A stretch of 58,872 nucleotides of DNA from Sphingobium boeckii (lineage in GTDB: Bacteria; Pseudomonadota; Alphaproteobacteria; Sphingomonadales; Sphingomonadaceae). The number at the start of each line of letters is the position of its first letter. The first letter of the stretch is position 1. Under the pieces are notes generated by a model, which was given only the letters and a program-made list of their open reading frames with translations, made no database searches and was not told the origin of the DNA. Of the stretch, positions 1 to 58,872 are shown in pieces. Location: contig NZ_JACIJC010000008.1 in the NCBI RefSeq assembly GCF_014199215.1, forward strand, positions 1 to 58,872. Reading direction: 5' to 3'. The translations under genes were made by a program, and so were the position numbers.

Positions 1-94
1 GCGTCTTATGCCGCCAAAACGAACCAGACTCCGCCTCAAACAACAACAAATCCGTGAACGTCCCGCCAACATCAACACCAAGACGATATGTCAT
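1..94 (-). CDS. Hydantoinase/oxoprolinase A-type protein, N-terminus only (partial)
   Basis: Only the first 31 codons lie in the window; the gene continues past the left edge. The translation begins MTYRLGVDVGGTFTDLLLF, the N-terminal actin-like ATPase signature (GVDxGGTFTD) of the HyuA family: N-methylhydantoinase A, 5-oxoprolinase and acetophenone carboxylase subunits, which use ATP to open or carboxylate their substrates. An AAGGA ribosome site sits about 7 nt before the ATG. The gene starts 28 bp after the HMG-CoA-lyase-type gene on the same strand, so it is probably the distal gene of that operon. The family is clear; substrate and partner subunit are outside the window. Confidence 0.8.
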   Translation of the reverse strand, partial: MTYRLGVDVGGTFTDLLLFEAESGSFWRHKT

Positions 95-122
95 AAAGGC
101 TTCCTTAAAACTGAAGACAGCG

Positions 123-1037
123 TCATGCGGCGTGCTCGCGCGACGGAAAGGGGTCCACGCGGCTAAGCTGCGCGGGGACGGCGCGCTGCATCTCCTGCGA
201 GAGCCAGCGCGCGGTTTCGATCGTGCGATCGAGATCCACCCCGGTCGACACATCCGACCGGTGAAGAAGATAAAGCAGATCCTCGGTGCCGATATTGCCC
301 GTGGCATTGGGTGCAAACGGGCATCCACCGATCCCGCCGACCGAGGCGTCCAACGTGGCGGCTCCGGCCTGCACCGCAGCCCAGGCGTTGGCGATCCCGG
401 TGTTGCGGGTGTTATGAAGATGTACGCGTACCGGCGTGGCGCCGATTTCCTGGCGGACACGCGCGACCAGATTGAAAACCTGCTCGGGCACGGCCACGCC
501 GATCGTATCCGCCAGCGCAATCTCGGCTGGGCCGGCCTGCGCCAATTGCTTGGCCATGCGCACAACATGATCGGGATCGACAAGGCCTTCGAAGGGGCAG
601 CCGAAGGCCGCGCCGATTGTGACCTGTGCGCTGCGTCCTTCCGCCTTCGCAAAGCGCACGACATCTGCCGCCGATTCTACCGATTCGGCGGATGTTTGCC
701 CCTGATTGCGCTGCGCGAAGCTATCGCTTGCCACGCAGACCGCGCCGATCTGCTTCACTTTGGTTTCCAGCGCGCGCAGCAATCCGCGCTTGTTCATCAC
801 CAGGCCGATCGTGATCACGTCATCGGGCAGGTTCAGCGCGGCGATCACGGCTTCGGCATCCGCCATCTGCGGCACGCGATCCGCACGCACGAAGCTCGCG
901 ACCTCAATCCGGCGCACCCCGGCCAGGACCATGCGATCGATCAGCGCGACCTTCTGGGCCGTGCTGAAGATCAGCTTTTCGTTCTGGAGTCCGTCGCGAG
1001 CGGAAACCTCGACGATCTCGACGGTCGCGGCACGCAT
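123..1037 (-). CDS. Hydroxymethylglutaryl-CoA lyase family enzyme
   Basis: TIM-barrel lyase of the DRE/HMGL family, 304 aa, close to the usual length for HMG-CoA lyase. Visible signatures are SARDGLQNE near residue 12 (metal and catalytic Arg/Asp), HLHNTRNTG near residue 200 (HxH metal site) and GGIGGCPFAPNATGN near residue 235 (the glycine-rich loop with the catalytic Cys). The family cleaves 3-hydroxy-3-methylglutaryl-CoA or related CoA esters to acetyl-CoA and a keto acid in the cytoplasm. GAGG precedes the ATG by about 6 nt. Neighbours are an MFS carrier upstream and a HyuA-type gene downstream, so a role in a dedicated catabolic route is as likely as leucine degradation. The true substrate may be another 3-hydroxy acid thioester. 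Confidence 0.88.
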   Translation of the reverse strand: MRAATVEIVEVSARDGLQNEKLIFSTAQKVALIDRMVLAGVRRIEVASFVRADRVPQMADAEAVIAALNLPDDVITIGLVMNKRGLLRALETKVKQIGAVCVASDSFAQRNQGQTSAESVESAADVVRFAKAEGRSAQVTIGAAFGCPFEGLVDPDHVVRMAKQLAQAGPAEIALADTIGVAVPEQVFNLVARVRQEIGATPVRVHLHNTRNTGIANAWAAVQAGAATLDASVGGIGGCPFAPNATGNIGTEDLLYLLHRSDVSTGVDLDRTIETARWLSQEMQRAVPAQLSRVDPFPSREHAA

Positions 1038-1195
1038 GTTTCGCCTCTATTCCAAAAGGGGACTGGCCCGGTTTATGATCGGTTTTCGCAAGCCTCACCG
1101 CGATCGGACGCTTACTGACCGGCTGAAAGTCAGCGATCATGCGGCATTCCGCAATGGGGCTTCCTCAATTATTCAACAAGCGAACATAATCGTGA

Positions 1196-2416
1196 TCAGC
1201 TTTTGATATCCCATTGGGGGTATCGGCCGAGTGCGAGCAATGCAAGACCACCGGCCCCCATCAAGCCAGCCGCGGCATAAAGCGCGCCATCATAGCTGCC
1301 CGTGGCATCGAACACGAGCGCGAAGCCATAGGATCCGGCCCCGGCGGCCAACGAGAAACCGGCCCATTGCCAGGCATAGATGCGTCCGTAATTGCGCATC
1401 CCGAAATAGCGCGCGCACAGATAGGCGATCAGATCGAACTCCGCCCCGCCCGCCAGGCCGACCAGTGCGGCAGCGATTCCGGGGGAGAGATCGAGCGCAA
1501 GCAGCACGCAGGCGGTAGCGGGCAATGCCAGCATCGCCACCGCCACCAGCGGCGCCCAAAAGCGATCGAGCAGATATCCCGCGAGGATCCGCCCGACGAT
1601 CACGTTCACGCCAAGCAAACTGGCGTAAAGCGCCGCATGTTCGACGCCGCCCTGTTTCAGCATCGGCACCAGATTGGGGATGGAGCCGCCGATGGCGAAG
1701 GAAATGCCCGCAAAGCTGGCCAATATGAGCCAGAAGCGATAGCCGCGCAGCGCCTCGCCAAAGGTGAGGCCATAAAGCGGCATCGGCTTCACATCCTGAC
1801 CGGCCGGCCCCTGCGGCTCTCGCATGTGGAAAAGCAGCCACGCCGTCGGCAGCGCGACGAACAGGACGGCGGCTCCGATCGCCAGATACCCCGTCCGCCA
1901 GCCATAGGCCTGGATCATCAGATCGACGAGCGGCGGCGCGGCGAAGGCGGTGATCCCGCTGCCGGATAATGCGATGCCAAGGGCAAAGCCGCGCGCGTTG
2001 ACGAACCAGTCCGCAATGCCCCTTGACCATGTAAGCGGCGACGTGCCGATGCCGAGCACCGCGATCAGGAACCAGCTTGCGCGCCACATCAAAGGATCGC
2101 CATTCTGGCTGGCCAACAGCAGAAAGCCCAGCACGAGACACATTTGACTGACCAGCGTCACCCGGCGAACCCCGAACCGATCGATCATCCAGCCCGCAAG
2201 CCCGGCGACCATCACCGTGCCGATCATGGAAAACACCAGACCGGATTGAACGGTGGACTGGGGCCATCCCATATCTTCGGCAATCGGCCGCGCGAAGACG
2301 CCCAGCGTGTAGAACGGCAATGAGGTCAGCCCCAGCGTGACGCCCACAAGCGCCGCGACCAAGACCCTCCAGCCGCCCCGCCTGCATTCTTCCCGAAAAC
2401 CCCCGCTATCGCTCAT
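1196..2416 (-). CDS. MFS transporter (monocarboxylate/oxalate-formate type)
   Basis: Integral inner-membrane carrier of 406 aa with about 12 hydrophobic segments in two six-helix halves. The MFS loop signature GWMIDRFGVRRV follows TM2 and a weaker copy (GYLLDRFWAP) follows TM8. Overall pattern resembles the OFA/MCT branch that moves small carboxylates. It begins 20 bp after the alpha/beta-hydrolase-fold gene and lies 158 bp before the HMGL-type gene, so it most likely imports the substrate of this minus-strand operon. Family assignment is firm; the substrate is inferred only from context. Confidence 0.85.
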   Translation of the reverse strand: MSDSGGFREECRRGGWRVLVAALVGVTLGLTSLPFYTLGVFARPIAEDMGWPQSTVQSGLVFSMIGTVMVAGLAGWMIDRFGVRRVTLVSQMCLVLGFLLLASQNGDPLMWRASWFLIAVLGIGTSPLTWSRGIADWFVNARGFALGIALSGSGITAFAAPPLVDLMIQAYGWRTGYLAIGAAVLFVALPTAWLLFHMREPQGPAGQDVKPMPLYGLTFGEALRGYRFWLILASFAGISFAIGGSIPNLVPMLKQGGVEHAALYASLLGVNVIVGRILAGYLLDRFWAPLVAVAMLALPATACVLLALDLSPGIAAALVGLAGGAEFDLIAYLCARYFGMRNYGRIYAWQWAGFSLAAGAGSYGFALVFDATGSYDGALYAAAGLMGAGGLALLALGRYPQWDIKS

Positions 2417-2436
2417 GCCCGCCCCTTTACCGTCCC

Positions 2437-3264
2437 TTATCCCAGAAAATCTTCGATGGCGCGCGCAACCAACGCCGGCGGTGCCATGGGGCCGCCTTCA
2501 CTTTCGATCCGGTGAAGCGTCGCATTCGGCAGGAGGTCAGCCGCGCGCCGACTCGGCTCGGCAAGCGTGTCGTCCACCGCTGAAATGCACAGCACCGGCT
2601 GGGCAACAAGCGGCAGGCGCGCAAGCGTGGGATAATGGAATGCGGCGCGATAGCCTGGCGGTATGCCATCCCGGCCCTTGATTACTTCCAGCACCCATGG
2701 ATGCAGGTGTTCGGCCGGCGGCAGGCCAGCACCGCGCGCAGCCTTTGCCGATTTGTCATACCAGGGCCAGAACAGGATCTGGTCCTTGCAGAAATTATGC
2801 GCCCACAGGAGGTGCATCCCGTTGATATCCGGCTTCACGTCAGGGGCATAATTGGCGACATATTCTGTCACTTCTTCCGGCGTGAAGATCGGCACCCCGT
2901 CCAGAATGATCCGGTTGACCCGCGATGGAGCCATGATCGCGGCTTCGATCGCAAGGCACGCGCCGGTATGCGATCCATAAAGATCCACTTTATCTTCACC
3001 CAGCGAGTCGATCAGCGCCACCAGATCGGCGGCGTAATCCGCGATGGCGGGATGCGCGATCCCGTTCGAGTCGCTGTCTCCCAGACCGGCGAGATCGGGC
3101 GCGATCACCGGACGGTCCGGAATGCAGCGCACAAGATCCTCGATCTGGCGTGACGATCCCGGAAGCGCGTGCAGCGCGATCAGCGTGCGACCCTGGCCGA
3201 GCTTCATCCTGTAATGGATCTGTCGATCCGGCAGATCGAAGAAGCGGCGTCGGATTTGCGTCAA
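2437..3264 (-). CDS. Alpha/beta-hydrolase-fold protein with His at the nucleophile position
   Basis: A 275 aa protein with the alpha/beta hydrolase layout: an oxyanion-type segment HALPGSS near residue 32, strand 5 and nucleophile elbow LYGSHTGA near 95-102, and an acid loop SAVDDTLAE near 230. The elbow reads G-S-H-T-G, so His99 stands where Ser, Cys or Asp is expected. The usual C-terminal catalytic His is also missing (EGGPMAP). Classical serine hydrolysis is therefore doubtful. A GxHTG elbow does recur in some alpha/beta proteins. The start is TTG at 3264; the next in-frame Met would cut the first strand, and the ribosome site is weak. First gene of the minus-strand operon. Confidence 0.8.
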   Translation of the reverse strand: MTQIRRRFFDLPDRQIHYRMKLGQGRTLIALHALPGSSRQIEDLVRCIPDRPVIAPDLAGLGDSDSNGIAHPAIADYAADLVALIDSLGEDKVDLYGSHTGACLAIEAAIMAPSRVNRIILDGVPIFTPEEVTEYVANYAPDVKPDINGMHLLWAHNFCKDQILFWPWYDKSAKAARGAGLPPAEHLHPWVLEVIKGRDGIPPGYRAAFHYPTLARLPLVAQPVLCISAVDDTLAEPSRRAADLLPNATLHRIESEGGPMAPPALVARAIEDFLG

Positions 3265-3688
3265 GGGAACCCCGGCATGGCTTTGATTTTCAGATCGGTC
3301 GCCATCGAAAGCGATTGCGCCCGATGGCTGGCGTGTGAAAAGGATTCAGTCAAACAGCGGAGGCGCCGCTCGAGCGTCCGGTCCCGGCTTAACTCAGCGC
3401 GCCCGCGTCGTTGGCATGACGGAAAATTTGATCACCCTTCGAACAAGACTGATGCTTCGAGCGATCTTCGGGGACCGCGCGCATCATCCAGAGCGGAAAG
3501 ACCGTGAAGGGCAGCCGGCTGGTGGGAACGGATTAAACCAAAGCGGACGATTGGACGGATGGTGCCCGGATTATCCATAGAGCGATCACAAACATTCGCC
3601 TTATCCGATCGCGCCCGCTCGCAGTTATGCTGGAAACGCGTTAGGCCATTCCTGCAGGGGGCAGAACGAGACACCGAGAGGGTTGACG
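3265..3688. promoter_or_regulatory. Divergent intergenic region, 424 bp
   Basis: Separates the minus-strand operon starting at 3264 from the plus-strand methyltransferase operon starting at 3689, so both promoters should lie here. I see no convincing coding frame, no clear paired -35/-10 boxes and no strong palindrome. Either the regulator acts from elsewhere or its operator is not visible by eye. Confidence 0.4.
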
Positions 3689-4906
3689 ATGCTCAATACG
3701 TTTCAGCAGATTTCGCACGACATGCTGCCGCAGCCCACGCCGGACGAAGCCGCACGCCAAGAATTTGCCAAGAGCCTGAAGCAATTCGTGCAGCAGGGGC
3801 TGCTGCCCGGCCTCCAGCCGATCTTCAAAAGCCGTGCCGCACAGCGTTTCGCCAGAGAAACCGGTCGGGAGCCGGTGGACCGCCATGACATTCGCAAGGC
3901 GATGGTCCCGGACCCGTATTTCCGCCATTATGCCGCGGTCAACCGCATCAGCCAGGAGCTTTTGTGGGATAGCGTGATCGACAGTATCGAGCGCGATCTC
4001 CCCACATTGGAAGAAAGCGCCCGGAAGCAATCGGACACCAATAGCGGCCAGTTGCTGATCCCCGACGATTTCGATGTGCCCCGCTATGTCGCCGCGCTCG
4101 ATATTCATTGTATGCCCGGCGGCTATGCCGGCGAAGGCGCGGATGATGCCAGGGACGTTTCTCTCGGCGCGCTCTATGATCGCGGCGTCTATCTCTATTC
4201 CATGGGCTATACCGGCCCCTATAATGACGATCTCGGCCGCTCGGTCTGCAATTATGTGAAGCGCAAGCTGGATGGTTTTGCGCCCAAGCGGATTCTCGAC
4301 ATGGGTTGCACGGTCGGGCATTCGACGCTGCCCTATAAGGAATTGTTTCCAGACGCCGAAGTATGGGGCATCGACGTTGCCGCGCCGCAGATCCGCTATG
4401 CTCACGCCCGCGCCGGCGCGATGGGTCTCGATGTGAATTTCGCGCAAATGAATGCGGAGCGGACCACATTTCCCGATGGCCATTTCGATCTGATCGTGAG
4501 CCACATTCTGCTGCATGAGACATCGGGCAAGGCGATGCCGCGCATTTTCGAGGAATGCCATCGCCTGCTTGCGCCGGGCGGTTACATGATCCACGCCGAT
4601 CTGCCGCCGTTCGACCTGATGGATCCGTTCACCCAGTTCATCCTGGATAACGAAACCTATTACAATAATGAGCCCTTCTGGGGTGCGATGCGCGAGATGG
4701 ACCAGGTTGCGCTCGCCACCAAGGCTGGCTTCGAACCAGACACGATCCGGTTCGATACTGCCCCCATGGCGGTGATGGAGTTCGCGGCCATGGCGGCTGA
4801 CGGCTATAGCCAGGATGCGGCCAGCGCGGTGGCGGAACGCGATTTCACCGCGGGCGAGTTCGCGCCCGGCGGTGGCTGGGAAGTGTTGATCGCCCGCAAG
4901 AACTGA
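3689..4906 (+). CDS. Class I SAM-dependent methyltransferase with N-terminal helical extension
   Basis: A 405 aa cytosolic protein. Residues 1 to about 190 form a mixed, mostly helical extension without a recognised domain. The C-terminal half is a Rossmann methyltransferase: motif I ILDMGCTVGHST near residue 210, acidic loop WGIDVAAPQ near 233 and motif IV FDLIVSHILLHE near 270. ATG at 3689 is preferred to the TTG six bases upstream because GAGAGG lies 7 nt before it. It is followed after 22 bp by a small helical protein and then an FAD oxidase, so it probably methylates or demethylates an intermediate of a shared pathway. The methyl acceptor is unknown. Confidence 0.85.
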   Translation: MLNTFQQISHDMLPQPTPDEAARQEFAKSLKQFVQQGLLPGLQPIFKSRAAQRFARETGREPVDRHDIRKAMVPDPYFRHYAAVNRISQELLWDSVIDSIERDLPTLEESARKQSDTNSGQLLIPDDFDVPRYVAALDIHCMPGGYAGEGADDARDVSLGALYDRGVYLYSMGYTGPYNDDLGRSVCNYVKRKLDGFAPKRILDMGCTVGHSTLPYKELFPDAEVWGIDVAAPQIRYAHARAGAMGLDVNFAQMNAERTTFPDGHFDLIVSHILLHETSGKAMPRIFEECHRLLAPGGYMIHADLPPFDLMDPFTQFILDNETYYNNEPFWGAMREMDQVALATKAGFEPDTIRFDTAPMAVMEFAAMAADGYSQDAASAVAERDFTAGEFAPGGGWEVLIARKN

Positions 4907-4928
4907 TCCGATCGATAAGGGATAGACA

Positions 4929-5264
4929 ATGAAACGCGATGCCAAGGGCAAGCGGCCGTCCTTCTATGACGAGCCCGCGCTGGATCAGATGATGTCGATG
5001 ATCATGGTGCTGGCCGGGGAAGTCTCCGTGCTGGCCGATCACGTGGATTCGATGGAGCGTGTGATGACCGCCAAGGGCATCGACATGCCCCGCGAGATCG
5101 CGGCCCTGACGCTCGACCAGCAAGCGCTGGAAGCACGCGAAGCCCGGCGGCAGGCGATGCTGGACAGGCTGTTCTATCTCCTGCGCAAAGAGGCGGCAGA
5201 AGCCGAGAAGCGCGAAACCAGCACCGGCTATACCGCGGTCATTGACGAAATCGCTCAAGGATGA
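4929..5264 (+). CDS. Small helical protein of unknown function
   Basis: Encodes 111 aa, largely alpha-helical with heptad-like hydrophobic spacing (residues about 18-95), charged ends and no signal peptide. GATAAGGGA precedes the ATG by about 8 nt. It starts 22 bp after the methyltransferase and its stop overlaps the start of the FAD oxidase (ATGA), so it is translationally coupled to the oxidase and may be a small accessory or bridging subunit. I do not recognise the family. The tight packing between two enzymes argues that it is a real gene. Confidence 0.7.
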   Translation: MKRDAKGKRPSFYDEPALDQMMSMIMVLAGEVSVLADHVDSMERVMTAKGIDMPREIAALTLDQQALEAREARRQAMLDRLFYLLRKEAAEAEKRETSTGYTAVIDEIAQG

Positions 5265-6829
5265 GCACCTCGGCAACCTGCGCGGAGCGGCTCTCTGCAT
5301 TGCTGGGCGACGATTATCTCCTGCGCGGCGCAGATGACATCCAGGGCTATGCGACCGATGTCTACCGCCGGCTGGCGCTTCCCTTCGCGGTTGCCCGGCC
5401 GGGCAGCATCGAGGAACTGCAGGCCGTCATCAAGACCGCTGCGGAAACCGGCACCCCCTTCACAATCCGGGGCGGCGGCGCATCCTATACCGATGGCTAT
5501 CTCTCGATCGATTCTGGCCATCTGCTGATCGATCTCAGCCGGCTCGATCGCATCGTGACGATCGATGAACTGAACGGCTTCGTCACCGTCGAAGCGGGTG
5601 TGACCTGGGCTGCGCTGTCCGACGCGCTGTCCGCGCGCGGCTTTCGGACTCCGTTTCTCGGACCGTTCTCCGGTCTGGTCGCCACCGTCGGCGGGTCGGT
5701 GTCCCAGAATTCGATCAGCCATGGTTCCGGCGCCTACGGCATATCGGCCGAATCCGTGCTGGCGATCGATATCATCACTGCACAAGGCGACCTGCTGAGC
5801 ACCGGATCGAGCGCGGCGGGTGGCCTGCCCTTCGCCCGGCATTTCGGGCCGGATCTGACCGGTCTGTTCACCGGCGATGGCGGGGCGTTCGGCGTCAAGG
5901 CGCGGATCACCCTGCCGCTGATCCGCCTGCGACCGGCGCATCGGCCCATCTCCTTTGCCTTTCCCGATTTTGCATCGATGCACGAATCCATGCGCCGCAT
6001 CGCGCATGAACGGATCGAGGATTCGCATTTCGCGCTGGATGCAGCCCTGTCTCAAGGGCAGATCGCCCGGCAGGATCGCGCGGGCGCTTCGCTGACCATG
6101 GCGATGTCCATCATCAAGAGCTCTCCTTCGCTGCTCGCCGGCGTCCGTCAGGTGATCGGCGCGGGCCTGTCCGCCCGGCGGCAGATCCAGCGCGCGGCCT
6201 TTATGACGCATTATATCGTCGAAGGGTTTGACGATGCCGAAACCAAGGCGCGTCTGCATCGTCTGCGCCAATTGGTGCGCGGCCTCGGCCGCGAAATCGT
6301 GGCGACCGTGCCCGCAGTGGTTCGCGGTATGCCCTTTGCCCCGCTCTACAACACGCTCGGCCCCGCGGGCGAACGCTGGGTGCCGCTGCACGGCATCATG
6401 CCGCATAGCGCAGCGCCCGCATTTCACGATGCGCTGGATGCTTTCTATGCGGAACGCCGCGCCGATTTCGAGCGGCTGGGCGTATGGACCGGCGGCATGT
6501 TTTCCACGGTGGGATCCAGCGGCTTTCTTTATGAGATTGCGATCTACTGGCCGGACGTCTCGACCGCCTATCATGCGAGCGCCATCCCTGCGGACTATCT
6601 GGCTGCGCTGCCCCGCTATCCGGACAATCCGGAAGCACGGGATTATGTGCACACATTGAAGGCCGACCTGATCGCGCTTTACGTCAAGCATGGCGCGATC
6701 AACTTTCAGCTCGGCCGGGCTTATCCTTATGCGTCGCGGCTGGAGCAAACTCCGCTCGATCTTGTGCGCGCGATCAAGGCGCAACTCGATCCGACCGGTG
6801 CGATCGCACCGGGGGCGCTCGGACTTTGA
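5261..6829 (+). CDS. FAD-linked oxidase (PCMH/GlcD-type)
   Basis: A 522 aa flavoprotein with an N-terminal PCMH FAD-binding domain (about 25-225): ARPGSIEELQAVIKTA, then TIRGGGASYTDGY around the FAD pyrophosphate and GLVATVGGSVSQNS. The C-terminal domain (about 230-520) resembles those of D-lactate/glycolate oxidases and vanillyl-alcohol-oxidase relatives. The family oxidises hydroxy acids or phenolic side chains by hydride transfer to FAD. No signal peptide, so cytosolic or loosely membrane-bound. The start codon overlaps the preceding stop by 4 nt. Operon with a methyltransferase suggests work on a methoxylated or hydroxy-acid substrate, which is inference. Confidence 0.85.
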   Translation: MSTSATCAERLSALLGDDYLLRGADDIQGYATDVYRRLALPFAVARPGSIEELQAVIKTAAETGTPFTIRGGGASYTDGYLSIDSGHLLIDLSRLDRIVTIDELNGFVTVEAGVTWAALSDALSARGFRTPFLGPFSGLVATVGGSVSQNSISHGSGAYGISAESVLAIDIITAQGDLLSTGSSAAGGLPFARHFGPDLTGLFTGDGGAFGVKARITLPLIRLRPAHRPISFAFPDFASMHESMRRIAHERIEDSHFALDAALSQGQIARQDRAGASLTMAMSIIKSSPSLLAGVRQVIGAGLSARRQIQRAAFMTHYIVEGFDDAETKARLHRLRQLVRGLGREIVATVPAVVRGMPFAPLYNTLGPAGERWVPLHGIMPHSAAPAFHDALDAFYAERRADFERLGVWTGGMFSTVGSSGFLYEIAIYWPDVSTAYHASAIPADYLAALPRYPDNPEARDYVHTLKADLIALYVKHGAINFQLGRAYPYASRLEQTPLDLVRAIKAQLDPTGAIAPGALGL

Positions 6830-6859
6830 TGATCGACTGATGGCGCGCCCTTCCGGGAC

Positions 6860-7369
6860 TCAATCGCGATAGCTCAGCTCGGGGCGGGTGCGTTCCTGCT
6901 CGGCCGGATCGTTTTCCACCAGATTGATCAGAACGCCGTCGGGGTCACGCAGGCAGACTTCGGGCTGCGCACGATGCTCCATGCGGAATATCTGCGGTTC
7001 GGGGGACCATGTGGCCCCGGCTTCGCGCAAGGCCGTCAGCGCTTCATCCATGCTGCGCACATAGAAGACGAGCGCGACCTCACCAATCCGCGCCGGCCCC
7101 GCCGCCGGGGGCAGGCTTTCGGCAGCCTGCGCGGCATCCAGTTCGAACAGCCCGACCATGCCATAATTCGGCCCCGGCCGCTTGAGGATACGGATCGAGA
7201 AGGGATGATGCTCTTCAAAGCCCAGTAGCGACGTGGCAGAGGGATCATCCAGCACGCCTTCGAAATAAGTCTCGCTCAGGCCCAGTGCGCGATAGAAAGT
7301 CGTCGCTTTCTCGAGGTCACGCACAATGATGCTGCCGCGGATCAGCGCCGAGACGTCTACTTTATTCAT
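6860..7369 (-). CDS. Glyoxalase/VOC superfamily protein
   Basis: A 169 aa vicinal-oxygen-chelate protein with two beta-alpha-beta-beta-beta repeats: the first opens SIIVRDLEKATTFYRALGL, the second around EVALVFYVRSMDEALTALRE and closes LRDPDGVLINLVEN, where the Glu is the usual metal ligand. The family covers lyases, epimerases, dioxygenases and binding proteins. Its ATG overlaps the stop of the upstream isocitrate-lyase-family gene (ATGA), so the two are co-translated and probably act on consecutive intermediates. Family is clear; reaction unknown. Confidence 0.85.
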   Translation of the reverse strand: MNKVDVSALIRGSIIVRDLEKATTFYRALGLSETYFEGVLDDPSATSLLGFEEHHPFSIRILKRPGPNYGMVGLFELDAAQAAESLPPAAGPARIGEVALVFYVRSMDEALTALREAGATWSPEPQIFRMEHRAQPEVCLRDPDGVLINLVENDPAEQERTRPELSYRD

Positions 7370-8256
7370 TGATCATTTCCTTCTTCCAACGCCCATTTCT
7401 GTTCGAAGCCGCGCACGCCCTCCATGCCGATCAACCTCCCAAAGGTGGCGAAATCGAACAGCGGAATATCCGCGGCGGCACCATCGCCTTCATCGCGCAG
7501 CCGAATGAGCGCCGTTTCCATCGCATGGGCTGCGGCCAGGCTGGTCAGCGAAGGGAAGATCGCGAACGCGAAGCCGATGGCCTCAAGCGCCTTGGCCGGC
7601 ATCATCGGGGAAAGGCCGCCATTGGCCATATTGACCATCACAGGCTGAGCAAAGCCCTCGCACGCCTGGCGCATTTCCGCCTCGCCGGACAGTGTTTCGG
7701 GGAACAGGACATCCGCCCCGGCCGCAGCATAGGCGTCCAATCGGCGCATCACGCCATCCATGCCTTCGGACTGGCGCGCATCGGTGCGGGCGATGATCAG
7801 CATCTCATCCCGCGTGTCCACCGCCACTTTGATCTTGGCGACCATATCCGCCATCGGCACGATGCGCTTGCCGGGCGAATGCCCGCATTTCTTGGGAAAT
7901 TCCTGATCCTCGATCTGGATCGCAGCGACGCCCGCCTCTTCATAACCCCGCACGGTATGATGCACGTTAAGCAACCCGCCAAAGCCCGTGTCGGCATCGG
8001 CGATGAGCGCCGCCTTGCTCGTCCGCGTCACTGTCCGCATACGATCGACCATCTGCGTATAGCTGACCAGCCCGGCATCGGGCATTCCATAAGCCGAAGC
8101 GGTGAGCCAATAGCCCGTGCCATAGATCGTATCGAACCCCACGCGATCGGCGATCAGCGCGGCGATCATATCCTGGACGCCCGGCGCCACGAAAAAATCG
8201 CCCTGTGCCAGCCGGCTTTTCAGGCGGGCTGCACCCGCTGCGACATGCTCATTCAT
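7366..8256 (-). CDS. Isocitrate lyase/PEP mutase superfamily enzyme
   Basis: A TIM-barrel C-C lyase of 296 aa. The superfamily signature with the catalytic Cys is KKCGH (EFPKKCGHSPGKR near residue 115), and the metal segment is ADADTGFGG near 75. Relatives include 2,3-dimethylmalate lyase, 2-methylisocitrate lyase and oxaloacetate decarboxylase, which cleave or decarboxylate 2-hydroxy/2-oxo diacids to pyruvate or succinate. The ATG at 8256 begins MNEHVAAG, with GGAG about 12 nt upstream; in-frame codons further upstream give an atypical basic leader and were not used. Coupled to the VOC gene and divergent from the two-domain VOC gene at 8516. Confidence 0.85.
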   Translation of the reverse strand: MNEHVAAGAARLKSRLAQGDFFVAPGVQDMIAALIADRVGFDTIYGTGYWLTASAYGMPDAGLVSYTQMVDRMRTVTRTSKAALIADADTGFGGLLNVHHTVRGYEEAGVAAIQIEDQEFPKKCGHSPGKRIVPMADMVAKIKVAVDTRDEMLIIARTDARQSEGMDGVMRRLDAYAAAGADVLFPETLSGEAEMRQACEGFAQPVMVNMANGGLSPMMPAKALEAIGFAFAIFPSLTSLAAAHAMETALIRLRDEGDGAAADIPLFDFATFGRLIGMEGVRGFEQKWALEEGNDQ

Positions 8257-8515
8257 CAAGGCGCAACTCCACCATTTCGCGGTCATGATCGAAAATTGTA
8301 TCGAAGAAGGGCGCGGGTGCCACCGCATCGTGCACCTTTCCTTCTCCACTAATCATCGCGCCCGCTCGGCGGGGCAGACCAGCGCCGAAGCGCGCTTCTT
8401 CGTCAGGCGGACACAAAAGGGCATCGTTGTTTCACGAACGCACCATCCCTCCGAAACTGACGGATGCTGGCGGCTCGGATTCCATGATTCCGCGAACCGG
8501 CCCGAAGGGAAATAT

Positions 8516-9487
8516 ATGTACGGCATCAGCGAAGCGGTCCTGAGCGTTTTTGACATTGATCGCGCCTGCGCCCCGCTGGTGCAGGCCGCAGGATATGGGC
8601 GCACGGACCTGCCCGATTGTCCGCCCGAACAGATGCTGGCCTGGCATGTCCCAGCCGGATGCACGCGGATCGAGCAAACCCTGCTGACACCGCCGCATGA
8701 CAGCCGCGGCCGCATCCGGGTGGTGAAATTTCATGGCGTAGATCAGGATTTGATCCGCCCCAGCCAGCGCATCTGGGATAGCGGCGGCATTTTCGATCTG
8801 GACGTATTTTCCTCCGACGCGCGCGCGCTTTACCGGCGGCTCCAGCGCGAGCATGGCTGGAGCGCATTCGGGGAACCGGTCGATTATGTGATGGGCGAGT
8901 TCGATGTGACCCAAGTCGTCGCCACGGGTCCGGATGGCCTGAATCTGGCGATCATCCAGCCGCATCGACCGCCCTCTTTTCCGCTGCCATCGCTTGATCC
9001 CATGTCGCGGGTGTTCAATTCGACGCAGCTCGTGCGAGATTTCGATGCGGCAATGGGCTTTTATCAGGATATCCTGGGCTGGAAGCCGCTGATGGCGATG
9101 GACATTGACGATAGCGTGGAGCCTGGTGCCGACGTGCTTGGCCTGCCCATGCCTTATGCGCAGCATTGCAAACGGCGCGTCGGGATCGTTCATCCGACGG
9201 GATCGAATGACGGATCGATCGAGTTGATCGAGATCGCTGACATGCAAGGCCGCGACTATGCCGATCGCGCCATCGCTCCCAATGTCGGACTGCTGACCAT
9301 GCGGCTCAACATGCCCTCTCCAGCCGCTTATGCCCAAGAGATCGTGGCGCGAGGCGGCGTACTCTACACCGCCCCCATCCGATTGGAGATCGCGCCCTTT
9401 GGTATGATCGAGATGTTCTCGATCCGCGCGCCGGATGGCGCTATCCTCGAATTCGTCGCAGATATTGGCGACCAGGATACCGCCTGA
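8516..9487 (+). CDS. Two-domain VOC (extradiol-dioxygenase-fold) protein
   Basis: A 323 aa protein with an N-terminal degenerate VOC domain (MYGISEAVLSVFDIDRACAP) and a C-terminal one beginning FNSTQLVRDFDAAMGFYQDI near residue 163 and ending with APDGAILEFVAD. The final Glu of FEF/LEF type is kept, but I do not see a full His-His-Glu triad, so ring cleavage is uncertain; isomerase or binding roles are possible. GAAGGGA lies 6-7 nt before the ATG at 8516, favouring it over upstream codons. It heads a plus-strand run with the racemase-superfamily, deacetylase, hydroxylase and SDR genes. Confidence 0.78.
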   Translation: MYGISEAVLSVFDIDRACAPLVQAAGYGRTDLPDCPPEQMLAWHVPAGCTRIEQTLLTPPHDSRGRIRVVKFHGVDQDLIRPSQRIWDSGGIFDLDVFSSDARALYRRLQREHGWSAFGEPVDYVMGEFDVTQVVATGPDGLNLAIIQPHRPPSFPLPSLDPMSRVFNSTQLVRDFDAAMGFYQDILGWKPLMAMDIDDSVEPGADVLGLPMPYAQHCKRRVGIVHPTGSNDGSIELIEIADMQGRDYADRAIAPNVGLLTMRLNMPSPAAYAQEIVARGGVLYTAPIRLEIAPFGMIEMFSIRAPDGAILEFVADIGDQDTA

Positions 9488-9542
9488 CCAGCTTTCAGGC
9501 GCAGCCACCCATCTCCCGAAACAGCATGATAGGATAAAGAGA

Positions 9543-10289
9543 ATGACGGACTCCCTGGGTCATCGCATGAAATTCGCCGTGGTGGCTCCGTCCACCAACA
9601 CGAGTGTCCAGCCCGAATATGAGGACATGCGACCGCGCGGCGTAACCAATCATTTCTCGCGCATCTCGATCCCCGACACCAAGGTGGCGACGGACGACGA
9701 GTTCATGATCATGCTCAACAACATCCGCGAATCCACGATGGATGCGGTCGACGTGTCGATGTCGATGGAGCCGGGCTGCGTCATCATGGGCATGTCCGCC
9801 GAGACCTTCTGGGACGGTGCCGAAGGGGCGGACCGGCTGCACAAGAAGATGCTGGAGCGCACCGGCGGCATTCCCGTGATCATGGGTTCGACCGCAGTGG
9901 ACGCCGCGATCAAATCCTATGGCAATATCAAGAAGATCGGGATCATCACGCCCTATATGCCGGTGGGCGATGCCAATGTGCAGCGCTTTTTCGAGGATCA
10001 GGGCTATGAGGTGGTCAATCTCAAGGGTCTGAAATCCCCGTCGCCGATGATGATCGCGCATGAAAGCCAGCAGACGTTGAAGCGCGCAGCCATCGAAGTC
10101 TCCGAAGGGGTGGACGCCATCATCCAGTGCGGCACCAATCTGGCCTTTGCCCATGTGGCTGCGATCGCGGAATTCTGGCTGGAAAAGCCGGTCATCGCCA
10201 TCAACACCGCGACATACTGGCACGCGCTTCGATCCATGGGTATCCCGGATCAGAAGGATGGTTTCGGCAGGCTTCTCAGCGAATTCTGA
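9543..10289 (+). CDS. Asp/Glu racemase superfamily enzyme, arylmalonate-decarboxylase/maleate-isomerase type
   Basis: A 248 aa protein with APSTNTSVQPEYE near the N-terminus, typical of maleate isomerases and arylmalonate decarboxylases. The C-lobe Cys is present (Cys196 in IQCGTNLAF). At the N-lobe site, where racemases and maleate isomerase carry a second Cys, the chain reads IMGMSAETFW, like the Thr/Ser loop of arylmalonate decarboxylase. One catalytic Cys fits a decarboxylase better than a cis-trans isomerase. ATG at 9543 with AGGA upstream. It is 47 bp before the deacetylase-like gene. Compare the two-Cys relative at 28102-28854. Confidence 0.8.
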   Translation: MTDSLGHRMKFAVVAPSTNTSVQPEYEDMRPRGVTNHFSRISIPDTKVATDDEFMIMLNNIRESTMDAVDVSMSMEPGCVIMGMSAETFWDGAEGADRLHKKMLERTGGIPVIMGSTAVDAAIKSYGNIKKIGIITPYMPVGDANVQRFFEDQGYEVVNLKGLKSPSPMMIAHESQQTLKRAAIEVSEGVDAIIQCGTNLAFAHVAAIAEFWLEKPVIAINTATYWHALRSMGIPDQKDGFGRLLSEF

Positions 10290-10336
10290 CCAGCATCCGC
10301 GCCGACCGACATCCGTATCAGCTTGGAAATTCTCCC

Positions 10337-11251
10337 ATGGACTATGACTATATCCCGCTCCCCGCCCGCCAGCCGCTGAAATGGCCCAATGGCGCGCACG
10401 TCGCGCTGATCATGACGTTCAATCTTGAAACCTGGGATCTCACCAAGGATACGGATAAGCCCTATTATGCCGGTGGCCCGGCCATTCTGCCCGATATCCT
10501 GCCCGGTCATACGCCTGATTTTCCCAATTATAGTTGGCGCGAATATGGCCAGCGTGTGGGGATCTGGCGGCTGTTCGAATTGTTCGACTCGCTCGGCGTG
10601 AAGGCAAGCTGCACCACCAATGCCGTGACGTTCGACCGGCGCAAGGCGATGACGGACGCCGTGCTGGAGCGGGGCTGGGAGTTGCTCACGCATAATTGGG
10701 AACAGGGCGAACTGCTCACTGATTTCGCCAAGGATCCCGCCAAGGAGCGCGAGATCGTCTTGCGCACGCTGGATCATTTCGAAAAGCATGTCGGCCGCAA
10801 ATCAAAAGGCTGGCTCAGTTCCTCACTGCGCGGGACGCTGCAGACCGCAGACATTCTGGCAGAGCAGGGGTGCACTTTCTATTGTGACATCATGAATGAT
10901 GATCAGCCCTATTTGCTGCGGACGCCCAATGGCCCGATCGTATCGGTGCCCTATTCCAACGAAATCAATGATTTCACGTTCATCACCCGTAAGAATTTCA
11001 CCACCGATCAATTCCGCGACGCCCTGATCGAAGAGTTGGACGTGCTTTACGAGGAGGGCGCGACATCCGGCCGGATCATGAATGTCGGCCTGCATCCCCA
11101 TGTCGCCGGCCGTGCGCACCGCATCCGCGCCATCCGCCAATTCATCGAGCACGCCAAGTCTCTGCCCGGCGTGTGGTGGGCGACGCGCGAAGAAATCGCG
11201 GAATGGTATCTCCAGAATCACGAAACCCATATTCCGGGGCAATTAGGCTGA
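10337..11251 (+). CDS. Polysaccharide deacetylase-family amide hydrolase (PuuE-like)
   Basis: A 304 aa NodB-fold protein without a signal peptide. The start MDYDYIPLPARQPLKWPNGA and the segment FNLETWD are typical of the allantoinase-PuuE branch, and the metal/catalytic region reads ELLTHNWEQGE near residue 118. That branch hydrolyses cyclic or linear C-N bonds in the cytosol rather than cell-wall sugars. Its TGA overlaps the ATG of the FAD hydroxylase by one base (TGATG), so they are translationally coupled. With a hydroxylase and a maleate-isomerase relative, opening of an N-containing ring or an amide is a reasonable inference. The substrate is not known. Confidence 0.8.
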   Translation: MDYDYIPLPARQPLKWPNGAHVALIMTFNLETWDLTKDTDKPYYAGGPAILPDILPGHTPDFPNYSWREYGQRVGIWRLFELFDSLGVKASCTTNAVTFDRRKAMTDAVLERGWELLTHNWEQGELLTDFAKDPAKEREIVLRTLDHFEKHVGRKSKGWLSSSLRGTLQTADILAEQGCTFYCDIMNDDQPYLLRTPNGPIVSVPYSNEINDFTFITRKNFTTDQFRDALIEELDVLYEEGATSGRIMNVGLHPHVAGRAHRIRAIRQFIEHAKSLPGVWWATREEIAEWYLQNHETHIPGQLG

Positions 11252-12414
11252 TGAAAAACGCTCATATTCTGGTCTGCGGTGGCGGTATCGGTGGTCTGAC
11301 CGCAGCCCTCGCGCTGCTCCGTCATGGCTTTGAAGTCGAGGTGTTCGAGGCCGCTCCTGTGCTGGGCGATGTCGGCGCAGGCGTCACGCTGGCGCCCAAT
11401 GCCATGTTGGGAATGCAATATCTGGGACTTGGGGATGCCGTGACTGCCCAGTCGATCGAGCCGGTGCGCCAGAGCGTGCGTCATTGGCAGGACGGCCGCA
11501 CGCTGCTCACGCTGGAACGCGGCACGAAGATGCGGGACGATTATGGCGCGCCTTATGTCTATGCGCATCGCGCCGATTTCCATGCCATCCTGGTCGATGC
11601 GGTAAAGCAGGCGGGCGGACGGATTCACCTGGACGCCGCGGTGCGCACGGTATTGTCGGATGACAGCAGCGCGACTGTCGAATTGGCGGATGGACGCCGC
11701 TTCTCGGGCGATCTGGTCGTTGGGGCCGATGGGCTCAAATCGGTGGTGAGGCAGCTTTTCGAGGCGGAGCCCGCGCATTTCACGGGCCATATCGCCTTCC
11801 GCTCGCTGGTGCCCGCCGATGGCGCGCTGGCGGAATATGCGGCGTTGCCGGGCAATTTCATCGGCCCCGCCCGCATGGTGGTCTTCTATCCTCTGCGCGA
11901 GGCGAGCCTGCTCAATCTCGTCTTCTTCGGCAGACAGGCGGGCTGGGAGCAGGATGGCTGGACCATTCCCGCCAAACGCAGCGAACTCGAGCATATTTTC
12001 GAAGGCTGGTGCGAACCCGTTCAGCAGATGATCGCGCATGTCGACGAGGATCGGCTGTTCAAATGGGCGATCAACGCACGGACCCCGCTGAAAACCTGGT
12101 CGATCGGGAGCCGGATCACCCTGTTGGGCGACGCCGCCCATGCCATGACGCCATTTCTGGGTCAGGGCGCATCCAGTGCGATCGAGGATGCCATCGTGCT
12201 TGCACGCGTGCTCAGCGCATCGGCGGATATGGGCGAGGCGCTGACCCGCTATGAAGCCGCGCGCTTGGAGCGCGCGAGCATGATCCAGCTCGAATCCAAC
12301 GCCAACGCCGATCGGATGCAGGGGGAAGATGCCGAGATGTTCGGCATGAAGAAGCTGCGAAACGAGGAGACGCTCGGCCTGTTCGCTTATGATTGCGGGA
12401 CTGTGCCGGTGTGA
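11251..12414 (+). CDS. FAD-dependent aromatic hydroxylase (salicylate/6-hydroxynicotinate hydroxylase type)
   Basis: A 387 aa group A flavoprotein monooxygenase. The three signatures are in order: dinucleotide motif VCGGGIGGLTAA at 8-19, DG motif VVGADGLKS near 178 and GD motif LLGDAAHAMTPFLGQGAS near 290. It resembles 3-hydroxybenzoate 6-hydroxylase, salicylate hydroxylase and NicC. The family uses NAD(P)H and O2 to hydroxylate, sometimes decarboxylatively, an activated ring in the cytosol. It overlaps the deacetylase gene by 1 nt and the SDR gene by 4 nt, giving a tightly coupled three-gene unit. The exact ring substrate cannot be read from sequence. Confidence 0.87.
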   Translation: MKNAHILVCGGGIGGLTAALALLRHGFEVEVFEAAPVLGDVGAGVTLAPNAMLGMQYLGLGDAVTAQSIEPVRQSVRHWQDGRTLLTLERGTKMRDDYGAPYVYAHRADFHAILVDAVKQAGGRIHLDAAVRTVLSDDSSATVELADGRRFSGDLVVGADGLKSVVRQLFEAEPAHFTGHIAFRSLVPADGALAEYAALPGNFIGPARMVVFYPLREASLLNLVFFGRQAGWEQDGWTIPAKRSELEHIFEGWCEPVQQMIAHVDEDRLFKWAINARTPLKTWSIGSRITLLGDAAHAMTPFLGQGASSAIEDAIVLARVLSASADMGEALTRYEAARLERASMIQLESNANADRMQGEDAEMFGMKKLRNEETLGLFAYDCGTVPV

Positions 12415-13184
12415 TCGGTCCGCTCGGCGCGTTTGCAGACAGGGTCGTCATCGTCACCGGTGGCGCAGGCGGACTGGGCCGCGCGATCGTGCGCGCCTTT
12501 GCCGCGGCGGGCGCCCGGGTGGTGATTGGCGACATGGATGCTGCGGCCGCTGCGGATCTGGCAGCCGAAATCGGAGCGGACGCACGCGCAATGCCACTCG
12601 ATGTGGCGGATGAAGCGCAATGGATAGCCTTGCTCGATCGGGTTGAAGCGCTTTGGGGCGGGGTCGATATCCTGGTCAACAACGCAGGCTTCTTTCAGCC
12701 CAATGTCCCGTTTGAGGATATGCCGCTCGATCTGTGGCGCAAGCATTTCGCTATCAATGCCGATGGCGTCTTCCTCGGTTGCAAGCATGGCATCCGCCGC
12801 ATGAAGCCCCGCGGCGGCGGGGCGATCGTCAACATGGGGTCCGGCATGTCGATCAAGGCCACGCCCACCGCCAGCGCCTATTGCGGATCCAAGGCTGCGG
12901 TGTTGATGACGACGCGCACCGCTGCCGCGGCGGCTGCACCCTATAATATTCGCGTCAACGCCGTCCTGCCAGGTGCCGTCGATACCGATATGCTGCGTGG
13001 CAATATGCTGGCGGGAGACTCGCCCGAATCCTTCCTGGACCGGATGACCGGCTTTTCGCCCATGGGTTATCTGGCGTCTCCGGAAGATATCGCGCGGGGT
13101 GTGCTCTTCCTGGCCGATCCCGCCAACCGCGCCATCACCGGCGTGCATCTGCCGATAGACGGCGGCAATATGCCCGGCGGATAA
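12411..13184 (+). CDS. Short-chain dehydrogenase/reductase
   Basis: A classical SDR of 257 aa: TGGAGGLGRA (cofactor loop) near residue 16, NNAG near 86, catalytic Ser in NMGSGMS near 140 and YCGSK (Tyr-x3-Lys) near 153. Asp in IGDMD after strand 2 indicates NAD(H). I chose GTG at 12411 because it overlaps the stop of the hydroxylase as GTGA; an upstream TTG at 12393 lies inside that gene. It likely dehydrogenates an alcohol made by the upstream enzymes. A GC hairpin overlaps its stop. Confidence 0.85.
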   Translation: MIGPLGAFADRVVIVTGGAGGLGRAIVRAFAAAGARVVIGDMDAAAAADLAAEIGADARAMPLDVADEAQWIALLDRVEALWGGVDILVNNAGFFQPNVPFEDMPLDLWRKHFAINADGVFLGCKHGIRRMKPRGGGAIVNMGSGMSIKATPTASAYCGSKAAVLMTTRTAAAAAAPYNIRVNAVLPGAVDTDMLRGNMLAGDSPESFLDRMTGFSPMGYLASPEDIARGVLFLADPANRAITGVHLPIDGGNMPGG

Positions 13185-13190
13185 GCCGGG
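13173..13190 (+). terminator. Hairpin over the SDR stop codon, possible terminator
   Basis: CCCGGC and GCCGGG form a 6-bp GC stem around GGATAA, which contains the SDR stop. Only a short T-rich tail (CCTTTC) follows, so this is a weak intrinsic terminator candidate. Confidence 0.35.
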
Positions 13191-13255
13191 CCTTTCGTAC
13201 AAAATCCTTTTCTTTCAGTGACGGGTCGATCACGTTCCACGCCCATTTATCCGGC

Positions 13256-13279
13256 AGGCGGATATTCCATCATCCGCCT
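13256..13279. promoter_or_regulatory. Inverted repeat upstream of the IclR gene, candidate operator
   Basis: AGGCGGAT at 13256-13263 and ATCCGCCT at 13272-13279 form a perfect 8-bp inverted repeat with an 8-nt spacer, 60 bp before the IclR start codon. The position suits IclR autoregulation or control of the adjacent units. No experimental or second-copy support is visible in the window. Confidence 0.4.
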
Positions 13280-13339
13280 ATTGGATATACGTCTCCCAAC
13301 AGTGAGCTTTACACTTATGTGACGATTCGGAGAATGTTC

Positions 13340-14113
13340 ATGGAAAAAGGTGTTCCCATACGTTCGGTTTCGCGGTCGATCGCCGTGTTGCAGATCATCA
13401 ATCGATACGGATCACTCTCCATGATGGAGATCGCACGGCAGAGCACCATGCCCTATCCCACGGCGTACCGGATCGTTCAGACTTTGATGCACGAAGGGCT
13501 GGTCGAGCAGGAACCGTCCCGCAAGAATTACCGCCCCACGGCGCTCGTCCATTCGCTGGCCCATGGCTATCAGCCGGGCAGCCGCCTCGTCAGCGTCAGC
13601 CGCCCGCTCATTCATGATCTCACCAAGGCGGTCGGCTGGCCCGTATCCATCACGGTACGGGTGGGCACCAACATGGTGGTACGCGATTCCACCCATGCCG
13701 AGACATCGCTCACGTTCGAGAATTATTATCCCGGCTTCACGCTGCCGATCCTCGATTGCGCGTCGGGACGCGTCTGCCTGGCGCATATGAGTTCGGAGGA
13801 GCGCGAGGATGTGCGGCGCTGGATGGGGCAGCTCGACAATACGGATCCGCGCATCAACCAGTTCTACACGCCGGAGCTACTCGCGAAGATCCGCTCCGAA
13901 GGCTATGCCGCCCAAGGCTGGGGCCGCCATAATCTGACGCCGGGCAAGACGTCCTCGATCGCCGTGCCGATCATGCGCGGCGGGCATTTCGAAGCGGCGC
14001 TGACCTTGATCTATTTTGCGGCGTCGATGAAGCAGCCGGACGCCATCGCGCGCTATGTCGAAACGATGACTGCCACTGCCGCGAAGATCGGCGTCGGCAT
14101 GGCCGACGCCTGA
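13340..14113 (+). CDS. IclR-family transcriptional regulator (MhpR type)
   Basis: A 257 aa regulator: N-terminal winged HTH (about 8-70, VRSxxR-type opening IRSVSRSIAVLQII, then YPTAYRIVQTL as recognition helix) and a C-terminal GAF-like effector domain (about 85-250). The RSVSRSIAVLQ opening resembles MhpR, the IclR activator of 3-(3-hydroxyphenyl)propionate genes. ATG at 13340 has GGAG 8 nt upstream; an ATG six bases earlier and a GTG at 13319 are less well placed. It is convergent with an MhpA-like hydroxylase and downstream of the 8.5-13.2 kb operon, and probably controls one or both in response to an aromatic acid. Confidence 0.88.
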   Translation: MEKGVPIRSVSRSIAVLQIINRYGSLSMMEIARQSTMPYPTAYRIVQTLMHEGLVEQEPSRKNYRPTALVHSLAHGYQPGSRLVSVSRPLIHDLTKAVGWPVSITVRVGTNMVVRDSTHAETSLTFENYYPGFTLPILDCASGRVCLAHMSSEEREDVRRWMGQLDNTDPRINQFYTPELLAKIRSEGYAAQGWGRHNLTPGKTSSIAVPIMRGGHFEAALTLIYFAASMKQPDAIARYVETMTATAAKIGVGMADA

Positions 14114-14121
14114 TCCGATCA

Positions 14122-15324
14122 TTACGGAATTTCGGCCTCCCGCTTGAGCGAAGCATACATGCTCTGCTCAAGCAGATAAGCGCGGCGGGCATCGCGATCG
14201 TTGCTCAACTTCGTGAAATGCGCCTCGCGCGATGAACTGGCGAGCCCCTCCTCAAGCGCCTTCTTGTTGGCGATCGTCTGTGCCTGCACGAAATCATACG
14301 TCACCTTGCGGCGCTGACGCTCATAGCGATCGAGCAGCGGATCCGGATTGGCGCCTTCAAGCAGGATCGGGAGCAATTTGTCCTTCAGATTCCACGCATC
14401 ATGGATTCCCGAATTCATGCCGAAGCCGCCCAAGGGGTTATTGAGATGTGCCGCGTCGCCCATCAGAAGCACGCGCTTGTCGCGGAAGGTCTTCGCAACG
14501 CGCTGGTGCACGCGATAGACCGTGCGGTGTTTCGTCGTGATCGTCGGGGCATCCGGGCCGAGCAATTGCCGGAACACTTCATCCTTGCGGGCATCGCTGG
14601 TCACCGCTTCGTCGGACTCGTCGCCCGACACGGGTACGAGAATGCGCCATAATTCGGGAACCCGCAGCAGCACGCACCATTTCGGCGGATCGGCGACATA
14701 GTTCACGCCGGCGACCCATGGCAAATGCGCCTCGATCGGATAGTCGGTGGATAGTGTCAGAAAGAATTCGGGATAGGTGAAGCCATCGAATTCCGTGCCG
14801 AGCCATTTCCGGACAGTGGAATTCGCGCCGTCAGCGCCGATCAGATAATCGGTGCGATAGGTTTTAATCGCCATCGGCGTTTCCGCATTCACGGTCACGC
14901 CATCGGCATCCTGCTCGAAATGCAGCGCCATCGTGCCGAATTCGACATGCGCGTTGGGCATGGCCTTCAACCGCTCGACGATCACGCGGACGAGTTTGAA
15001 TTGCTCGCATTGAAGACGATAGGGATGTTCGGTAAGATCGGCGATATCGTGCAGATCGAAACTGTAGGATGCTCCGGTCTGACGATTGTGATACTGATAG
15101 ACCGGTGCCTTGAGGCCGATCTCCTGCAACTCATCGAGCAGGCCGAGTGTCTTGAGCATATCCAGCGTCGGCGGATGGATCGTCGATGCCCGCATGTCTT
15201 CCAGAGACCGCGGCGTCGATTCCAGCACGCGGACTTCTACGCCCTGGAGCGCGAGCGCATAAGCCAAGACCATCCCTGTCGGGCCGCCGCCCGCGATGAG
15301 CACCTGGCAATGTTCAGCTTGCAT
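14122..15324 (-). CDS. FAD-dependent aromatic hydroxylase (MhpA/PheA-TfdB type)
   Basis: A 400 aa flavoprotein monooxygenase: IAGGGPTGMVLAYALA near 10 (FAD ADP-binding), LIGADGANSTVRK near 160 (DG motif) and VLLMGDAAHLNNPLGGFGMN near 282 (GD motif). It lacks the extra C-terminal thioredoxin-like domain of phenol hydroxylases, giving the shorter length. It likely hydroxylates a phenolic acid in the cytosol using NAD(P)H. It ends 8 bp from the IclR gene (convergent) and starts 375 bp from a divergent aldehyde dehydrogenase. Confidence 0.86.
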   Translation of the reverse strand: MQAEHCQVLIAGGGPTGMVLAYALALQGVEVRVLESTPRSLEDMRASTIHPPTLDMLKTLGLLDELQEIGLKAPVYQYHNRQTGASYSFDLHDIADLTEHPYRLQCEQFKLVRVIVERLKAMPNAHVEFGTMALHFEQDADGVTVNAETPMAIKTYRTDYLIGADGANSTVRKWLGTEFDGFTYPEFFLTLSTDYPIEAHLPWVAGVNYVADPPKWCVLLRVPELWRILVPVSGDESDEAVTSDARKDEVFRQLLGPDAPTITTKHRTVYRVHQRVAKTFRDKRVLLMGDAAHLNNPLGGFGMNSGIHDAWNLKDKLLPILLEGANPDPLLDRYERQRRKVTYDFVQAQTIANKKALEEGLASSSREAHFTKLSNDRDARRAYLLEQSMYASLKREAEIP

Positions 15325-15699
15325 TGAGCAAATTCCCCTGTCGGACTTCTGTCACGCTGCGTTGAAATGGATCGACGTGAAAACCGGGTGCGAAAGCGCG
15401 GTCACGCCAATTCCGGCTGACCGGATGCGATGATGTGCGCTCAAGCAATGGGGTTGGCCCATTGTGACGACGGCTATGGTAAAGACTGACAAAATACTTT
15501 CCTCCGTCACAAATCCCTGTTCGAGACGAGGGGCGATGACTTAACAGCGCACCTTCGTTCGACGGATATGTTTAGGGTCAGCCGCGCGGAACGCGCGCCG
15601 CTTCTCATGGATTGCTCATCGTGCGGATATCTTTCGCCATTTATGCTGGCTGTCATCGCGACGCGGCTTATCGTTGCATGGTCGTATCGGGAGTAAGAG
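15325..15699. promoter_or_regulatory. Divergent promoter region between hydroxylase and aldehyde dehydrogenase
   Basis: This 375-bp gap must hold promoters for both genes. TTGTGACG at 15462-15469 and CGTCACAA at 15505-15512 form a perfect 8-bp inverted repeat, centre-to-centre about 43 bp (four helical turns), suggesting paired half-operators for a dimeric or tetrameric regulator such as the nearby IclR protein. I see no open frame with coding character. The regulator link is inference. Confidence 0.45.
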
Positions 15700-17205
15700 A
15701 TGTCGGATTTGCTGGAAATTGTTGCCCCAAAGAGCGCGCGGGCGCTGGCCATGATGGACGTGCCCGTACAATGTGCGATGCTGATCGGCGGCGTATGGCG
15801 GGAGGCAGCATCATCGCTGCCGTCGATCGACCCGGCCACCGGCAAGACGATCGCGATCATTCCCGACGCCAGTGCCCAGGATGTCGACAGTGCCGTCTCC
15901 GCTGCCCGTGCGGCTTTTCCGGGCTGGGCCGCGACGCCGCCCGCCGAACGCGCCCGTATCCTGTGGCGGATCGCCGATCTGATCGACGCCAATATCGACG
16001 AGCTTGCAGAACTTGAGACGCTTGATCAGGGCAAGCCGCTCCATGTCGGCCGCTGGGCAGAAATCCCCGGCGCTGCGGGCCAGTTTCGCTTCTTCGCCGG
16101 TCAGGCGACGGCGATCGAGGGCCGCACCATCACCCCATCCATCACCTATCAGCCGCAGGGCAAACAGATGGCGGCATGGACATTGCGCGAGCCGGTCGGT
16201 GTCGTCGCCGCAATCGTGCCCTGGAATTCGCCGCTGGTGCTCACGGCCATGAAGCTGGCACCGGCATTGGCCGCGGGCTGCACCGTGGTGCTGAAGCCGG
16301 CCGAGGACACTTCGGTCACGGCATTGCGACTGGGCGAATTGATGATGGAGGCGGGGGTTCCCGCCGGTGTCATCAACATCGTCACCGGGCGTGGCGCGAT
16401 CTCGGGCGCGGCTTTGGCCGCTCATCCCGGCGTCGACAAGGTGGCGTTTACGGGATCGACCACCACCGGTCGGGCGATCGTCGACGCGTCAAAGGGCAAT
16501 CTGAAGCGTGTCACGCTGGAGCTTGGCGGGAAATCGCCGGTGATCATCCTGCCGGATGCCGATCTCGATCTCGCCATCCCGGGCGCGGCGAACGCCATTT
16601 TCTTCAATGGCGGGCAGGTATGCGTCGCCGGGTCGCGCGCCTATGTGCACTCATCGGTCTATGATCGCGTGATCGAAGGCCTCACGGCGCAGGCCGCCGC
16701 CCTCCAGCTCGGCCATGGCCTCAATCCCGGCACGCATATGGGGCCGATGGTATCGGCGCGTCAGGCCGAACGCGTTGCCGGCTTCGTCAACGACGCGCAA
16801 TCGGCAGGCGCATCGATCATGACCGGAGGTAAGCGCCTGGGCGCTGCGGGCACGTTCATCAGCCCGACCGTCGTCGCCAATGTCGATCCAGACATGACCA
16901 TCGTGCGCGAAGAAGTGTTCGGGCCGGTGCTGGTGGTGCAGCGTTATGACGATCTCGGCGACGTGGTGGCCGCCGCCAATGACAGCGTGTTCGGTCTCGC
17001 CGCCAGCATCTGGACCGAATCCTTGTCCGCGGCACACCGCCTTTCCAGGGAAATCCAGGCCGGCACCGTCTGGATCAATTGCCACTCGATGTTCGATCCC
17101 AGCCTGCCGATCGGCGGCGTCAAGCAATCGGGCTATGGCCGTGACAGCGGCATCGCTGCGCTCGACAATTATCTCGACTGGAAAACGGTTTGCGCGGTGA
17201 TCTGA
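15700..17205 (+). CDS. Aldehyde dehydrogenase (NAD(P)+)
   Basis: A 501 aa class I ALDH with all catalytic landmarks: IVPWNSPL (Asn) near 170, FTGSTTTGRA near 247, LELGGKSP (general-base Glu) near 269 and GQVCVAGSR (nucleophile Cys) near 305. It oxidises an aldehyde to the acid in the cytosol. GGGAGTAAGAG precedes the ATG. It is divergent from the MhpA-like hydroxylase and convergent with the GPH-type carrier. The substrate is probably an aromatic or semialdehyde intermediate, by context only. Confidence 0.92.
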   Translation: MSDLLEIVAPKSARALAMMDVPVQCAMLIGGVWREAASSLPSIDPATGKTIAIIPDASAQDVDSAVSAARAAFPGWAATPPAERARILWRIADLIDANIDELAELETLDQGKPLHVGRWAEIPGAAGQFRFFAGQATAIEGRTITPSITYQPQGKQMAAWTLREPVGVVAAIVPWNSPLVLTAMKLAPALAAGCTVVLKPAEDTSVTALRLGELMMEAGVPAGVINIVTGRGAISGAALAAHPGVDKVAFTGSTTTGRAIVDASKGNLKRVTLELGGKSPVIILPDADLDLAIPGAANAIFFNGGQVCVAGSRAYVHSSVYDRVIEGLTAQAAALQLGHGLNPGTHMGPMVSARQAERVAGFVNDAQSAGASIMTGGKRLGAAGTFISPTVVANVDPDMTIVREEVFGPVLVVQRYDDLGDVVAAANDSVFGLAASIWTESLSAAHRLSREIQAGTVWINCHSMFDPSLPIGGVKQSGYGRDSGIAALDNYLDWKTVCAVI

Positions 17206-17216
17206 CCGCGCAGACC
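17187..17216. terminator. Hairpin between convergent genes, bidirectional terminator candidate
   Basis: TGCGCGGT (17191-17198) and ACCGCGCA (17205-17212) pair around GATCTG; with one G-U pair the stem extends to about 12 bp (17187-17216). It includes the ALDH stop codon and lies just before the end of the convergent MFS gene. No T run follows on either strand. Confidence 0.5.
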
Positions 17217-17218
17217 AT

Positions 17219-18589
17219 TCAAACCATCTCCTCCCGCCGCCGCAAGATGGCGGGATAGCGGGTGAATACGATGACCGCGAGCATCGCAATGCCGGCGGGA
17301 ATAACCGAATAGAGCAGCAAGATGCCGGTGACGGCCCCTTGGCTCTGGGCAATCACGCCGTGCGTGGAGGATTGGAAGCCGGCCGTGCTCAGCACGAATC
17401 CGGCGATCAACGGACCGATGGCAAAGGACAGCTTTTCCGTCGCTGAGAAGATGCCGGAAAATACGCCTTCATTCGCCTGACCGGTCAATCGCCGCTCCTG
17501 ATCGATCGTATCCGTCATCATCGACAGGATCAGCAGGATAAAGCCGGCATTGGTGAGTCCGATAATGAAGCCGCGCAACAGCACACCTGCCTCCTGGACA
17601 CTGAGCGCGCCCCATAAAGGCAGATGGACCAGAACCGGACCACCCGGATGGACCATGAGCCAGGTCAGCGTCAGCAGGCACCAGGCGACGGTCGCGCCGA
17701 TGAAGCAAGGCGTCTTGCCATATTTGCGGGAAAGCAGCAGCCAGATGGGTTGAGAGATCATGCTGCCAAGCGACATCGTGACCACGAAGGGCAGGATCAT
17801 GTTCACATTGCCGATCGCGTAGATGAACACGAACCCGATCACCGTATAACTCACCGCCTGCGCCACGGAGAGCAGGAAATTCACGCTGGTGATCGTGACA
17901 TAGGGCTTGGCGCGCCACGCCATGCGAAGCTGCGCGGCAATGCCGGGGGCCTCGACCGCGACGCCTATCGAAGGTTTCCCCAGGCTCAGCGCGGGAACAA
18001 GCATCGTCAGCAAACAGATCAGGCCGAAACCGAGCGCCATGATCCGCCACCCATGCGCGCCGCCGCCGAAATGGAAGATCACCGGCTGGGCCAGCCCGAC
18101 CCCGATGAGCACGCCCACGATGGTGAAGATCATGCGATACGCCAGGATCTTCGTGCGCTCATGGGGATCGGGCGAAAGCTCCGATGCGATCGCCAGATAG
18201 GGCACCGAATAGGCGCTGAACGCCGTGGAAGCCAAGAGAAACAACAGGCACACCGCCGCCGCCCCGATCATCGGGGAGGAAAATTCCGAAAACCAAAAGA
18301 GCAGCGTGAAGCTGACACTGGTCAATATCGCCCCGATCAGCAGAAAGGGCGCACGCCCGATCCGCGCATTCCATCGATCGGACAGGGATCCCATCAGCGG
18401 ATCGCAGATGATCACCCAGAGCTTGGGCAGCAGGACGGCCAGCCCGGCGATCCAGGCCGGCACGCCGAGCATCGTGGTCATGAACAATGGAATGAGCGCT
18501 GCCGGCGTATCGCGAAAAACCTGCGCGCCCGTTTGTCCGATCCCGTAGCGCAGCATGACGCTGGTAGGGAGGTGCGCTGCCTTGGTCAT
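17219..18589 (-). CDS. MFS transporter, glycoside-pentoside-hexuronide (GPH) type
   Basis: A 456 aa inner-membrane carrier with about 12 TM segments. The loop PLMGSLSDRWNARIGRAPF between TM2 and TM3 is the hallmark of the GPH/MFS_2 group (D-x-x-x-G-x-x-x-D-R). These symporters usually carry glycosides or uronides, and in sphingomonads they often sit in catabolic clusters. GGAG lies 8 nt before the ATG. It is downstream of the LD-carboxypeptidase gene on the same strand (171 bp gap). Substrate unknown. Confidence 0.85.
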   Translation of the reverse strand: MTKAAHLPTSVMLRYGIGQTGAQVFRDTPAALIPLFMTTMLGVPAWIAGLAVLLPKLWVIICDPLMGSLSDRWNARIGRAPFLLIGAILTSVSFTLLFWFSEFSSPMIGAAAVCLLFLLASTAFSAYSVPYLAIASELSPDPHERTKILAYRMIFTIVGVLIGVGLAQPVIFHFGGGAHGWRIMALGFGLICLLTMLVPALSLGKPSIGVAVEAPGIAAQLRMAWRAKPYVTITSVNFLLSVAQAVSYTVIGFVFIYAIGNVNMILPFVVTMSLGSMISQPIWLLLSRKYGKTPCFIGATVAWCLLTLTWLMVHPGGPVLVHLPLWGALSVQEAGVLLRGFIIGLTNAGFILLILSMMTDTIDQERRLTGQANEGVFSGIFSATEKLSFAIGPLIAGFVLSTAGFQSSTHGVIAQSQGAVTGILLLYSVIPAGIAMLAVIVFTRYPAILRRREEMV

Positions 18590-18760
18590 GAATTCAGCTC
18601 CATCGGGAGAGTAAGGGGTCTCGAATCGCTCTCCCGGCGTCTTCGCGCATCACACCACCAAGGATGGCCGTGCGTCCGATCATTTTCCAGCAACCACGCA
18701 GGATAGGGTGATGCAATGGCGATCTGCTCATCAGGCGAACAATATGGCAGCGCGCGATGC

Positions 18761-19798
18761 TCAGGCCACAGCAGATTCGAGGATCCGGATCGTCCCCATC
18801 GCAGCATCGATTTCCGCCCGGATGCCCACCGGTAGGCTGAACTGGTTCGCGATATGCCCAAAAAACGCGCCTTGAAAAACGGGCACGCCAAGCGGTTTCA
18901 GATGATGGTCGAGCACTTCAGAGAGCGTGAAGGCGCCATAAGAAGTGCCGGACGCCGTGCATTCAGTGCACTGGCCGAATACCACCCCGGCAACACGGCC
19001 GAGCACACCACCCGACGCCAATTGCGTCAGCATCCGATCGATACGATAGGGAGCCTCGCCCACATCCTCCAGAAACAGGATCGCGCCATCGAAATCGGGC
19101 AGATAGGGCGTGCCCATCAACGCGGAAAGCACGGTGAGATTGCCCCCCAGCATCCGGCCCGACGCCTTGCCCGGCCGGATCACCTGTGTGCGCCATTTAT
19201 TCTGGACGAGCCGGTCATCCGCGGTTTCCGGATTGCGATAGAGCGGCGTCCCGCCTTCGAAGGCCAGGCTGTGAAAAGCCTTCCACGATAGATCGCCCCA
19301 GGCGCTTCCGGCATTGGGACCATGGATGGTGGTGAAGCCCGCGCGCGCGGCGAAGGCCAGATGCAGTGCGGTGATGTCGCTGAACCCGGTCAGCAGCTTG
19401 GGATGGGCGCGGATCAGATCGAAATTCAGATAAGGGAGGATCCGCGCGCACCCCCAGCCCCCGCGCACCGCAAAAACCGCGCGGACATCATTGTCCGCAT
19501 ACATTGCGTTGACGTCCGCAGCGCGCTCTTCATCCTTGCCCGCCAGATAACCGTGACGCGACAAAAGATGTGGTGCCATTTTGGGGACGAGGCCCATCGC
19601 CGTGATGGTTTCCCCGATGATCTCAAGATCGAACGCGTCTTCCGTAATCCCCGCGGGGGCGATCAGGCCGACCGTATCGCCCGTGCGCAGCCGGGGCGGC
19701 TTGCGCCCTGTGGTTTGGGCGGATGTCATCTGCTGGGGCAAGGCCAGCGCGGCTGCCAATGCGCCAAAGCCCTGAAGCGCGCTTCGCCTATCCAGCAT
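18761..19798 (-). CDS. LD-carboxypeptidase (peptidase S66), Tat-exported
   Basis: A 345 aa protein. Residues 1-28 look like a Tat signal (MLDRRSALQGFGALAAALA), so it acts in the periplasm. The S66 Ser-His-Glu triad is visible: Ser in LTGFSDITALH near 140, Glu in FLEDVGEAPYRIDR near 250 and His in FFGHIANQF near 315. The family trims the terminal D-Ala from muropeptide tetrapeptides; relatives such as MccF cleave other amide bonds. Its place inside a catabolic region is unusual. No strong ribosome site is seen before the ATG. Confidence 0.85.
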   Translation of the reverse strand: MLDRRSALQGFGALAAALALPQQMTSAQTTGRKPPRLRTGDTVGLIAPAGITEDAFDLEIIGETITAMGLVPKMAPHLLSRHGYLAGKDEERAADVNAMYADNDVRAVFAVRGGWGCARILPYLNFDLIRAHPKLLTGFSDITALHLAFAARAGFTTIHGPNAGSAWGDLSWKAFHSLAFEGGTPLYRNPETADDRLVQNKWRTQVIRPGKASGRMLGGNLTVLSALMGTPYLPDFDGAILFLEDVGEAPYRIDRMLTQLASGGVLGRVAGVVFGQCTECTASGTSYGAFTLSEVLDHHLKPLGVPVFQGAFFGHIANQFSLPVGIRAEIDAAMGTIRILESAVA

Positions 19799-19993
19799 CT
19801 AGCGCACCATTGGAGTGCTGGCGGATGGCTTGAGGATTATGGTTTCAATCGGCATGAATAGCTCCCACTGCGATGCGGATGATCAAGGGTTAGGCGCCGG
19901 GGCGCAAGGGGCGCATTGCGGGGATGCGACGAAAGGCCGGTTTATGCGTTGGCTTTTCAGCGACCGTCCGGCTCGTACCACCATGGAGATTTG

Positions 19994-21769
19994 ATGACCC
20001 TGCCCCAAATGCTCGCCTTCGGCATTCTTGGCGGCATGATGCTCCTCTTCATCTGGGGTCGGCTGCGTTACGATCTCGTCGCGATCCTCGCTTTGCTGGC
20101 TTCGATCGCAGCGGGCACCGTATCGTCAAAGAACGCATTTTCCGGGTTCAGCGATGACATCGTGATCATCGTGGCCAGCGCGCTTGTCGTAAGCGCGGCG
20201 GTCGCGCGCTCAGGGATCATCGAAAGCGGGCTTGAACGCCTCACCATGGGCGTCACGCGGATCCGCTGGCAATTGACCGTATTGGTCACCTCCGTCACCT
20301 TCCTCTCGGCTCTCGTCAAGAATATCGGTGCGCTCGCGATCCTGATGCCATCTGCTTTCAAGATGGCGAAGAAATCGGATGCGTCGCCTTCGGTTTTTCT
20401 GATGCCTATGGCTTTCGGATCGCTTCTCGGCGGGCTGATCACGCTGATCGGCACATCGCCCAACATCATCGTATCCCGCGTGCGCGAGGATATGACCGGC
20501 GAACCTTTCGGCATGTTCGATTATGCGCCCGTCGGGCTGAGCCTGGCGATCATGGGCATCCTCTTTTTGCGCTTCGGCTATCGGCTGCTCCCGCGCGATC
20601 GCCGTGCGGCCCCCACCATGGGCGAGGCGCTCGATATCAGCGATTATACGACCGAGGCCCGCGTCACGGAGATGTCGTCGGTGGCACACAATAGTATCGC
20701 CGCGCTCCGCAAGACGTTCGATCATGTCGAATTGACCGGGCTTGTCCGCAATGGGAAACTCAATCCCCGTCCTTCAAACCGGCTGGTGTTGCGCGCGGGC
20801 GATGTCGTTATCCTGAAGGGCGAACCCGAAGCGCTTGAACGCACGATCGCTTCGGCCAATCTTGAACTGGAAGGCCAGGACCGCGCCACGATCACCGATA
20901 GTGACAGCGACAGCATCGGCGTAATCGAAGCGGTGGTGACATCGGATTCCGTCCTGGTGGGCAAGGCCGCGGCGAAAATCCTGCTGCACGAACGCTATGG
21001 CGTAAATCTGATCGCGCTGTCCCGCTCCGGCCAAAGGCTGACGCGCGGGATGAGCGAGACGAAATTGCGCGCCGGGGATATCATGCTGCTGCAGGGGCCG
21101 CTTGGTGCGCTGCCCGGCCAGCTTCGCGAATTGGGATGCCTGCCGCTTGCCGAACGCAAACTGAAGCTCGGCAGCGTCCAGAAGCGCATCCTGCCCATTG
21201 CCATCCTGGCGATCGCGATGGCGCTGACCGCTTTTGAATTGGTCCCAGTCGCGGTCGCGTTTTTCGGGGCTGCGGCGCTGGTCATGCTCACGGGCGCGCT
21301 GCCGGTGCGCGAAGCCTATGAGCATATCGAATGGCCGATCCTGATCATGCTCGGTGCGCTGATTCCCGTCAGCGAGGCGCTGCAGACCACGGGCGGCACC
21401 GATCTCATCGCCAACTGGCTTTCGGCGACGGCGGTGTCCCTGCCCCCTTGGGGTGCCGTGATGCTCATTCTCGTGGCCGCGATGGCGGTGACGCCCTTCC
21501 TGAACAACGCCGCCACGGTATTGGTGATGGCGCCGATCGCCGCCACTTTCGCGAATGACATCGGGCTCAAGCCCGAGGCCTTTCTGATGGCGGTCGCCGT
21601 AGGCGCGGGTTGCGATTTTCTGACGCCCATCGGCCATCAGTGCAACACGCTGGTCATGGGTCCGGGGGGTTATCGCTTTGGCGACTATGCCAGGCTGGGC
21701 GCGCCGCTCAGCCTGCTCGTCATCCTCGCCGGCGTGCCTTTGATTCTGTGGACCTGGCCGATCTACTGA
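19994..21769 (+). CDS. SLC13/DASS-type anion transporter with two RCK-C (TrkA-C) domains
   Basis: A 591 aa inner-membrane protein with hydrophobic helices at about 5-210 and 400-590, flanking a soluble insert. Transport signatures are LVKNIGALAILMPSAF and LITLIGTSPNIIVS in the first half, and the matching FLNNAATVLVMAPIA and DFLTPIGHQCNTLVMGPG in the second. The insert (about 210-390) contains two TrkA-C-like regulatory modules, each ending in an RAGD-type segment (RAGDVVILKG, RAGDIMLLQG). The family moves dicarboxylates, sulfate or other anions with Na+ or H+. ATG at 19994 has GGAG 8 nt upstream. Stands alone on the plus strand. Confidence 0.88.
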   Translation: MTLPQMLAFGILGGMMLLFIWGRLRYDLVAILALLASIAAGTVSSKNAFSGFSDDIVIIVASALVVSAAVARSGIIESGLERLTMGVTRIRWQLTVLVTSVTFLSALVKNIGALAILMPSAFKMAKKSDASPSVFLMPMAFGSLLGGLITLIGTSPNIIVSRVREDMTGEPFGMFDYAPVGLSLAIMGILFLRFGYRLLPRDRRAAPTMGEALDISDYTTEARVTEMSSVAHNSIAALRKTFDHVELTGLVRNGKLNPRPSNRLVLRAGDVVILKGEPEALERTIASANLELEGQDRATITDSDSDSIGVIEAVVTSDSVLVGKAAAKILLHERYGVNLIALSRSGQRLTRGMSETKLRAGDIMLLQGPLGALPGQLRELGCLPLAERKLKLGSVQKRILPIAILAIAMALTAFELVPVAVAFFGAAALVMLTGALPVREAYEHIEWPILIMLGALIPVSEALQTTGGTDLIANWLSATAVSLPPWGAVMLILVAAMAVTPFLNNAATVLVMAPIAATFANDIGLKPEAFLMAVAVGAGCDFLTPIGHQCNTLVMGPGGYRFGDYARLGAPLSLLVILAGVPLILWTWPIY

Positions 21770-21786
21770 TATCCAGGCACCGCGCG

Positions 21787-22101
21787 TTAGCGGGACTCGT
21801 GCGTGATGAGCTTTTCCAGCACCGCATGGTGCAGCGGCGCATCGAATTTGCAACCGAGTCTTCGTCCGTTCGACCACATGGCCCGCGCTGCCAGCGCCTC
21901 GATGCCAGGAAGTCTGAGCCACACGCTCGCCCCGGCAATGAATTGACGATGGTGTTCGATCTGAAACCCCTCGCGCGAAAGATCGGCCATTGTGACCATC
22001 GCGGCCTTGCTTGCGGGTTCGCGCAAATGCGCCCGAAACAGCGCAGGCCATCGTAACGAACGGCGCCGGTTGGCATCCGGTTCTGGCATCGATGCTAGCA
22101 T
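21787..22101 (-). CDS. PilZ-domain protein
   Basis: About 104 aa, essentially one PilZ domain. The c-di-GMP motifs are NRRRSLRW (RxxxR) near residue 9 and DLSREGF (D/NxSxxG) near 40, ending with GCKFDAPLHHAVLEKL. It is likely a stand-alone c-di-GMP receptor. I place the start at ATG 22101 (GGAA about 8 nt upstream); other in-frame ATGs exist at 22089, 22122 and 22146. It ends 17 bp from the convergent SLC13 gene and has no functional link to the catabolic genes. Confidence 0.75.
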   Translation of the reverse strand: MLASMPEPDANRRRSLRWPALFRAHLREPASKAAMVTMADLSREGFQIEHHRQFIAGASVWLRLPGIEALAARAMWSNGRRLGCKFDAPLHHAVLEKLITHESR

Positions 22102-22269
22102 GAATTGTTCCGATACGATCATTTTATGATGGAATAGCAATCGCATGGCGGAATTAAGAAATTGGAAAGTGATATGGGGAATTGGGCATTTACCACGAGG
22201 GTGATGGCATCGACGCCGGGGCCATTCACCGCGTGGCCGATATCCCGAGCCAGGCGTCTGAGTGGCTCG

Positions 22270-22300
22270 AAAAAAAGCAACCTTATCAGCGTTGCTTTTT
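22270..22300 (-). terminator. Rho-independent terminator of the HNH gene
   Basis: AAAAAGCAAC at 22272-22281 and GTTGCTTTTT at 22291-22300 form a perfect 10-bp stem with a 9-nt loop. Read on the minus strand it ends in a run of seven T. The arm at 22291-22300 lies within the last codons of the HNH gene and its stop codon falls in the loop region. The A/T symmetry could also let it work on the plus strand. Confidence 0.7.
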
Positions 22301-22621
22301 GGCGATCGTCGCGGTGAAATCGGGTGCCTTGTTCGCCACCCAATCAATGAACTTTCGCACATTGGGGTTTTCCAGCAGACTGGCTACGTCCAGCCCATGG
22401 CGCTGCAATTCGGAATTTGTGAAATTGGCGATCAACGTTTGCTGGCAGATGGAGTGCATTGGCACGACATCACGCCCGCCCCGGCTCTTGGGTATGGGAT
22501 GATGCCACACAATGGTCTTGCCGGTAGGGCGGCCACAAAGCCAGCACGACACGATCGCCGGAGCTTCGTCCGCGCCCTGCAAATCTCCGTAAGGATCGTT
22601 TTTCGATTGTCTGCGGGCCAT
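22286..22621 (-). CDS. HNH-endonuclease-like small protein
   Basis: Encodes 111 aa. A zinc-type CxxC (SCWLCGRPTG) is followed by VWHHPIPKSRGGRD and VPMHSICQQTL, matching the HNH/beta-beta-alpha-metal layout with HH, the PxxxGG turn and a distal His/Cys. The C-terminal half is helical (ASLLENPNVRKFIDWVANKA). Stand-alone HNH proteins of this size occur on sphingomonad chromosomes, with housekeeping or unknown nuclease roles. The gene ends within an intrinsic terminator. Confidence 0.75.
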   Translation of the reverse strand: MARRQSKNDPYGDLQGADEAPAIVSCWLCGRPTGKTIVWHHPIPKSRGGRDVVPMHSICQQTLIANFTNSELQRHGLDVASLLENPNVRKFIDWVANKAPDFTATIAKKQR

Positions 22622-22729
22622 AATTTACCTGAACGTCTAAAAGCACACTGCCCGCCTACAGCGATGAGGTCGCGATGACCACTCCATTGCCCTTCGGGAT
22701 GCACGATCGACGGTCTCAGGACGTCGCCG

Positions 22730-23797
22730 TCAGATAATCGCCGCACAATAGGCATCTCCGGCATCAGCAGGAAGCTGAAGCGCGCTCCAGCTCGCCGCGC
22801 CATCCTCGCTCCAATGAACCTGCCCGCCGCGCGTCACATAAACCACCTTGTCGGAGCTTGTAACGCTCGCCCCCATGCCCATGATCGTGGAGGTTGCTGT
22901 CACCGGCATGTCCGCCCGGCGCAGGCTTTCGCCGAGATCGTCGCTTCGATAAAGAGCACCGGAATCACTTCGCGACGCGATGCTGAGCGCAAGGTACATC
23001 GTGGGCGGGTCGTTGGCGGCAATGCGCATGTCGCGCGTGTAACTGAAGTCTGCGAACCGGCGAATGTCGTGATTCCGCCAGCTCCTGCCAGCGTCGGCAG
23101 TGGAAAAAAGCCCCATCCGGCACGCATAAAACACAACGCCGGGACGGTCTTGGGATAGGCGCACCGCATGGGCGTCGAGAATGCCTTCATATTCGTCAGC
23201 GACGTTGATTTTGCTCCTGAGGGACGGGTCTTCATCGACCAGCCGCATCAGGCCATCGCTGCGATCTTCCCAGGTTTCGCCTCCATCGTCGCTGACGATG
23301 AAACCGCTCGTTTCGACCGCCCCATATATTTTGGTCGGATCGCTTGGATCATAGGCCAGTGACATGATGCGCGAATGCTTGAAGAAAGCGCCGTTGCTCA
23401 TGTCCAGACGTTCGTTCATCGCCTCCCTGCTGCCCACCCTGCGCCAGCTTTCTCCACCATCGATCGTCTTGTAAACGCCAATCGGCCCGCAACCGGCCAG
23501 CATCGTATCCGGATTGTCGGGATGAATGGCCAGCGACCAGAAATGCTCGCCCGGCTGGGTGGGAACAGCGAGCTTTGCGAAGCTGAGGCCGTTATCGACC
23601 GAGCGGAATAACCCATGATGCGTCGCCGCATAGAGCGTGCCGGGTCGCGCCGGGTGCGGCGTGATCGACTGGACGCCGGTGTTGAGCGGAATGCCTTCGG
23701 CTGGCACAAAACCCCCCCCGTCTTCGCTTCTATACAGCGTTCCCACCGTATTGGGGCGGCTGTCCCAAGTGCCCGCAAGCAGGATGCTCGTCATCAT
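22730..23797 (-). CDS. Asp-box (BNR-like) beta-propeller protein
   Basis: A 355 aa protein built from about seven repeats, each with an Asp-box turn (S/T-x-D-x-G-x-x-W/F): SEDGGGF, SVDNGLSF, TIDGGESW, SDDGGETW, TADAGRSW, SDDLGESL and SEDGAASW. The first six are spaced about 45-60 residues apart. This is a sialidase/sortilin/Ycf48-type propeller; the sialidase active-site arginines are not evident. No signal peptide is obvious. GGAGCAAA precedes two adjacent ATGs (23797, 23794). Divergent from the exported amidohydrolase at 23956. Its role is unknown; binding or scaffold is more likely than glycosidase. Confidence 0.8.
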   Translation of the reverse strand: MMTSILLAGTWDSRPNTVGTLYRSEDGGGFVPAEGIPLNTGVQSITPHPARPGTLYAATHHGLFRSVDNGLSFAKLAVPTQPGEHFWSLAIHPDNPDTMLAGCGPIGVYKTIDGGESWRRVGSREAMNERLDMSNGAFFKHSRIMSLAYDPSDPTKIYGAVETSGFIVSDDGGETWEDRSDGLMRLVDEDPSLRSKINVADEYEGILDAHAVRLSQDRPGVVFYACRMGLFSTADAGRSWRNHDIRRFADFSYTRDMRIAANDPPTMYLALSIASRSDSGALYRSDDLGESLRRADMPVTATSTIMGMGASVTSSDKVVYVTRGGQVHWSEDGAASWSALQLPADAGDAYCAAII

Positions 23798-23955
23798 TTT
23801 GCTCCGATCGTTGAATCTCTCCTTGAGATTCTAGCGGCGTCGGAGATTGCTCACTCAATCAGAAATGCAGCCCTGATCATAACAATGCGGCAGGTTGCCT
23901 TCCTTTTCGACCCCGTCGATGTCTATGATTTGTCGGCAGTATCGGGGTAGAGCGA

Positions 23956-25599
23956 ATGCGGTATTTCAAAGCGATCTTGATGCTCGTCGGAATGACACAG
24001 CTTTTCGGGCTGGCGCAGGCCCAGGCACCCGACTCGATCTACTTCAATGGCAAAATTGTGACCGTCGACCGGGCTTTCAGCACGCAGGAAGCGCTCGCGA
24101 TCCGGGGCGATACATTCGTCGCCACCGGCACAAGCGATGATATTCGCAAGCTCGCAGGGCGGGAAACCAAATTGGTCGATCTTAGGGGGGCCACGGTCAT
24201 TCCGGGTCTATCGGACAATCACGATCACCTGTGGAATTCGGCCAAATATCTTCATCGCGGCGTCGACATGATGGGCGTGACCAGCTTTGAAGAGATGAAG
24301 CGTCGCCTTTTGCTCGCAGTTTCCAAAGCAAAAAAGGGAGAGGTGATTTTCACGACGACCGGATGGGTCATTCCCACGCTTCCCACGCGCGCACAACTGG
24401 ACGAAATTTCGTCCAGCGTGCCCATCGTGATCATCCGGTTCAGACGGGGTGCCGGTGTTCTGAACAGCGCTGCACTGCGCCGGATCGGCGTCAGCAAGAC
24501 CAATCCCAGATTTGCCGGCGCCAAAGTGCCGGTAGATGCCCATGGCGAGCCGACCGGACTACCGCCGCATTACCCGCAAAGCGTATTGATGATCGATGCC
24601 CTGCTTCCCAAGCTTACCGAAGCGCAGAAAGACGCGATGGTGATGCGCGAAATGAAGCGCCGCAATGCACTGGGGATCACCAATATCCGCGATCTCGCCG
24701 TCTGGCCGGAAGGGGTGCAATCGTTGCAGCGTATGCGCCGGCAAGGGAAGCTTACCCTGCGTATTTCTCTGGGTGTCGAATTCCCCGACGCAGACAATAG
24801 CGCGCGGCACCTAAAGCGCCTCCCCCGGTTGAAACGTGACGATCCTTGGCTTTTCCTCGATTCCATGGGGGAGGAGCCTTGGACACCGGGAGTCGTTTCG
24901 CTGGAAGCATTTACGAAACTCGGCCGCGATCTCGCCACCCTTGGCTGGCGGCCGGCGCCGCATGTGAGTTCCGACGCGGCATTGGGGACCACGGCGGATC
25001 AAGCGACCGACGACACGCTCACCGCCTATGAAACGATAGATCGGGAAAGCGCCCTGGCGCAAAAGCGATGGTATCTCGAACATGTGCCGCTATCGACACC
25101 GGCTCAGATGGTTAGGATGGCAAAGCTCCATCTGCTCATTTCCACGCAATATGCGGGCTATCAATCCCTGCCCGGCACCAACCTTGGTGCCGAGCGGATG
25201 GCGCATTACAATCCAATCCGTGGATTTCTCGACCATGGTCTGCTCGTCATCGGCGGCAGCGATACCCAAGGCCCGTCTGCCACGGAGATGGAGCCGAACA
25301 ACCCGATGATTCCCTTCTATTTTTATGTCACGCGCAAAATGAAGAGTGGAAACACCTTTGCGCCGCTGGAAAAGATCGGTCGCGACGAGGCGCTGCGTAT
25401 TCTTACCGTGAATTCCGCCATGGCGGCGTTTCAGGAAAAGACGAGAGGTGCGATCGCGCCGGGGATGCTGGCGGATTTCGTGATCCTCAATCAAGATTTG
25501 ATGACGATATCAGACGATCAGATTCGCGACACGCGCCCGCTCGCGACATTCGTAGGCGGACGGCAGGTCTATGCTGCCCCTGAATTTCAACGCCGCTAG
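23956..25599 (+). CDS. Exported amidohydrolase (YtcJ-like)
   Basis: A 547 aa protein. Residues 1-23 form a Sec signal (FKAILMLVGMTQLFGLAQAQ). The mature part begins with the typical urease-alpha beta-sandwich YFNGKIVTVDRAF and VDLRGATVIPGLSDNHDHLW, where HDH provides the metal HxH. It ends RGAIAPGMLADFVILNQDL. YtcJ-type enzymes hydrolyse amides, carbamates or imides. Export is common in this subgroup and would place the reaction in the periplasm. Divergent from the propeller gene; convergent with the LysR gene. Confidence 0.85.
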   Translation: MRYFKAILMLVGMTQLFGLAQAQAPDSIYFNGKIVTVDRAFSTQEALAIRGDTFVATGTSDDIRKLAGRETKLVDLRGATVIPGLSDNHDHLWNSAKYLHRGVDMMGVTSFEEMKRRLLLAVSKAKKGEVIFTTTGWVIPTLPTRAQLDEISSSVPIVIIRFRRGAGVLNSAALRRIGVSKTNPRFAGAKVPVDAHGEPTGLPPHYPQSVLMIDALLPKLTEAQKDAMVMREMKRRNALGITNIRDLAVWPEGVQSLQRMRRQGKLTLRISLGVEFPDADNSARHLKRLPRLKRDDPWLFLDSMGEEPWTPGVVSLEAFTKLGRDLATLGWRPAPHVSSDAALGTTADQATDDTLTAYETIDRESALAQKRWYLEHVPLSTPAQMVRMAKLHLLISTQYAGYQSLPGTNLGAERMAHYNPIRGFLDHGLLVIGGSDTQGPSATEMEPNNPMIPFYFYVTRKMKSGNTFAPLEKIGRDEALRILTVNSAMAAFQEKTRGAIAPGMLADFVILNQDLMTISDDQIRDTRPLATFVGGRQVYAAPEFQRR

Positions 25600-25627
25600 A
25601 CGCGGCTCAACGGCGCTTGTTAGCGCG

Positions 25628-26956
25628 TCAAAGAACGCCTGCACGCAAGCTTTGCGGATTTCGACGTTCACGAACCGCAGGGCTCAATCTGCCCGGCACC
25701 GCGCGAGGCTTGCGGGCGATTCCGGCCTTCATTCGCACCAGTTCGTCTGCCTCTATGTCCTGGAATGCCCGTGCGTGTTCGTGGAGAAGATCGAGAAATG
25801 CCTGCTTCTCCTCGCAGGGCACCCAGCCCTGGCGCGTCGTAATGCCGATCACGGGGACGGATTCAAGGCATGGATAAGGCAGAGCGGCGAAAAGGCCGGT
25901 CTCTTCTTCCGCCCGAAGCTCGGACCGTGTGAGCAACGTGAGCCGATCGCTCTGCGTTACTGCCATTCGGATCGTGGCGAGAGAGTGGGTTTCGATCGTT
26001 GTCGTGGGCGCTCGCCCCACCGACGCAAAGAGTCTGCTGAATGCGGCGTGACGGGGCGCGCCCTGATTGGCGACCACCCAATCATATTCCAGCAGGTCGG
26101 CCACGCCGATCTTCTTCTTGCGCGTCAGGGGATGGCCTTGGCGCGCCACGATTACATAGGGATCCGAGAATAAGGGAACATCCACCAGATCTTCCGCGGG
26201 CGCCTTGAGCACGCCGACGATGAAATCGAGCGATCCGGCGCGAAGCTGGTGGCGCAAATGCGCAAAGGGCGCATGGACGGCCCGGACGATCGTATCGGGA
26301 TGGCAACGGGTGAATTGCACCATCACCGAACCGAGCAAGGTGGCTGGATCGAGCATAAGCGCACCGAAACGCACGCAACGATGGACGGCATCCTGGCCGG
26401 CGCGAATTTCGTCGCAAATCTCGTCAATTTCATGGGCCGCAAGCTGGAAGCGACTGGCCAGCAGATCACCGGCGTCCGTCGTCATGACCCCCGTGGCGGC
26501 GCGATGATACAGCGTTGCGCCTACATTGCATTCCAGATCGCGTGCTGCGCGATGCAGAGAGGCTTGCGATATCCCAAGGAAGTTTGCCGCCTGCGCCTGA
26601 GACTGGCTCTTGGATATCGCGATCAGCGCCCGGACTTGCGCCCGCGTGATCTTGCCCATCCGCCGCAGCATTGCCGCATGATCGCCACACGGCGAAATCT
26701 GGCGCAAGGCATCCTCAATGCCACGAAACAGACGACCGGTCGCCTCCAGATACAATTGCCCGGCCTTGGTGAGATAGGTGCCCGTTATGCGTCGCTCGAA
26801 AAGAGGTGCGCCCGCACCGGCTTCCAGCTTGGCGATCGTCTGGGTGACCGCAGGCTGCGTAAGATGGATTTCAGCCGCCGCCCGCGTGATGCTGTTAAGC
26901 CGCGCAACGGCCTCGAGCGCCTGCAGGTGGCGCAGACTAGGAACCGCGTCCAACAT
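25628..26956 (-). CDS. LysR-type regulator with two tandem HTH domains
   Basis: A 442 aa protein, about 140 residues longer than a normal LysR regulator. The N-terminal winged HTH (about 5-85) carries LTQPAVTQTIAKLEAGAGAP and LFERRITG. A second LysR-like HTH follows (about 100-185): ITRAQVRALIAISKSQSQAQ, then GISQASLHRAARDLE and TLYHRAATGVMTTDAG. The periplasmic-binding-protein-like effector domain occupies about 190-405 and a basic tail ends the chain. It is transcribed away from the lactonase-like gene at 27114-27947 and probably controls the 27-38 kb cluster, which is inference. Confidence 0.85.
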   Translation of the reverse strand: MLDAVPSLRHLQALEAVARLNSITRAAAEIHLTQPAVTQTIAKLEAGAGAPLFERRITGTYLTKAGQLYLEATGRLFRGIEDALRQISPCGDHAAMLRRMGKITRAQVRALIAISKSQSQAQAANFLGISQASLHRAARDLECNVGATLYHRAATGVMTTDAGDLLASRFQLAAHEIDEICDEIRAGQDAVHRCVRFGALMLDPATLLGSVMVQFTRCHPDTIVRAVHAPFAHLRHQLRAGSLDFIVGVLKAPAEDLVDVPLFSDPYVIVARQGHPLTRKKKIGVADLLEYDWVVANQGAPRHAAFSRLFASVGRAPTTTIETHSLATIRMAVTQSDRLTLLTRSELRAEEETGLFAALPYPCLESVPVIGITTRQGWVPCEEKQAFLDLLHEHARAFQDIEADELVRMKAGIARKPRAVPGRLSPAVRERRNPQSLRAGVL

Positions 26957-27113
26957 AAAAATATCCTCTCCGGCTGTGACTGATCACATTTCCAGATGCT
27001 TGGCGAGAGTATTTAGCTTTTTCTTATGTTCAATGACGGCGTTCGCATGATGCAGTGCGGCATATGGGTATGAGCCGTATTCGCTCAAATGGCCCATAAT
27101 CCGGCGTTCCGCG

Positions 27114-27947
27114 CTAGGCGCTCACCTCATCCATCCCGTTGACATCCCACCGCAGCCAGCGGCTCAACCCGTCCCCCATAACGAGATTGCGATTCTGGGG
27201 CGAGAGATGATCGAGATCCTCGCTGAGCATGGTGACGCATTCACGATACGAACACGTCATGCGCGAAAGGTCCGTTCCCCAGAAGACACGATCAGCGCCG
27301 AAAGCCGATAGCACCTGCGCGACATAAGGGTGAAGCGAGCGGAATGGATAGGGTTCGCCCTCGGCATATCCTGGAAGACCCGCGGCCTTCACCGCGACAT
27401 TATCGAACCGGGCCATCGCCAGCAACTCGGGCAAATGTTCGAATGCTTGTGCACCCTTGGCCCCGCGCGGCACCGCGAGATGATCGACGATGATCCGCAG
27501 CTTCGGATGACGCGCGGCCAGCGCAGCCACGAAGGGCAAAAGCCCCGGCACGAGCAGCATGATCGGCAGATCCTCCGCTTCTGCCGCATCCCAAAACCAG
27601 TCGGCGGCTCCGCTGATCAACATGGCGCGCGTGTCTGGGCGGTTGAAGCTGAGCCGTGCCCCGATCATTCCGGGTTGAGCCCGCCACCGCTGGAGTTCGT
27701 CCCGCGTCATTTCCGGCGACAGGCTCAGCAGACCCATCACGGCAAAGCGGTCCGGATATCGCTGGGCAGCCTCCAGGGATGGCGCATTGCCGCGCGGATC
27801 CCATGTGGGCGGCACCAGAATAGCCTTGTCCACGCCGGCGACCGCCATATCGGCGAGAAGCTCCTCGGCGGAATATGGCGATTGCCGATGATGATGGGGT
27901 GGCTTTCCGCCATCCCAGACGTGAACCTGAGAATCAATTACGAGCAA
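27114..27947 (-). CDS. Amidohydrolase-2 family lactonase-like hydrolase
   Basis: A 277 aa TIM-barrel metal hydrolase. It begins LVIDSQVHVWDGG (HxW variant of the HxH strand 1), has IIVDHLAVPRG near 165 and FWGTDLSRMTCSY near 225 (strand 8 Asp). These match the 2-pyrone-4,6-dicarboxylate lactonase/L-fuconolactonase/sulfomuconolactonase group, which open lactone rings in the cytosol. The start is TTG at 27947, chosen because AAGGAGAG lies 6 nt upstream; upstream in-frame ATG has no such site. Divergent from the maleate isomerase gene. Ring-opening of a lactone made by the extradiol route here is a plausible role. Confidence 0.8.
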   Translation of the reverse strand: MLVIDSQVHVWDGGKPPHHHRQSPYSAEELLADMAVAGVDKAILVPPTWDPRGNAPSLEAAQRYPDRFAVMGLLSLSPEMTRDELQRWRAQPGMIGARLSFNRPDTRAMLISGAADWFWDAAEAEDLPIMLLVPGLLPFVAALAARHPKLRIIVDHLAVPRGAKGAQAFEHLPELLAMARFDNVAVKAAGLPGYAEGEPYPFRSLHPYVAQVLSAFGADRVFWGTDLSRMTCSYRECVTMLSEDLDHLSPQNRNLVMGDGLSRWLRWDVNGMDEVSA

Positions 27948-28101
27948 GCCCGCTCTCCTTATTCGGCGTTGCACTCGCTAGATAATCCGATGACACGCGT
28001 GCACTTCGATAAGAAAAGGCGGGCCCCCTATTAGTTCGTCATCCTTAGTCTTGTTAGTGTTGGGCGCAGGGACAATTAGCAGGTTCGCAAGGAGATAATT
28101 T

Positions 28102-28854
28102 ATGGCCAGCCGTCGCATAGGTATCGTCGTGCCTTCACTGAATACGATCGTCGAAGACGATCTGAGAAGGTTTCTGCCAGCAGACATCGGCTATCACATC
28201 GCCCGCCTCCGGCTGCGCAAGACGGCCGGGAAGGTGACACGCGAGGCGTTGGTCGAGGCAGCGGGTGAAGCGATCGAGCAGTGCACCTTGCTTGCCGATG
28301 CCGATCTGGACGCGATCGCCTTCAACTGCACGGGCGCGAGCATCACCGGTGGCCCCGAGGGTGCCAGAAAGCTGGCCGATGACATCACGCTCGCAACCAG
28401 CGCGCCTGCAACCACGACGGCTTTGGCCGTGGTCGCCGCCCTCCGCGCCGTCGGGGCAACCAAGATCGTGCATATATGCCCCTTTGCACCCGAGTTCGCG
28501 CAGGATGAGGCGACGTTCCTGCGGGATTCAGGGTTTGAAGTGGTGGGCTCGCGCGGCCTGGGTTTCACCGACGCCAAAGTGGCGGCGCAGATGTCGCCGG
28601 AAGAAATCATCGAAATCATCGCAGCGACCGACATAAGGGATGCGGATGCGATCTTCCTCGCCTGCGCCAACGTCCGCGCGACAGAAGCTGTGGCAGCGCT
28701 GGAGGCCCGCTTTGGCAAGCCAGTGATCGCGAGCAATCAGGCTGTGATCTGGGCGCTGGTTCAGATGGTCGGCGGTGGAGCGGTCTTAGATGCCGGAGCG
28801 CTATTCGATCACTCCCTGTCGATCGCGCCGACGCTGGACGTGGATGCCGCCTAG
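28102..28854 (+). CDS. Maleate cis-trans isomerase-type enzyme (two catalytic Cys)
   Basis: A 250 aa Asp/Glu-racemase superfamily protein. The N-terminus RIGIVVPSLNTIVEDD is characteristic of maleate isomerases. Both catalytic cysteines are in place: Cys76 in AFNCTGASI and Cys188 in FLACANVRA, near the Cys76/Cys194 pair of characterised maleate isomerases. The enzyme would turn a cis-enedioate such as maleate into the trans form by transient Cys addition. AAGGAG lies about 8 nt before the ATG. It is divergent from the lactonase-like gene and convergent with the FAH gene, fitting a lower pathway to central metabolism. Confidence 0.83.
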   Translation: MASRRIGIVVPSLNTIVEDDLRRFLPADIGYHIARLRLRKTAGKVTREALVEAAGEAIEQCTLLADADLDAIAFNCTGASITGGPEGARKLADDITLATSAPATTTALAVVAALRAVGATKIVHICPFAPEFAQDEATFLRDSGFEVVGSRGLGFTDAKVAAQMSPEEIIEIIAATDIRDADAIFLACANVRATEAVAALEARFGKPVIASNQAVIWALVQMVGGGAVLDAGALFDHSLSIAPTLDVDAA

Positions 28855-28869
28855 CGCCGGCGCGGCTCC

Positions 28870-29733
28870 TTAGCCCTCCGCCATCACGGGGTTCGACAGC
28901 CGTCCCACGCCTTCGATCTCGATCTCGCAACGATCACCCGCCTTCATCCACAAAGGCGGCTTGCGGGAGAAGCCAACCCCGCTCGGCGTTCCGGTTGCCA
29001 GCACGTCGCCGGGCACCAGCGGGGCCACGATGGAAGCGTAAGCGATGAAGGCGGGAATCTTGAACAGCATGTCACGGGTATTGCCGTCCTGAACCAACTG
29101 GCCGTTGAGCCAGGTTTTGACGGAGAGATTATCGACATCGGCGATCTCGTCAGCCGTCACCATCTGTGGCCCGAGGGCCGCCGTCTGGTAGAAATTCTTC
29201 CCCGGCGTGATCTGCTTGGTATGAAACTGCCAGTCGCGGATGCTGCCGTCATTGAAAACGGCAAAGCCGGCGACATGGCTCATGGCATCGGCTTCCGAGA
29301 TATTGCGCCCCCCCTTGCCGATGATGACGGCAAGCTCCCCTTCATAATCGAACTGCTCGGAGGCGGCTGGTGCCCTTAGCGGCTGCTGATGCCCGGTCAT
29401 GGAATCCGCGGCGCGCAGGAACAAGGCCGGTTTCTTGGGCAATTCCTGAACCCGACCGGCAGACTCGACCTCCTTGTGATGCTCGACATAGTTGAGCGCG
29501 AGGCACCATAAGTGCATCGGATTGGGGATCACGGGCAGATAGCTGATAGCATCGAACGCAACATCCGCGGCCTGATCGGCCAATGCGGCCGCACGATCGA
29601 GCGCGTCTGCAGCCAGCAGCTTTTTGAGCGTGGGAAATTCACTGCCAAGATGCTTGCCCAGATCGATGATGCCATCGGCCCGGGCTATACCGTAACTCGC
29701 ACGACCGTTATGTTCAAAGCTGATGAGTTTCAT
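28870..29733 (-). CDS. Fumarylacetoacetate hydrolase (FAH) family protein
   Basis: A 287 aa protein with an N-terminal small domain (1-70) and a FAH catalytic fold. Metal ligands are visible in FDYEGELAVIIG (Glu-x-Glu) near 128 and NDGSIRDWQ (Asp) near 160, and the C-terminal motif is LATGTPSGVGFSRKP. The family hydrolyses or decarboxylates 2-oxo-alkenoates and acylpyruvates, common in meta-cleavage pathways. It lies 12 bp after the SDR gene and in one minus-strand run with LigJ, so it is probably co-transcribed. Confidence 0.88.
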   Translation of the reverse strand: MKLISFEHNGRASYGIARADGIIDLGKHLGSEFPTLKKLLAADALDRAAALADQAADVAFDAISYLPVIPNPMHLWCLALNYVEHHKEVESAGRVQELPKKPALFLRAADSMTGHQQPLRAPAASEQFDYEGELAVIIGKGGRNISEADAMSHVAGFAVFNDGSIRDWQFHTKQITPGKNFYQTAALGPQMVTADEIADVDNLSVKTWLNGQLVQDGNTRDMLFKIPAFIAYASIVAPLVPGDVLATGTPSGVGFSRKPPLWMKAGDRCEIEIEGVGRLSNPVMAEG

Positions 29734-29745
29734 GGAATGATATCC

Positions 29746-30525
29746 TTAGACGAGGCCGCGATAGCTGCCGCCATCGAGTTGCAGGTTCTGACCGGAAATG
29801 AAGCTCGCCTGAGCCGAGCAGAAATAGGCGCACGCATCGCCGAAGTCGGCGGGATCACCCAGACGCTTGGCCGCGATCGTATCCGCGATCTCGGCATAAG
29901 CCTCCTCTAAGGTGATGCCGCGGAGCTTCACCTGACGCTCCGCCATGAATTTCTGGCGATCCGTGTTGAACCGTTCGGGCAACAGGTTGTTGATCGTGAC
30001 ATTATCGACGACCGTATCGCGCTGGAGCGACTTCGATAGTGCAGTCAATCCGGTGCGAACCGCGGTGGACAGCCCCATGGTCGGGCTGGGTGATTTCACC
30101 ATCGCGGATGTGATGTTGATAATTCGCCCCCATTTGCGGGCGCGCATACCCGGCACAACCGCCTTGATGAGGAATATGGGTGCCAGCATGTTGGCATGGA
30201 TTCCCTTCATCCAATCATCATAGCTCCAATCGTCGAGCTTGCCCGGCGGCGGCCCGGCATTGTTATTGACCAGGATATCGGGTTCGGGGCAGGCGGCGAG
30301 CAAGGTTGCGCGGCCATCCTCGGTGTCGATATCGGCAACCACCGCCGTGACTTGAGCTCCCGTCTGAGCCCTGATCGTTTCGGCCGCCCCGGCAAGCCGC
30401 GATTCGTCGCGGCCGTTGATGAACACCACCGCCCCTTCGCGCGCCAACGATGTGGCGCAAGCAAGGCCAAGCCCTTTTGACGATGCACAGACGATGGCTT
30501 TGCGGCCCGTGATACCCAGATCCAT
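29746..30525 (-). CDS. Divergent SDR-fold oxidoreductase lacking Tyr-x3-Lys
   Basis: A 259 aa SDR. The cofactor loop is CASSKGLGLA rather than TGxxxGIG, and NNNAG near 87 and the TSAM serine (Ser140) are present. Where Tyr-x3-Lys is expected, the chain reads Ser153-Thr-Ala-Val-Arg157. This substitution is shared by a known SDR subgroup with LSxAxRxG, so it is probably a family trait rather than decay, but classical proton relay is not possible. It is 12 bp from both FAH and LigJ genes, in the same operon. Reaction uncertain. Confidence 0.8.
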   Translation of the reverse strand: MDLGITGRKAIVCASSKGLGLACATSLAREGAVVFINGRDESRLAGAAETIRAQTGAQVTAVVADIDTEDGRATLLAACPEPDILVNNNAGPPPGKLDDWSYDDWMKGIHANMLAPIFLIKAVVPGMRARKWGRIINITSAMVKSPSPTMGLSTAVRTGLTALSKSLQRDTVVDNVTINNLLPERFNTDRQKFMAERQVKLRGITLEEAYAEIADTIAAKRLGDPADFGDACAYFCSAQASFISGQNLQLDGGSYRGLV

Positions 30526-30537
30526 CTTTATCTCCGT

Positions 30538-31551
30538 TCAGAGGCCGCGCGCGCGCAGCTTTTCATTCAGATGCGGAAACACCCGCCTGGCATTGCCTTC
30601 GAAAATCTGTGCGCGATCGGCGTCGCTCAAAAAGGCGGCGTTATCCACATAACGCTTGGTATCATCGAAGTTGAAACCGGTTCGCGGATCGATCCCCTTC
30701 ACGGCACCGATCATCTCCGAGCCGAACAGCACGTTCTTCGCCGGAATCACATGGGTCAGCAGGTCGATCCCCGGCTGATGATAGACGCACGTATCAAAAT
30801 AGACATTCTTGAGCAGACCGTCTTCGAGTTCGTCCCGCCCCATGTCGAGCGCCAGCCCACGATAACGACCCCAGTGATAGGGCACCGCGCCGCCGCCGTG
30901 CGGGATGATGAGGCGCAATTGGGGGAAATCCGCGAACAGATCGTTCTGGATCAACTGCATGAACGTGGTCGTATCGCCATTGATGTAATGCGCACCCGTG
31001 TGATGGACGCCCGGCGCGCAGGAGCCGCTGACATGGATCATTGCCGGCACATCCAGCGCGGCCATCGCTTCATATATCGGGTAATAGCTTGGGTCCGTCA
31101 GTGGCGGCACGGTCCAATGCCCGCCGGAGGCATCAGGATTGAGATTGCAGCCAATAAATCCCAATTCCTCCACGCACCGCTTCAATTCATCAGCGCACGC
31201 CTCGGTCGACGCACCGGGCGACTGGGGCAATTGGCAGACGCCGACGAAATTATCGGGAAACATATCGCAAACGCGCGCGATGATGTCGTTGCAGACGCGG
31301 GACCAGGCGATGCTGGTCTCTAGATCGCCCAGATGGTGCCCCATCTGCCCCGCAATCGGCGAGAAAATGGTCATATCCGCATTGCGCTCACGCTGTTGCC
31401 TGAGTTGACCGCCCTCTATGCTTTCGCGAAGTTCATCGTCGCTTATCGCGGGGCCGGCAGCATTGGGCTTTTCGCCGGCCAGTTGCGCTTGCCGCCAGGC
31501 GTGAAGGGTTTTGGGCACGGTCGTATAATGTCCGTGGCAATCAATGATCAT
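30538..31551 (-). CDS. ligJ: 4-Oxalomesaconate hydratase
   Basis: A 337 aa amidohydrolase-superfamily enzyme that matches LigJ of the protocatechuate 4,5-cleavage pathway in segments I recognise: MIIDCHGHYT at the start, TIFSPIAGQMGHH, GFIGCNLNPDASGGHW, PAMIHVSGSC, RLIIPHGGGAVPYHWGR and VLFGSEMIGAVKGIDP. The enzyme adds water to 4-oxalomesaconate to give 4-carboxy-4-hydroxy-2-oxoadipate, cleaved next by an aldolase. ATG at 31551 has GGAG 5 nt upstream; an earlier in-frame ATG is less well placed. First gene of the LigJ-SDR-FAH operon and divergent from the decarboxylase-like pair. Confidence 0.88.
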   Translation of the reverse strand: MIIDCHGHYTTVPKTLHAWRQAQLAGEKPNAAGPAISDDELRESIEGGQLRQQRERNADMTIFSPIAGQMGHHLGDLETSIAWSRVCNDIIARVCDMFPDNFVGVCQLPQSPGASTEACADELKRCVEELGFIGCNLNPDASGGHWTVPPLTDPSYYPIYEAMAALDVPAMIHVSGSCAPGVHHTGAHYINGDTTTFMQLIQNDLFADFPQLRLIIPHGGGAVPYHWGRYRGLALDMGRDELEDGLLKNVYFDTCVYHQPGIDLLTHVIPAKNVLFGSEMIGAVKGIDPRTGFNFDDTKRYVDNAAFLSDADRAQIFEGNARRVFPHLNEKLRARGL

Positions 31552-31786
31552 TTCCGCTCCCGCACTGCTCAATCTTCGCGTTTCCTGACCTTAGTGCGTT
31601 CGGCGCCCCAAGCTGCAATTACAAAGGTGCGGGGAGCGATAAGCAAAGCGGAAGCCGCGTGCGGCTGTGGCACCTCCGAATTTATGCCCTCGCATGGTCT
31701 TCATATTATCGTCCGAAATGCCGGCGTGCTTTCCCATCTGGAGCAGCCGCGCCCGTTATGGCCGGCGAATTGAACCAGAGGTAAAA

Positions 31787-32740
31787 ATGACATTGCGGCT
31801 GCGCACGGTGCTTGGTCCTCACGGCCAGACCGCCGGATTGAAATCCGGTGAGATCACGGTCCAAGGTGCCACGCTCGATTTCGAGACCTTCAAGCGGATG
31901 CCGGACGCCTATCGCCGCATGGCGCGCACCGCCGAATTCGACGTGTGCGAACTGGCACCGACAACCTATCTGATTGCGCGCGCCAAGGGGGTGCCGATCA
32001 CGGCATTGCCGATCCCGATGACGCGCCGTTTCCGTCATGCCGGCCTGGTGCGCCGCGAGGGTTCTCCCATAAGCGAGCCCAAGGATCTGGAAGGCAAGCG
32101 CGTCGGCATCCGCGCTTATACGGTCACCGCCGGGACATGGACCCGTGGCGTGCTCGCCGAGGAATATGGGCTGGACACTTCGAAGGTGCATTGGATCACC
32201 GAGGAAGAGGAAAATATCCCGGACGCCGATCTGCCACCCAATGTCACGCGCGTGGACGAGAAACTGTCTGCCTTGTTTGCGCGTGGTGAGCTTGATGCGG
32301 GATTTGCCGGCCTGGCAGGGATCGGCGACCCTCCCGAAGGCGAAAGCTATATCGACATGTTTGATAAGCCCGCGCCCCTGGAGGCCGCCTGGTTCAAGAA
32401 GACCGGCATCTATCCAATTCATGGGCTGATCACCGTAAGGAACGACGTGTTGGCGGCCAATCCGGAACTGCCGCAGGCATTGATGGATGCGTTCGTCGCG
32501 GCGAAGACGCTTTATCTGGCTGATGTGTTCGCCGGTGTCCGCGATGAAGCGGAAGATCGCCGTTATCGCAAGCTCGCCGATTTGGTCGGCGATCCATTGC
32601 CCTACGGCTTTACCGCCAACAAGCCATCGCTCGAGGCGTTGGTGCGCTATTCCGAGGATCAGGGATTCATCAAGAACATGCCTTCGCTCGAGGCGCTCTT
32701 TCTGCCCATCGAACCCGCCAGCAAGAATCAGGAGAATTGA
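31787..32740 (+). CDS. 4,5-Dihydroxyphthalate decarboxylase-like protein (first of pair)
   Basis: A 317 aa protein with a periplasmic-binding-protein-like fold (NMT1/Pht5 group) but no signal peptide, so it is cytosolic. Typical segments are FDVCELAPTTYLIARAKG near 55, DLEGKRVGIRAYTVTAGTW near 98 and GIYPIHGLITVRNDVL near 208. The Pht5 group decarboxylates 4,5-dihydroxyphthalate to protocatechuate; database entries often mislabel it an ABC binding protein. AGAGG lies 6 nt before the ATG. Its stop overlaps the region of the next start, and the following gene is a paralogue. Substrate analogues other than dihydroxyphthalate are possible. Confidence 0.8.
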   Translation: MTLRLRTVLGPHGQTAGLKSGEITVQGATLDFETFKRMPDAYRRMARTAEFDVCELAPTTYLIARAKGVPITALPIPMTRRFRHAGLVRREGSPISEPKDLEGKRVGIRAYTVTAGTWTRGVLAEEYGLDTSKVHWITEEEENIPDADLPPNVTRVDEKLSALFARGELDAGFAGLAGIGDPPEGESYIDMFDKPAPLEAAWFKKTGIYPIHGLITVRNDVLAANPELPQALMDAFVAAKTLYLADVFAGVRDEAEDRRYRKLADLVGDPLPYGFTANKPSLEALVRYSEDQGFIKNMPSLEALFLPIEPASKNQEN

Positions 32741-32742
32741 AG

Positions 32743-33654
32743 GTGTACGGTGACGGCAAGCTCAAACTGCGTGCGCTGATCGGTGAATATCCCAAAACGC
32801 AGGCGCTGCGCGAGGCGCGCATCGCTTCGGACATCATCGAACTCGATATCGCCGACATCGCTCAGGCTCCCAAGGGGTTCAAGCCGCTGGTGCGCGAACT
32901 GGCGTTCGATGTGGCCGAAGTATCGATCATCACTTTTCTTCAGGCCAAGGCGGCCGGCAAGCCCTATGCGCTGCTGCCCTATGTCGTGAACGGAAAATTC
33001 CACCATGACAGTCTGCTGGTATCGACCAATGCAGGCATTGAAACGCCGAAGGATCTCGAAGGCAAGCGCATCGGTATGCGGATGTATTCGCAGACGACGC
33101 CCACCTGGGTCCGCGGCTTTCTGCAGAATGATTATGGGGTTGATCTGTCCACGATCGAATGGGTTACGTTCGAGGAACCGCATGTTCAGGAATTTCCGGA
33201 TCCGCCTGGCGTGGTGCGTGGAGAGAAAGGCAAGCAACTGTTCGATATGCTGGTGGGCGGCGAGCTTCACGCGGCCTTTATCAGCGGCGCGCCCGAAGAC
33301 CCGCGGGTGCGCAAATTGCTTGCAGATCCCGCTTCGGCCGCTGCGGACTGGAGCCGGACACATCATGGCGCAGTGCCGATCAATCACATGCTCGCCGTGC
33401 GACAGGAGCTTCTGGATGAGCGCCCCGATGCCGTGCGCGAATTCTTCCGTTTGCTGCACGATGCGCGCATGGCCATGGATCCCGCACCCACCACGGCCAT
33501 GCTCGATCGCGAACCCTATGGCGTTGACAAGGTTCGCACCGCGGTCGATCTCGCCAATCTCTATGCGGTGCAACAGGGCTTGATCCCGCGCGCCTACAGC
33601 GTTGATGAATTATTCGACGAATTTACCGCATCGCTCGGCAACGATAAGCGGTAA
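32743..33654 (+). CDS. 4,5-Dihydroxyphthalate decarboxylase-like protein (second of pair)
   Basis: A 303 aa paralogue of the preceding gene with the same landmarks: FDVAEVSIITFLQAKAAGKP near 60, DLEGKRIGMRMYSQTTPTW near 102 and GAVPINHMLAVRQELL near 208. No signal peptide. I prefer GTG at 32743, 8 nt after GGAG; TTG at 32737 overlaps the previous stop but sits only 2 nt from GGAG. The two decarboxylase-like subunits may form a heteromer or act on two carboxyl groups. A two-domain dioxygenase follows after 15 bp. Confidence 0.8.
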   Translation: MYGDGKLKLRALIGEYPKTQALREARIASDIIELDIADIAQAPKGFKPLVRELAFDVAEVSIITFLQAKAAGKPYALLPYVVNGKFHHDSLLVSTNAGIETPKDLEGKRIGMRMYSQTTPTWVRGFLQNDYGVDLSTIEWVTFEEPHVQEFPDPPGVVRGEKGKQLFDMLVGGELHAAFISGAPEDPRVRKLLADPASAAADWSRTHHGAVPINHMLAVRQELLDERPDAVREFFRLLHDARMAMDPAPTTAMLDREPYGVDKVRTAVDLANLYAVQQGLIPRAYSVDELFDEFTASLGNDKR

Positions 33655-33669
33655 GGACCGGAGAGACAC

Positions 33670-34590
33670 ATGCCCGTTATCAAAGCCCGCAACATTGCCT
33701 GGTGCCGCCTGAGGGCACCCGATCTCGACAAGATGGAGCAATTCCTGGTCGATTTCGGTCTGGTCACCGCACTCAAGACCGAGACCGCGCTCTATATGCG
33801 CGGAAACGGGGCACGGCCCTTTATCCACATCACCGAAAAGGGTGACCCGGGCTTTATCGGTTTTGCCTATGAGGCGGGCACTGCCGAGGATCTCGAGAAA
33901 GTCGCCCAGCTCCCCGGCGCATCCGCGATTGAGGATATGGACGTGCCAGGCGGTGGCCGGCGCGTCGTGCTGCGCGAACCCAACGGGTATCAGATCGAAG
34001 TCGTGCATGGCATGGCCACGGCGGACGAGATCGATTGCGATCCCAAGATGCGGCGTTCTTTCGATCCTTATGCGCGCAAGGGGCCGGCGCGGGTGCGTCG
34101 CGTGGCGCACGGCGTTTTCGCGACGCCGATCGTCGAGGAAACGCTCGCATGGTTCCATGAAACGCTGGGCTTCATCAAGACCGACGAGCTGCGTCTCAAG
34201 GATTCGAACGCGCTGATCGGCGCCTTTTACCGGATCGATGCCGGTGATGAGCCGGTCGATCATCACGTCATTTTCGTCAACCGGAACGCGCGTGCGGGAA
34301 TGCACCACGTCTCTTTCGAGGTGGAGGATGTAAACGACGTCTTCTTCGGTCACGATCATTTGAAGACGGTCGGCGACTATGAACATATCCGCGGCATTTC
34401 CCGCCATGCGCTCGGCAGCCAGATATTCGATTATTGGGTCTCGCCCTGGGATCAGATGCACGAACATTGGAGCAGCAACGAACGCTTCAACGCATCGAGC
34501 GCTTCGCATATCGTGCCGATCGGGCCAGGGCTGGCGCATGATTCGGGGGAGAAGCCGAGCGAGCGGTTTACCAAGCAGGTCACGCAATAA
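33670..34590 (+). CDS. Two-domain extradiol-type dioxygenase (VOC superfamily)
   Basis: A 306 aa protein with two VOC domains (about 5-125 and 135-290). The C-terminal domain keeps what look like the metal ligands of type I extradiol dioxygenases: His in RVAHGVFATP near 144, His in GMHHVSFEVEDV near 213 and Glu in QMHEHWS near 270. The type I enzymes use Fe(II) or Mn(II) and O2 to cleave a catechol ring next to the diol. GGAGAG lies about 7 nt before the ATG. It is the third gene after the two decarboxylase-like genes, so ring cleavage after decarboxylation is a natural reading. Substrate not proved. Confidence 0.82.
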   Translation: MPVIKARNIAWCRLRAPDLDKMEQFLVDFGLVTALKTETALYMRGNGARPFIHITEKGDPGFIGFAYEAGTAEDLEKVAQLPGASAIEDMDVPGGGRRVVLREPNGYQIEVVHGMATADEIDCDPKMRRSFDPYARKGPARVRRVAHGVFATPIVEETLAWFHETLGFIKTDELRLKDSNALIGAFYRIDAGDEPVDHHVIFVNRNARAGMHHVSFEVEDVNDVFFGHDHLKTVGDYEHIRGISRHALGSQIFDYWVSPWDQMHEHWSSNERFNASSASHIVPIGPGLAHDSGEKPSERFTKQVTQ

Positions 34591-34665
34591 GCCGCCGCGC
34601 GCGCCCCATATTACCAGTCGGGGTGCGGGCTGACACCACTTCACCGCCCACGCTGAGTTGACCAG

Positions 34666-36207
34666 ATGTTTGAACTATACCGCCGGATCATTCCTGTCCT
34701 CAAGTCAGGATTTCGGCGGCCAAGGGCAGTCGATCCCGATATTGAGAGCAATATCGTGACCAAAACACTGCCGGCCATACAGGCGGATGCGCCGCCGGTG
34801 GTGCGCGACTATCGGCTGATCGCCCTGATCATTGCCAGCGCGCTGTTCATGGAAAATCTGGACGCAACCGTGCTGACCACGGCACTGCCGACGCTGGCGC
34901 GCGACTTTGGCGTCACGCCTCCCGCGGTCAGTGTTACGGTCACTGCCTATCTACTCGCGCTGGCGGTGTTCGTGCCGGTATCCGGCTACATGGCCGACCG
35001 ATTTGGAGCACGCAACGTGTTCCGAAGCGCTATCCTGATCTTCATGGCCGGTTCGCTGGTGTGCGCGCTTGCGCCCTCGCTGCTCACGATCGCGGTCGCG
35101 CGCTTCGTTCAGGGGATGGGCGGCGCGATGATGGTGCCCGTAGGCCGTCTCGTGCTGCTGCGCTCAGTCGAAAAGAATGAGTTCGTCGCGTCGCAGGCGT
35201 GGCTGCTTATGCCGGGGTTGCTGGGCACTATCCTGGGTCCGCCGGTTGGCGGATTCATCGTCACATTTCTCGACTGGCGCTGGATCTTCTGGATCAACCT
35301 GCCAATCGGTGCGGTCGGGATCTATCTGATCGGCCGCTTCATCCCCGAGTTGCGCAGCAGCACCTCACGCCGGTTCGACGGGACGGGGTTCGTCGTATCT
35401 GGACTGGCGCTCAGCGCGCTGATGTTCGGTTTCGAACTGGCAGGTCCGGCGCACGAACCTCATCTTGGGTGGCCCCTCATCCTATTGGGCGCTGTGATGG
35501 TCGTCGTCTATCTCTGGCATTCGAGCCGATCATCCGATCCCATTCTCGATCTGTCCTTATTGCGCATTCCGACATTTCGTCTGGCCATGATCGGCGGTTC
35601 GCTCACGCGGATCACGCAGGGCGCGCAGCCCTATCTGCTGTCGCTTATGATGCAGCTCGGATTCGGCTTCACGGCGTTTCAAAGTGGCGCGATCACGCTC
35701 GCGACCGCGCTGGGCACTTTTGCCATGAAAAGCCAGGTTGTCAGGATCCTGCGTCACCTGGGCTTTCGCAATGGCCTCGTGCTGATGGGTCTGCTTGGCG
35801 GGTGCACTTATGCTGCCTGCGGGTTTTTTCAGCCGGGTTGGCCTGTGTCCGCGATGTTCTGCGTTCTGGTGCTCGCGGGCTTCTTCATGTCTTTCCAGTT
35901 CACCGCCTATAATACGATCGCCTATGATGAGATCCCGGCAGACCGCATGAGCAGCGCCACCAGCTTCTACTCCACTTTCCAGCAGTTGACGCTCTCGCTT
36001 GGGATCTGCACCGCAGCCACGGTGCTCCAGCTCATGGCGGCAAGGGAAGGGTCAGAAGATCCTGATTTTACCGATTTTTCACTGGCGTTCTGGGTGGTCA
36101 CCGGCATTTCCTTATGCTCCTTTTTCGCCAACATCCGTTTCCATCCCCAGGCCGGTGCCGAATTGGCGCGCCGCTCGGCTAACGCCTCGTCAACCCCGGC
36201 CGGATGA
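34666..36207 (+). CDS. MFS transporter, DHA2 (EmrB/QacA) type, about 14 TM
   Basis: A 513 aa inner-membrane carrier. After a 55-residue cytosolic leader, TM1 carries LDATVLTTALPTLARDFGV, the DHA2 motif, and GYMADRFGARNVF follows TM2. About 14 hydrophobic segments are present. The family mostly exports drugs or aromatic compounds. No clear ribosome site precedes ATG 34666; GTG at 34756 (MTKTLPAIQ...) is a possible alternative. Its 3' end overlaps the convergent AAHS-type gene by 29 bp. It may export toxic intermediates of the adjacent dioxygenase operon. Confidence 0.83.
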   Translation: MFELYRRIIPVLKSGFRRPRAVDPDIESNIVTKTLPAIQADAPPVVRDYRLIALIIASALFMENLDATVLTTALPTLARDFGVTPPAVSVTVTAYLLALAVFVPVSGYMADRFGARNVFRSAILIFMAGSLVCALAPSLLTIAVARFVQGMGGAMMVPVGRLVLLRSVEKNEFVASQAWLLMPGLLGTILGPPVGGFIVTFLDWRWIFWINLPIGAVGIYLIGRFIPELRSSTSRRFDGTGFVVSGLALSALMFGFELAGPAHEPHLGWPLILLGAVMVVVYLWHSSRSSDPILDLSLLRIPTFRLAMIGGSLTRITQGAQPYLLSLMMQLGFGFTAFQSGAITLATALGTFAMKSQVVRILRHLGFRNGLVLMGLLGGCTYAACGFFQPGWPVSAMFCVLVLAGFFMSFQFTAYNTIAYDEIPADRMSSATSFYSTFQQLTLSLGICTAATVLQLMAAREGSEDPDFTDFSLAFWVVTGISLCSFFANIRFHPQAGAELARRSANASSTPAG

Positions 36208-37495
36208 AGGCATAGGCGCCGGCTGCGATCACGAAGAGAATGGCGATAAAGCCGAACCCAGCAAAGACGGCGGTGATGGTCATCTCCGGCTTCAAGACGT
36301 TCGAAGCGCCGATCGCGAGACCGAAGCCCAGAGGACCGACGACCTTGCCCACGCCACCAGCGGCATAGCTGATGCCGGATGACCGTCCACGCGCCGCCGC
36401 CGGGAAAATCTCGGCCGTGTAAGCCGCCAGCACCGCAAAGGAGGCATCGGCGAAAACGAAGGCCAGCCCGAGCGCCATCCAGAAATGCTCCTGCCCGACG
36501 ATCACGCCCCGCGCCACGAAGCTGGCGAGCATGACGCTCAACGCCGCCCCGATGCACACCGAGATGCCGGCGCGGCGTCGCCCGACCCGATCGGAAATGG
36601 CACCGATACATAGCCGCGAAGTCATCCCGATCGCAGCAATGATGATCATCAGCTTCGCCGCTTCACCTGGGGCAATGCCCTGAACCTGAACGATCAGAGT
36701 GGGCGACCACATGACCAGCGCGGTATAGGCCGTCACCGTACCGAAGTTGGTGACGATCCCGGCGATGAGTGCTGCAGTGTCTGATTTGGCTTTGGCCGCG
36801 CCGCTCGCCGCAGGTGCCGTCCACACGATCTCCGGATCGCCCGAAGTCCAGCGCAGCGCTTTGGTGGCTTCATCCACCCGGCCTTTGCCGCCCAACCAGC
36901 TCGGTGATTCAGGCAGTGCCTTCAAGGCGATGATCGCCAGAAAGCCGGGCAGAGTGCCGAGCAGGAACAGCCCCCGCCAACCTAGAACATCCGTCATCGT
37001 CGCAGCGCTCAACGCGCCCAATACCAGACCACTCGCCGCGGCTGTTGAGAGAAAGCCGCTCGCAAAGCCCTTGCGGCTCGCAGGCACGATCTCTTGCACC
37101 AGGATGATCGGCACGAAAAATCCGCCGACGCCAAGCCCGACAAGCGCCCGGACGGAGGCGAGATAGACCCAATTCCCCTCGGGCGTGAAAGCGAGCAGCA
37201 GGCTCGCCGTAGCCGTGACGAGAAGAGAGGCGACAAAGGCCAGTTTGCGGCCATAGCGATCGGCCACCGCACCCCATATCAAAGATCCCGCAAGCCCTCC
37301 CAGACCGGAGGAAAGAAGAACGGTGGCGGACTCGCCGACACTGAGTGCCCAGGGCTTCACAATGAAGGCCAGCACGAACGCGATCACGTAATTGTCGAAG
37401 AATTCAAACATCGCGCCCAGCGCGAAGATCGCGATCACCCGCCACTGACGGCTGTTGAGCCGTTCTTGTGGTCCCGACATTACATTTGCACTCAT
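36179..37495 (-). CDS. MFS transporter, aromatic acid:H+ symporter (AAHS/PcaK) type
   Basis: A 438 aa carrier with about 12 TM segments. The TM1 region MFEFFDNYVIAFVLAFI (D-x-x-hydrophobic-hydrophobic) and the loops GAVADRYGRKLAF and GAISDRVGRRRAG match the AAHS and sugar-porter-like group that includes PcaK, BenK and MucK, which take up aromatic acids or muconate. LPESPSWLGGKGR follows TM6. It is convergent with the DHA2-type carrier, overlapping by 29 bp. As the likely importer for this catabolic set it would bring an aromatic carboxylate into the cytosol. Confidence 0.83.
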   Translation of the reverse strand: MSANVMSGPQERLNSRQWRVIAIFALGAMFEFFDNYVIAFVLAFIVKPWALSVGESATVLLSSGLGGLAGSLIWGAVADRYGRKLAFVASLLVTATASLLLAFTPEGNWVYLASVRALVGLGVGGFFVPIILVQEIVPASRKGFASGFLSTAAASGLVLGALSAATMTDVLGWRGLFLLGTLPGFLAIIALKALPESPSWLGGKGRVDEATKALRWTSGDPEIVWTAPAASGAAKAKSDTAALIAGIVTNFGTVTAYTALVMWSPTLIVQVQGIAPGEAAKLMIIIAAIGMTSRLCIGAISDRVGRRRAGISVCIGAALSVMLASFVARGVIVGQEHFWMALGLAFVFADASFAVLAAYTAEIFPAAARGRSSGISYAAGGVGKVVGPLGFGLAIGASNVLKPEMTITAVFAGFGFIAILFVIAAGAYAFIRPGLTRR

Positions 37496-38046
37496 CCGAA
37501 AACCCTCAGCACAGCGTCAACGATGGAAACAAGCGCGTTCGGCGAGACGCGACCTCCCGGGATTTCAATGTGCGATGATGTGGGCAAGCTCTTCTCCTTC
37601 GCGCGTTCATAGCGCGCATTTTTTTTGAACCGGTGACATTATCGCGGCTGACGATGACGTAGCGTCGGCGGAATTTTTAGCCAATAGCGGCTGCCAGGCG
37701 CAGAATTTCTCCACATCGCACACGCCTCCCAGCCCGTCGAAGATGCCGGCTCTGACCGACGTCCTGTGCCGTTCTCAACGGTATCCTGATCAAGTTTTCG
37801 ATATAATAAAATCGTCTGCTCAGTGCATAACATTGGTGTCATGCTGTCATCGCAGCGGATTGCCGATAATCCGTTTAGCAAAACCTTATGCTCCGGCATG
37901 GCAATCGCATCGTCATTTCTTCGGCACACTCCGCTATCCGAAGGGCGGTGTCAGTCCGGCCCGTGATACGATCCGTACATCGGCAAGGTCGCAGGTCGGA
38001 TTTCATTGGAGGCGGACATCCGCCTGCAACATGATGGAGAGTGTGC
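37496..38046. promoter_or_regulatory. Divergent intergenic region, 551 bp
   Basis: Lies between the AAHS-type carrier (minus) and the HpcH/HpaI aldolase (plus). A perfect TATAAT occurs at 37802-37807 but without a good -35 at normal spacing, and it would leave a 230-nt leader before the aldolase. A small hairpin with a T run is listed separately. A short minus-strand open frame at 37639-37929 has no coding character and no ribosome site, so I do not call a gene. Confidence 0.4.
37601..37626 (+). terminator. Short hairpin plus eight T, possible terminator
   Basis: GCGCG (37601-37605) and CGCGC (37613-37617) form a 5-bp stem with a 7-nt loop, followed within one base by eight T. It has intrinsic-terminator form on the plus strand, but no plus-strand gene ends here, so it could end an unseen small transcript or be chance. 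Confidence 0.3.
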
Positions 38047-38925
38047 ATGGAAATTGATTTGGCGTCGACGCGCCTTAACGGTGTAATCCGTCAGCTTGAG
38101 GCCGGAAAGCCCGCTTTCACGTCATTCATCTATGCGGAAAAGGAATCCGCCATCACGTTCAGCCAGTCGCCGAATGACGGAGTGATTTTTGAGCTGGAAC
38201 ATAATCCGTGGGATATCTCCGCGCTGAGAGATTCGCTTCAGTTCATGTTGAACCGGCGCCAGATGGTCCAGTCCGGATCGCTCGCACCCAAGGTGACCCC
38301 GATGGCCCGCATTCCTGCGAGTGGCGATGAAAAGAACCAATGGTTCGCCAAACAGGCGCTCGATTTGGGATGTTACGGGATCGTGTGGCCGCGGATCAGC
38401 ACGGTTGATCAGGCGTATCACGCCGTTGCCGCCTGTCGCTATGCGCGCCTTCAGGACAAACCGCTTTATCATCCCGCAGGGCTTCGTGGCGATGGCCCTA
38501 TGGCGGCGGCGCGCTATTGGGGGCTGACCCAGCAGGAATATTATCGCAAGGCGGATGTCTGGCCGCTCAATCCCGAGGGCGAAATTCTGGTCATCCTGAT
38601 GATCGAAGATACCAAAGGCATCGAAAATCTCGATGCGATCCTGTCACAGGTGCCAGGCGTGGGCGTTGTGCTTTTCGGCGAAGGCGATCTCAGTCAGGAA
38701 CTCGGCGTGCCCCGGCAATATGATCACCCGCTCGTGCTGGATGCGCTGGCGGAGGTGCGCCGGATCTGCAAGCGGCATAATGTCGCGATCGGGCATCCCC
38801 ATGTGAACGCCAACAATGTCGAGCGCCTGCTCGATGAGGGATTCAACTTCCTGATGACATTCCCGCTGCGGGATTTTTCGGCAATCAACAAAGGCATCGC
38901 ATACGCCGGAAGCCATACGGGCTGA
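38047..38925 (+). CDS. HpcH/HpaI aldolase family protein
   Basis: A 292 aa class II aldolase/citrate-lyase-beta fold protein. The catalytic region shows MARIPASGDEKNQWFAKQAL and LGCYGIVWPRIST (the Arg and GxxGxxxP loop), then MIEDTKGIENLDAIL (metal Glu) and GVVLFGEGDLSQELGVPRQ (metal Asp). The family cleaves 4-hydroxy-2-oxo acids to pyruvate and an aldehyde or oxo acid, so it could split the product of LigJ into pyruvate and oxaloacetate. ATG at 38047 with GGAGAG upstream is preferred to GTG at 38041. A long perfect hairpin follows the stop. Confidence 0.87.
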   Translation: MEIDLASTRLNGVIRQLEAGKPAFTSFIYAEKESAITFSQSPNDGVIFELEHNPWDISALRDSLQFMLNRRQMVQSGSLAPKVTPMARIPASGDEKNQWFAKQALDLGCYGIVWPRISTVDQAYHAVAACRYARLQDKPLYHPAGLRGDGPMAAARYWGLTQQEYYRKADVWPLNPEGEILVILMIEDTKGIENLDAILSQVPGVGVVLFGEGDLSQELGVPRQYDHPLVLDALAEVRRICKRHNVAIGHPHVNANNVERLLDEGFNFLMTFPLRDFSAINKGIAYAGSHTG

Positions 38926-38947
38926 TCGCCGGCAGACAATCGGTTCG

Positions 38948-38992
38948 ATGGAGCAGGGCGAGCGTATCGATGATGCGCTCGCCCTGCTCCAT
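38948..38992. terminator. Perfect 17-bp hairpin between convergent genes
   Basis: The arms 38948-38964 and 38976-38992 are exact reverse complements (17 bp) around an 11-nt loop. The hairpin sits between the aldolase stop (38925) and the cupin stop (38999), so it is placed to end transcription from both sides. It lacks a clear T run, so stem strength or 3'-end protection rather than a classical terminator is possible. Confidence 0.65.
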
Positions 38993-38998
38993 AGGCGC

Positions 38999-39709
38999 TT
39001 ATTTCAGTTCGAATTCGACAAGCTCGACCGTCGTCGTGCCGATGTTGCGCACGACGCGTTTTGGTCCTGCATCCTGCCAGAAGAAATCGCCCGGATCGAG
39101 GAACATGCCCCGATCGCGCTTGCCCTCTGAAATCTCCGCAATATCACCGCCCTTGACGACGATGCGCATTCCGGGTGCCGTTTGCGAAATGGCCGGCGCA
39201 CTTTGCCCGGGGGCGAGGATCAAACGCCAGGCGCGGACACGATCATTGTCGAGCACCTGCGTATAGCCCTCGCGAGGCTGCGGATTGAAGCCGTAAGGCG
39301 ACGGGCTTTTGAACACGGCCTGAAGCACCTTCATGGTGGTGGCGCCGCCATTCTGCCCGCGATTGATGAGCTGCTTCTTGGTGAAATTGCTGAAGGATAC
39401 GTCGCCCATATACGGACCCTTCCCGTTCGGACGGATCCGGTGCACCGGTTCACCCGGCTCCTGGCCCTCCGCCTCGGCCGGATAGTCGGCCATGTACACA
39501 CTGATCTGATCCTGGCGATGATGGTGGAAATCGGATCCACGCCCAGGCGGCATTTGAACCTTCAGCAAGGTGATGAACTCATTGCTGAAAACGGGCACAT
39601 GATAAGCGGAATCAACAAGCTCGACCGCCTCGTGGGTCGGCTGCGACAAAGCCACGCCGCCCATTGGCAGCAAGGCAAGAGCGCAAATCTTGAACAACGC
39701 TGAACGCAT
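38999..39709 (-). CDS. Exported cupin protein A
   Basis: A 236 aa protein with a Sec signal (residues 1 to about 22, LFKICALALLPMGGVALSQ). The mature chain is a bicupin: the first barrel has SDFHHHRQDQISVYM near 60 (His-rich metal site), the second begins DNDRVRAWRLILAPGQSAPA near 155 and closes VRNIGTTTVELVEFELK. The same layout, especially DNDRVRAWRL and the last 15 residues, recurs in the cupin at 40660-41364. Likely periplasmic; cupins of this sort may be dioxygenases, isomerases or binding proteins. Divergent from another exported cupin at 40058. Confidence 0.82.
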   Translation of the reverse strand: MRSALFKICALALLPMGGVALSQPTHEAVELVDSAYHVPVFSNEFITLLKVQMPPGRGSDFHHHRQDQISVYMADYPAEAEGQEPGEPVHRIRPNGKGPYMGDVSFSNFTKKQLINRGQNGGATTMKVLQAVFKSPSPYGFNPQPREGYTQVLDNDRVRAWRLILAPGQSAPAISQTAPGMRIVVKGGDIAEISEGKRDRGMFLDPGDFFWQDAGPKRVVRNIGTTTVELVEFELK

Positions 39710-40057
39710 GAACTATCATCCTCTCACGCTTCCGGGCCGCCCTTGTTGGCGCGCCGGACTGGTTACCGAAGAGCCGCTCATTTTTAAGCCGATCTCCCGG
39801 AGCCCCGATCGATAGAAGACACCGGGGTGATCTGCCCAATCAAATCGGCGTACCCCGCATAAGATCGTTGACCAGCACGCCCGGCCGCGGATTGCCGCCA
39901 TGCCGGTCAGCCAATCGCGGAGATCGGAGCCAATCTCATGCCCAGGACACTTTTTGTGATGGGATTGTGCGGCCTTTCAGCATTAGTCTTCCTTCAAACA
40001 GAATTCGCCGATTAGCAGTCCATCCGGACACGCAGCGCGGTGGAGAGGGAGCCGAGG
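39710..40057. promoter_or_regulatory. Divergent intergenic region between two exported cupin genes
   Basis: This 348-bp gap should hold promoters for the minus-strand cupin (start 39709) and the plus-strand cupin (start 40058). I see no coding frame of quality, no clear -35/-10 pair and no strong palindrome. Confidence 0.35.
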
Positions 40058-40633
40058 ATGAAAATGATCGACCGCACAGGATGCGCGCTGTTGTTGGCCG
40101 TGGCCCCCGCGCTTGCGTGCGCGCAAACGCCCGCAGCGCCGGCAAACCAGCAGCCATCGCCGGCCGAGCAGGCGATGATCGATGCCGCGCAGGCGGCTCC
40201 GCCTGCCTTTATTTCAGCCGAGCAGATCTCGGACTATATCGCTGAGGGCAGAGCGGCCGAAGCCGCCGGGCAGCCGTGGCAGACCAAGCCTCCCTTCATG
40301 AGAAGCGTCGGCGCGGTCGGGCCGTTCGTGCTGTCGATAGAATATCGCAATATTCCCGCGCCGGATTACACCATCCATCAGACGGAATACGAACTGTTCG
40401 TGGTGCTTGAGGGATCAGGCTCGATGCGGATCGGGGGCGAACTCAAGGATCCCTTTCGCTACCGTCGGACCAACCTTGCTTCGAAGGTCATCGTTGGTGG
40501 CGAAGAGCGGAAGATCAGCAAAGGCGATGTTCTGATGATTTCGCCGAAAACGGCACATGGCGTGAGCCAGTCCGATGGAAAGCTTGTTCTTCTGGCGCTT
40601 CACATGCCGCCGCCAGCCGCGCCTGAAAAATAG
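40058..40633 (+). CDS. Exported cupin protein B
   Basis: A 191 aa protein. Residues 1-22 form a Sec signal (GCALLLAVAPALACAQ). The rest is one cupin barrel: IHQTEYELFVVLEGSGSMRIG carries the His/Glu of motif 1, and GDVLMISPKTAHGVSQSD carries the motif 2 His. ATG at 40058 follows GAGG and AGGGAG. It is convergent with the cupin at 40660 and not closely like the other two. A periplasmic metal-binding role is likely; the reaction is unknown. Confidence 0.82.
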   Translation: MKMIDRTGCALLLAVAPALACAQTPAAPANQQPSPAEQAMIDAAQAAPPAFISAEQISDYIAEGRAAEAAGQPWQTKPPFMRSVGAVGPFVLSIEYRNIPAPDYTIHQTEYELFVVLEGSGSMRIGGELKDPFRYRRTNLASKVIVGGEERKISKGDVLMISPKTAHGVSQSDGKLVLLALHMPPPAAPEK

Positions 40634-40659
40634 ATTCGGGATGCCAGTTCGGCCCGCTT

Positions 40660-41364
40660 CTATTTGAATTCGTACTCGACCAATTCGATGCGGGTCGTTC
40701 CGGTGTTGCGCACGCTGCGTGTGACGCCGGGAGACTGCCAGTAAAAATGGTCGCCGCGCAGAATGACGCTTCGGCTTGGATGTCCCGCCGATAATTCCTC
40801 GAGTTCACCACCATCGATGACCACTCTTAAGCCGGGCGCGATCTGCGTTATCGCCGGCGCGCGTTCGCCCGGTTCGAGCGTCAATCGCCACGCGCGCACC
40901 CGATCATTGTCAATTTCCAGCTTATAGCCCTGAGCTGGGCGCTCGGCGGTTACAAAGCCCTGCGGATTGGCTGTGTTCAGTTCCAGGCAAATCTGGTGCA
41001 TCGGCAGGATACCGGGATTCACATCACGATGCGTATTCGTCGGCTTACCGAAATAGCTGACATAACTCAGGTCTCCGCGCTTGGGCTTGCGCGGTTTGCC
41101 CGGCGGGCCATTGAGCGGCTGGGTATATCCTTCGGGTGGATAGTCTTCCATCACCACGCAGGACATATCCTGACTATGCACATGATAGTTGGAGGCCTTG
41201 CCGGCCGGAATATCCATCCACAATATGGCAAGCAGCTCATTTTCGAACGCAATGGCGCGATACGATGCTTGCCGGTGCGGCACAGGCGCATCCTGCGATG
41301 CCGCGGATTTTTGGGCAAAGGCGAGGCCACACAGGGCTGTTGCAGCGAGCAAAATGTATTTCAT
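40660..41364 (-). CDS. Exported cupin protein C, paralogue of A
   Basis: A 234 aa protein with a Sec signal (YILLAATALCGLAFAQ). First barrel: SNYHVHSQDMSCVVM, with two of the His kept relative to protein A. Second barrel: DNDRVRAWRLTLEPGERAPA and VRNTGTTRIELVEYEFK, nearly matching protein A. The ATG at 41364 has GGAGAGA 6 nt upstream; in-frame codons further upstream have none. Divergent from the dienelactone-hydrolase-like gene. Duplication with a change at the metal site suggests the two have diverged in substrate or metal. Confidence 0.82.
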   Translation of the reverse strand: MKYILLAATALCGLAFAQKSAASQDAPVPHRQASYRAIAFENELLAILWMDIPAGKASNYHVHSQDMSCVVMEDYPPEGYTQPLNGPPGKPRKPKRGDLSYVSYFGKPTNTHRDVNPGILPMHQICLELNTANPQGFVTAERPAQGYKLEIDNDRVRAWRLTLEPGERAPAITQIAPGLRVVIDGGELEELSAGHPSRSVILRGDHFYWQSPGVTRSVRNTGTTRIELVEYEFK

Positions 41365-41641
41365 GCCTGTCTCTCCCCGTGCCTTCGCCGCTTGGGCATG
41401 GGGCCATCTGTAGTCCGGCGGCAATCTCCAGGCCCATAAAATCATGCTGCCGGCGCATCGGAACAGTTAAATGGCCAAGCAAATTGGCGGCATCGCCGCG
41501 CAGGGCGGCTTTGGCCGCAACGGTAATCGGTCATGGCAGTTTTTCTATGGCTGATTCGATTCCGGATGTGCCTAACTGACACCGCACCACGTCCACGCAA
41601 CGCGTCATGGAAAGGCGGGGGTGAAGCGGAGGAGGATTATC

Positions 41642-42607
41642 GTGAAGGTTCACATGCTTATGTTGCTGGGAGGCCTGAGCGCGCTCGGCCTGTCCAGCGC
41701 CGCCATTTCGCAACAGCAGACGGCATCGCCGGCGCAGGCAGGAGGAAGCACCGCCACGGCCTCGGGACAATCGGTTGAAGATATGCTGCTCGAAAAAGGC
41801 AAGCAGGGCAATCTCACGCTCGACGAAGTAATCCTGGTGGAGGAATTGCTCGGTGTCGACACTTGGCGCACGGCCAAGGTGGCCCTGTCTTCGCGCCGAC
41901 ATGAAGATATCACCATCACGCGCGATGGTCGCGAATTGGGTGCGCTTGTCGTCTATCCCGACAGGCCGGAAAAGGCGCCCGTTGTGGTGATGATCCCCGA
42001 GGATCAGGGGCTTAACCGGTGGGCGCGCGATATGGCCGATCAGATCGCCGCGATGGGCTATATCGTCGTCGCGCCCGATTTCCTTTACGGGCTTGCGCCC
42101 AATGGCAAAGGCGGCAGCGCATTTCCCGACGTGCGCAGCGTATTTTTGGCCCACCGCGCCAAAGTGAAGGATGATCTGGGCTGGACGGCGGATCTCAATG
42201 CCTGGGCCGATTATGCGCTAAAGCTGCCGCAGGCCAGCGGCAAACTGGCGGTCGTCGGCTTTGCCTGGGGCGGAGGACGTGCCGCCTGGTTCGCCACGTC
42301 GCGCAAGGACATCAGCGCCGCATTCCTTTTCTATGACGCCTTTCCGGCAGCCGCGCCGGTCGAAAATGTAACAGCGCCGGTTTATGGCTTTTATGCGGAA
42401 TTCGATCCTCGGGTGACACGGTCGCTCGAAGCCACCAAGGCCAGAATGGCCGCGGCGGGCAAGAGATATGAGCCGATCATGTACCCCGGATCCGAACATA
42501 TGTTCGTGCGCCTGGGGGATGAGCCGCGAAACAAGAATGTAGCCAATATCCTCGCGCGTCATGAATCGCTGGCACGGCTTCAGAAGCTGCTGGCGCAATC
42601 ATGGTGA
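41642..42607 (+). CDS. Exported dienelactone-hydrolase-like protein with Ala at the nucleophile
   Basis: A 321 aa protein starting at GTG 41642, chosen for GGAGGAGG 6 nt upstream. It has a Sec signal (MLMLLGGLSALGLSSAA) and a low-complexity linker to about 45. The DLH fold follows: IPEDQGL, GYIVVAPDFLYG, then VVGFAWGGGRAAW, where Ala208 occupies the Cys/Ser nucleophile site. The acid FYAEFDPRV (Asp255) and PGSEHMFVR (His286) are kept. The protein is therefore unlikely to hydrolyse esters in the usual way. A close relative with Ser is encoded at 50465-51361. Periplasmic. Confidence 0.83.
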   Translation: MKVHMLMLLGGLSALGLSSAAISQQQTASPAQAGGSTATASGQSVEDMLLEKGKQGNLTLDEVILVEELLGVDTWRTAKVALSSRRHEDITITRDGRELGALVVYPDRPEKAPVVVMIPEDQGLNRWARDMADQIAAMGYIVVAPDFLYGLAPNGKGGSAFPDVRSVFLAHRAKVKDDLGWTADLNAWADYALKLPQASGKLAVVGFAWGGGRAAWFATSRKDISAAFLFYDAFPAAAPVENVTAPVYGFYAEFDPRVTRSLEATKARMAAAGKRYEPIMYPGSEHMFVRLGDEPRNKNVANILARHESLARLQKLLAQSW

Positions 42608-42649
42608 CCGCGCAGCCATCGTCGCTCATGCTTCGCGTTTGACCTGCCA

Positions 42650-42684
42650 TCGGTATGCCGGAGAACGACCCTCCAGCATACCGA
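42650..42684. terminator. Hairpin between convergent genes, terminator candidate
   Basis: TCGGTATGCCGGAG (42650-42663) pairs with CTCCAGCATACCGA (42671-42684): 14 bp with one mismatch and a 7-nt loop. It lies between the stops of the DLH-like and cytochrome c genes. No T run is present. Confidence 0.55.
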
Positions 42685-42723
42685 GTCAGGCTGAAGGCGT
42701 CAGCGAACGAAAGCGGGACTCAC

Positions 42724-43080
42724 TTATCTGAGTGATTTGAGATAGGCGATGATCGCCGCGCGAGCCTTGGGATCGCGCATCCCGCCATAAACCATGCTCG
42801 TACCCGGCACCGTCTTGGACGGTTGCGCCAGATAGGCGTCAAGCTTCGCGTCGGTCCACACGATCTTCGCGGCCTTGAGCGCCTTTGAATAAACGAAGCC
42901 CGGCTTTGCTGCCGCTGGCTTGCCGGCAAGATTGCTCAGTTCAGGGCCGAGTTTTTTCGCGCCACCGGCTTTGATGGCGTGGCAGGTCGCGCATTGTCCG
43001 AAGGCCGGGGGAGCCGTCGATTGCGCCTGTGCAGGTGCGATCATGGCGACGAGAGGTATGAGAGGCAGAAGGGTACGCAT
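42724..43080 (-). CDS. Class I cytochrome c
   Basis: A 118 aa protein with a Sec signal (residues 1-20, LLPLIPLVAMIAPAQAQ), a single CATCH haem site near residue 30 and a probable axial Met in PGTSMVYGGM near 95. Size and pattern match soluble cytochrome c2-type carriers of the periplasm. It lies 12 bp downstream of the exported RraA-like gene, in the minus-strand run that begins with the molybdenum hydroxylase, so it may accept electrons from that enzyme. That pairing is inference. Confidence 0.9.
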   Translation of the reverse strand: MRTLLPLIPLVAMIAPAQAQSTAPPAFGQCATCHAIKAGGAKKLGPELSNLAGKPAAAKPGFVYSKALKAAKIVWTDAKLDAYLAQPSKTVPGTSMVYGGMRDPKARAAIIAYLKSLR

Positions 43081-43092
43081 CCGCTGCTCCGC

Positions 43093-43827
43093 TCAAAGAC
43101 GACCGAATTTGGCGACGGCTTCCTTGATCGACCGATATTGCTCGATGAAGGGATACATGCTGTGTTCCGTCCACTCGAGTTCGCGGGCCTTCTTCAATAT
43201 CTCGCCGGCGCGCGCGCGTGGCACCACGACGACCCCGTCCATATCGGCAACGATGATGTCGTTTGGCGAGACTTTGACCCCGTCGCAATCGACCGTGATA
43301 TTCGCACCCGCAAAACGGAAATGGTTGACCGTGGTGGATGGCACGATCGATTTGCTGAAGACAGGAAACTGGATCCTCTGGAGTTGCGGCGTATCACGCA
43401 CGCCACCATCCACGATCGCACCTGCCAGGCCGCGATTCTTCATCGTGGTCGACATGATGCCGCCGACACCGGCGAAGTCGGCATTGTCCTCGCCCTCCAG
43501 CACCATGACATAAACCGAGCCAACCGCTGCCGTGTCGATGGCGTCGAGCATCCCCTGAAGCGCGCCGCTGCCATCCTTATGCTCCTCGCGCTTGACCAGC
43601 ACCGTGACCGCCGGGCCGGCGAACTTGGTGGGAAACAAGGGGCGCATCTCATGCGACATGTAATTCCGCTCACCATACAATTGCTCCATCGCATCCGCGA
43701 CAGAGGAGACTTCGACCAGACGGAACGCTTCGATCATGGGGTCGCTCGCTGCGGGCGCTGCAGCAGGTTGCGCCGGCAGCGCGGTCGCCAGCATCATCGT
43801 GGCAAGAATTGTAATCGTGGCTTTCAT
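43093..43827 (-). CDS. Exported RraA-family (CHA/HMG aldolase-like) protein
   Basis: A 244 aa protein with a Sec signal (ITILATMMLATALPAQ) followed by a complete RraA-like fold. The aldolase motifs are kept: GGIMSTTMKNRGLAGAIVD near 122 and GGVRDTP (Arg144, Asp145), the residues that bind oxalo/pyruvyl substrate and metal in 4-carboxy-4-hydroxy-2-oxoadipate aldolase. Such aldolases (LigK/GalC) are normally cytosolic, so export is odd. It precedes the cytochrome c gene by 12 bp and follows the sugar kinase gene by 30 bp in the same operon. Confidence 0.83.
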   Translation of the reverse strand: MKATITILATMMLATALPAQPAAAPAASDPMIEAFRLVEVSSVADAMEQLYGERNYMSHEMRPLFPTKFAGPAVTVLVKREEHKDGSGALQGMLDAIDTAAVGSVYVMVLEGEDNADFAGVGGIMSTTMKNRGLAGAIVDGGVRDTPQLQRIQFPVFSKSIVPSTTVNHFRFAGANITVDCDGVKVSPNDIIVADMDGVVVVPRARAGEILKKARELEWTEHSMYPFIEQYRSIKEAVAKFGRL

Positions 43828-43857
43828 GGCTTTTCCTCACATGACACTTGTTGAACC

Positions 43858-44868
43858 CTAACGCTGCACGTCCCGACCCCCGACGAGCGCCCTGTCTATA
43901 TCGGCCTGACTGAATTGGGACGCATCGCCGGGCACGCTATGCTTGAGGGCCGCCAGCGCCAGTCCGCTCCGCGCGGCGCTTTCAAGGTCTCCCTCGTGAT
44001 TTGCCAGGCTGTGGAGAACCCCGGCCACAAAGGCGTCGCCGGCACCGATACGATCGATAATGCCGTGCAGGGCAAGGTTGGCAGTTTCAAAGAAACGATC
44101 GCGCGCATCAATCCGGGCAGACATATGATGCGTGTCCACCTCGGCCGCGTCACGGCATGTGGAGGCCATGAGCTTGAGATTGGGGAAAGCGCCGAAAGCG
44201 GCCTTTACGGCTTTGCGTCTGTCCTCCTGGCAATCGCCGGCATGATCTCCACCGAGCAACAATGCGACGTCGCGATGATTGCCGAACAGGATATCGACCA
44301 GGCTCACAATTTCGCCAAGGATGGCGGACGCATCGCAATCCCATGCCTGCCACAATGTGGCGCGATAATTCGGATCGAAAGAGATCGTCAAATTCCGTTT
44401 GCGCGCTTCGCGCACTGCCGCCAGCGAGACTCCGGCCGATTTCGGCCCGAGCGCGGCGGTGATCCCGGAAAGATGAAGATGATCGGCCTGATCGAACGCG
44501 CGATCCCAATCATAATCCTCCGCACCCGCCCGCGCGAAAGCACTGTCGGCGCGATCGTAAATGACCTCCGAAGGACGAAGGCCAGCGCCCTGGGTCATGA
44601 AATAGAGCGCCATCCGTCCGGCGCCCCGGCCGACGTTGCTGCAATCGACGCCCGCGCCCTGCAGCGCCCTGATGGAAATATCGGCCACCGCGTTGTCGGG
44701 TACGCGCGATACCATATACACCGCATGACCAAGGCCGGCGAGGCCGATGGCGACATTGGCCTCCGCGCCCCCTGGCCAAAGATCGACATTGCCGCTCTGC
44801 GGAAGCAATTGCCGGTTTGGAGGGGTCAGGCGGATCAGCAACTCGCCGAAGCACACGAAACGTGTCAT
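43858..44868 (-). CDS. PfkB-family sugar kinase (2-keto-3-deoxygluconate kinase type)
   Basis: A 336 aa cytosolic kinase. It begins FVCFGELLIRLTPP, then LWPGGAEANVAIGLAGLG near 35 (sugar site), ISFDPNYRATLW near 170 and the PfkB signature IIDRIGAGDAFVAGVLHSL near 290 with the catalytic Asp. This pattern fits KDG kinases, which phosphorylate 2-keto-3-deoxy-sugar acids. ATG at 44868 overlaps the MFS stop by 4 nt. Coupling to an ACS-type carrier suggests import and phosphorylation of a sugar acid, the cytosolic end of the exported module. Confidence 0.87.
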   Translation of the reverse strand: MTRFVCFGELLIRLTPPNRQLLPQSGNVDLWPGGAEANVAIGLAGLGHAVYMVSRVPDNAVADISIRALQGAGVDCSNVGRGAGRMALYFMTQGAGLRPSEVIYDRADSAFARAGAEDYDWDRAFDQADHLHLSGITAALGPKSAGVSLAAVREARKRNLTISFDPNYRATLWQAWDCDASAILGEIVSLVDILFGNHRDVALLLGGDHAGDCQEDRRKAVKAAFGAFPNLKLMASTCRDAAEVDTHHMSARIDARDRFFETANLALHGIIDRIGAGDAFVAGVLHSLANHEGDLESAARSGLALAALKHSVPGDASQFSQADIDRALVGGRDVQR

Positions 44869-46151
44869 GCCTCCAACCTGTCCTCCGGATCGATCATCAG
44901 CCATGCGCCTGCGCCACAAAGGCAGATGGCAGCAGCAAGCAGAAATGATGGCGTCCAGCCATATCGATCGGCCAGGAACGGGGTCAGCGATGCAGTCAAT
45001 ATCCCCGCGATCTGGTTGCACATGTTCATGAAACCCGAAACCGAGCCCGCCGAATTTCCGCCCAGATTGGCCGAAAGCGTCCAATACGCGCTTTGAGAGA
45101 GATAGAGCGACCCGGCCCCGCCAGCGAGAAACAGCACCGCCACCTCGGCACTATCGACCTGCGTGGCCGCAGCGACGAAAATCGCCGCAAGCGCCAGGGA
45201 CGCGGCCGCTGTCCAGCAACGTCCTTTGCGCTCCCCATAGCGCGGTGCCAGCCGGTCGCTGATCCATCCGCCAAGCGGTGATGCGAGCGCCATGGCGATG
45301 AAAGGGAGCATCCCGTAAATCGCGCTCGCCTTGAGATCGAGCCCGCGCACCTTCGAAAGGTAAAGGAAGAACCAGGTGAAAAAGATGTAGGCGACATAGC
45401 CGAATGCGAAATAGCTCGCAGCGAGAAACCCCACGGATTTCTGCCGGATGATCATGCTCCAGGTCGCCGGCTTTCCGCGCGCCGCGGCCGTCATGCCATT
45501 TTCGATCAGAGACAGCTCTGCCTGTGTCATCAGCGGATGATCCCGGGGGCGGTCACGGATCAGCAGCAACCAGATGGCCAGCACGACCAGGCCGATTAAT
45601 GCGCTCGCATGAAAGGCCCATTGCCAGCCATAGGTGACCATAATGAAGATGATCAACGGGGGCGCGATGCCGGCGCCGATGCCGACGCCAGCGAAAATAA
45701 TGCCATTGGCAAGACCACGCTCTCCGGCAGGAATCCAGTTTGCCACCAGACGGTTGCTGGCGGGAAAGATCACAGCCTCACCGATACCCAGCAGGAAGCG
45801 CACGGCGATCAAGGCCGTCAGAGAGAATGGAAAACCGCTGGGAACGAGGGCCGTGGCCACGGTGAAGAGGCTCCACCAGATAATTCCGAAGGCGATGACC
45901 CGATAAGGCCCGAAGCGATCTGCAATTCGTCCCGCGATCGGCTGGGTCAGCGCATAACCCATCACGAAAGCGCTGAACACGCCACCGAGCTGGACGTTGG
46001 AAAGACCGAACTCCTCCTGAATGGCGGCAGCGGCAATCGATATGTTGTTGCGATCGAGATAGGAAACGGCTGCAACGATGAACATCCAGAAGACGACCAT
46101 CCAGCGCACGTTGCCAAACCCCTTGGCGCGTGGCGACACAGCAACCGTCAT
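44865..46151 (-). CDS. MFS transporter, anion:cation symporter (ACS) type
   Basis: A 428 aa inner-membrane carrier with about 12 TM segments. YLDRNNISIAAAAIQ in TM1 and GRIADRFGPYRVI after TM2 mark the ACS family (hexuronate ExuT, galactonate, 4-hydroxyphenylacetate, phthalate). RFLLGIGEAVIFPASNRL in TM4-5 is also typical. Translationally coupled to the KDG-type kinase, so a sugar acid is the first guess for substrate. It lies 270 bp downstream of the molybdenum hydroxylase gene on the same strand. Confidence 0.87.
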   Translation of the reverse strand: MTVAVSPRAKGFGNVRWMVVFWMFIVAAVSYLDRNNISIAAAAIQEEFGLSNVQLGGVFSAFVMGYALTQPIAGRIADRFGPYRVIAFGIIWWSLFTVATALVPSGFPFSLTALIAVRFLLGIGEAVIFPASNRLVANWIPAGERGLANGIIFAGVGIGAGIAPPLIIFIMVTYGWQWAFHASALIGLVVLAIWLLLIRDRPRDHPLMTQAELSLIENGMTAAARGKPATWSMIIRQKSVGFLAASYFAFGYVAYIFFTWFFLYLSKVRGLDLKASAIYGMLPFIAMALASPLGGWISDRLAPRYGERKGRCWTAAASLALAAIFVAAATQVDSAEVAVLFLAGGAGSLYLSQSAYWTLSANLGGNSAGSVSGFMNMCNQIAGILTASLTPFLADRYGWTPSFLLAAAICLCGAGAWLMIDPEDRLEA

Positions 46152-46337
46152 GGCATCGGCTGACGTGCAAAGGGGGCACGCACACCGCCGGACAAATCGG
46201 TAACCACGCCCATCCTGATCCTCCCTGTCGTTTTCTGATTTCGTATCTTCAATAGGTGCGCAGATGGTGCGGGGGTGGCATTAAAAATGCGTTCGTCGCC
46301 ATGTGATCATCGCGTTCAGAGGCCGCGAAGGCGACGC

Positions 46338-46353
46338 AACGGTGCAAACCGTT
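46338..46353. promoter_or_regulatory. Short inverted repeat upstream of the MFS-kinase operon
   Basis: AACGGT and ACCGTT form a perfect 6-bp inverted repeat around GCAA, about 190 bp before the MFS start codon in a 270-bp gap. It could be an operator or a weak hairpin after the molybdenum hydroxylase gene. Support is slight. Confidence 0.25.
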
Positions 46354-46421
46354 TCGCGCGCCGCCACCGGCTGCAAGATCTGAAACGCCGTGAGTGTGCG
46401 GGCACCCGGCGCAGCTTTCGC

Positions 46422-48611
46422 TCAAAGCTCTATGGGCAGCGATCTGACGCGTGTGCCCGTCGCAGCATAAATCGCATTGGTCAAAGCCGGGATCACGGGC
46501 GGCAATGCGGGTTCACCAAGACCGCTGGGATGAAAATCGCTCAGCACCCAGGCAATTTCGACGTCGGGATTTCGATCGATCCTGCCGAGGCGAAAATCAC
46601 TGAAATTGCTCTGCTCGATAGCGCCATCGGTAAATGTGATCTTTTGCCCTTCGAGCGCCTGCGCGAGCCCATCGAGAATCGAGCCGCGGACCTGCGCCTC
46701 GGCCATCATCGGGTTGACGATCTGCCGCCCCACATCGCCCGCGGCCCAGATCTTATGGACGGTGATCGACTTGTCATCAGCCACGCTGACATCGACCACT
46801 TCGGCAAAATAACCCTGATGGCAGAAATAGAATGCAAAACCCCTGCCGCGCCCCTTCTCTTTGGGCCGTTCTGCCCATTTCGAAATTTCGACGACCTTTT
46901 CGACCACCGCGCGTGCGCGCGCCGTATGAAATCCCTTGGGAGCAATATCGGGCGCGTCGGCATCGCCCACGATCTTGTCTTCGGCGCAAAGTTCGAGGAT
47001 CAGGCTGGGAAGATCACGCCCGCCCAGGACCGCAACTTCATCGAGAAAACCCTGAAAGCAGAACGCCATCGCGTTCGACGTCGGGGCGCGCAGCGCGCCC
47101 ATGGGGATGCCGATTTTCATATAGGATTGCGTGAAAGCAAGGTTTGGCACAAGCCGCGCCGGAAAGTGGCGCTCCGCCATATTGGCGAAACGCTGAGACT
47201 TGCCATCAGCCCCGAAGGTCGCAAAGTGGTTGGTGAAAGCCACGATTTTGCCGTCACCATCGACGCCGGCTTCAAATTCATGCCAGCCGCCGGGGCGATA
47301 GAAATCACGGCGCGTATCATCCTCGCGAGACCATAAAAGCTGCACCGGCACCCCCGGCAACGCTTTGGCAATGGCTGCCGCTTGCGCCATATAATCATTG
47401 TTGAGGCGCCGCCCAAAACCGCCGCCAATGCGTGTGATGTGCACAATCTGCTTGTCGAGCGGGATGCCCAATTCCTTGGCGATCAGCTCGCGCCCGGGCT
47501 GCGGCTGCTGGCTTGGTGCCCAGATTTCGATCTGACCATTCTGATACAAGGCCGTGCAATTCTGCGGCTCCAGTGTGGCATGAGCGAGAAACGGATAATC
47601 GTAGCGCGATTTGATCCGCTTGGCGGCCCCCGCCATCGCCTTTGCCGGATCGCCGGAGCGTTCGAAATCAATGCCTGCATTCGCATCCAGCAGGGCTTTG
47701 GCTTGCGCGGCATAATCTTCGCTGCTGTGTCCCTTGGCGGCGGTCATATCCCAATCCAGCACGAGCTTGGCCCGCGCTTCATTGGCATACCACCAGTTGG
47801 TGGCAAGGATCGCTATGCCCTCCACCACCCCCCCGGGACCGCCGGCACCTTGAATCTGAAACACATGCTTCACGCCTGGAGCCGCTTTTGCCGCGCTCAA
47901 ATCCGCAGACCGAAGTTTCGCACCGTGTGCCGGCGGTGCCTCATACGCCGCGTATAACATCCCCGTCAGGCGCGTATCGATGCCGAACAGCGGTTCGCCA
48001 CGGATGACCCGGCCACTATCGACGCCCCGGGTCGGCTGGCCGATGATGGAGAATTGATCTGGCGACTTGAGCTTGACGGTCTGCAAATCGGGGGGCGTCA
48101 GCATTGCGGCTGCACTCGCCACGTCGCCATAGCCCAGTGAGCGCTTCGTTGCCCCGTGGATCAACCGTCCTTTAGCCGTCTTGATTTGGTCGATGGGCAC
48201 ATTCCATCGCGTCGCCGCCGCCCTCAAAAGCATGTCCCGCGCTGCTGCGCCGGCGCGGCGCATCGGCAGCCAATTGGTCGGCGTGGATAGGCTCGCACCC
48301 GCAAATTGCGGGCCATAGCGGTCCGGATCGACATCCGCCTGAACCACGGAGACCTGCGCCCAATCGGCATCGAGCTCGTCTGCAATCATCATGGCGAGCG
48401 ATGTCTTGATACCCTGACCGATCTCGGGATTTTTGCCCATGATGGTAATCGCGCCATTCGGAGCGATCGAGACGAAAGCGCCCAATACGGATGCGCCCGC
48501 GGGCACCGCGGCCTGGACCGGAATCGTGAAATCAAGGGCCAGTCCGCCGCCTGCGAGCAATGATGCCGAAAGAAAGGCGCGGCGCGTCAACACGGTCGTG
48601 TCAGGCTGCAT
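46422..48611 (-). CDS. Xanthine-dehydrogenase-family molybdopterin subunit (IorB-like), Tat-exported
   Basis: A 729 aa catalytic subunit. The N-terminus has a Tat signal, LTRRAFLSASLLAGGGLALD. The molybdopterin-cytosine-dinucleotide fold follows, with ITIMGKNPEIGQGIKTSLA near 52, ITRIGGGFGRRLNNDY near 365 and the C-terminal catalytic Glu in PSGLGEPALPPVIP near 690. It resembles isoquinoline 1-oxidoreductase beta and periplasmic aldehyde oxidoreductases, which hydroxylate N-heterocycles or aldehydes with water. ATG at 48611 has GGAGG 6 nt upstream and overlaps the 2Fe-2S gene by 11 nt. Electrons probably pass through the 2Fe-2S subunit to a periplasmic cytochrome c. Confidence 0.88.
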   Translation of the reverse strand: MQPDTTVLTRRAFLSASLLAGGGLALDFTIPVQAAVPAGASVLGAFVSIAPNGAITIMGKNPEIGQGIKTSLAMMIADELDADWAQVSVVQADVDPDRYGPQFAGASLSTPTNWLPMRRAGAAARDMLLRAAATRWNVPIDQIKTAKGRLIHGATKRSLGYGDVASAAAMLTPPDLQTVKLKSPDQFSIIGQPTRGVDSGRVIRGEPLFGIDTRLTGMLYAAYEAPPAHGAKLRSADLSAAKAAPGVKHVFQIQGAGGPGGVVEGIAILATNWWYANEARAKLVLDWDMTAAKGHSSEDYAAQAKALLDANAGIDFERSGDPAKAMAGAAKRIKSRYDYPFLAHATLEPQNCTALYQNGQIEIWAPSQQPQPGRELIAKELGIPLDKQIVHITRIGGGFGRRLNNDYMAQAAAIAKALPGVPVQLLWSREDDTRRDFYRPGGWHEFEAGVDGDGKIVAFTNHFATFGADGKSQRFANMAERHFPARLVPNLAFTQSYMKIGIPMGALRAPTSNAMAFCFQGFLDEVAVLGGRDLPSLILELCAEDKIVGDADAPDIAPKGFHTARARAVVEKVVEISKWAERPKEKGRGRGFAFYFCHQGYFAEVVDVSVADDKSITVHKIWAAGDVGRQIVNPMMAEAQVRGSILDGLAQALEGQKITFTDGAIEQSNFSDFRLGRIDRNPDVEIAWVLSDFHPSGLGEPALPPVIPALTNAIYAATGTRVRSLPIEL

Positions 48612-49077
48612 CAACCGCCTCCATCTTGCCAGCGGCGTTGAGTATCGCCTTTTGAATCCGGTCATAGGTCGCGCAGCGGCAGATATTGCCTGACATGCCG
48701 GACACGATATCTTCGTGCCCCGGCTTGGGCGTTTGCTGAAGCAGCGCCGCGGCGGACATGATCTGCCCGGCCTGGCAATAGCCGCATTGTGCGACATCGA
48801 TATCGAGCCAAGCCTTTTGCAGCCTTTGCCCGACCGGCGTGGCACCAACGCCCTCGATCGTTACGATCTTGGCGGTGCCCACATCCGAAATTGGCAGCGA
48901 GCACGATCTTTGTGCCTGCCCATCAACGTGAACGGTGCAAGCGCCGCACACACCCATGCCGCATCCAAACTTGCTGCCCACAAGGCCCAGTTCGTTTCGC
49001 AATACCCATAAAAGGGGCATTTCCGGTGCGACATCGACACTGCGCCGCTTGCCATTGATGGTCAGAGTGTAATTCAT
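48601..49077 (-). CDS. 2Fe-2S subunit of the molybdenum hydroxylase (IorA-like)
   Basis: A 158 aa protein with both clusters of the family: a plant-ferredoxin type FGCGMGVCGACTVH plus a later Cys in RSCSLP, and a helical domain with QCGYCQAGQIM and GNICRCATYD. No signal of its own; in this enzyme class it is carried through the Tat system with the catalytic subunit. It starts the minus-strand run and its promoter lies in the AT-rich gap upstream. Confidence 0.92.
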   Translation of the reverse strand: MNYTLTINGKRRSVDVAPEMPLLWVLRNELGLVGSKFGCGMGVCGACTVHVDGQAQRSCSLPISDVGTAKIVTIEGVGATPVGQRLQKAWLDIDVAQCGYCQAGQIMSAAALLQQTPKPGHEDIVSGMSGNICRCATYDRIQKAILNAAGKMEAVDAA

Positions 49078-49337
49078 GGGGCTCTCCGCGCGGGAAGTCT
49101 CAACAGGCTTGCCATAGCCAATCTACATTAATTCATTTTTTGAATCCTTCAATTTGATTTTGCGAACAAAATTATTTTAAGTTAATCTGCTGGATGAACG
49201 CAAAATCGCAAACCTGTTGCAATAAGAAAATGATAATACCCATAAGAAAACTGGATGATTTATTTAATTCATAGATTTAATTCTATGTGTTGATGAATTA
49301 ATGGCAGAAAAGATTTAACAGAATTTAGGAATTGCTT
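49078..49337. promoter_or_regulatory. AT-rich divergent control region with repeated TTAATTCAT
   Basis: This 260-bp gap between the 2Fe-2S gene (minus) and the metallo-beta-lactamase-fold gene (plus) is far more AT-rich than the GC-rich genes around it, especially 49121-49335. TTAATTCAT occurs at 49128-49136 and 49264-49272, with its exact complement ATGAATTAA at 49293-49301. Inside the last pair lies a second inverted repeat, CATAGA-TTTAAT-TCTATG (49270-49287). This looks like a control region with operators for both operons, or DNA bound by a nucleoid protein. Confidence 0.6.
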
Positions 49338-50444
49338 ATGAAATTCTCTATTTTTCTCGCGCTCGGAGCGCTTGCATTCCCTATCGGGATCGGGGTCAAC
49401 GCACAGCAATTGACCGAGGAGCAAGCCGCCGGCTTTGGGCCTCAGGACGATATACAGCCGGAGATCACGGCAAAAGCGAAATCCCATTTCGACGCGGCAA
49501 AGCGCGCCGCGCGCCGCGATCTCATCGGCCCGCTCCAGCTCTGCAATGATGCGCGCCCGGTGGGCACCAAATGGGATTTGCCGAAAGCGGATATATTGCG
49601 CGGCGCAGGCCCGACCAATGCCGAATTGTGGCGGATGAAGAAGACGCTCGCCGAATTCATCGCGGGCGGCGGTAATTATCGTCCTGCGCCTGCGCCCACC
49701 CGCATGTTCGATAATTTCTATTATGTGGGCGTCGAGAATGTCAGCGCCTGGGCGGTCGATACGTCGGAGGGAATCATCCTGATCGACACGCTCAACAACA
49801 AGGGCGACTGGATCGAACGGATCGAACCCGGAATGCAAAGGATCGGCCTCGATCCGGCGCGTATCAAGTATATCGTGCTGACGCATGGGCATGGTGATCA
49901 TTTTGGCGGCGCCGCCTATCTCAAGGACAAATATGGCGCGCGTGTTCTGATGAGCAAGGTCGATTGGGATCTCGCACCAGGAATGCTCGACAAACCCTAT
50001 TTCGGTGCCCCTCCAGCGCAAGATCTGATGATCGAGGATGGCCAGTTGCTTACATTGGGAGGGCAGACCATCCGGATGTACCTGACCCCGGGCCATACGC
50101 GCGGTACCGCTTCGCTGCTGATCCCGGTGACAGACGGGGGCAAGAAGCACGTTATTGCGTTGTGGGGCGGCACGGGTTTCAATTTCCCGCACACGCCTGA
50201 CCGCTTCAAAACCTATTCTGATTCGGCGATCCGCTTTCGGAAATATGCCGCCGCCGCGCGCGCAGATGTCATATTATCGCCACATGCGGACTTTGACGGC
50301 ACGATCCGTAAACTGGCTGACCTGCAAAGCCCGAAGAAGGGCGCACCGCATCCGTTTGTTTTGGGCAAGGACGGCGTGCGGCGATATCTGACGATCCCGA
50401 ACGAATGCGCGCTCGCCTATAGCGCGCAATTGCGCACCCGATAA
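49338..50444 (+). CDS. Exported metallo-beta-lactamase-fold hydrolase
   Basis: A 368 aa protein with a Sec signal (residues 1-22, FSIFLALGALAFPIGIG). The MBL core begins near 127 (NFYYVGVENVSAWAVDTSEG) with the metal motif LTHGHGDHFGGA (His183, His185, Asp187, His188), then TPGHTRG near 258. The layout resembles subclass B3 enzymes, but a 100-residue N-terminal extension precedes it. Two divalent metals are likely; the substrate could be a lactone, ester or beta-lactam. ATG at 49338 has AGGA 7 nt upstream. The DLH-like gene follows after 20 bp. Confidence 0.87.
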   Translation: MKFSIFLALGALAFPIGIGVNAQQLTEEQAAGFGPQDDIQPEITAKAKSHFDAAKRAARRDLIGPLQLCNDARPVGTKWDLPKADILRGAGPTNAELWRMKKTLAEFIAGGGNYRPAPAPTRMFDNFYYVGVENVSAWAVDTSEGIILIDTLNNKGDWIERIEPGMQRIGLDPARIKYIVLTHGHGDHFGGAAYLKDKYGARVLMSKVDWDLAPGMLDKPYFGAPPAQDLMIEDGQLLTLGGQTIRMYLTPGHTRGTASLLIPVTDGGKKHVIALWGGTGFNFPHTPDRFKTYSDSAIRFRKYAAAARADVILSPHADFDGTIRKLADLQSPKKGAPHPFVLGKDGVRRYLTIPNECALAYSAQLRTR

Positions 50445-50464
50445 TCGTTTCGAAGGAGAAGATC

Positions 50465-51361
50465 ATGAAGCCTTGGCTATTGGGAGCTATCGCGATCGCG
50501 CTGCCGGTTTACGCCCAGAATTCGATCCCGGCACCCGGCGTTTCGCCAAGCACCTATGCAAGCCATCAAAGCGAACAGGCTTGGGCAACCGCCAAGCTCG
50601 CCAAATCGCCGCGGCGCAGCACTTGGGTAAAGCTCCAGCTTGGCGACCGCACGTTGCGCGCCTTCGTCACCTTCCCGCAGACGAACAAGAAGGTGCCGGT
50701 CGTCCTTGTTTTGCACGAAGTATTCGGGCTGACCGAATCGACGCGAAATACCGCTGATCAGATCGCAGCCATGGGCTATATAACGATCGCGCCCGATATG
50801 GTGTCGGGCCAGGCGCCCAATGGCGGCGGCGTTGCCTCTTTCGAAAATTCGACGCTCACCAGCGCCACGGTTACGGGGCAATCGCATCAATCCGTTAATG
50901 CGCAGATCGACGCCTGGGCCGATTATGGACTCAAGCTCCCGCACGCCAACGGCAAACTCGCGCTCGTCGGCTTGTCATGGGGCGGTGGCGCAACCTTCCG
51001 ATATGCGACCTATCCTGCCTATAACCCGGCGCTGAAGGCCGCCTTTGTCTTTTATGACATCGGCCCTCCCATCTTCAACCAAGGCCCAAATCGCGCCAAC
51101 AATCCGCCGCTTCCGGTCGATACCATCAAAGTGCCGATCTATGGCTTTTATCCGACCAAGGACACGCGCGTGATGAATAGTTTGCAGGCGACGAAGGATG
51201 CCATGGCCAAGGCCGGCAAGGCGTTTGATCCCGTCCTCTACGAAAATGCCGATCACGCCTACATGCGCTATGGCGAGGATCCCCGTGACCCGAATCCGGC
51301 CAACAAGGCGGCTGTCGAGGCCTCTATGGCAAGGTTGAAGGCGTTGCTCGCCGCCATGTAG
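50465..51361 (+). CDS. Exported dienelactone-hydrolase-like protein (Ser nucleophile)
   Basis: A 298 aa protein with a short Sec signal (MKPWLLGAIAIALPVYAQ). DLH fold: VLHEVFGLT near 83 (Glu86), ITIAPDMVSG, VGLSWGGGATF (Ser171 in place of the usual Cys), GFYPTKDTRV (Asp233) and ENADHAYMR (His264). The triad is complete, so hydrolysis of a lactone or ester in the periplasm is plausible. AAGGAGAAG precedes the ATG. It is in one operon with the MBL-fold gene and is a relative of the Ala variant at 41642. Confidence 0.87.
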   Translation: MKPWLLGAIAIALPVYAQNSIPAPGVSPSTYASHQSEQAWATAKLAKSPRRSTWVKLQLGDRTLRAFVTFPQTNKKVPVVLVLHEVFGLTESTRNTADQIAAMGYITIAPDMVSGQAPNGGGVASFENSTLTSATVTGQSHQSVNAQIDAWADYGLKLPHANGKLALVGLSWGGGATFRYATYPAYNPALKAAFVFYDIGPPIFNQGPNRANNPPLPVDTIKVPIYGFYPTKDTRVMNSLQATKDAMAKAGKAFDPVLYENADHAYMRYGEDPRDPNPANKAAVEASMARLKALLAAM

Positions 51362-51379
51362 GGCGACGCAGACAGGGCA

Positions 51380-52027
51380 TCAGAGCTTGCTTGAAACGGC
51401 GGCTGCGCCGGCGGCGGCGCACGCTTCATCCTGCTCTGCGGTCGCGCCGCTGACCGCGATGGCACCAATCACCTTGCCATCGGAAATCAGAGGCACGCCA
51501 CCCGGAAAGAGCGTCATGTTCGGCCTCACGCGCAGCAAAGTGGCATAGTCCTTCGCCCGCAATTTTTCCCGGACTGCGGACGTGGGTTCGCCGAATTCGA
51601 TCGCCGCGATATTCTTGCGCACCGCATTGTATATGCGCCCCGGATTGGCCCCGCTCATCTGCAGCCCCACCACCATGACACCGAGCGAATCCGAAACGGC
51701 GGTGCCGACTTTCAAATCGTCCGCTCGGCACTTTTCGAGCGCTGCCTGGGCTGCTTCCAGCGCGATATCGAGCGACGGGCCTGATATGACGGCGCGTGGT
51801 GCAGGCGCGCGCGGCCCGGTCGTGCCCTGAATCGCCAAAGCGATGGCGAGCGGCGGCGGCAGATTATCCCCCGGCAAGGAAATCGGATCGCGCGCAACGG
51901 GCGTCGGGGCGGGCGGCGCTGGAATCGTGATCGCCGCCGGCAGCGTATCCTGAGCGATGGCGCGGCCATTCTGGATACAAGTGACGGCGCAGACCGCGCC
52001 CAGAAGGATGATCCGTTTCACTCGCAT
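51380..52027 (-). CDS. Exported GlcG/HbpS-family protein
   Basis: About 215 aa with a Sec signal (residues 1 to about 26), a Pro-rich linker and a GlcG/HbpS (DUF336) domain from about 90: LDIALEAAQAALEKCRADDL, AVSDSLGVMVVGLQMSG, FPGGVPLISDGKVIGAIAVS and EQDEACAAAG. Such proteins bind haem or small ligands and often sit beside catabolic genes with unknown role. Start is uncertain: ATG 52027 used here; GTG 52021 is better spaced from AGGAG, and GTG 52039 is possible. Last gene of the TonB-receptor run. Confidence 0.8.
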   Translation of the reverse strand: MRVKRIILLGAVCAVTCIQNGRAIAQDTLPAAITIPAPPAPTPVARDPISLPGDNLPPPLAIALAIQGTTGPRAPAPRAVISGPSLDIALEAAQAALEKCRADDLKVGTAVSDSLGVMVVGLQMSGANPGRIYNAVRKNIAAIEFGEPTSAVREKLRAKDYATLLRVRPNMTLFPGGVPLISDGKVIGAIAVSGATAEQDEACAAAGAAAVSSKL

Positions 52028-52051
52028 TCTCCTGGCCACGTTTTTGGGGAT

Positions 52052-52486
52052 CTAGCGGCGCAATGCCGTATTCTGCCAGGCGATCAGCAGCCATCGGTGG
52101 CCTTGGCGACGATAGACGCCAATGATGCGCGCAATCCGGGGCTTTCCGTCACCGATGTCATAGGCGGCCACACCATGAGTCACGCCCATTTTTCCGTAAA
52201 TCCGGGATGAGCGCTCGGAGAGCACAGCCCCGCGCACGGGGATCGAGGGCGCGCGAAGCGCCTTCAAATACTCCTCCTTGGTTTGCATCAAGCCCGAGGC
52301 GTGACCATAAGCCAACTCATCACCGAAGCTGTCCGCAACAGATCGCCAATCGCCACGAACCTCGGCTTCGAACCGATCCGTTTCCGCCTTCAGCAATGCG
52401 GTCTCGCCCACGCTATGCGCCTGCGCCATCACCGGCGCGCTGATCAGAGCCATCGCCATAAGCAACGCCCCGCGCCAGGGCTTCAT
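52052..52486 (-). CDS. Exported NTF2-like (DUF4440) protein
   Basis: A 144 aa protein with a Sec signal (WRGALLMAMALISAPVMAQA) and an NTF2-like cone fold: LLKAETDRFEAEVRGDWRSV, then GDELAYGHASGLMQTKEEYL, and YRRQGHRWLLIAWQNTAL at the end. The fold serves as small-molecule-binding or isomerase/dehydratase scaffold. I chose ATG 52486 (GGAG 5 nt upstream) because it gives a clean signal; an open frame extends 41 codons further. 24 bp before the GlcG-type gene. Confidence 0.78.
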   Translation of the reverse strand: MKPWRGALLMAMALISAPVMAQAHSVGETALLKAETDRFEAEVRGDWRSVADSFGDELAYGHASGLMQTKEEYLKALRAPSIPVRGAVLSERSSRIYGKMGVTHGVAAYDIGDGKPRIARIIGVYRRQGHRWLLIAWQNTALRR

Positions 52487-52656
52487 CCAGGCTCCGACGA
52501 TGGCCGCAAGATTCATCCTCTTGCGATCACGGAGCGCTTTGCTGACGTTCATATCGCGTCTCGCTTGATCGTTGTTCATATCGTGCATACCCGATTGCGA
52601 AATGTTCATAGGTGGGCGCGGTGATCCGAACTGATGCCATCATGATGATGATGGTT

Positions 52657-53424
52657 TCAGTTTTTACGCCCCATGATCAGCACGGTATCAAACCGCTGCC
52701 ACACGACTTGCGCGTCGAACCCAGCCGCCTTGAGCGCTGCATAATGATCCGCGATCGTCGGAGTCTTATAGTCCGGGTGATGAACCGGCGGCCCCTCGAT
52801 CATGGCGACAAGCCCATCCCGGTTGGCCGCGCTGCGGCCGGCGCTCAGCCGCGTCTCCCATGCCGCGCCACCAAATCCGATATGATCGAGATTAACGACC
52901 CAGCCGCCCGAAGGCACCATATCGCTTGCAAGCTGGTAGAATTTCTTGATGCCCTCGCCATTCTGATGGATCGAGATCCAGGACGATACCAGAATATCGA
53001 CGCCCCCAGGCACGCAGCCGAGGCTGATATCCCGTCCCGGGCAGCCGATCTTGTAATCGATCCGATCGCCGAAACGGCCAAGCCGCCGGTTCGCCTTGAC
53101 GCGATTATTCTCGACCGGTTCGGTCCACTGGCCGCGCGCCTTGGGCAAGGCGTCCATGAACGCTTCGAGAAACTCGCCTGTGAACGATCCGACATCGACG
53201 ACAAGCTTCGCCTGCGGACGGTCGTTCGCCACGATCGCCGCCGCAATCCGGCGCGCCGATCCAAGCCGGTCGCCGGCCGGCTCACGGGGGTTGACCGCCT
53301 CATAGGGAATGAGGATGTCCGGGTTCGCCGATGGCGCTGCCGTGGGAGACTGTGCGCTTGCCGGCAGAGCATAGGCGCTCAGAGCACCCAGCAACAATCG
53401 AAGACTGGCCATCGCTTTTGGCAT
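52657..53424 (-). CDS. Exported class I methyltransferase-fold protein
   Basis: A 255 aa protein with a Sec signal (ASLRLLLGALSAYALPASAQ) and a Rossmann methyltransferase domain: motif I KLVVDVGSFTGEFLEAFM near 73, DILVSSWISIH near 137 and GGWVVNLDHIGFGG near 165. AAGGA lies 7 nt before ATG 53424. Export is unexpected because SAM is cytosolic, so the fold may bind another ligand, or the helix may be a membrane anchor. Downstream of the TonB receptor by 97 bp in the same direction. Confidence 0.8.
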   Translation of the reverse strand: MPKAMASLRLLLGALSAYALPASAQSPTAAPSANPDILIPYEAVNPREPAGDRLGSARRIAAAIVANDRPQAKLVVDVGSFTGEFLEAFMDALPKARGQWTEPVENNRVKANRRLGRFGDRIDYKIGCPGRDISLGCVPGGVDILVSSWISIHQNGEGIKKFYQLASDMVPSGGWVVNLDHIGFGGAAWETRLSAGRSAANRDGLVAMIEGPPVHHPDYKTPTIADHYAALKAAGFDAQVVWQRFDTVLIMGRKN

Positions 53425-53521
53425 TGTGCATCCTTCTTCGAGCCGCAATTGTTTCCGAAATTCCGCTGCTGTCGGAGCAGGGCATGGCAACCGCCACCCC
53501 CCGCTCCTATCGCAGTTTGGA

Positions 53522-56479
53522 TCAGAATTTGGCGCGCACACCCGCTGTAAAGTAACGGCCGATCGCGTCATCACCCGGTGCCACACCATTCAAGCCTGGG
53601 AACGGTGCTGTCGAGGGGTTGGCGAATATCGCCGGCTTTTGATCGAACAGATTCTGCACGTTGAAGAAGAATTCCGACGGACCCGTCCTGAAAGCCACGT
53701 TCAAATTCGTATAAAACCGCGCTGGAATGTTCTTCGGCGCATCGAGGAGGACGAACGTCGGCGCCCCGGCCCCTTCATAGCTCGGATACCAGTTCAGTTT
53801 GCCGCGATAGCGTTCCTGCACGCCGATCCTGATGTTGTCGGTGACATCCATGTTCGCGATCAGGGTTCCGCGCCACTTGGCATGGCCTGATCCCACCACG
53901 GACCCGGATCCGGCTCCGGCGTTGTTCGTCTGCAACCCGTTCAGGGCGTCTACCAGCACGTTTTCGGGCTGATAGCTGACCAGCAATCGCAAATTGGAAG
54001 GCCGTCCAACGATATCCTTGGTGTAATTCAGCTCGAAATCCGCCCCCTTGGTGAACTGCCGGCCAATGTTGATGGGTCGGCTGAAGGCCCGAATGATCTG
54101 ATTATTCGGTGCGTTGGTGCAGCAATTGCCCTGTGCCCGCACGATCAGAGCGCATGTCGCCGAGGCACCGCCGCTGTTGATGCAATCGAGCTGCGTTGCG
54201 GCATCGATGCCGTTCAGCAAGACGATGGCATCTTTGACCCGGATATCGAAATAATCCAGCGCAACGCTCAGGCCGGGGGCCCAGCTTGGCGTATATACAA
54301 AACCGACGGTGAAGGAGTCGGCGCGCTCGGGCCGGAGCGATTCATTGCCCGACAATATGTTGCCTGCGGGGCTCGGCCTGCCGTTTGCACCATCGAGAGC
54401 GATACCCAGCAACTCGTCACGACCGCCGAAATTTCCCACTGACTGTGGCTGGAAGAGTTCGTGCAGCGTTGGTGCGCGAATGTCGCGAGACCGTGTGGCC
54501 CGGAAACGGAGGTCGTCGATCGGGCTCCAGTCCAGTCCGGCCTTCCAGCTAGAGATGCCACCGCTGGTCGAATAATGGGTGTAACGATAGGCAGCGCTGA
54601 TCGACAAATCCCGCACGAACGCGACATCCCGCAGCAGCGGCACACTGGCTTCCAGCGCGGCTTCCTTCACCGACACCGAAATTTCGGGCCGCGAGAGCGA
54701 TTCCGCCTGAAAATATTCCAGACTGGTCGGTGTGCAGGTGATCAGACGCAGGCCCGTGCAATCCAGCGGATTGGCAAGGGTCGCCGGCGTGCTGCCGCTG
54801 ATGACCTCATAGGTCAGCTTTCGTGCCTGCGCCGATAGCGCGACATTGACCGGCCCTGCCCAGGTGCTGAAAGGAGAACCCGACACGAAGCCTTCCAGAT
54901 CGGTCATCTTCGTCTTGGTCGTCACATTGAGCGGATCGAAGATCCAATCGGCCTCAGCCTCGCTGATCGTTGGCCCAAAGATGCTCGCATAGGGTACGCA
55001 GCCCGGATAAAGGCTCGCGAACTGCGGCTGAGTGGATACGTAGCATACAGGCGAACCCGTCCCATTGGGATTGGGCACTGCATCGAGCGCCGCGGCCAAT
55101 TTTTTGCCGTTAATGGCATTGGTCTGCTGCACGCGCAGCTTGTTGCTGCTGTGAAGCGCTGCCAATTCCCACTTCCAGGTGCCGCCGAACGTGCCGTTAA
55201 AGCCGACGTCGATCGACCAATTCTCTCCAAAAGCCTTCGTCAACTGGCGATACTGATCCATGCCCGGACCGCTATGCACCTTGTTGATCCCGAACCGCGT
55301 CACACCGGCGGCTGTCATCTGGCCGGCAATTGCGGCGGGGAGGTAAGGGTTCGTAACGAATATGGGGTGGACGTTGCTGCCATTCGCCGCGACGTAAGTC
55401 GGATTGGAAATGGCGAAGCCCGCATTGTCGTTTTTGGTATAGGCGCCGCGAATATAAAAGCGGACCGATTCCGCCAGTTCATAGTCAAAGCGGCCATAGG
55501 CCTGATGCTTTTCCATCGAGCTCTTGAGCGAGGGCTCGAAATAGGAACCGGTGCTGTTGCCCGCCACGTTGGAATTGACGAAATCTCCAGTCACGGGTGC
55601 CAGGACGCCCGGGCTCGCGAAATAGAATCCGTTAAACGGATTGGCCGGCGCGCCTATGCTGGAAATGGTGCCCCCGAACGATGCGCCCGGACGACCCGCG
55701 AGCGACACAAATCGCTGCGTCGTGACACCCGCCACCGTGCCGACCGTGCCGATCTGATAGCGCTTGCGCCCCCATTCCCGCGCGGAACGATGATCGATGC
55801 CTTCGTCATTGCGAAATTGATAGCTCATCAGCAGATGCGCGCGATCGCCCAGATCGCCGCCCCAGGCCAGGCCGATATCCTGGGTTCCGCCATCGCCGCG
55901 CGACGAGATGCCGGCAAAGGCATTGACCTTGAGGCCGTTGAACCGCGTATCGGTAATGAAGTTGACCACACCGGTCACGGCATCGGAACCATAGACCGCC
56001 GAGGCGCCCCCGGTCACCACGTCCACCCGCTTGAGAAGCAATTGCGGGATCATGTCGATATCGACGGTGCCATTGGGCGAATTGGGTGCCACGCGATGGC
56101 CATCATAAAGAATGAGGTTACGGGTAAAGCCGAAGTTGCGAAGATTGAGCACATTGGCTTGCGCGTTGGGAACACCCGTGTTGGCGCTCCCCGCTTCGGC
56201 ACGGCTGCCCTGCCCCTGGGAACCTGAGAATTGCGGCAATTCGTTCAACTGGTCGGCAAGATTGCCCGGCTTGACCTCGGCCATTTGCTGGGTGGAGATG
56301 ACAGTCACCGGCGTAGGGCTGTCGTCACCATTGGCCGCCACACGCGAGCCGGTTACGATGATATCGCTCTCCGCAACCTCGGATTCCTGTGGCGCCTGGT
56401 CAGACTGAGCAAAGGCATGGGTCGATACAGCGAACACGCTGACGCACCCCAGTAAAGCGATGCCACGAAGCCTCTTCAT
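53522..56479 (-). CDS. TonB-dependent outer-membrane receptor
   Basis: A 985 aa receptor of the Oar/CirA-like type common in sphingomonads. It has a signal peptide (GIALLGCVSVFAVSTHAFAQ) and a TonB-box-like ESDIIVTGSRV near 40. The plug domain follows (TPVTVISTQQMAEVKPGNLA, VDVVTGGASAVYGSDAVTGV), then a long beta-barrel ending AGVRAKF with the terminal Phe of outer-membrane proteins. GGGGAGG precedes the ATG. It heads the run with the methyltransferase-fold, NTF2-like and GlcG-type exported proteins, so it likely admits the substrate of the periplasmic module. Ligand unknown. Confidence 0.93.
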   Translation of the reverse strand: MKRLRGIALLGCVSVFAVSTHAFAQSDQAPQESEVAESDIIVTGSRVAANGDDSPTPVTVISTQQMAEVKPGNLADQLNELPQFSGSQGQGSRAEAGSANTGVPNAQANVLNLRNFGFTRNLILYDGHRVAPNSPNGTVDIDMIPQLLLKRVDVVTGGASAVYGSDAVTGVVNFITDTRFNGLKVNAFAGISSRGDGGTQDIGLAWGGDLGDRAHLLMSYQFRNDEGIDHRSAREWGRKRYQIGTVGTVAGVTTQRFVSLAGRPGASFGGTISSIGAPANPFNGFYFASPGVLAPVTGDFVNSNVAGNSTGSYFEPSLKSSMEKHQAYGRFDYELAESVRFYIRGAYTKNDNAGFAISNPTYVAANGSNVHPIFVTNPYLPAAIAGQMTAAGVTRFGINKVHSGPGMDQYRQLTKAFGENWSIDVGFNGTFGGTWKWELAALHSSNKLRVQQTNAINGKKLAAALDAVPNPNGTGSPVCYVSTQPQFASLYPGCVPYASIFGPTISEAEADWIFDPLNVTTKTKMTDLEGFVSGSPFSTWAGPVNVALSAQARKLTYEVISGSTPATLANPLDCTGLRLITCTPTSLEYFQAESLSRPEISVSVKEAALEASVPLLRDVAFVRDLSISAAYRYTHYSTSGGISSWKAGLDWSPIDDLRFRATRSRDIRAPTLHELFQPQSVGNFGGRDELLGIALDGANGRPSPAGNILSGNESLRPERADSFTVGFVYTPSWAPGLSVALDYFDIRVKDAIVLLNGIDAATQLDCINSGGASATCALIVRAQGNCCTNAPNNQIIRAFSRPINIGRQFTKGADFELNYTKDIVGRPSNLRLLVSYQPENVLVDALNGLQTNNAGAGSGSVVGSGHAKWRGTLIANMDVTDNIRIGVQERYRGKLNWYPSYEGAGAPTFVLLDAPKNIPARFYTNLNVAFRTGPSEFFFNVQNLFDQKPAIFANPSTAPFPGLNGVAPGDDAIGRYFTAGVRAKF

Positions 56480-56823
56480 TATTTTCCTCCCCTATATACC
56501 AGATCACTATCCGTGCAGTTGCCCCTAGCTACGCGAATTTTTCGGGGAGCATTTCATTCCATTTGATGGAGGGCCAATAAGGAAAATGTTTGCGGACGAT
56601 CATTCCCCCGCGATGTCGTTGGGACACAAGTCGTTACGGACCGGACAGGAAGCCTTGTCGGGGCTCATGCAAGCCGAGGCAACTTAACTGCTGAAAAACA
56701 TCCGCTTGTTGGAATGTTTGGCGGAGAGGCAGGGACTGCAGGCCTCCGGACCAAATATGGCTGATTTCTGGGGTTTTCTGAGCCGCTGCTGAAACCCTTT
56801 TGTACCTCGAAGATGTACCGCAA
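56480..56823. promoter_or_regulatory. Upstream region of the TonB receptor, 344 bp
   Basis: Should contain the receptor promoter, read leftward; a TATA-rich stretch lies about 20 bp before the ribosome site. The part beyond 56600 has no coding character. It marks the change from the catabolic region to mobile and defence-type DNA, and I see no tRNA or clear attachment repeat. Confidence 0.35.
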
Positions 56824-57132
56824 TCAACCAGCATCAGCTTCATCTACCGACGACGGCTCAATGTGGGCGGAGAAATGCGCGGGTATTTCGTACATCCAGC
56901 CAATCTGATCATCCGATTTGGTCAGCGGCTTCACGCCAAGCATCTTGGCATAGTGGCGGTTCATCGCTCGCCTGCGAAGTTCAAACATGGCCGCGTTGGC
57001 ATCCGTGACCTCGTCTTCGTATTCGAGCGGAAAGGCCTTCAATATCGACAGGCTTCGTCCACGGAACTCCTTGTCTAATAGCGCCCTCGTTGCTCGCCCT
57101 AATATCCCATCACGAGAAAACGCAGGTGCCAT
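56824..57132 (-). CDS. Hypothetical protein
   Basis: An open frame of 102 aa with sensible composition: basic N-terminus, FPLEYEDEVTDANAAMFEL, RRRAMNRHYAKMLGVKPLT and an acidic end. No family recognised, no signal peptide, no clear ribosome site. The opposite strand is also open, so this could be a chance frame or a remnant of a longer gene. Confidence 0.4.
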   Translation of the reverse strand: MAPAFSRDGILGRATRALLDKEFRGRSLSILKAFPLEYEDEVTDANAAMFELRRRAMNRHYAKMLGVKPLTKSDDQIGWMYEIPAHFSAHIEPSSVDEADAG

Positions 57133-57137
57133 CAGCG

Positions 57138-57250
57138 TGCAGGATGTGGAGACAGCAATGGCGTCTGCGCTCTACCGGCTGCACAGCGATCTCTCCTTCG
57201 AGGACATCGACGAACCATCGCGCGACCCCGATCAATTACCGCTGATCTGA
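57138..57250 (+). CDS. Very small hypothetical protein or gene remnant
   Basis: From GTG 57138 the frame reads MQDVETAMASALYRLHSDLS and ends RDPDQLPLI, 37 aa. The acidic tail with QLPL is a style often seen in small proteins of sphingomonad mobile elements. The start is not certain and no good ribosome site is seen. It lies 61 bp before the nucleotidyltransferase-HEPN gene. Confidence 0.3.
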
Positions 57251-57311
57251 TCGATGATGGACCGGATTGGCCTTGCCATCCGGTCCGCCATTCCCGAAGG
57301 TCGTTTCACCT

Positions 57312-58232
57312 ATGCGCAAAGATCTTGATCATCTTCCACCAGCCAAACAGCGTGAGCTGGAGCGCGTGGTGCAGATCTTGTTCGAAGAATTTGCCGACGC
57401 GACCGCGCTGGCCACCCAGGACTGGAAGAAGAAGGGTCGTATCCTCAAGGTCATTCTCTATGGCTCTTACGCACGAGGCGGCTGGGTCGACGAGCCGCAT
57501 ACCGCCAAGGGCTATCAGTCGGATTTTGATCTGCTGGTCATCGTGAGCGACAAGCGTCTGCTCGACCGGGTCGATTATTGGGTCAAGGCCGAAGAGCGTC
57601 TGAACCGTGAACTGGCGATCACGAAGAACCTGAAGACCCCGGTCAATTTCATCGTGCACACGCTGCAGGATGTGAACGACGGCCTCGCAGAGGGGCGCTA
57701 TTTCTTCATGGACGTCGTGAAGGATGGCATCGCGCTCTATGAGAGCGAGGATACCGAATTTTCGGAGCCCCAGCCCAAGACACCGGAAGCGGCGCTGGCT
57801 TTGGCCAAGGAATATTATGCGGAATGGATGCCAGCAGCGTTGGGGCGTTTCAAACTAGCTAAATACGCTCAAGCGGAAGGCCTCCGGAAAGACGCCGCAT
57901 TTGATCTCCACCAAACGGTTGAGCGCCTTTACAACTGCGTGCTTCTCACGACGACGTTTTACACGCCGCATACGCACAATCTCGGCTTGCTGCGCACGCA
58001 GGCCGAGCGCCTGGACATCCGTCTCGTCCAAGCCTGGCCGCGCAATCTGAAGATTGATCGCGCCAAGTTCGAGAAGCTAAAAGACGCTTACGTTAAAGCC
58101 CGCTACTCAAAACATTATACCATCAGCGACGAGGAACTGACCTGGCTTGGTGCGCAGGTCGAGACGTTGACGGGTGCGGTTGAAGCCGTCTGCCTCGAGC
58201 GAATTGCTGCGCTGGAAGCTGCGGAATTCTAA
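57312..58232 (+). CDS. Nucleotidyltransferase-HEPN fusion protein
   Basis: A 306 aa protein. The N-terminal half is a minimal nucleotidyltransferase: ILYGSYARGGWVDE (GS motif) near 48 and SDFDLLVIV (DxD) near 72. The C-terminal half (about 165-300) is a HEPN-type helical domain with KDAAFDLHQTVERLYNC and AYVKARYSKHYTIS. MNT and HEPN proteins are usually separate toxin-antitoxin partners; here they are one chain, a form known from mobile islands. ATG 57312 gives a clean start; an open frame runs 15 codons further upstream. Likely a defence or nucleotide-modifying role. Confidence 0.82.
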   Translation: MRKDLDHLPPAKQRELERVVQILFEEFADATALATQDWKKKGRILKVILYGSYARGGWVDEPHTAKGYQSDFDLLVIVSDKRLLDRVDYWVKAEERLNRELAITKNLKTPVNFIVHTLQDVNDGLAEGRYFFMDVVKDGIALYESEDTEFSEPQPKTPEAALALAKEYYAEWMPAALGRFKLAKYAQAEGLRKDAAFDLHQTVERLYNCVLLTTTFYTPHTHNLGLLRTQAERLDIRLVQAWPRNLKIDRAKFEKLKDAYVKARYSKHYTISDEELTWLGAQVETLTGAVEAVCLERIAALEAAEF

Positions 58233-58487
58233 GCTGCAATTATCTCCGTCTGAATGGCAAGAAATGGGACATTGTGCTCGGTCCGGTTTGAAGAAGCATC
58301 ATCGGCATAACGGACATTCTAGCCGCTACGCTCGATGTCTGCTTTGCGCCCTACAATCAGCCATTCCCGGCGGGCGCTCAACCCTGAAAGCAGCCAGCCG
58401 GTTTTCACGCGCCAAACATCGGTAGGGGACGAAAAGCACGCGGTACGGTAAGCACAAGTCGCAGCGCCGTCATCAAGGACCCTGACC

Positions 58488-58781
58488 ATGGCCAGCCCAC
58501 CTCCCGGTCTCTTCGACAGCTTCATCGAGCAAGGCCTGTTCTGGCTGGCGGGGAAACGCGACGACGAGGTTCCCGGGACGCTCGCCTATGACGCGGAAAA
58601 CGGCGCGGTCCTCAACCTGCTCGGTATTTTTGGGAAGGTGCATGAAGCATTTGCGCGAGCGCTCGGCGGATCACGCGACGACGAGGCGATCATTCACGGC
58701 GTGACCATGAAGGGCAAGCCTGTCAGCCTTCTGCACGCGCATAACACCAATGATCTCGCTGATGAGTGCGAAAGGCGGTAA
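58488..58781 (+). pseudogene. ApeA-like HEPN defence protein, N-terminal fragment cut by an IS66 element
   Basis: The 97 codons read as the N-terminal domain of ApeA-type proteins: GLFWLAGKRDDEVPGTLAYD, then AVLNLLGIFG and IIHGVTMKGKPVSLLHAHN. Full proteins of this type are several hundred residues with a C-terminal HEPN RNase. Here the frame ends at TAA 58779-58781, which lies within GTAAGCG at 58778-58784, the terminus of an IS66-type element. The stop is thus supplied by the insertion. AAGGA precedes the ATG. The ApeA assignment is from recalled family pattern, so moderate. Confidence 0.65.
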
Positions 58782-58872
58782 GCGATGTTCTCAGCCCACG
58801 TTGGTCCAGGGCATGAGGTCACCGACACTGTTCGCGGGATAACCATTGGCGAGCTTGGTGAGCGTGTCGGTC
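58778..58872 (-). mobile_element. IS66-family insertion sequence, one end (partial)
   Basis: Begins at GTAAGCG (58778), matching the GTAA terminus of IS66-family inverted repeats, and continues past the right edge. The transposase 3' end follows within 13 bp. The 8 bp before it, GAAAGGCG (58770-58777), would be one copy of the expected 8-bp target duplication. The other end is outside the window. Confidence 0.7.
58791..58872 (-). CDS. IS66 transposase (TnpC), C-terminus only (partial)
   Basis: The last 26 codons on the minus strand read TDTLTKLANGYPANSVGDLM then PWTNVG and stop. This matches the conserved IS66 TnpC tail (D-T-L-T-K-hydrophobic-x-N-G-x-P-x-x-x-hydrophobic-x-D-L-hydrophobic-P-W). 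The rest is beyond the right edge, so intactness cannot be judged. Confidence 0.75.
   Translation of the reverse strand, partial: TDTLTKLANGYPANSVGDLMPWTNVG

Follow-up and report, generated by a model that had tools for sequence, protein, structure and literature searches.

Do catabolic enzymes of normally cytosolic families work outside the cytoplasm of Sphingobium boeckii as one dedicated pathway? The question arises at positions 38999..56479 of the window (the whole stretch of 58,872 nucleotides analysed), where a sequence-only reading had described 16 genes as an extracytoplasmic catabolic module. Aldolases, PLP lyases and RidA proteins are usually regarded as cytosolic. We confirmed all 16 genes, listed here with one flanking gene. 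They are split into several units, with genes on either strand, and do not form one operon; no regulator was recognised among them.

A, 38999..39709, minus strand: exported cupin; rule signal; weak Cupin_2 match below cut-off; 42% identity to C
B, 40058..40633, plus strand: exported Cupin_2 protein; Cupin_2 4e-8, above cut-off; signal
C, 40660..41364 (ATG at 41364), minus strand: exported cupin, paralogue of A; signal MKYILLAATALCGLAFA
D, 41621..42607, plus strand: exported DLH-fold protein, nucleophile lost (GFAWG); DLH 1.7e-27; signal from GTG start only
E, 42724..43080, minus strand: cytochrome c; Cytochrom_C 1.3e-8; CATCH motif; signal
F, 43093..43827, minus strand: exported RraA/aldolase-like protein; RraA-like PF03737 2.2e-36; signal
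G, 43858..44868 (ATG at 44868), minus strand: cytosolic KDG-type PfkB kinase; PF00294 2.6e-35; GAGDAF
H, 44865..46151, minus strand: MFS carrier of the galactonate/hexuronate-like group; MFS_1; TIGR00893 251 bits, cut-off 395
I, 46422..48611 (ATG at 48611), minus strand: Tat-signalled molybdenum hydroxylase large subunit; MoCoBD_1/2; LTRRAFLSASLLAGG
J, 48601..49077, minus strand: 2Fe-2S small subunit, signal-free; Fer2/Fer2_2; cluster motifs
K, 49332..50444, plus strand: exported B3-like MBL-fold hydrolase; Lactamase_B 3e-22; HGHGDH; signal
L, 50465..51361, plus strand: exported DLH, Ser nucleophile (GLSWG); DLH 2.6e-29; triad residues; signal
M, 51380..52039, minus strand: exported HbpS/GlcG-like protein; HbpS-like 4.5e-29; signal
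N, 52052..52609 (probable start 52516), minus strand: exported DUF4440/NTF2-like protein; DUF4440 4e-11; signal
O, 52657..53424 (ATG at 53424), minus strand: exported protein, weak methyltransferase resemblance; no Pfam match; weak PDB matches; signal
P, 53522..56479, minus strand: TonB-dependent receptor; plug and barrel domains; signal
Flank, 38041..38925, plus strand: HpcH/HpaI aldolase, possibly associated; HpcH_HpaI 7.8e-21; signal-free

Export signals within the island and at its edge

Export signals were predicted by a rule combining a basic n-region, an uncharged hydrophobic 10-mer and an AxA-type cleavage site. The scan was positive for 12 of the 16 products, and the Mo hydroxylase I brought the number to 13 by its Tat motif after start correction. 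The scan overlooked I because the longest ORF of this gene begins 79 codons ahead of the corrected start; read from the ATG at 48611, its product bears the signal LTRRAFLSASLLAGG. D was positive from its GTG start (41621) and negative from the ATG at 41654. As a control, we applied this rule to 20 stretches of the S. boeckii genome (399 kb in total), in which 81 of 344 genes were positive, with at most seven per stretch; rows with GC3 below 0.55 were left out, and wrong-strand ORFs probably depress this rate. Under the control gene calling, which dropped the 2Fe-2S gene and replaced the kinase by a wrong-strand ORF, 12 of 15 island rows were positive. Against the control rate, the binomial probability is 1.8e-6 for at least 13 of 16 and 2.0e-5 for at least 12 of 16, although these are not strictly independent draws because exported genes are attracted to TonB loci. 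The earlier reading had named failure of the signal predictions for most products as a refutation; with this rule they did not fail for most, and the carrier H, the kinase G and the 2Fe-2S subunit J were the signal-free exceptions that it had named. Between 27114 and 38925, only two of 11 rows were positive by the same rule, both doubtful, and export therefore appears to end at the island edge.

J is expected to travel out with its Tat partner I. Periplasmic Mo hydroxylase dehydrogenases of the nicotinate/isoquinoline type likewise have a Tat-signalled large subunit, a signal-free 2Fe-2S subunit and a cytochrome c; in the window the locus also holds a cytochrome c, but E is encoded apart, by a small gene lying 3.3 kb past that of I. 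I matches several Mo-hydroxylase models, each below cut-off, and has a homologue (52% identity) in Novosphingobium sp. RL4.

Acidobacteriota relatives and active-site residues

In a tree of limited sampling, F nested inside an export-signalled Acidobacteriota clade; reading a donor or a direction of transfer from this tree was rejected. A scan of genome contigs for RraA gave six matches, all from Acidobacteriota, and because it used only two peptide patterns it leaves room for further phyla. Of 21 distinct Acidobacteriota loci, 11 combine the exported RraA with a homologue of H and export-signalled PLP (DgaE-like) and RidA proteins; the DgaE model matches of the PLP proteins are below cut-off. 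This Granulicella-type unit resembles the island in pairing same-clade exported RraA with an MFS homologue of H (11/11 loci), in the TonB-type receptor that adjoins it in 9/11 and in the export signals borne by normally cytosolic families. It differs in that tblastn gave no match to the other 14 window genes, and its PLP enzymes and RidA are not among the window's 16. The unit was absent from the Bryobacterales-type loci, which hold the RraA proteins closest to F by identity (67-72%). An Acidobacteriota derivation of H was rejected, as its relative in Sphingobium shows almost the same identity (47.8 vs 49.1%).

Among the relatives searched, close relatives of D and L were found only in Acidobacteriota, and their neighbourhoods contained no other window genes. 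The proposal that families regarded as cytosolic are exported here held for RraA and DLH; these subfamilies are export-signalled in Acidobacteriota too, and export is therefore a property of these lineages and not a local oddity.

R144 and D145 of F align with the catalytic Arg and the metal-ligand Asp of RraA-family aldolases. In the P. putida HMG/CHA aldolase these residues are R123 and D124, and most family homologues carry one of two motifs, according to PMC5065237. F shares with the HMG/CHA aldolase LigK/GalC (PDB 3NOJ) its fold family and the active-site Arg and Asp, but is export-signalled and scores far below the LigK equivalog cut-off (98.7 vs 304.5 bits). A further difference is the motif of F, G-x20-RD-x2-Q, which has no acidic residue at the second position of what we take to be the family's metal motifs, D-x20-RD or G-x20-RD-x2-E/D. 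The Gln is present in 17 of 21 distinct Acidobacteriota relatives, with D or E in the other four; it is therefore a conserved residue that could have a function. In D, Ala occupies the nucleophile position (GFAWG), where 14/14 aligned Acidobacteriota relatives have Cys, and the protein is probably non-catalytic. L has the triad (GLSWG, KDTRV, ADHAYM), with Ser instead of Cys as nucleophile.

The methyltransferase-fold label given to O is weak and unproven, because O has no Pfam or NCBIfam match and its best PDB methyltransferase match is weak (E 0.035). O carries DVGSFTG, and DxGxGxG is absent. Plasmid tblastn gave no match to O, and a search of 24 Acidobacteriota genomes, also without a match, was uninformative as it had no positive control; the AlphaFold model of O alone was unusable (mean pLDDT 40). 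One could suppose that D, F and O now bind or sense substrate and are no longer enzymes, given the lost Cys of D, the Gln of F and the missing classic SAM motif of O. We consider this improbable: the Gln of F is conserved, the motifs of E, G, I, J and K are intact, and L keeps its triad with Ser.

For the cupins, A reached 20 bits against a Cupin_2 cut-off of 27.2, and C has no domain match of its own, its identity to A supporting the call. The AlphaFold model of the A/C pair was unusable (mean pLDDT 38). A C homologue (29%) in Pantoea adjoins a cytochrome c/sugar dehydrogenase set. A class-wide search with the cupin profile found four genomes besides the own genome, whose neighbourhoods shared no further window gene. 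In six Acidobacteriota genomes, the profile gave one weak partial match (7e-7) with a stop inside, and the cupins are therefore not shown to be Acidobacteriota-like.

Sugar-acid linkages and a flank suggesting aromatic substrates

G belongs to the PfkB family with its GAGD motif (PF00294, GAGDAF), and its best PDB relative is a 2-keto-3-deoxygluconate kinase (2AFB, E 2e-52); against the curated KDG-kinase equivalogs it scored 79.9 vs 400 bits (NF040938) and 174.4 vs 440 (NF041332). Its best plasmid homologue (54%), in Sphingomonas sp. NY01, adjoins manD and uxaC. In the S. boeckii genome, PF01081 (KDPG-type aldolase) gave two matches above cut-off. K has the HxHxDH zinc motif (HGHGDH at 185), and its identification as a beta-lactamase was rejected, since it reached 130.3 bits against the cut-off of 240 for the subclass B3 metallo-beta-lactamase equivalog.

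Two sphingomonad loci resemble the island in part. A stretch of 6.5 kb in Novosphingobium humi contains homologues of P (29%), K (44%) and G (45%), that of K between the TonB receptor and the kinase. This hexuronate cluster thus shares with the window a TonB receptor, an exported B3-like MBL protein and a KDG-type kinase. It also contains an export-signalled galactonate dehydratase relative (below model cut-off). Unlike the island, it has a glucuronate isomerase (above cut-off) and, with scores below cut-off, an ExuR-like regulator and a fructuronate-reductase-like protein, and tblastn gave no match in it to the window's F, I/J, cupins or DLH proteins. On pSRL1 of Sphingobium indicum, an H homologue (48%) lies near two exported cupins, an exported SMP-30 lactonase, exported PQQ proteins, cytochromes c and a TonB receptor. 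Receptor, exported cupins and lactonase, cytochromes c and carrier are as in the window, whereas the PQQ proteins stand where the window has the Mo hydroxylase, and tblastn of these cupins gave no match to A, B or C. In Caballeronia, an RraA without export signal adjoins KDG-type kinase and MFS genes, and the sugar-acid link alone therefore does not place the reaction in the periplasm.

The flank counts against a sugar-acid substrate, as an Amdase/FAH/amidohydrolase cluster at 27-36 kb points to aromatic compounds. The island might then serve an aromatic or plant-phenolic compound, for example a lactone or glycoside, together with these Amdase/FAH genes and the HpcH/HpaI gene at 38 kb, with F either acting as a pyruvate aldolase on what ring cleavage yields or surviving as a relic. 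The flank holds Amdase, FAA hydrolase, SDR, amidohydrolase_2, glyoxalase-type and two MFS genes, followed further upstream by FAD monooxygenases, Amdase, IclR and aldehyde dehydrogenase; the best plasmid relative of P (38%, Blastomonas) is near ring-hydroxylating dioxygenase genes, and both the DLH and the RraA/LigK families are well known from the breakdown of aromatic compounds. We nevertheless regard this reading as unlikely, although it deserves to be taken seriously, because G is of the KDG type, H groups with MFS carriers for sugar acids, the gene neighbourhoods in which F, G, H and K recur in other genomes indicate sugar acids, and the export calls stop short of the flank. The linkages in the Acidobacteriota and N. 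humi loci favour a sugar-acid route.

A mosaic island and its possible route

The sequence-only reading had itself counted the lack of a conserved gene order in relatives as evidence against a module, and the complete 16-gene set did not turn up in any relative searched. Its architecture recurs in parts: the receptor, a dehydrogenase that is exported and accompanied by cytochrome c, hydrolases or cupins with export signals, the MFS carrier and the kinase are found in partial combinations elsewhere. By sequence comparison the island is a mosaic of mixed gene sources, with nearest relatives in Acidobacteriota (F, D, L), Novosphingobium (I/J) and sphingomonad uronate loci (G). Exported genes of mixed origin may simply have gathered round the TonB receptor in several transcription units with different uses; the alternating strands, the lack of a full set and the gene-to-gene variation of nearest relatives agree with this. 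We think it rather unlikely that no single pathway is involved, since some families recur jointly in other organisms and export signals are commoner here than in the genome at large. A single dedicated extracytoplasmic pathway is plausible: the export share and the recurring parts speak for it, and the missing full set, the two strands, the nucleophile of D, the motif of F and the label of O against it.

Our leading explanation, to which we give slightly less than an even chance, is a laterally assembled catabolic island for a sugar-acid-like compound, such as an aldonate, a uronate or their lactone or conjugate. We infer its substrate, the order of steps and every reaction from gene content and linkage. 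The receptor P would bring the compound across the outer membrane, and in the periplasm I/J would oxidise a sugar or aldehyde group, probably passing the electrons to cytochrome c E. The hydrolases L and K may open lactones or esters, the cupins A, B and C may isomerise or bind intermediates, and exported F may act on a 2-oxo-3-deoxy acid. The carrier H would take up the acid, G would phosphorylate it, and a KDPG-type aldolase encoded elsewhere in the genome would cleave the product. M, N and O have no part in the proposed route.

More tentatively, and with the odds against it, C-C and C-N bonds of sugar acids might be broken outside the cytoplasm. On this view a sphingomonad would have taken up an exported lineage of RraA-type aldolases, which Acidobacteriota keep in conserved units alongside export-signalled RidA and DgaE-like PLP proteins, and would have combined it with a Mo hydroxylase, exported lactone hydrolases and cupins into a new extracytoplasmic catabolic module. 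The clustering of export signals is real; in the open-licence PMC literature covered, neither this module nor an exported RraA or DgaE/RidA unit had been reported. Provided that the exported proteins are active, the periplasm would be the site of some sugar-acid catabolism, perhaps even of aldol cleavage yielding pyruvate. This would have consequences for cross-feeding and for the annotation of such pathways, and would offer a concrete example, open to testing, of catabolic enzymes that are exported in different phyla alike.

Gene content and layout of the island

All 16 genes that the sequence-only reading had placed at 38999..56479 were found there, arranged as follows.

A, cupin: minus strand
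B, cupin: plus strand
C, cupin: minus strand
D, exported DLH paralogue (41621-42607): plus strand
E-F-G-H, cytochrome c, RraA/aldolase-like protein, KDG-type PfkB kinase and MFS carrier: one unit, minus strand
I-J, Mo hydroxylase large subunit and 2Fe-2S subunit: one unit, minus strand
K-L, B3-like MBL and DLH proteins: one unit, plus strand
M-N-O-P, HbpS/GlcG-like protein, DUF4440 protein, putative methyltransferase and TonB receptor: one unit, minus strand

Searches against Pfam and NCBIfam upheld most of the proposed families, but not the methyltransferase assignment of O, which had no Pfam match and only weak matches to methyltransferases in the PDB. Cupin C had no match of its own in Pfam or NCBIfam; it is 42% identical to cupin A, which itself scores under the Cupin_2 cut-off. 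No regulator was recognised among the 16 genes. The window is the entire contig C8 (58,872 bases), in which no tRNA and no Rfam family at gathering score was found, and a protein with HEPN and nucleotidyltransferase domains is encoded close to the contig end (57267-58232). The stretch at 27114-38925 encodes an Amdase, an FAA hydrolase, an SDR, two amidohydrolase_2 proteins, a glyoxalase-type protein, two MFS proteins and an HpcH/HpaI aldolase, probably an aromatic-type catabolic cluster beside the island.

The haem motif of E and the Mo and FeS motifs of I and J were intact, HxHxDH was present in K and Ser-Asp-His in L, and the PfkB motif was retained in G. In D, Ala occupies the nucleophile position, which is Cys in 14/14 aligned Acidobacteriota relatives (15 loci fetched, the L138 relative left out). 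In F the Arg and the Asp are retained, with a Gln closing the motif G-x20-RD-x2-Q, and O has DVGSFTG in place of DxGxGxG.

Export signals against the genome background

A rule-based scan called 12 of the 16 products exported, and the Mo hydroxylase I has a Tat signal when its start is set to 48611, which agrees with the 13 of 16 predicted exported proteins proposed earlier. In PMC3608174, removal of the signal peptide was observed for 25 proteins of Novosphingobium aromaticivorans that carry the same three hallmarks as our rule. As a control, 20 stretches of the same genome were scanned, with rows of GC3 < 0.55 left out; 81 of 344 genes were signal-called, with a maximum of seven per stretch of ~20 kb. 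The gene caller was crude in island and control alike; in the island it missed the 2Fe-2S gene and, in place of the kinase, listed an ORF on the wrong strand, and the like-for-like count was 12 of 15 rows. Binomial probabilities were 1.8e-6 for 13/16 and 2.0e-5 for 12/16, figures that overstate independence. The rule also gives false positives, such as Rossmann-type starts elsewhere in the window, and its calls vary with start choice, notably for D.

Distribution of the genes and kinship of F

The same gene set, which the sequence-only reading had suggested seeking in other sphingomonads, was found whole in no relative searched, as follows from the distributions of the single genes. F matched 31 of 298 family genomes at 1e-20, its own included and the other 30 at <=36% identity; outside its own genome, O had no match among these 298 at 1e-8. 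Beyond its own genome, the DLH profile matched none of the 298 at 1e-40 and none of 279 Pseudomonadota at 1e-30, and 24 of 139 Acidobacteriota matched at 1e-30; the best plasmid matches of D were ~33% identical. Cupin C had no match outside its own genome among five genomes of the genus at 1e-10, and the cupin profile matched 5/337 genomes of the class (own included), the neighbourhoods in the other four sharing no further gene with the window. For kinase G and Mo hydroxylase I, the best plasmid relatives were from sphingomonads, and in Novosphingobium sp. RL4 the J homologue adjoins the I homologue. For the MFS carrier H, identity was much the same with plasmid proteins of Granulicella (49.1%) and of Sphingobium (47.8%).

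F-like RraA was found in 17 of 297 Acidobacteriota at 1e-50. With L076 set aside as a duplicate of L033, there were 21 distinct loci in Acidobacteriota, and the rule called RraA exported in 19 of them, with doubtful starts in two of the 19: in L038 the signal-like stretch follows the doubtful start, and in L033 the signal was called from an upstream start, not the annotated one. In L078 and L089, which were not called, a hydrophobic stretch seen by eye lies later in the ORF, ahead of the conserved domain. The Gln motif of F was common to 17 of the 21 loci. A tree was built from F, the 21 Acidobacteriota rows, a single Caballeronia row and all but one of the 29 sphingomonad loci. In it, F fell within the Acidobacteriota group and joined the 11 Granulicella-type rows at 95/95, with long branches flagged. 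Because the tree is limited to these groups and has long branches, it supports kinship of F with Acidobacteriota RraA and a probable transfer, whose direction and donor are not readable from it.

Neighbourhoods and the likely substrate

In 11 of the 21 loci (L033, L039-L041, L077-L083), RidA, a PLP protein and an H homologue (44-49%) were found near the exported RraA; in L080 and L081 the fetched stretch ends within the H homologue. Within the fetched stretches of these Granulicella-type loci, a TonB-type receptor was matched in nine, a class V PLP protein and an amidohydrolase in eight each, and a lactonase in six; L089 had RidA, PLP protein and amidohydrolase but no H. Across the 11 loci and L089, a twin-arginine motif occurred in RidA in 12/12 and in the PLP protein in 11/12, L033 being scored by eye because the rule missed it. 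Checked on L033 proteins only, the DgaE model gave 156.7 and 161.4 bits for the PLP proteins against a curated cut-off of 385.3, and the L033 amidohydrolase exceeded its own cut-off (396 vs 371). This unit, conserved among these Acidobacteriota, is apparently an extracytoplasmic amino-sugar-acid route, for which we found no published report in the open-licence PMC literature.

An aromatic substrate for the island is the less likely reading, although aromatic-type genes flank the island and the best plasmid relative of the receptor P lies near aromatic genes. Neighbourhoods in other organisms point towards a sugar acid. In the hexuronate cluster of Novosphingobium humi (L044:12657-18974), a galactonate dehydratase relative with an export signal (228 bits, cut-off 311) is flanked by the homologues of P, K and G, which also border a fructuronate-reductase-like gene (under cut-off) and a glucuronate isomerase gene (over cut-off). 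In Caballeronia, an RraA without export signal adjoins MFS genes and a KDG-type kinase, which scores 217 bits against a cut-off of 400, and in Pantoea a distant A/C-type cupin adjoins a cytochrome c/sugar dehydrogenase set. Sphingobium indicum plasmid pSRL1 carries an analogous exported cluster. In this stretch (L145:9881-17905), exported cupins and an exported SMP-30 lactonase are encoded together with an MFS protein and a TonB receptor, and exported PQQ proteins and cytochromes c are encoded next to it.

The step order of the proposed pathway is inferred. Two PF01081 aldolases are encoded in the organism's own genome and could complete the KDG kinase route. Given these neighbourhood links, the island more likely serves a sugar acid than an aromatic compound.
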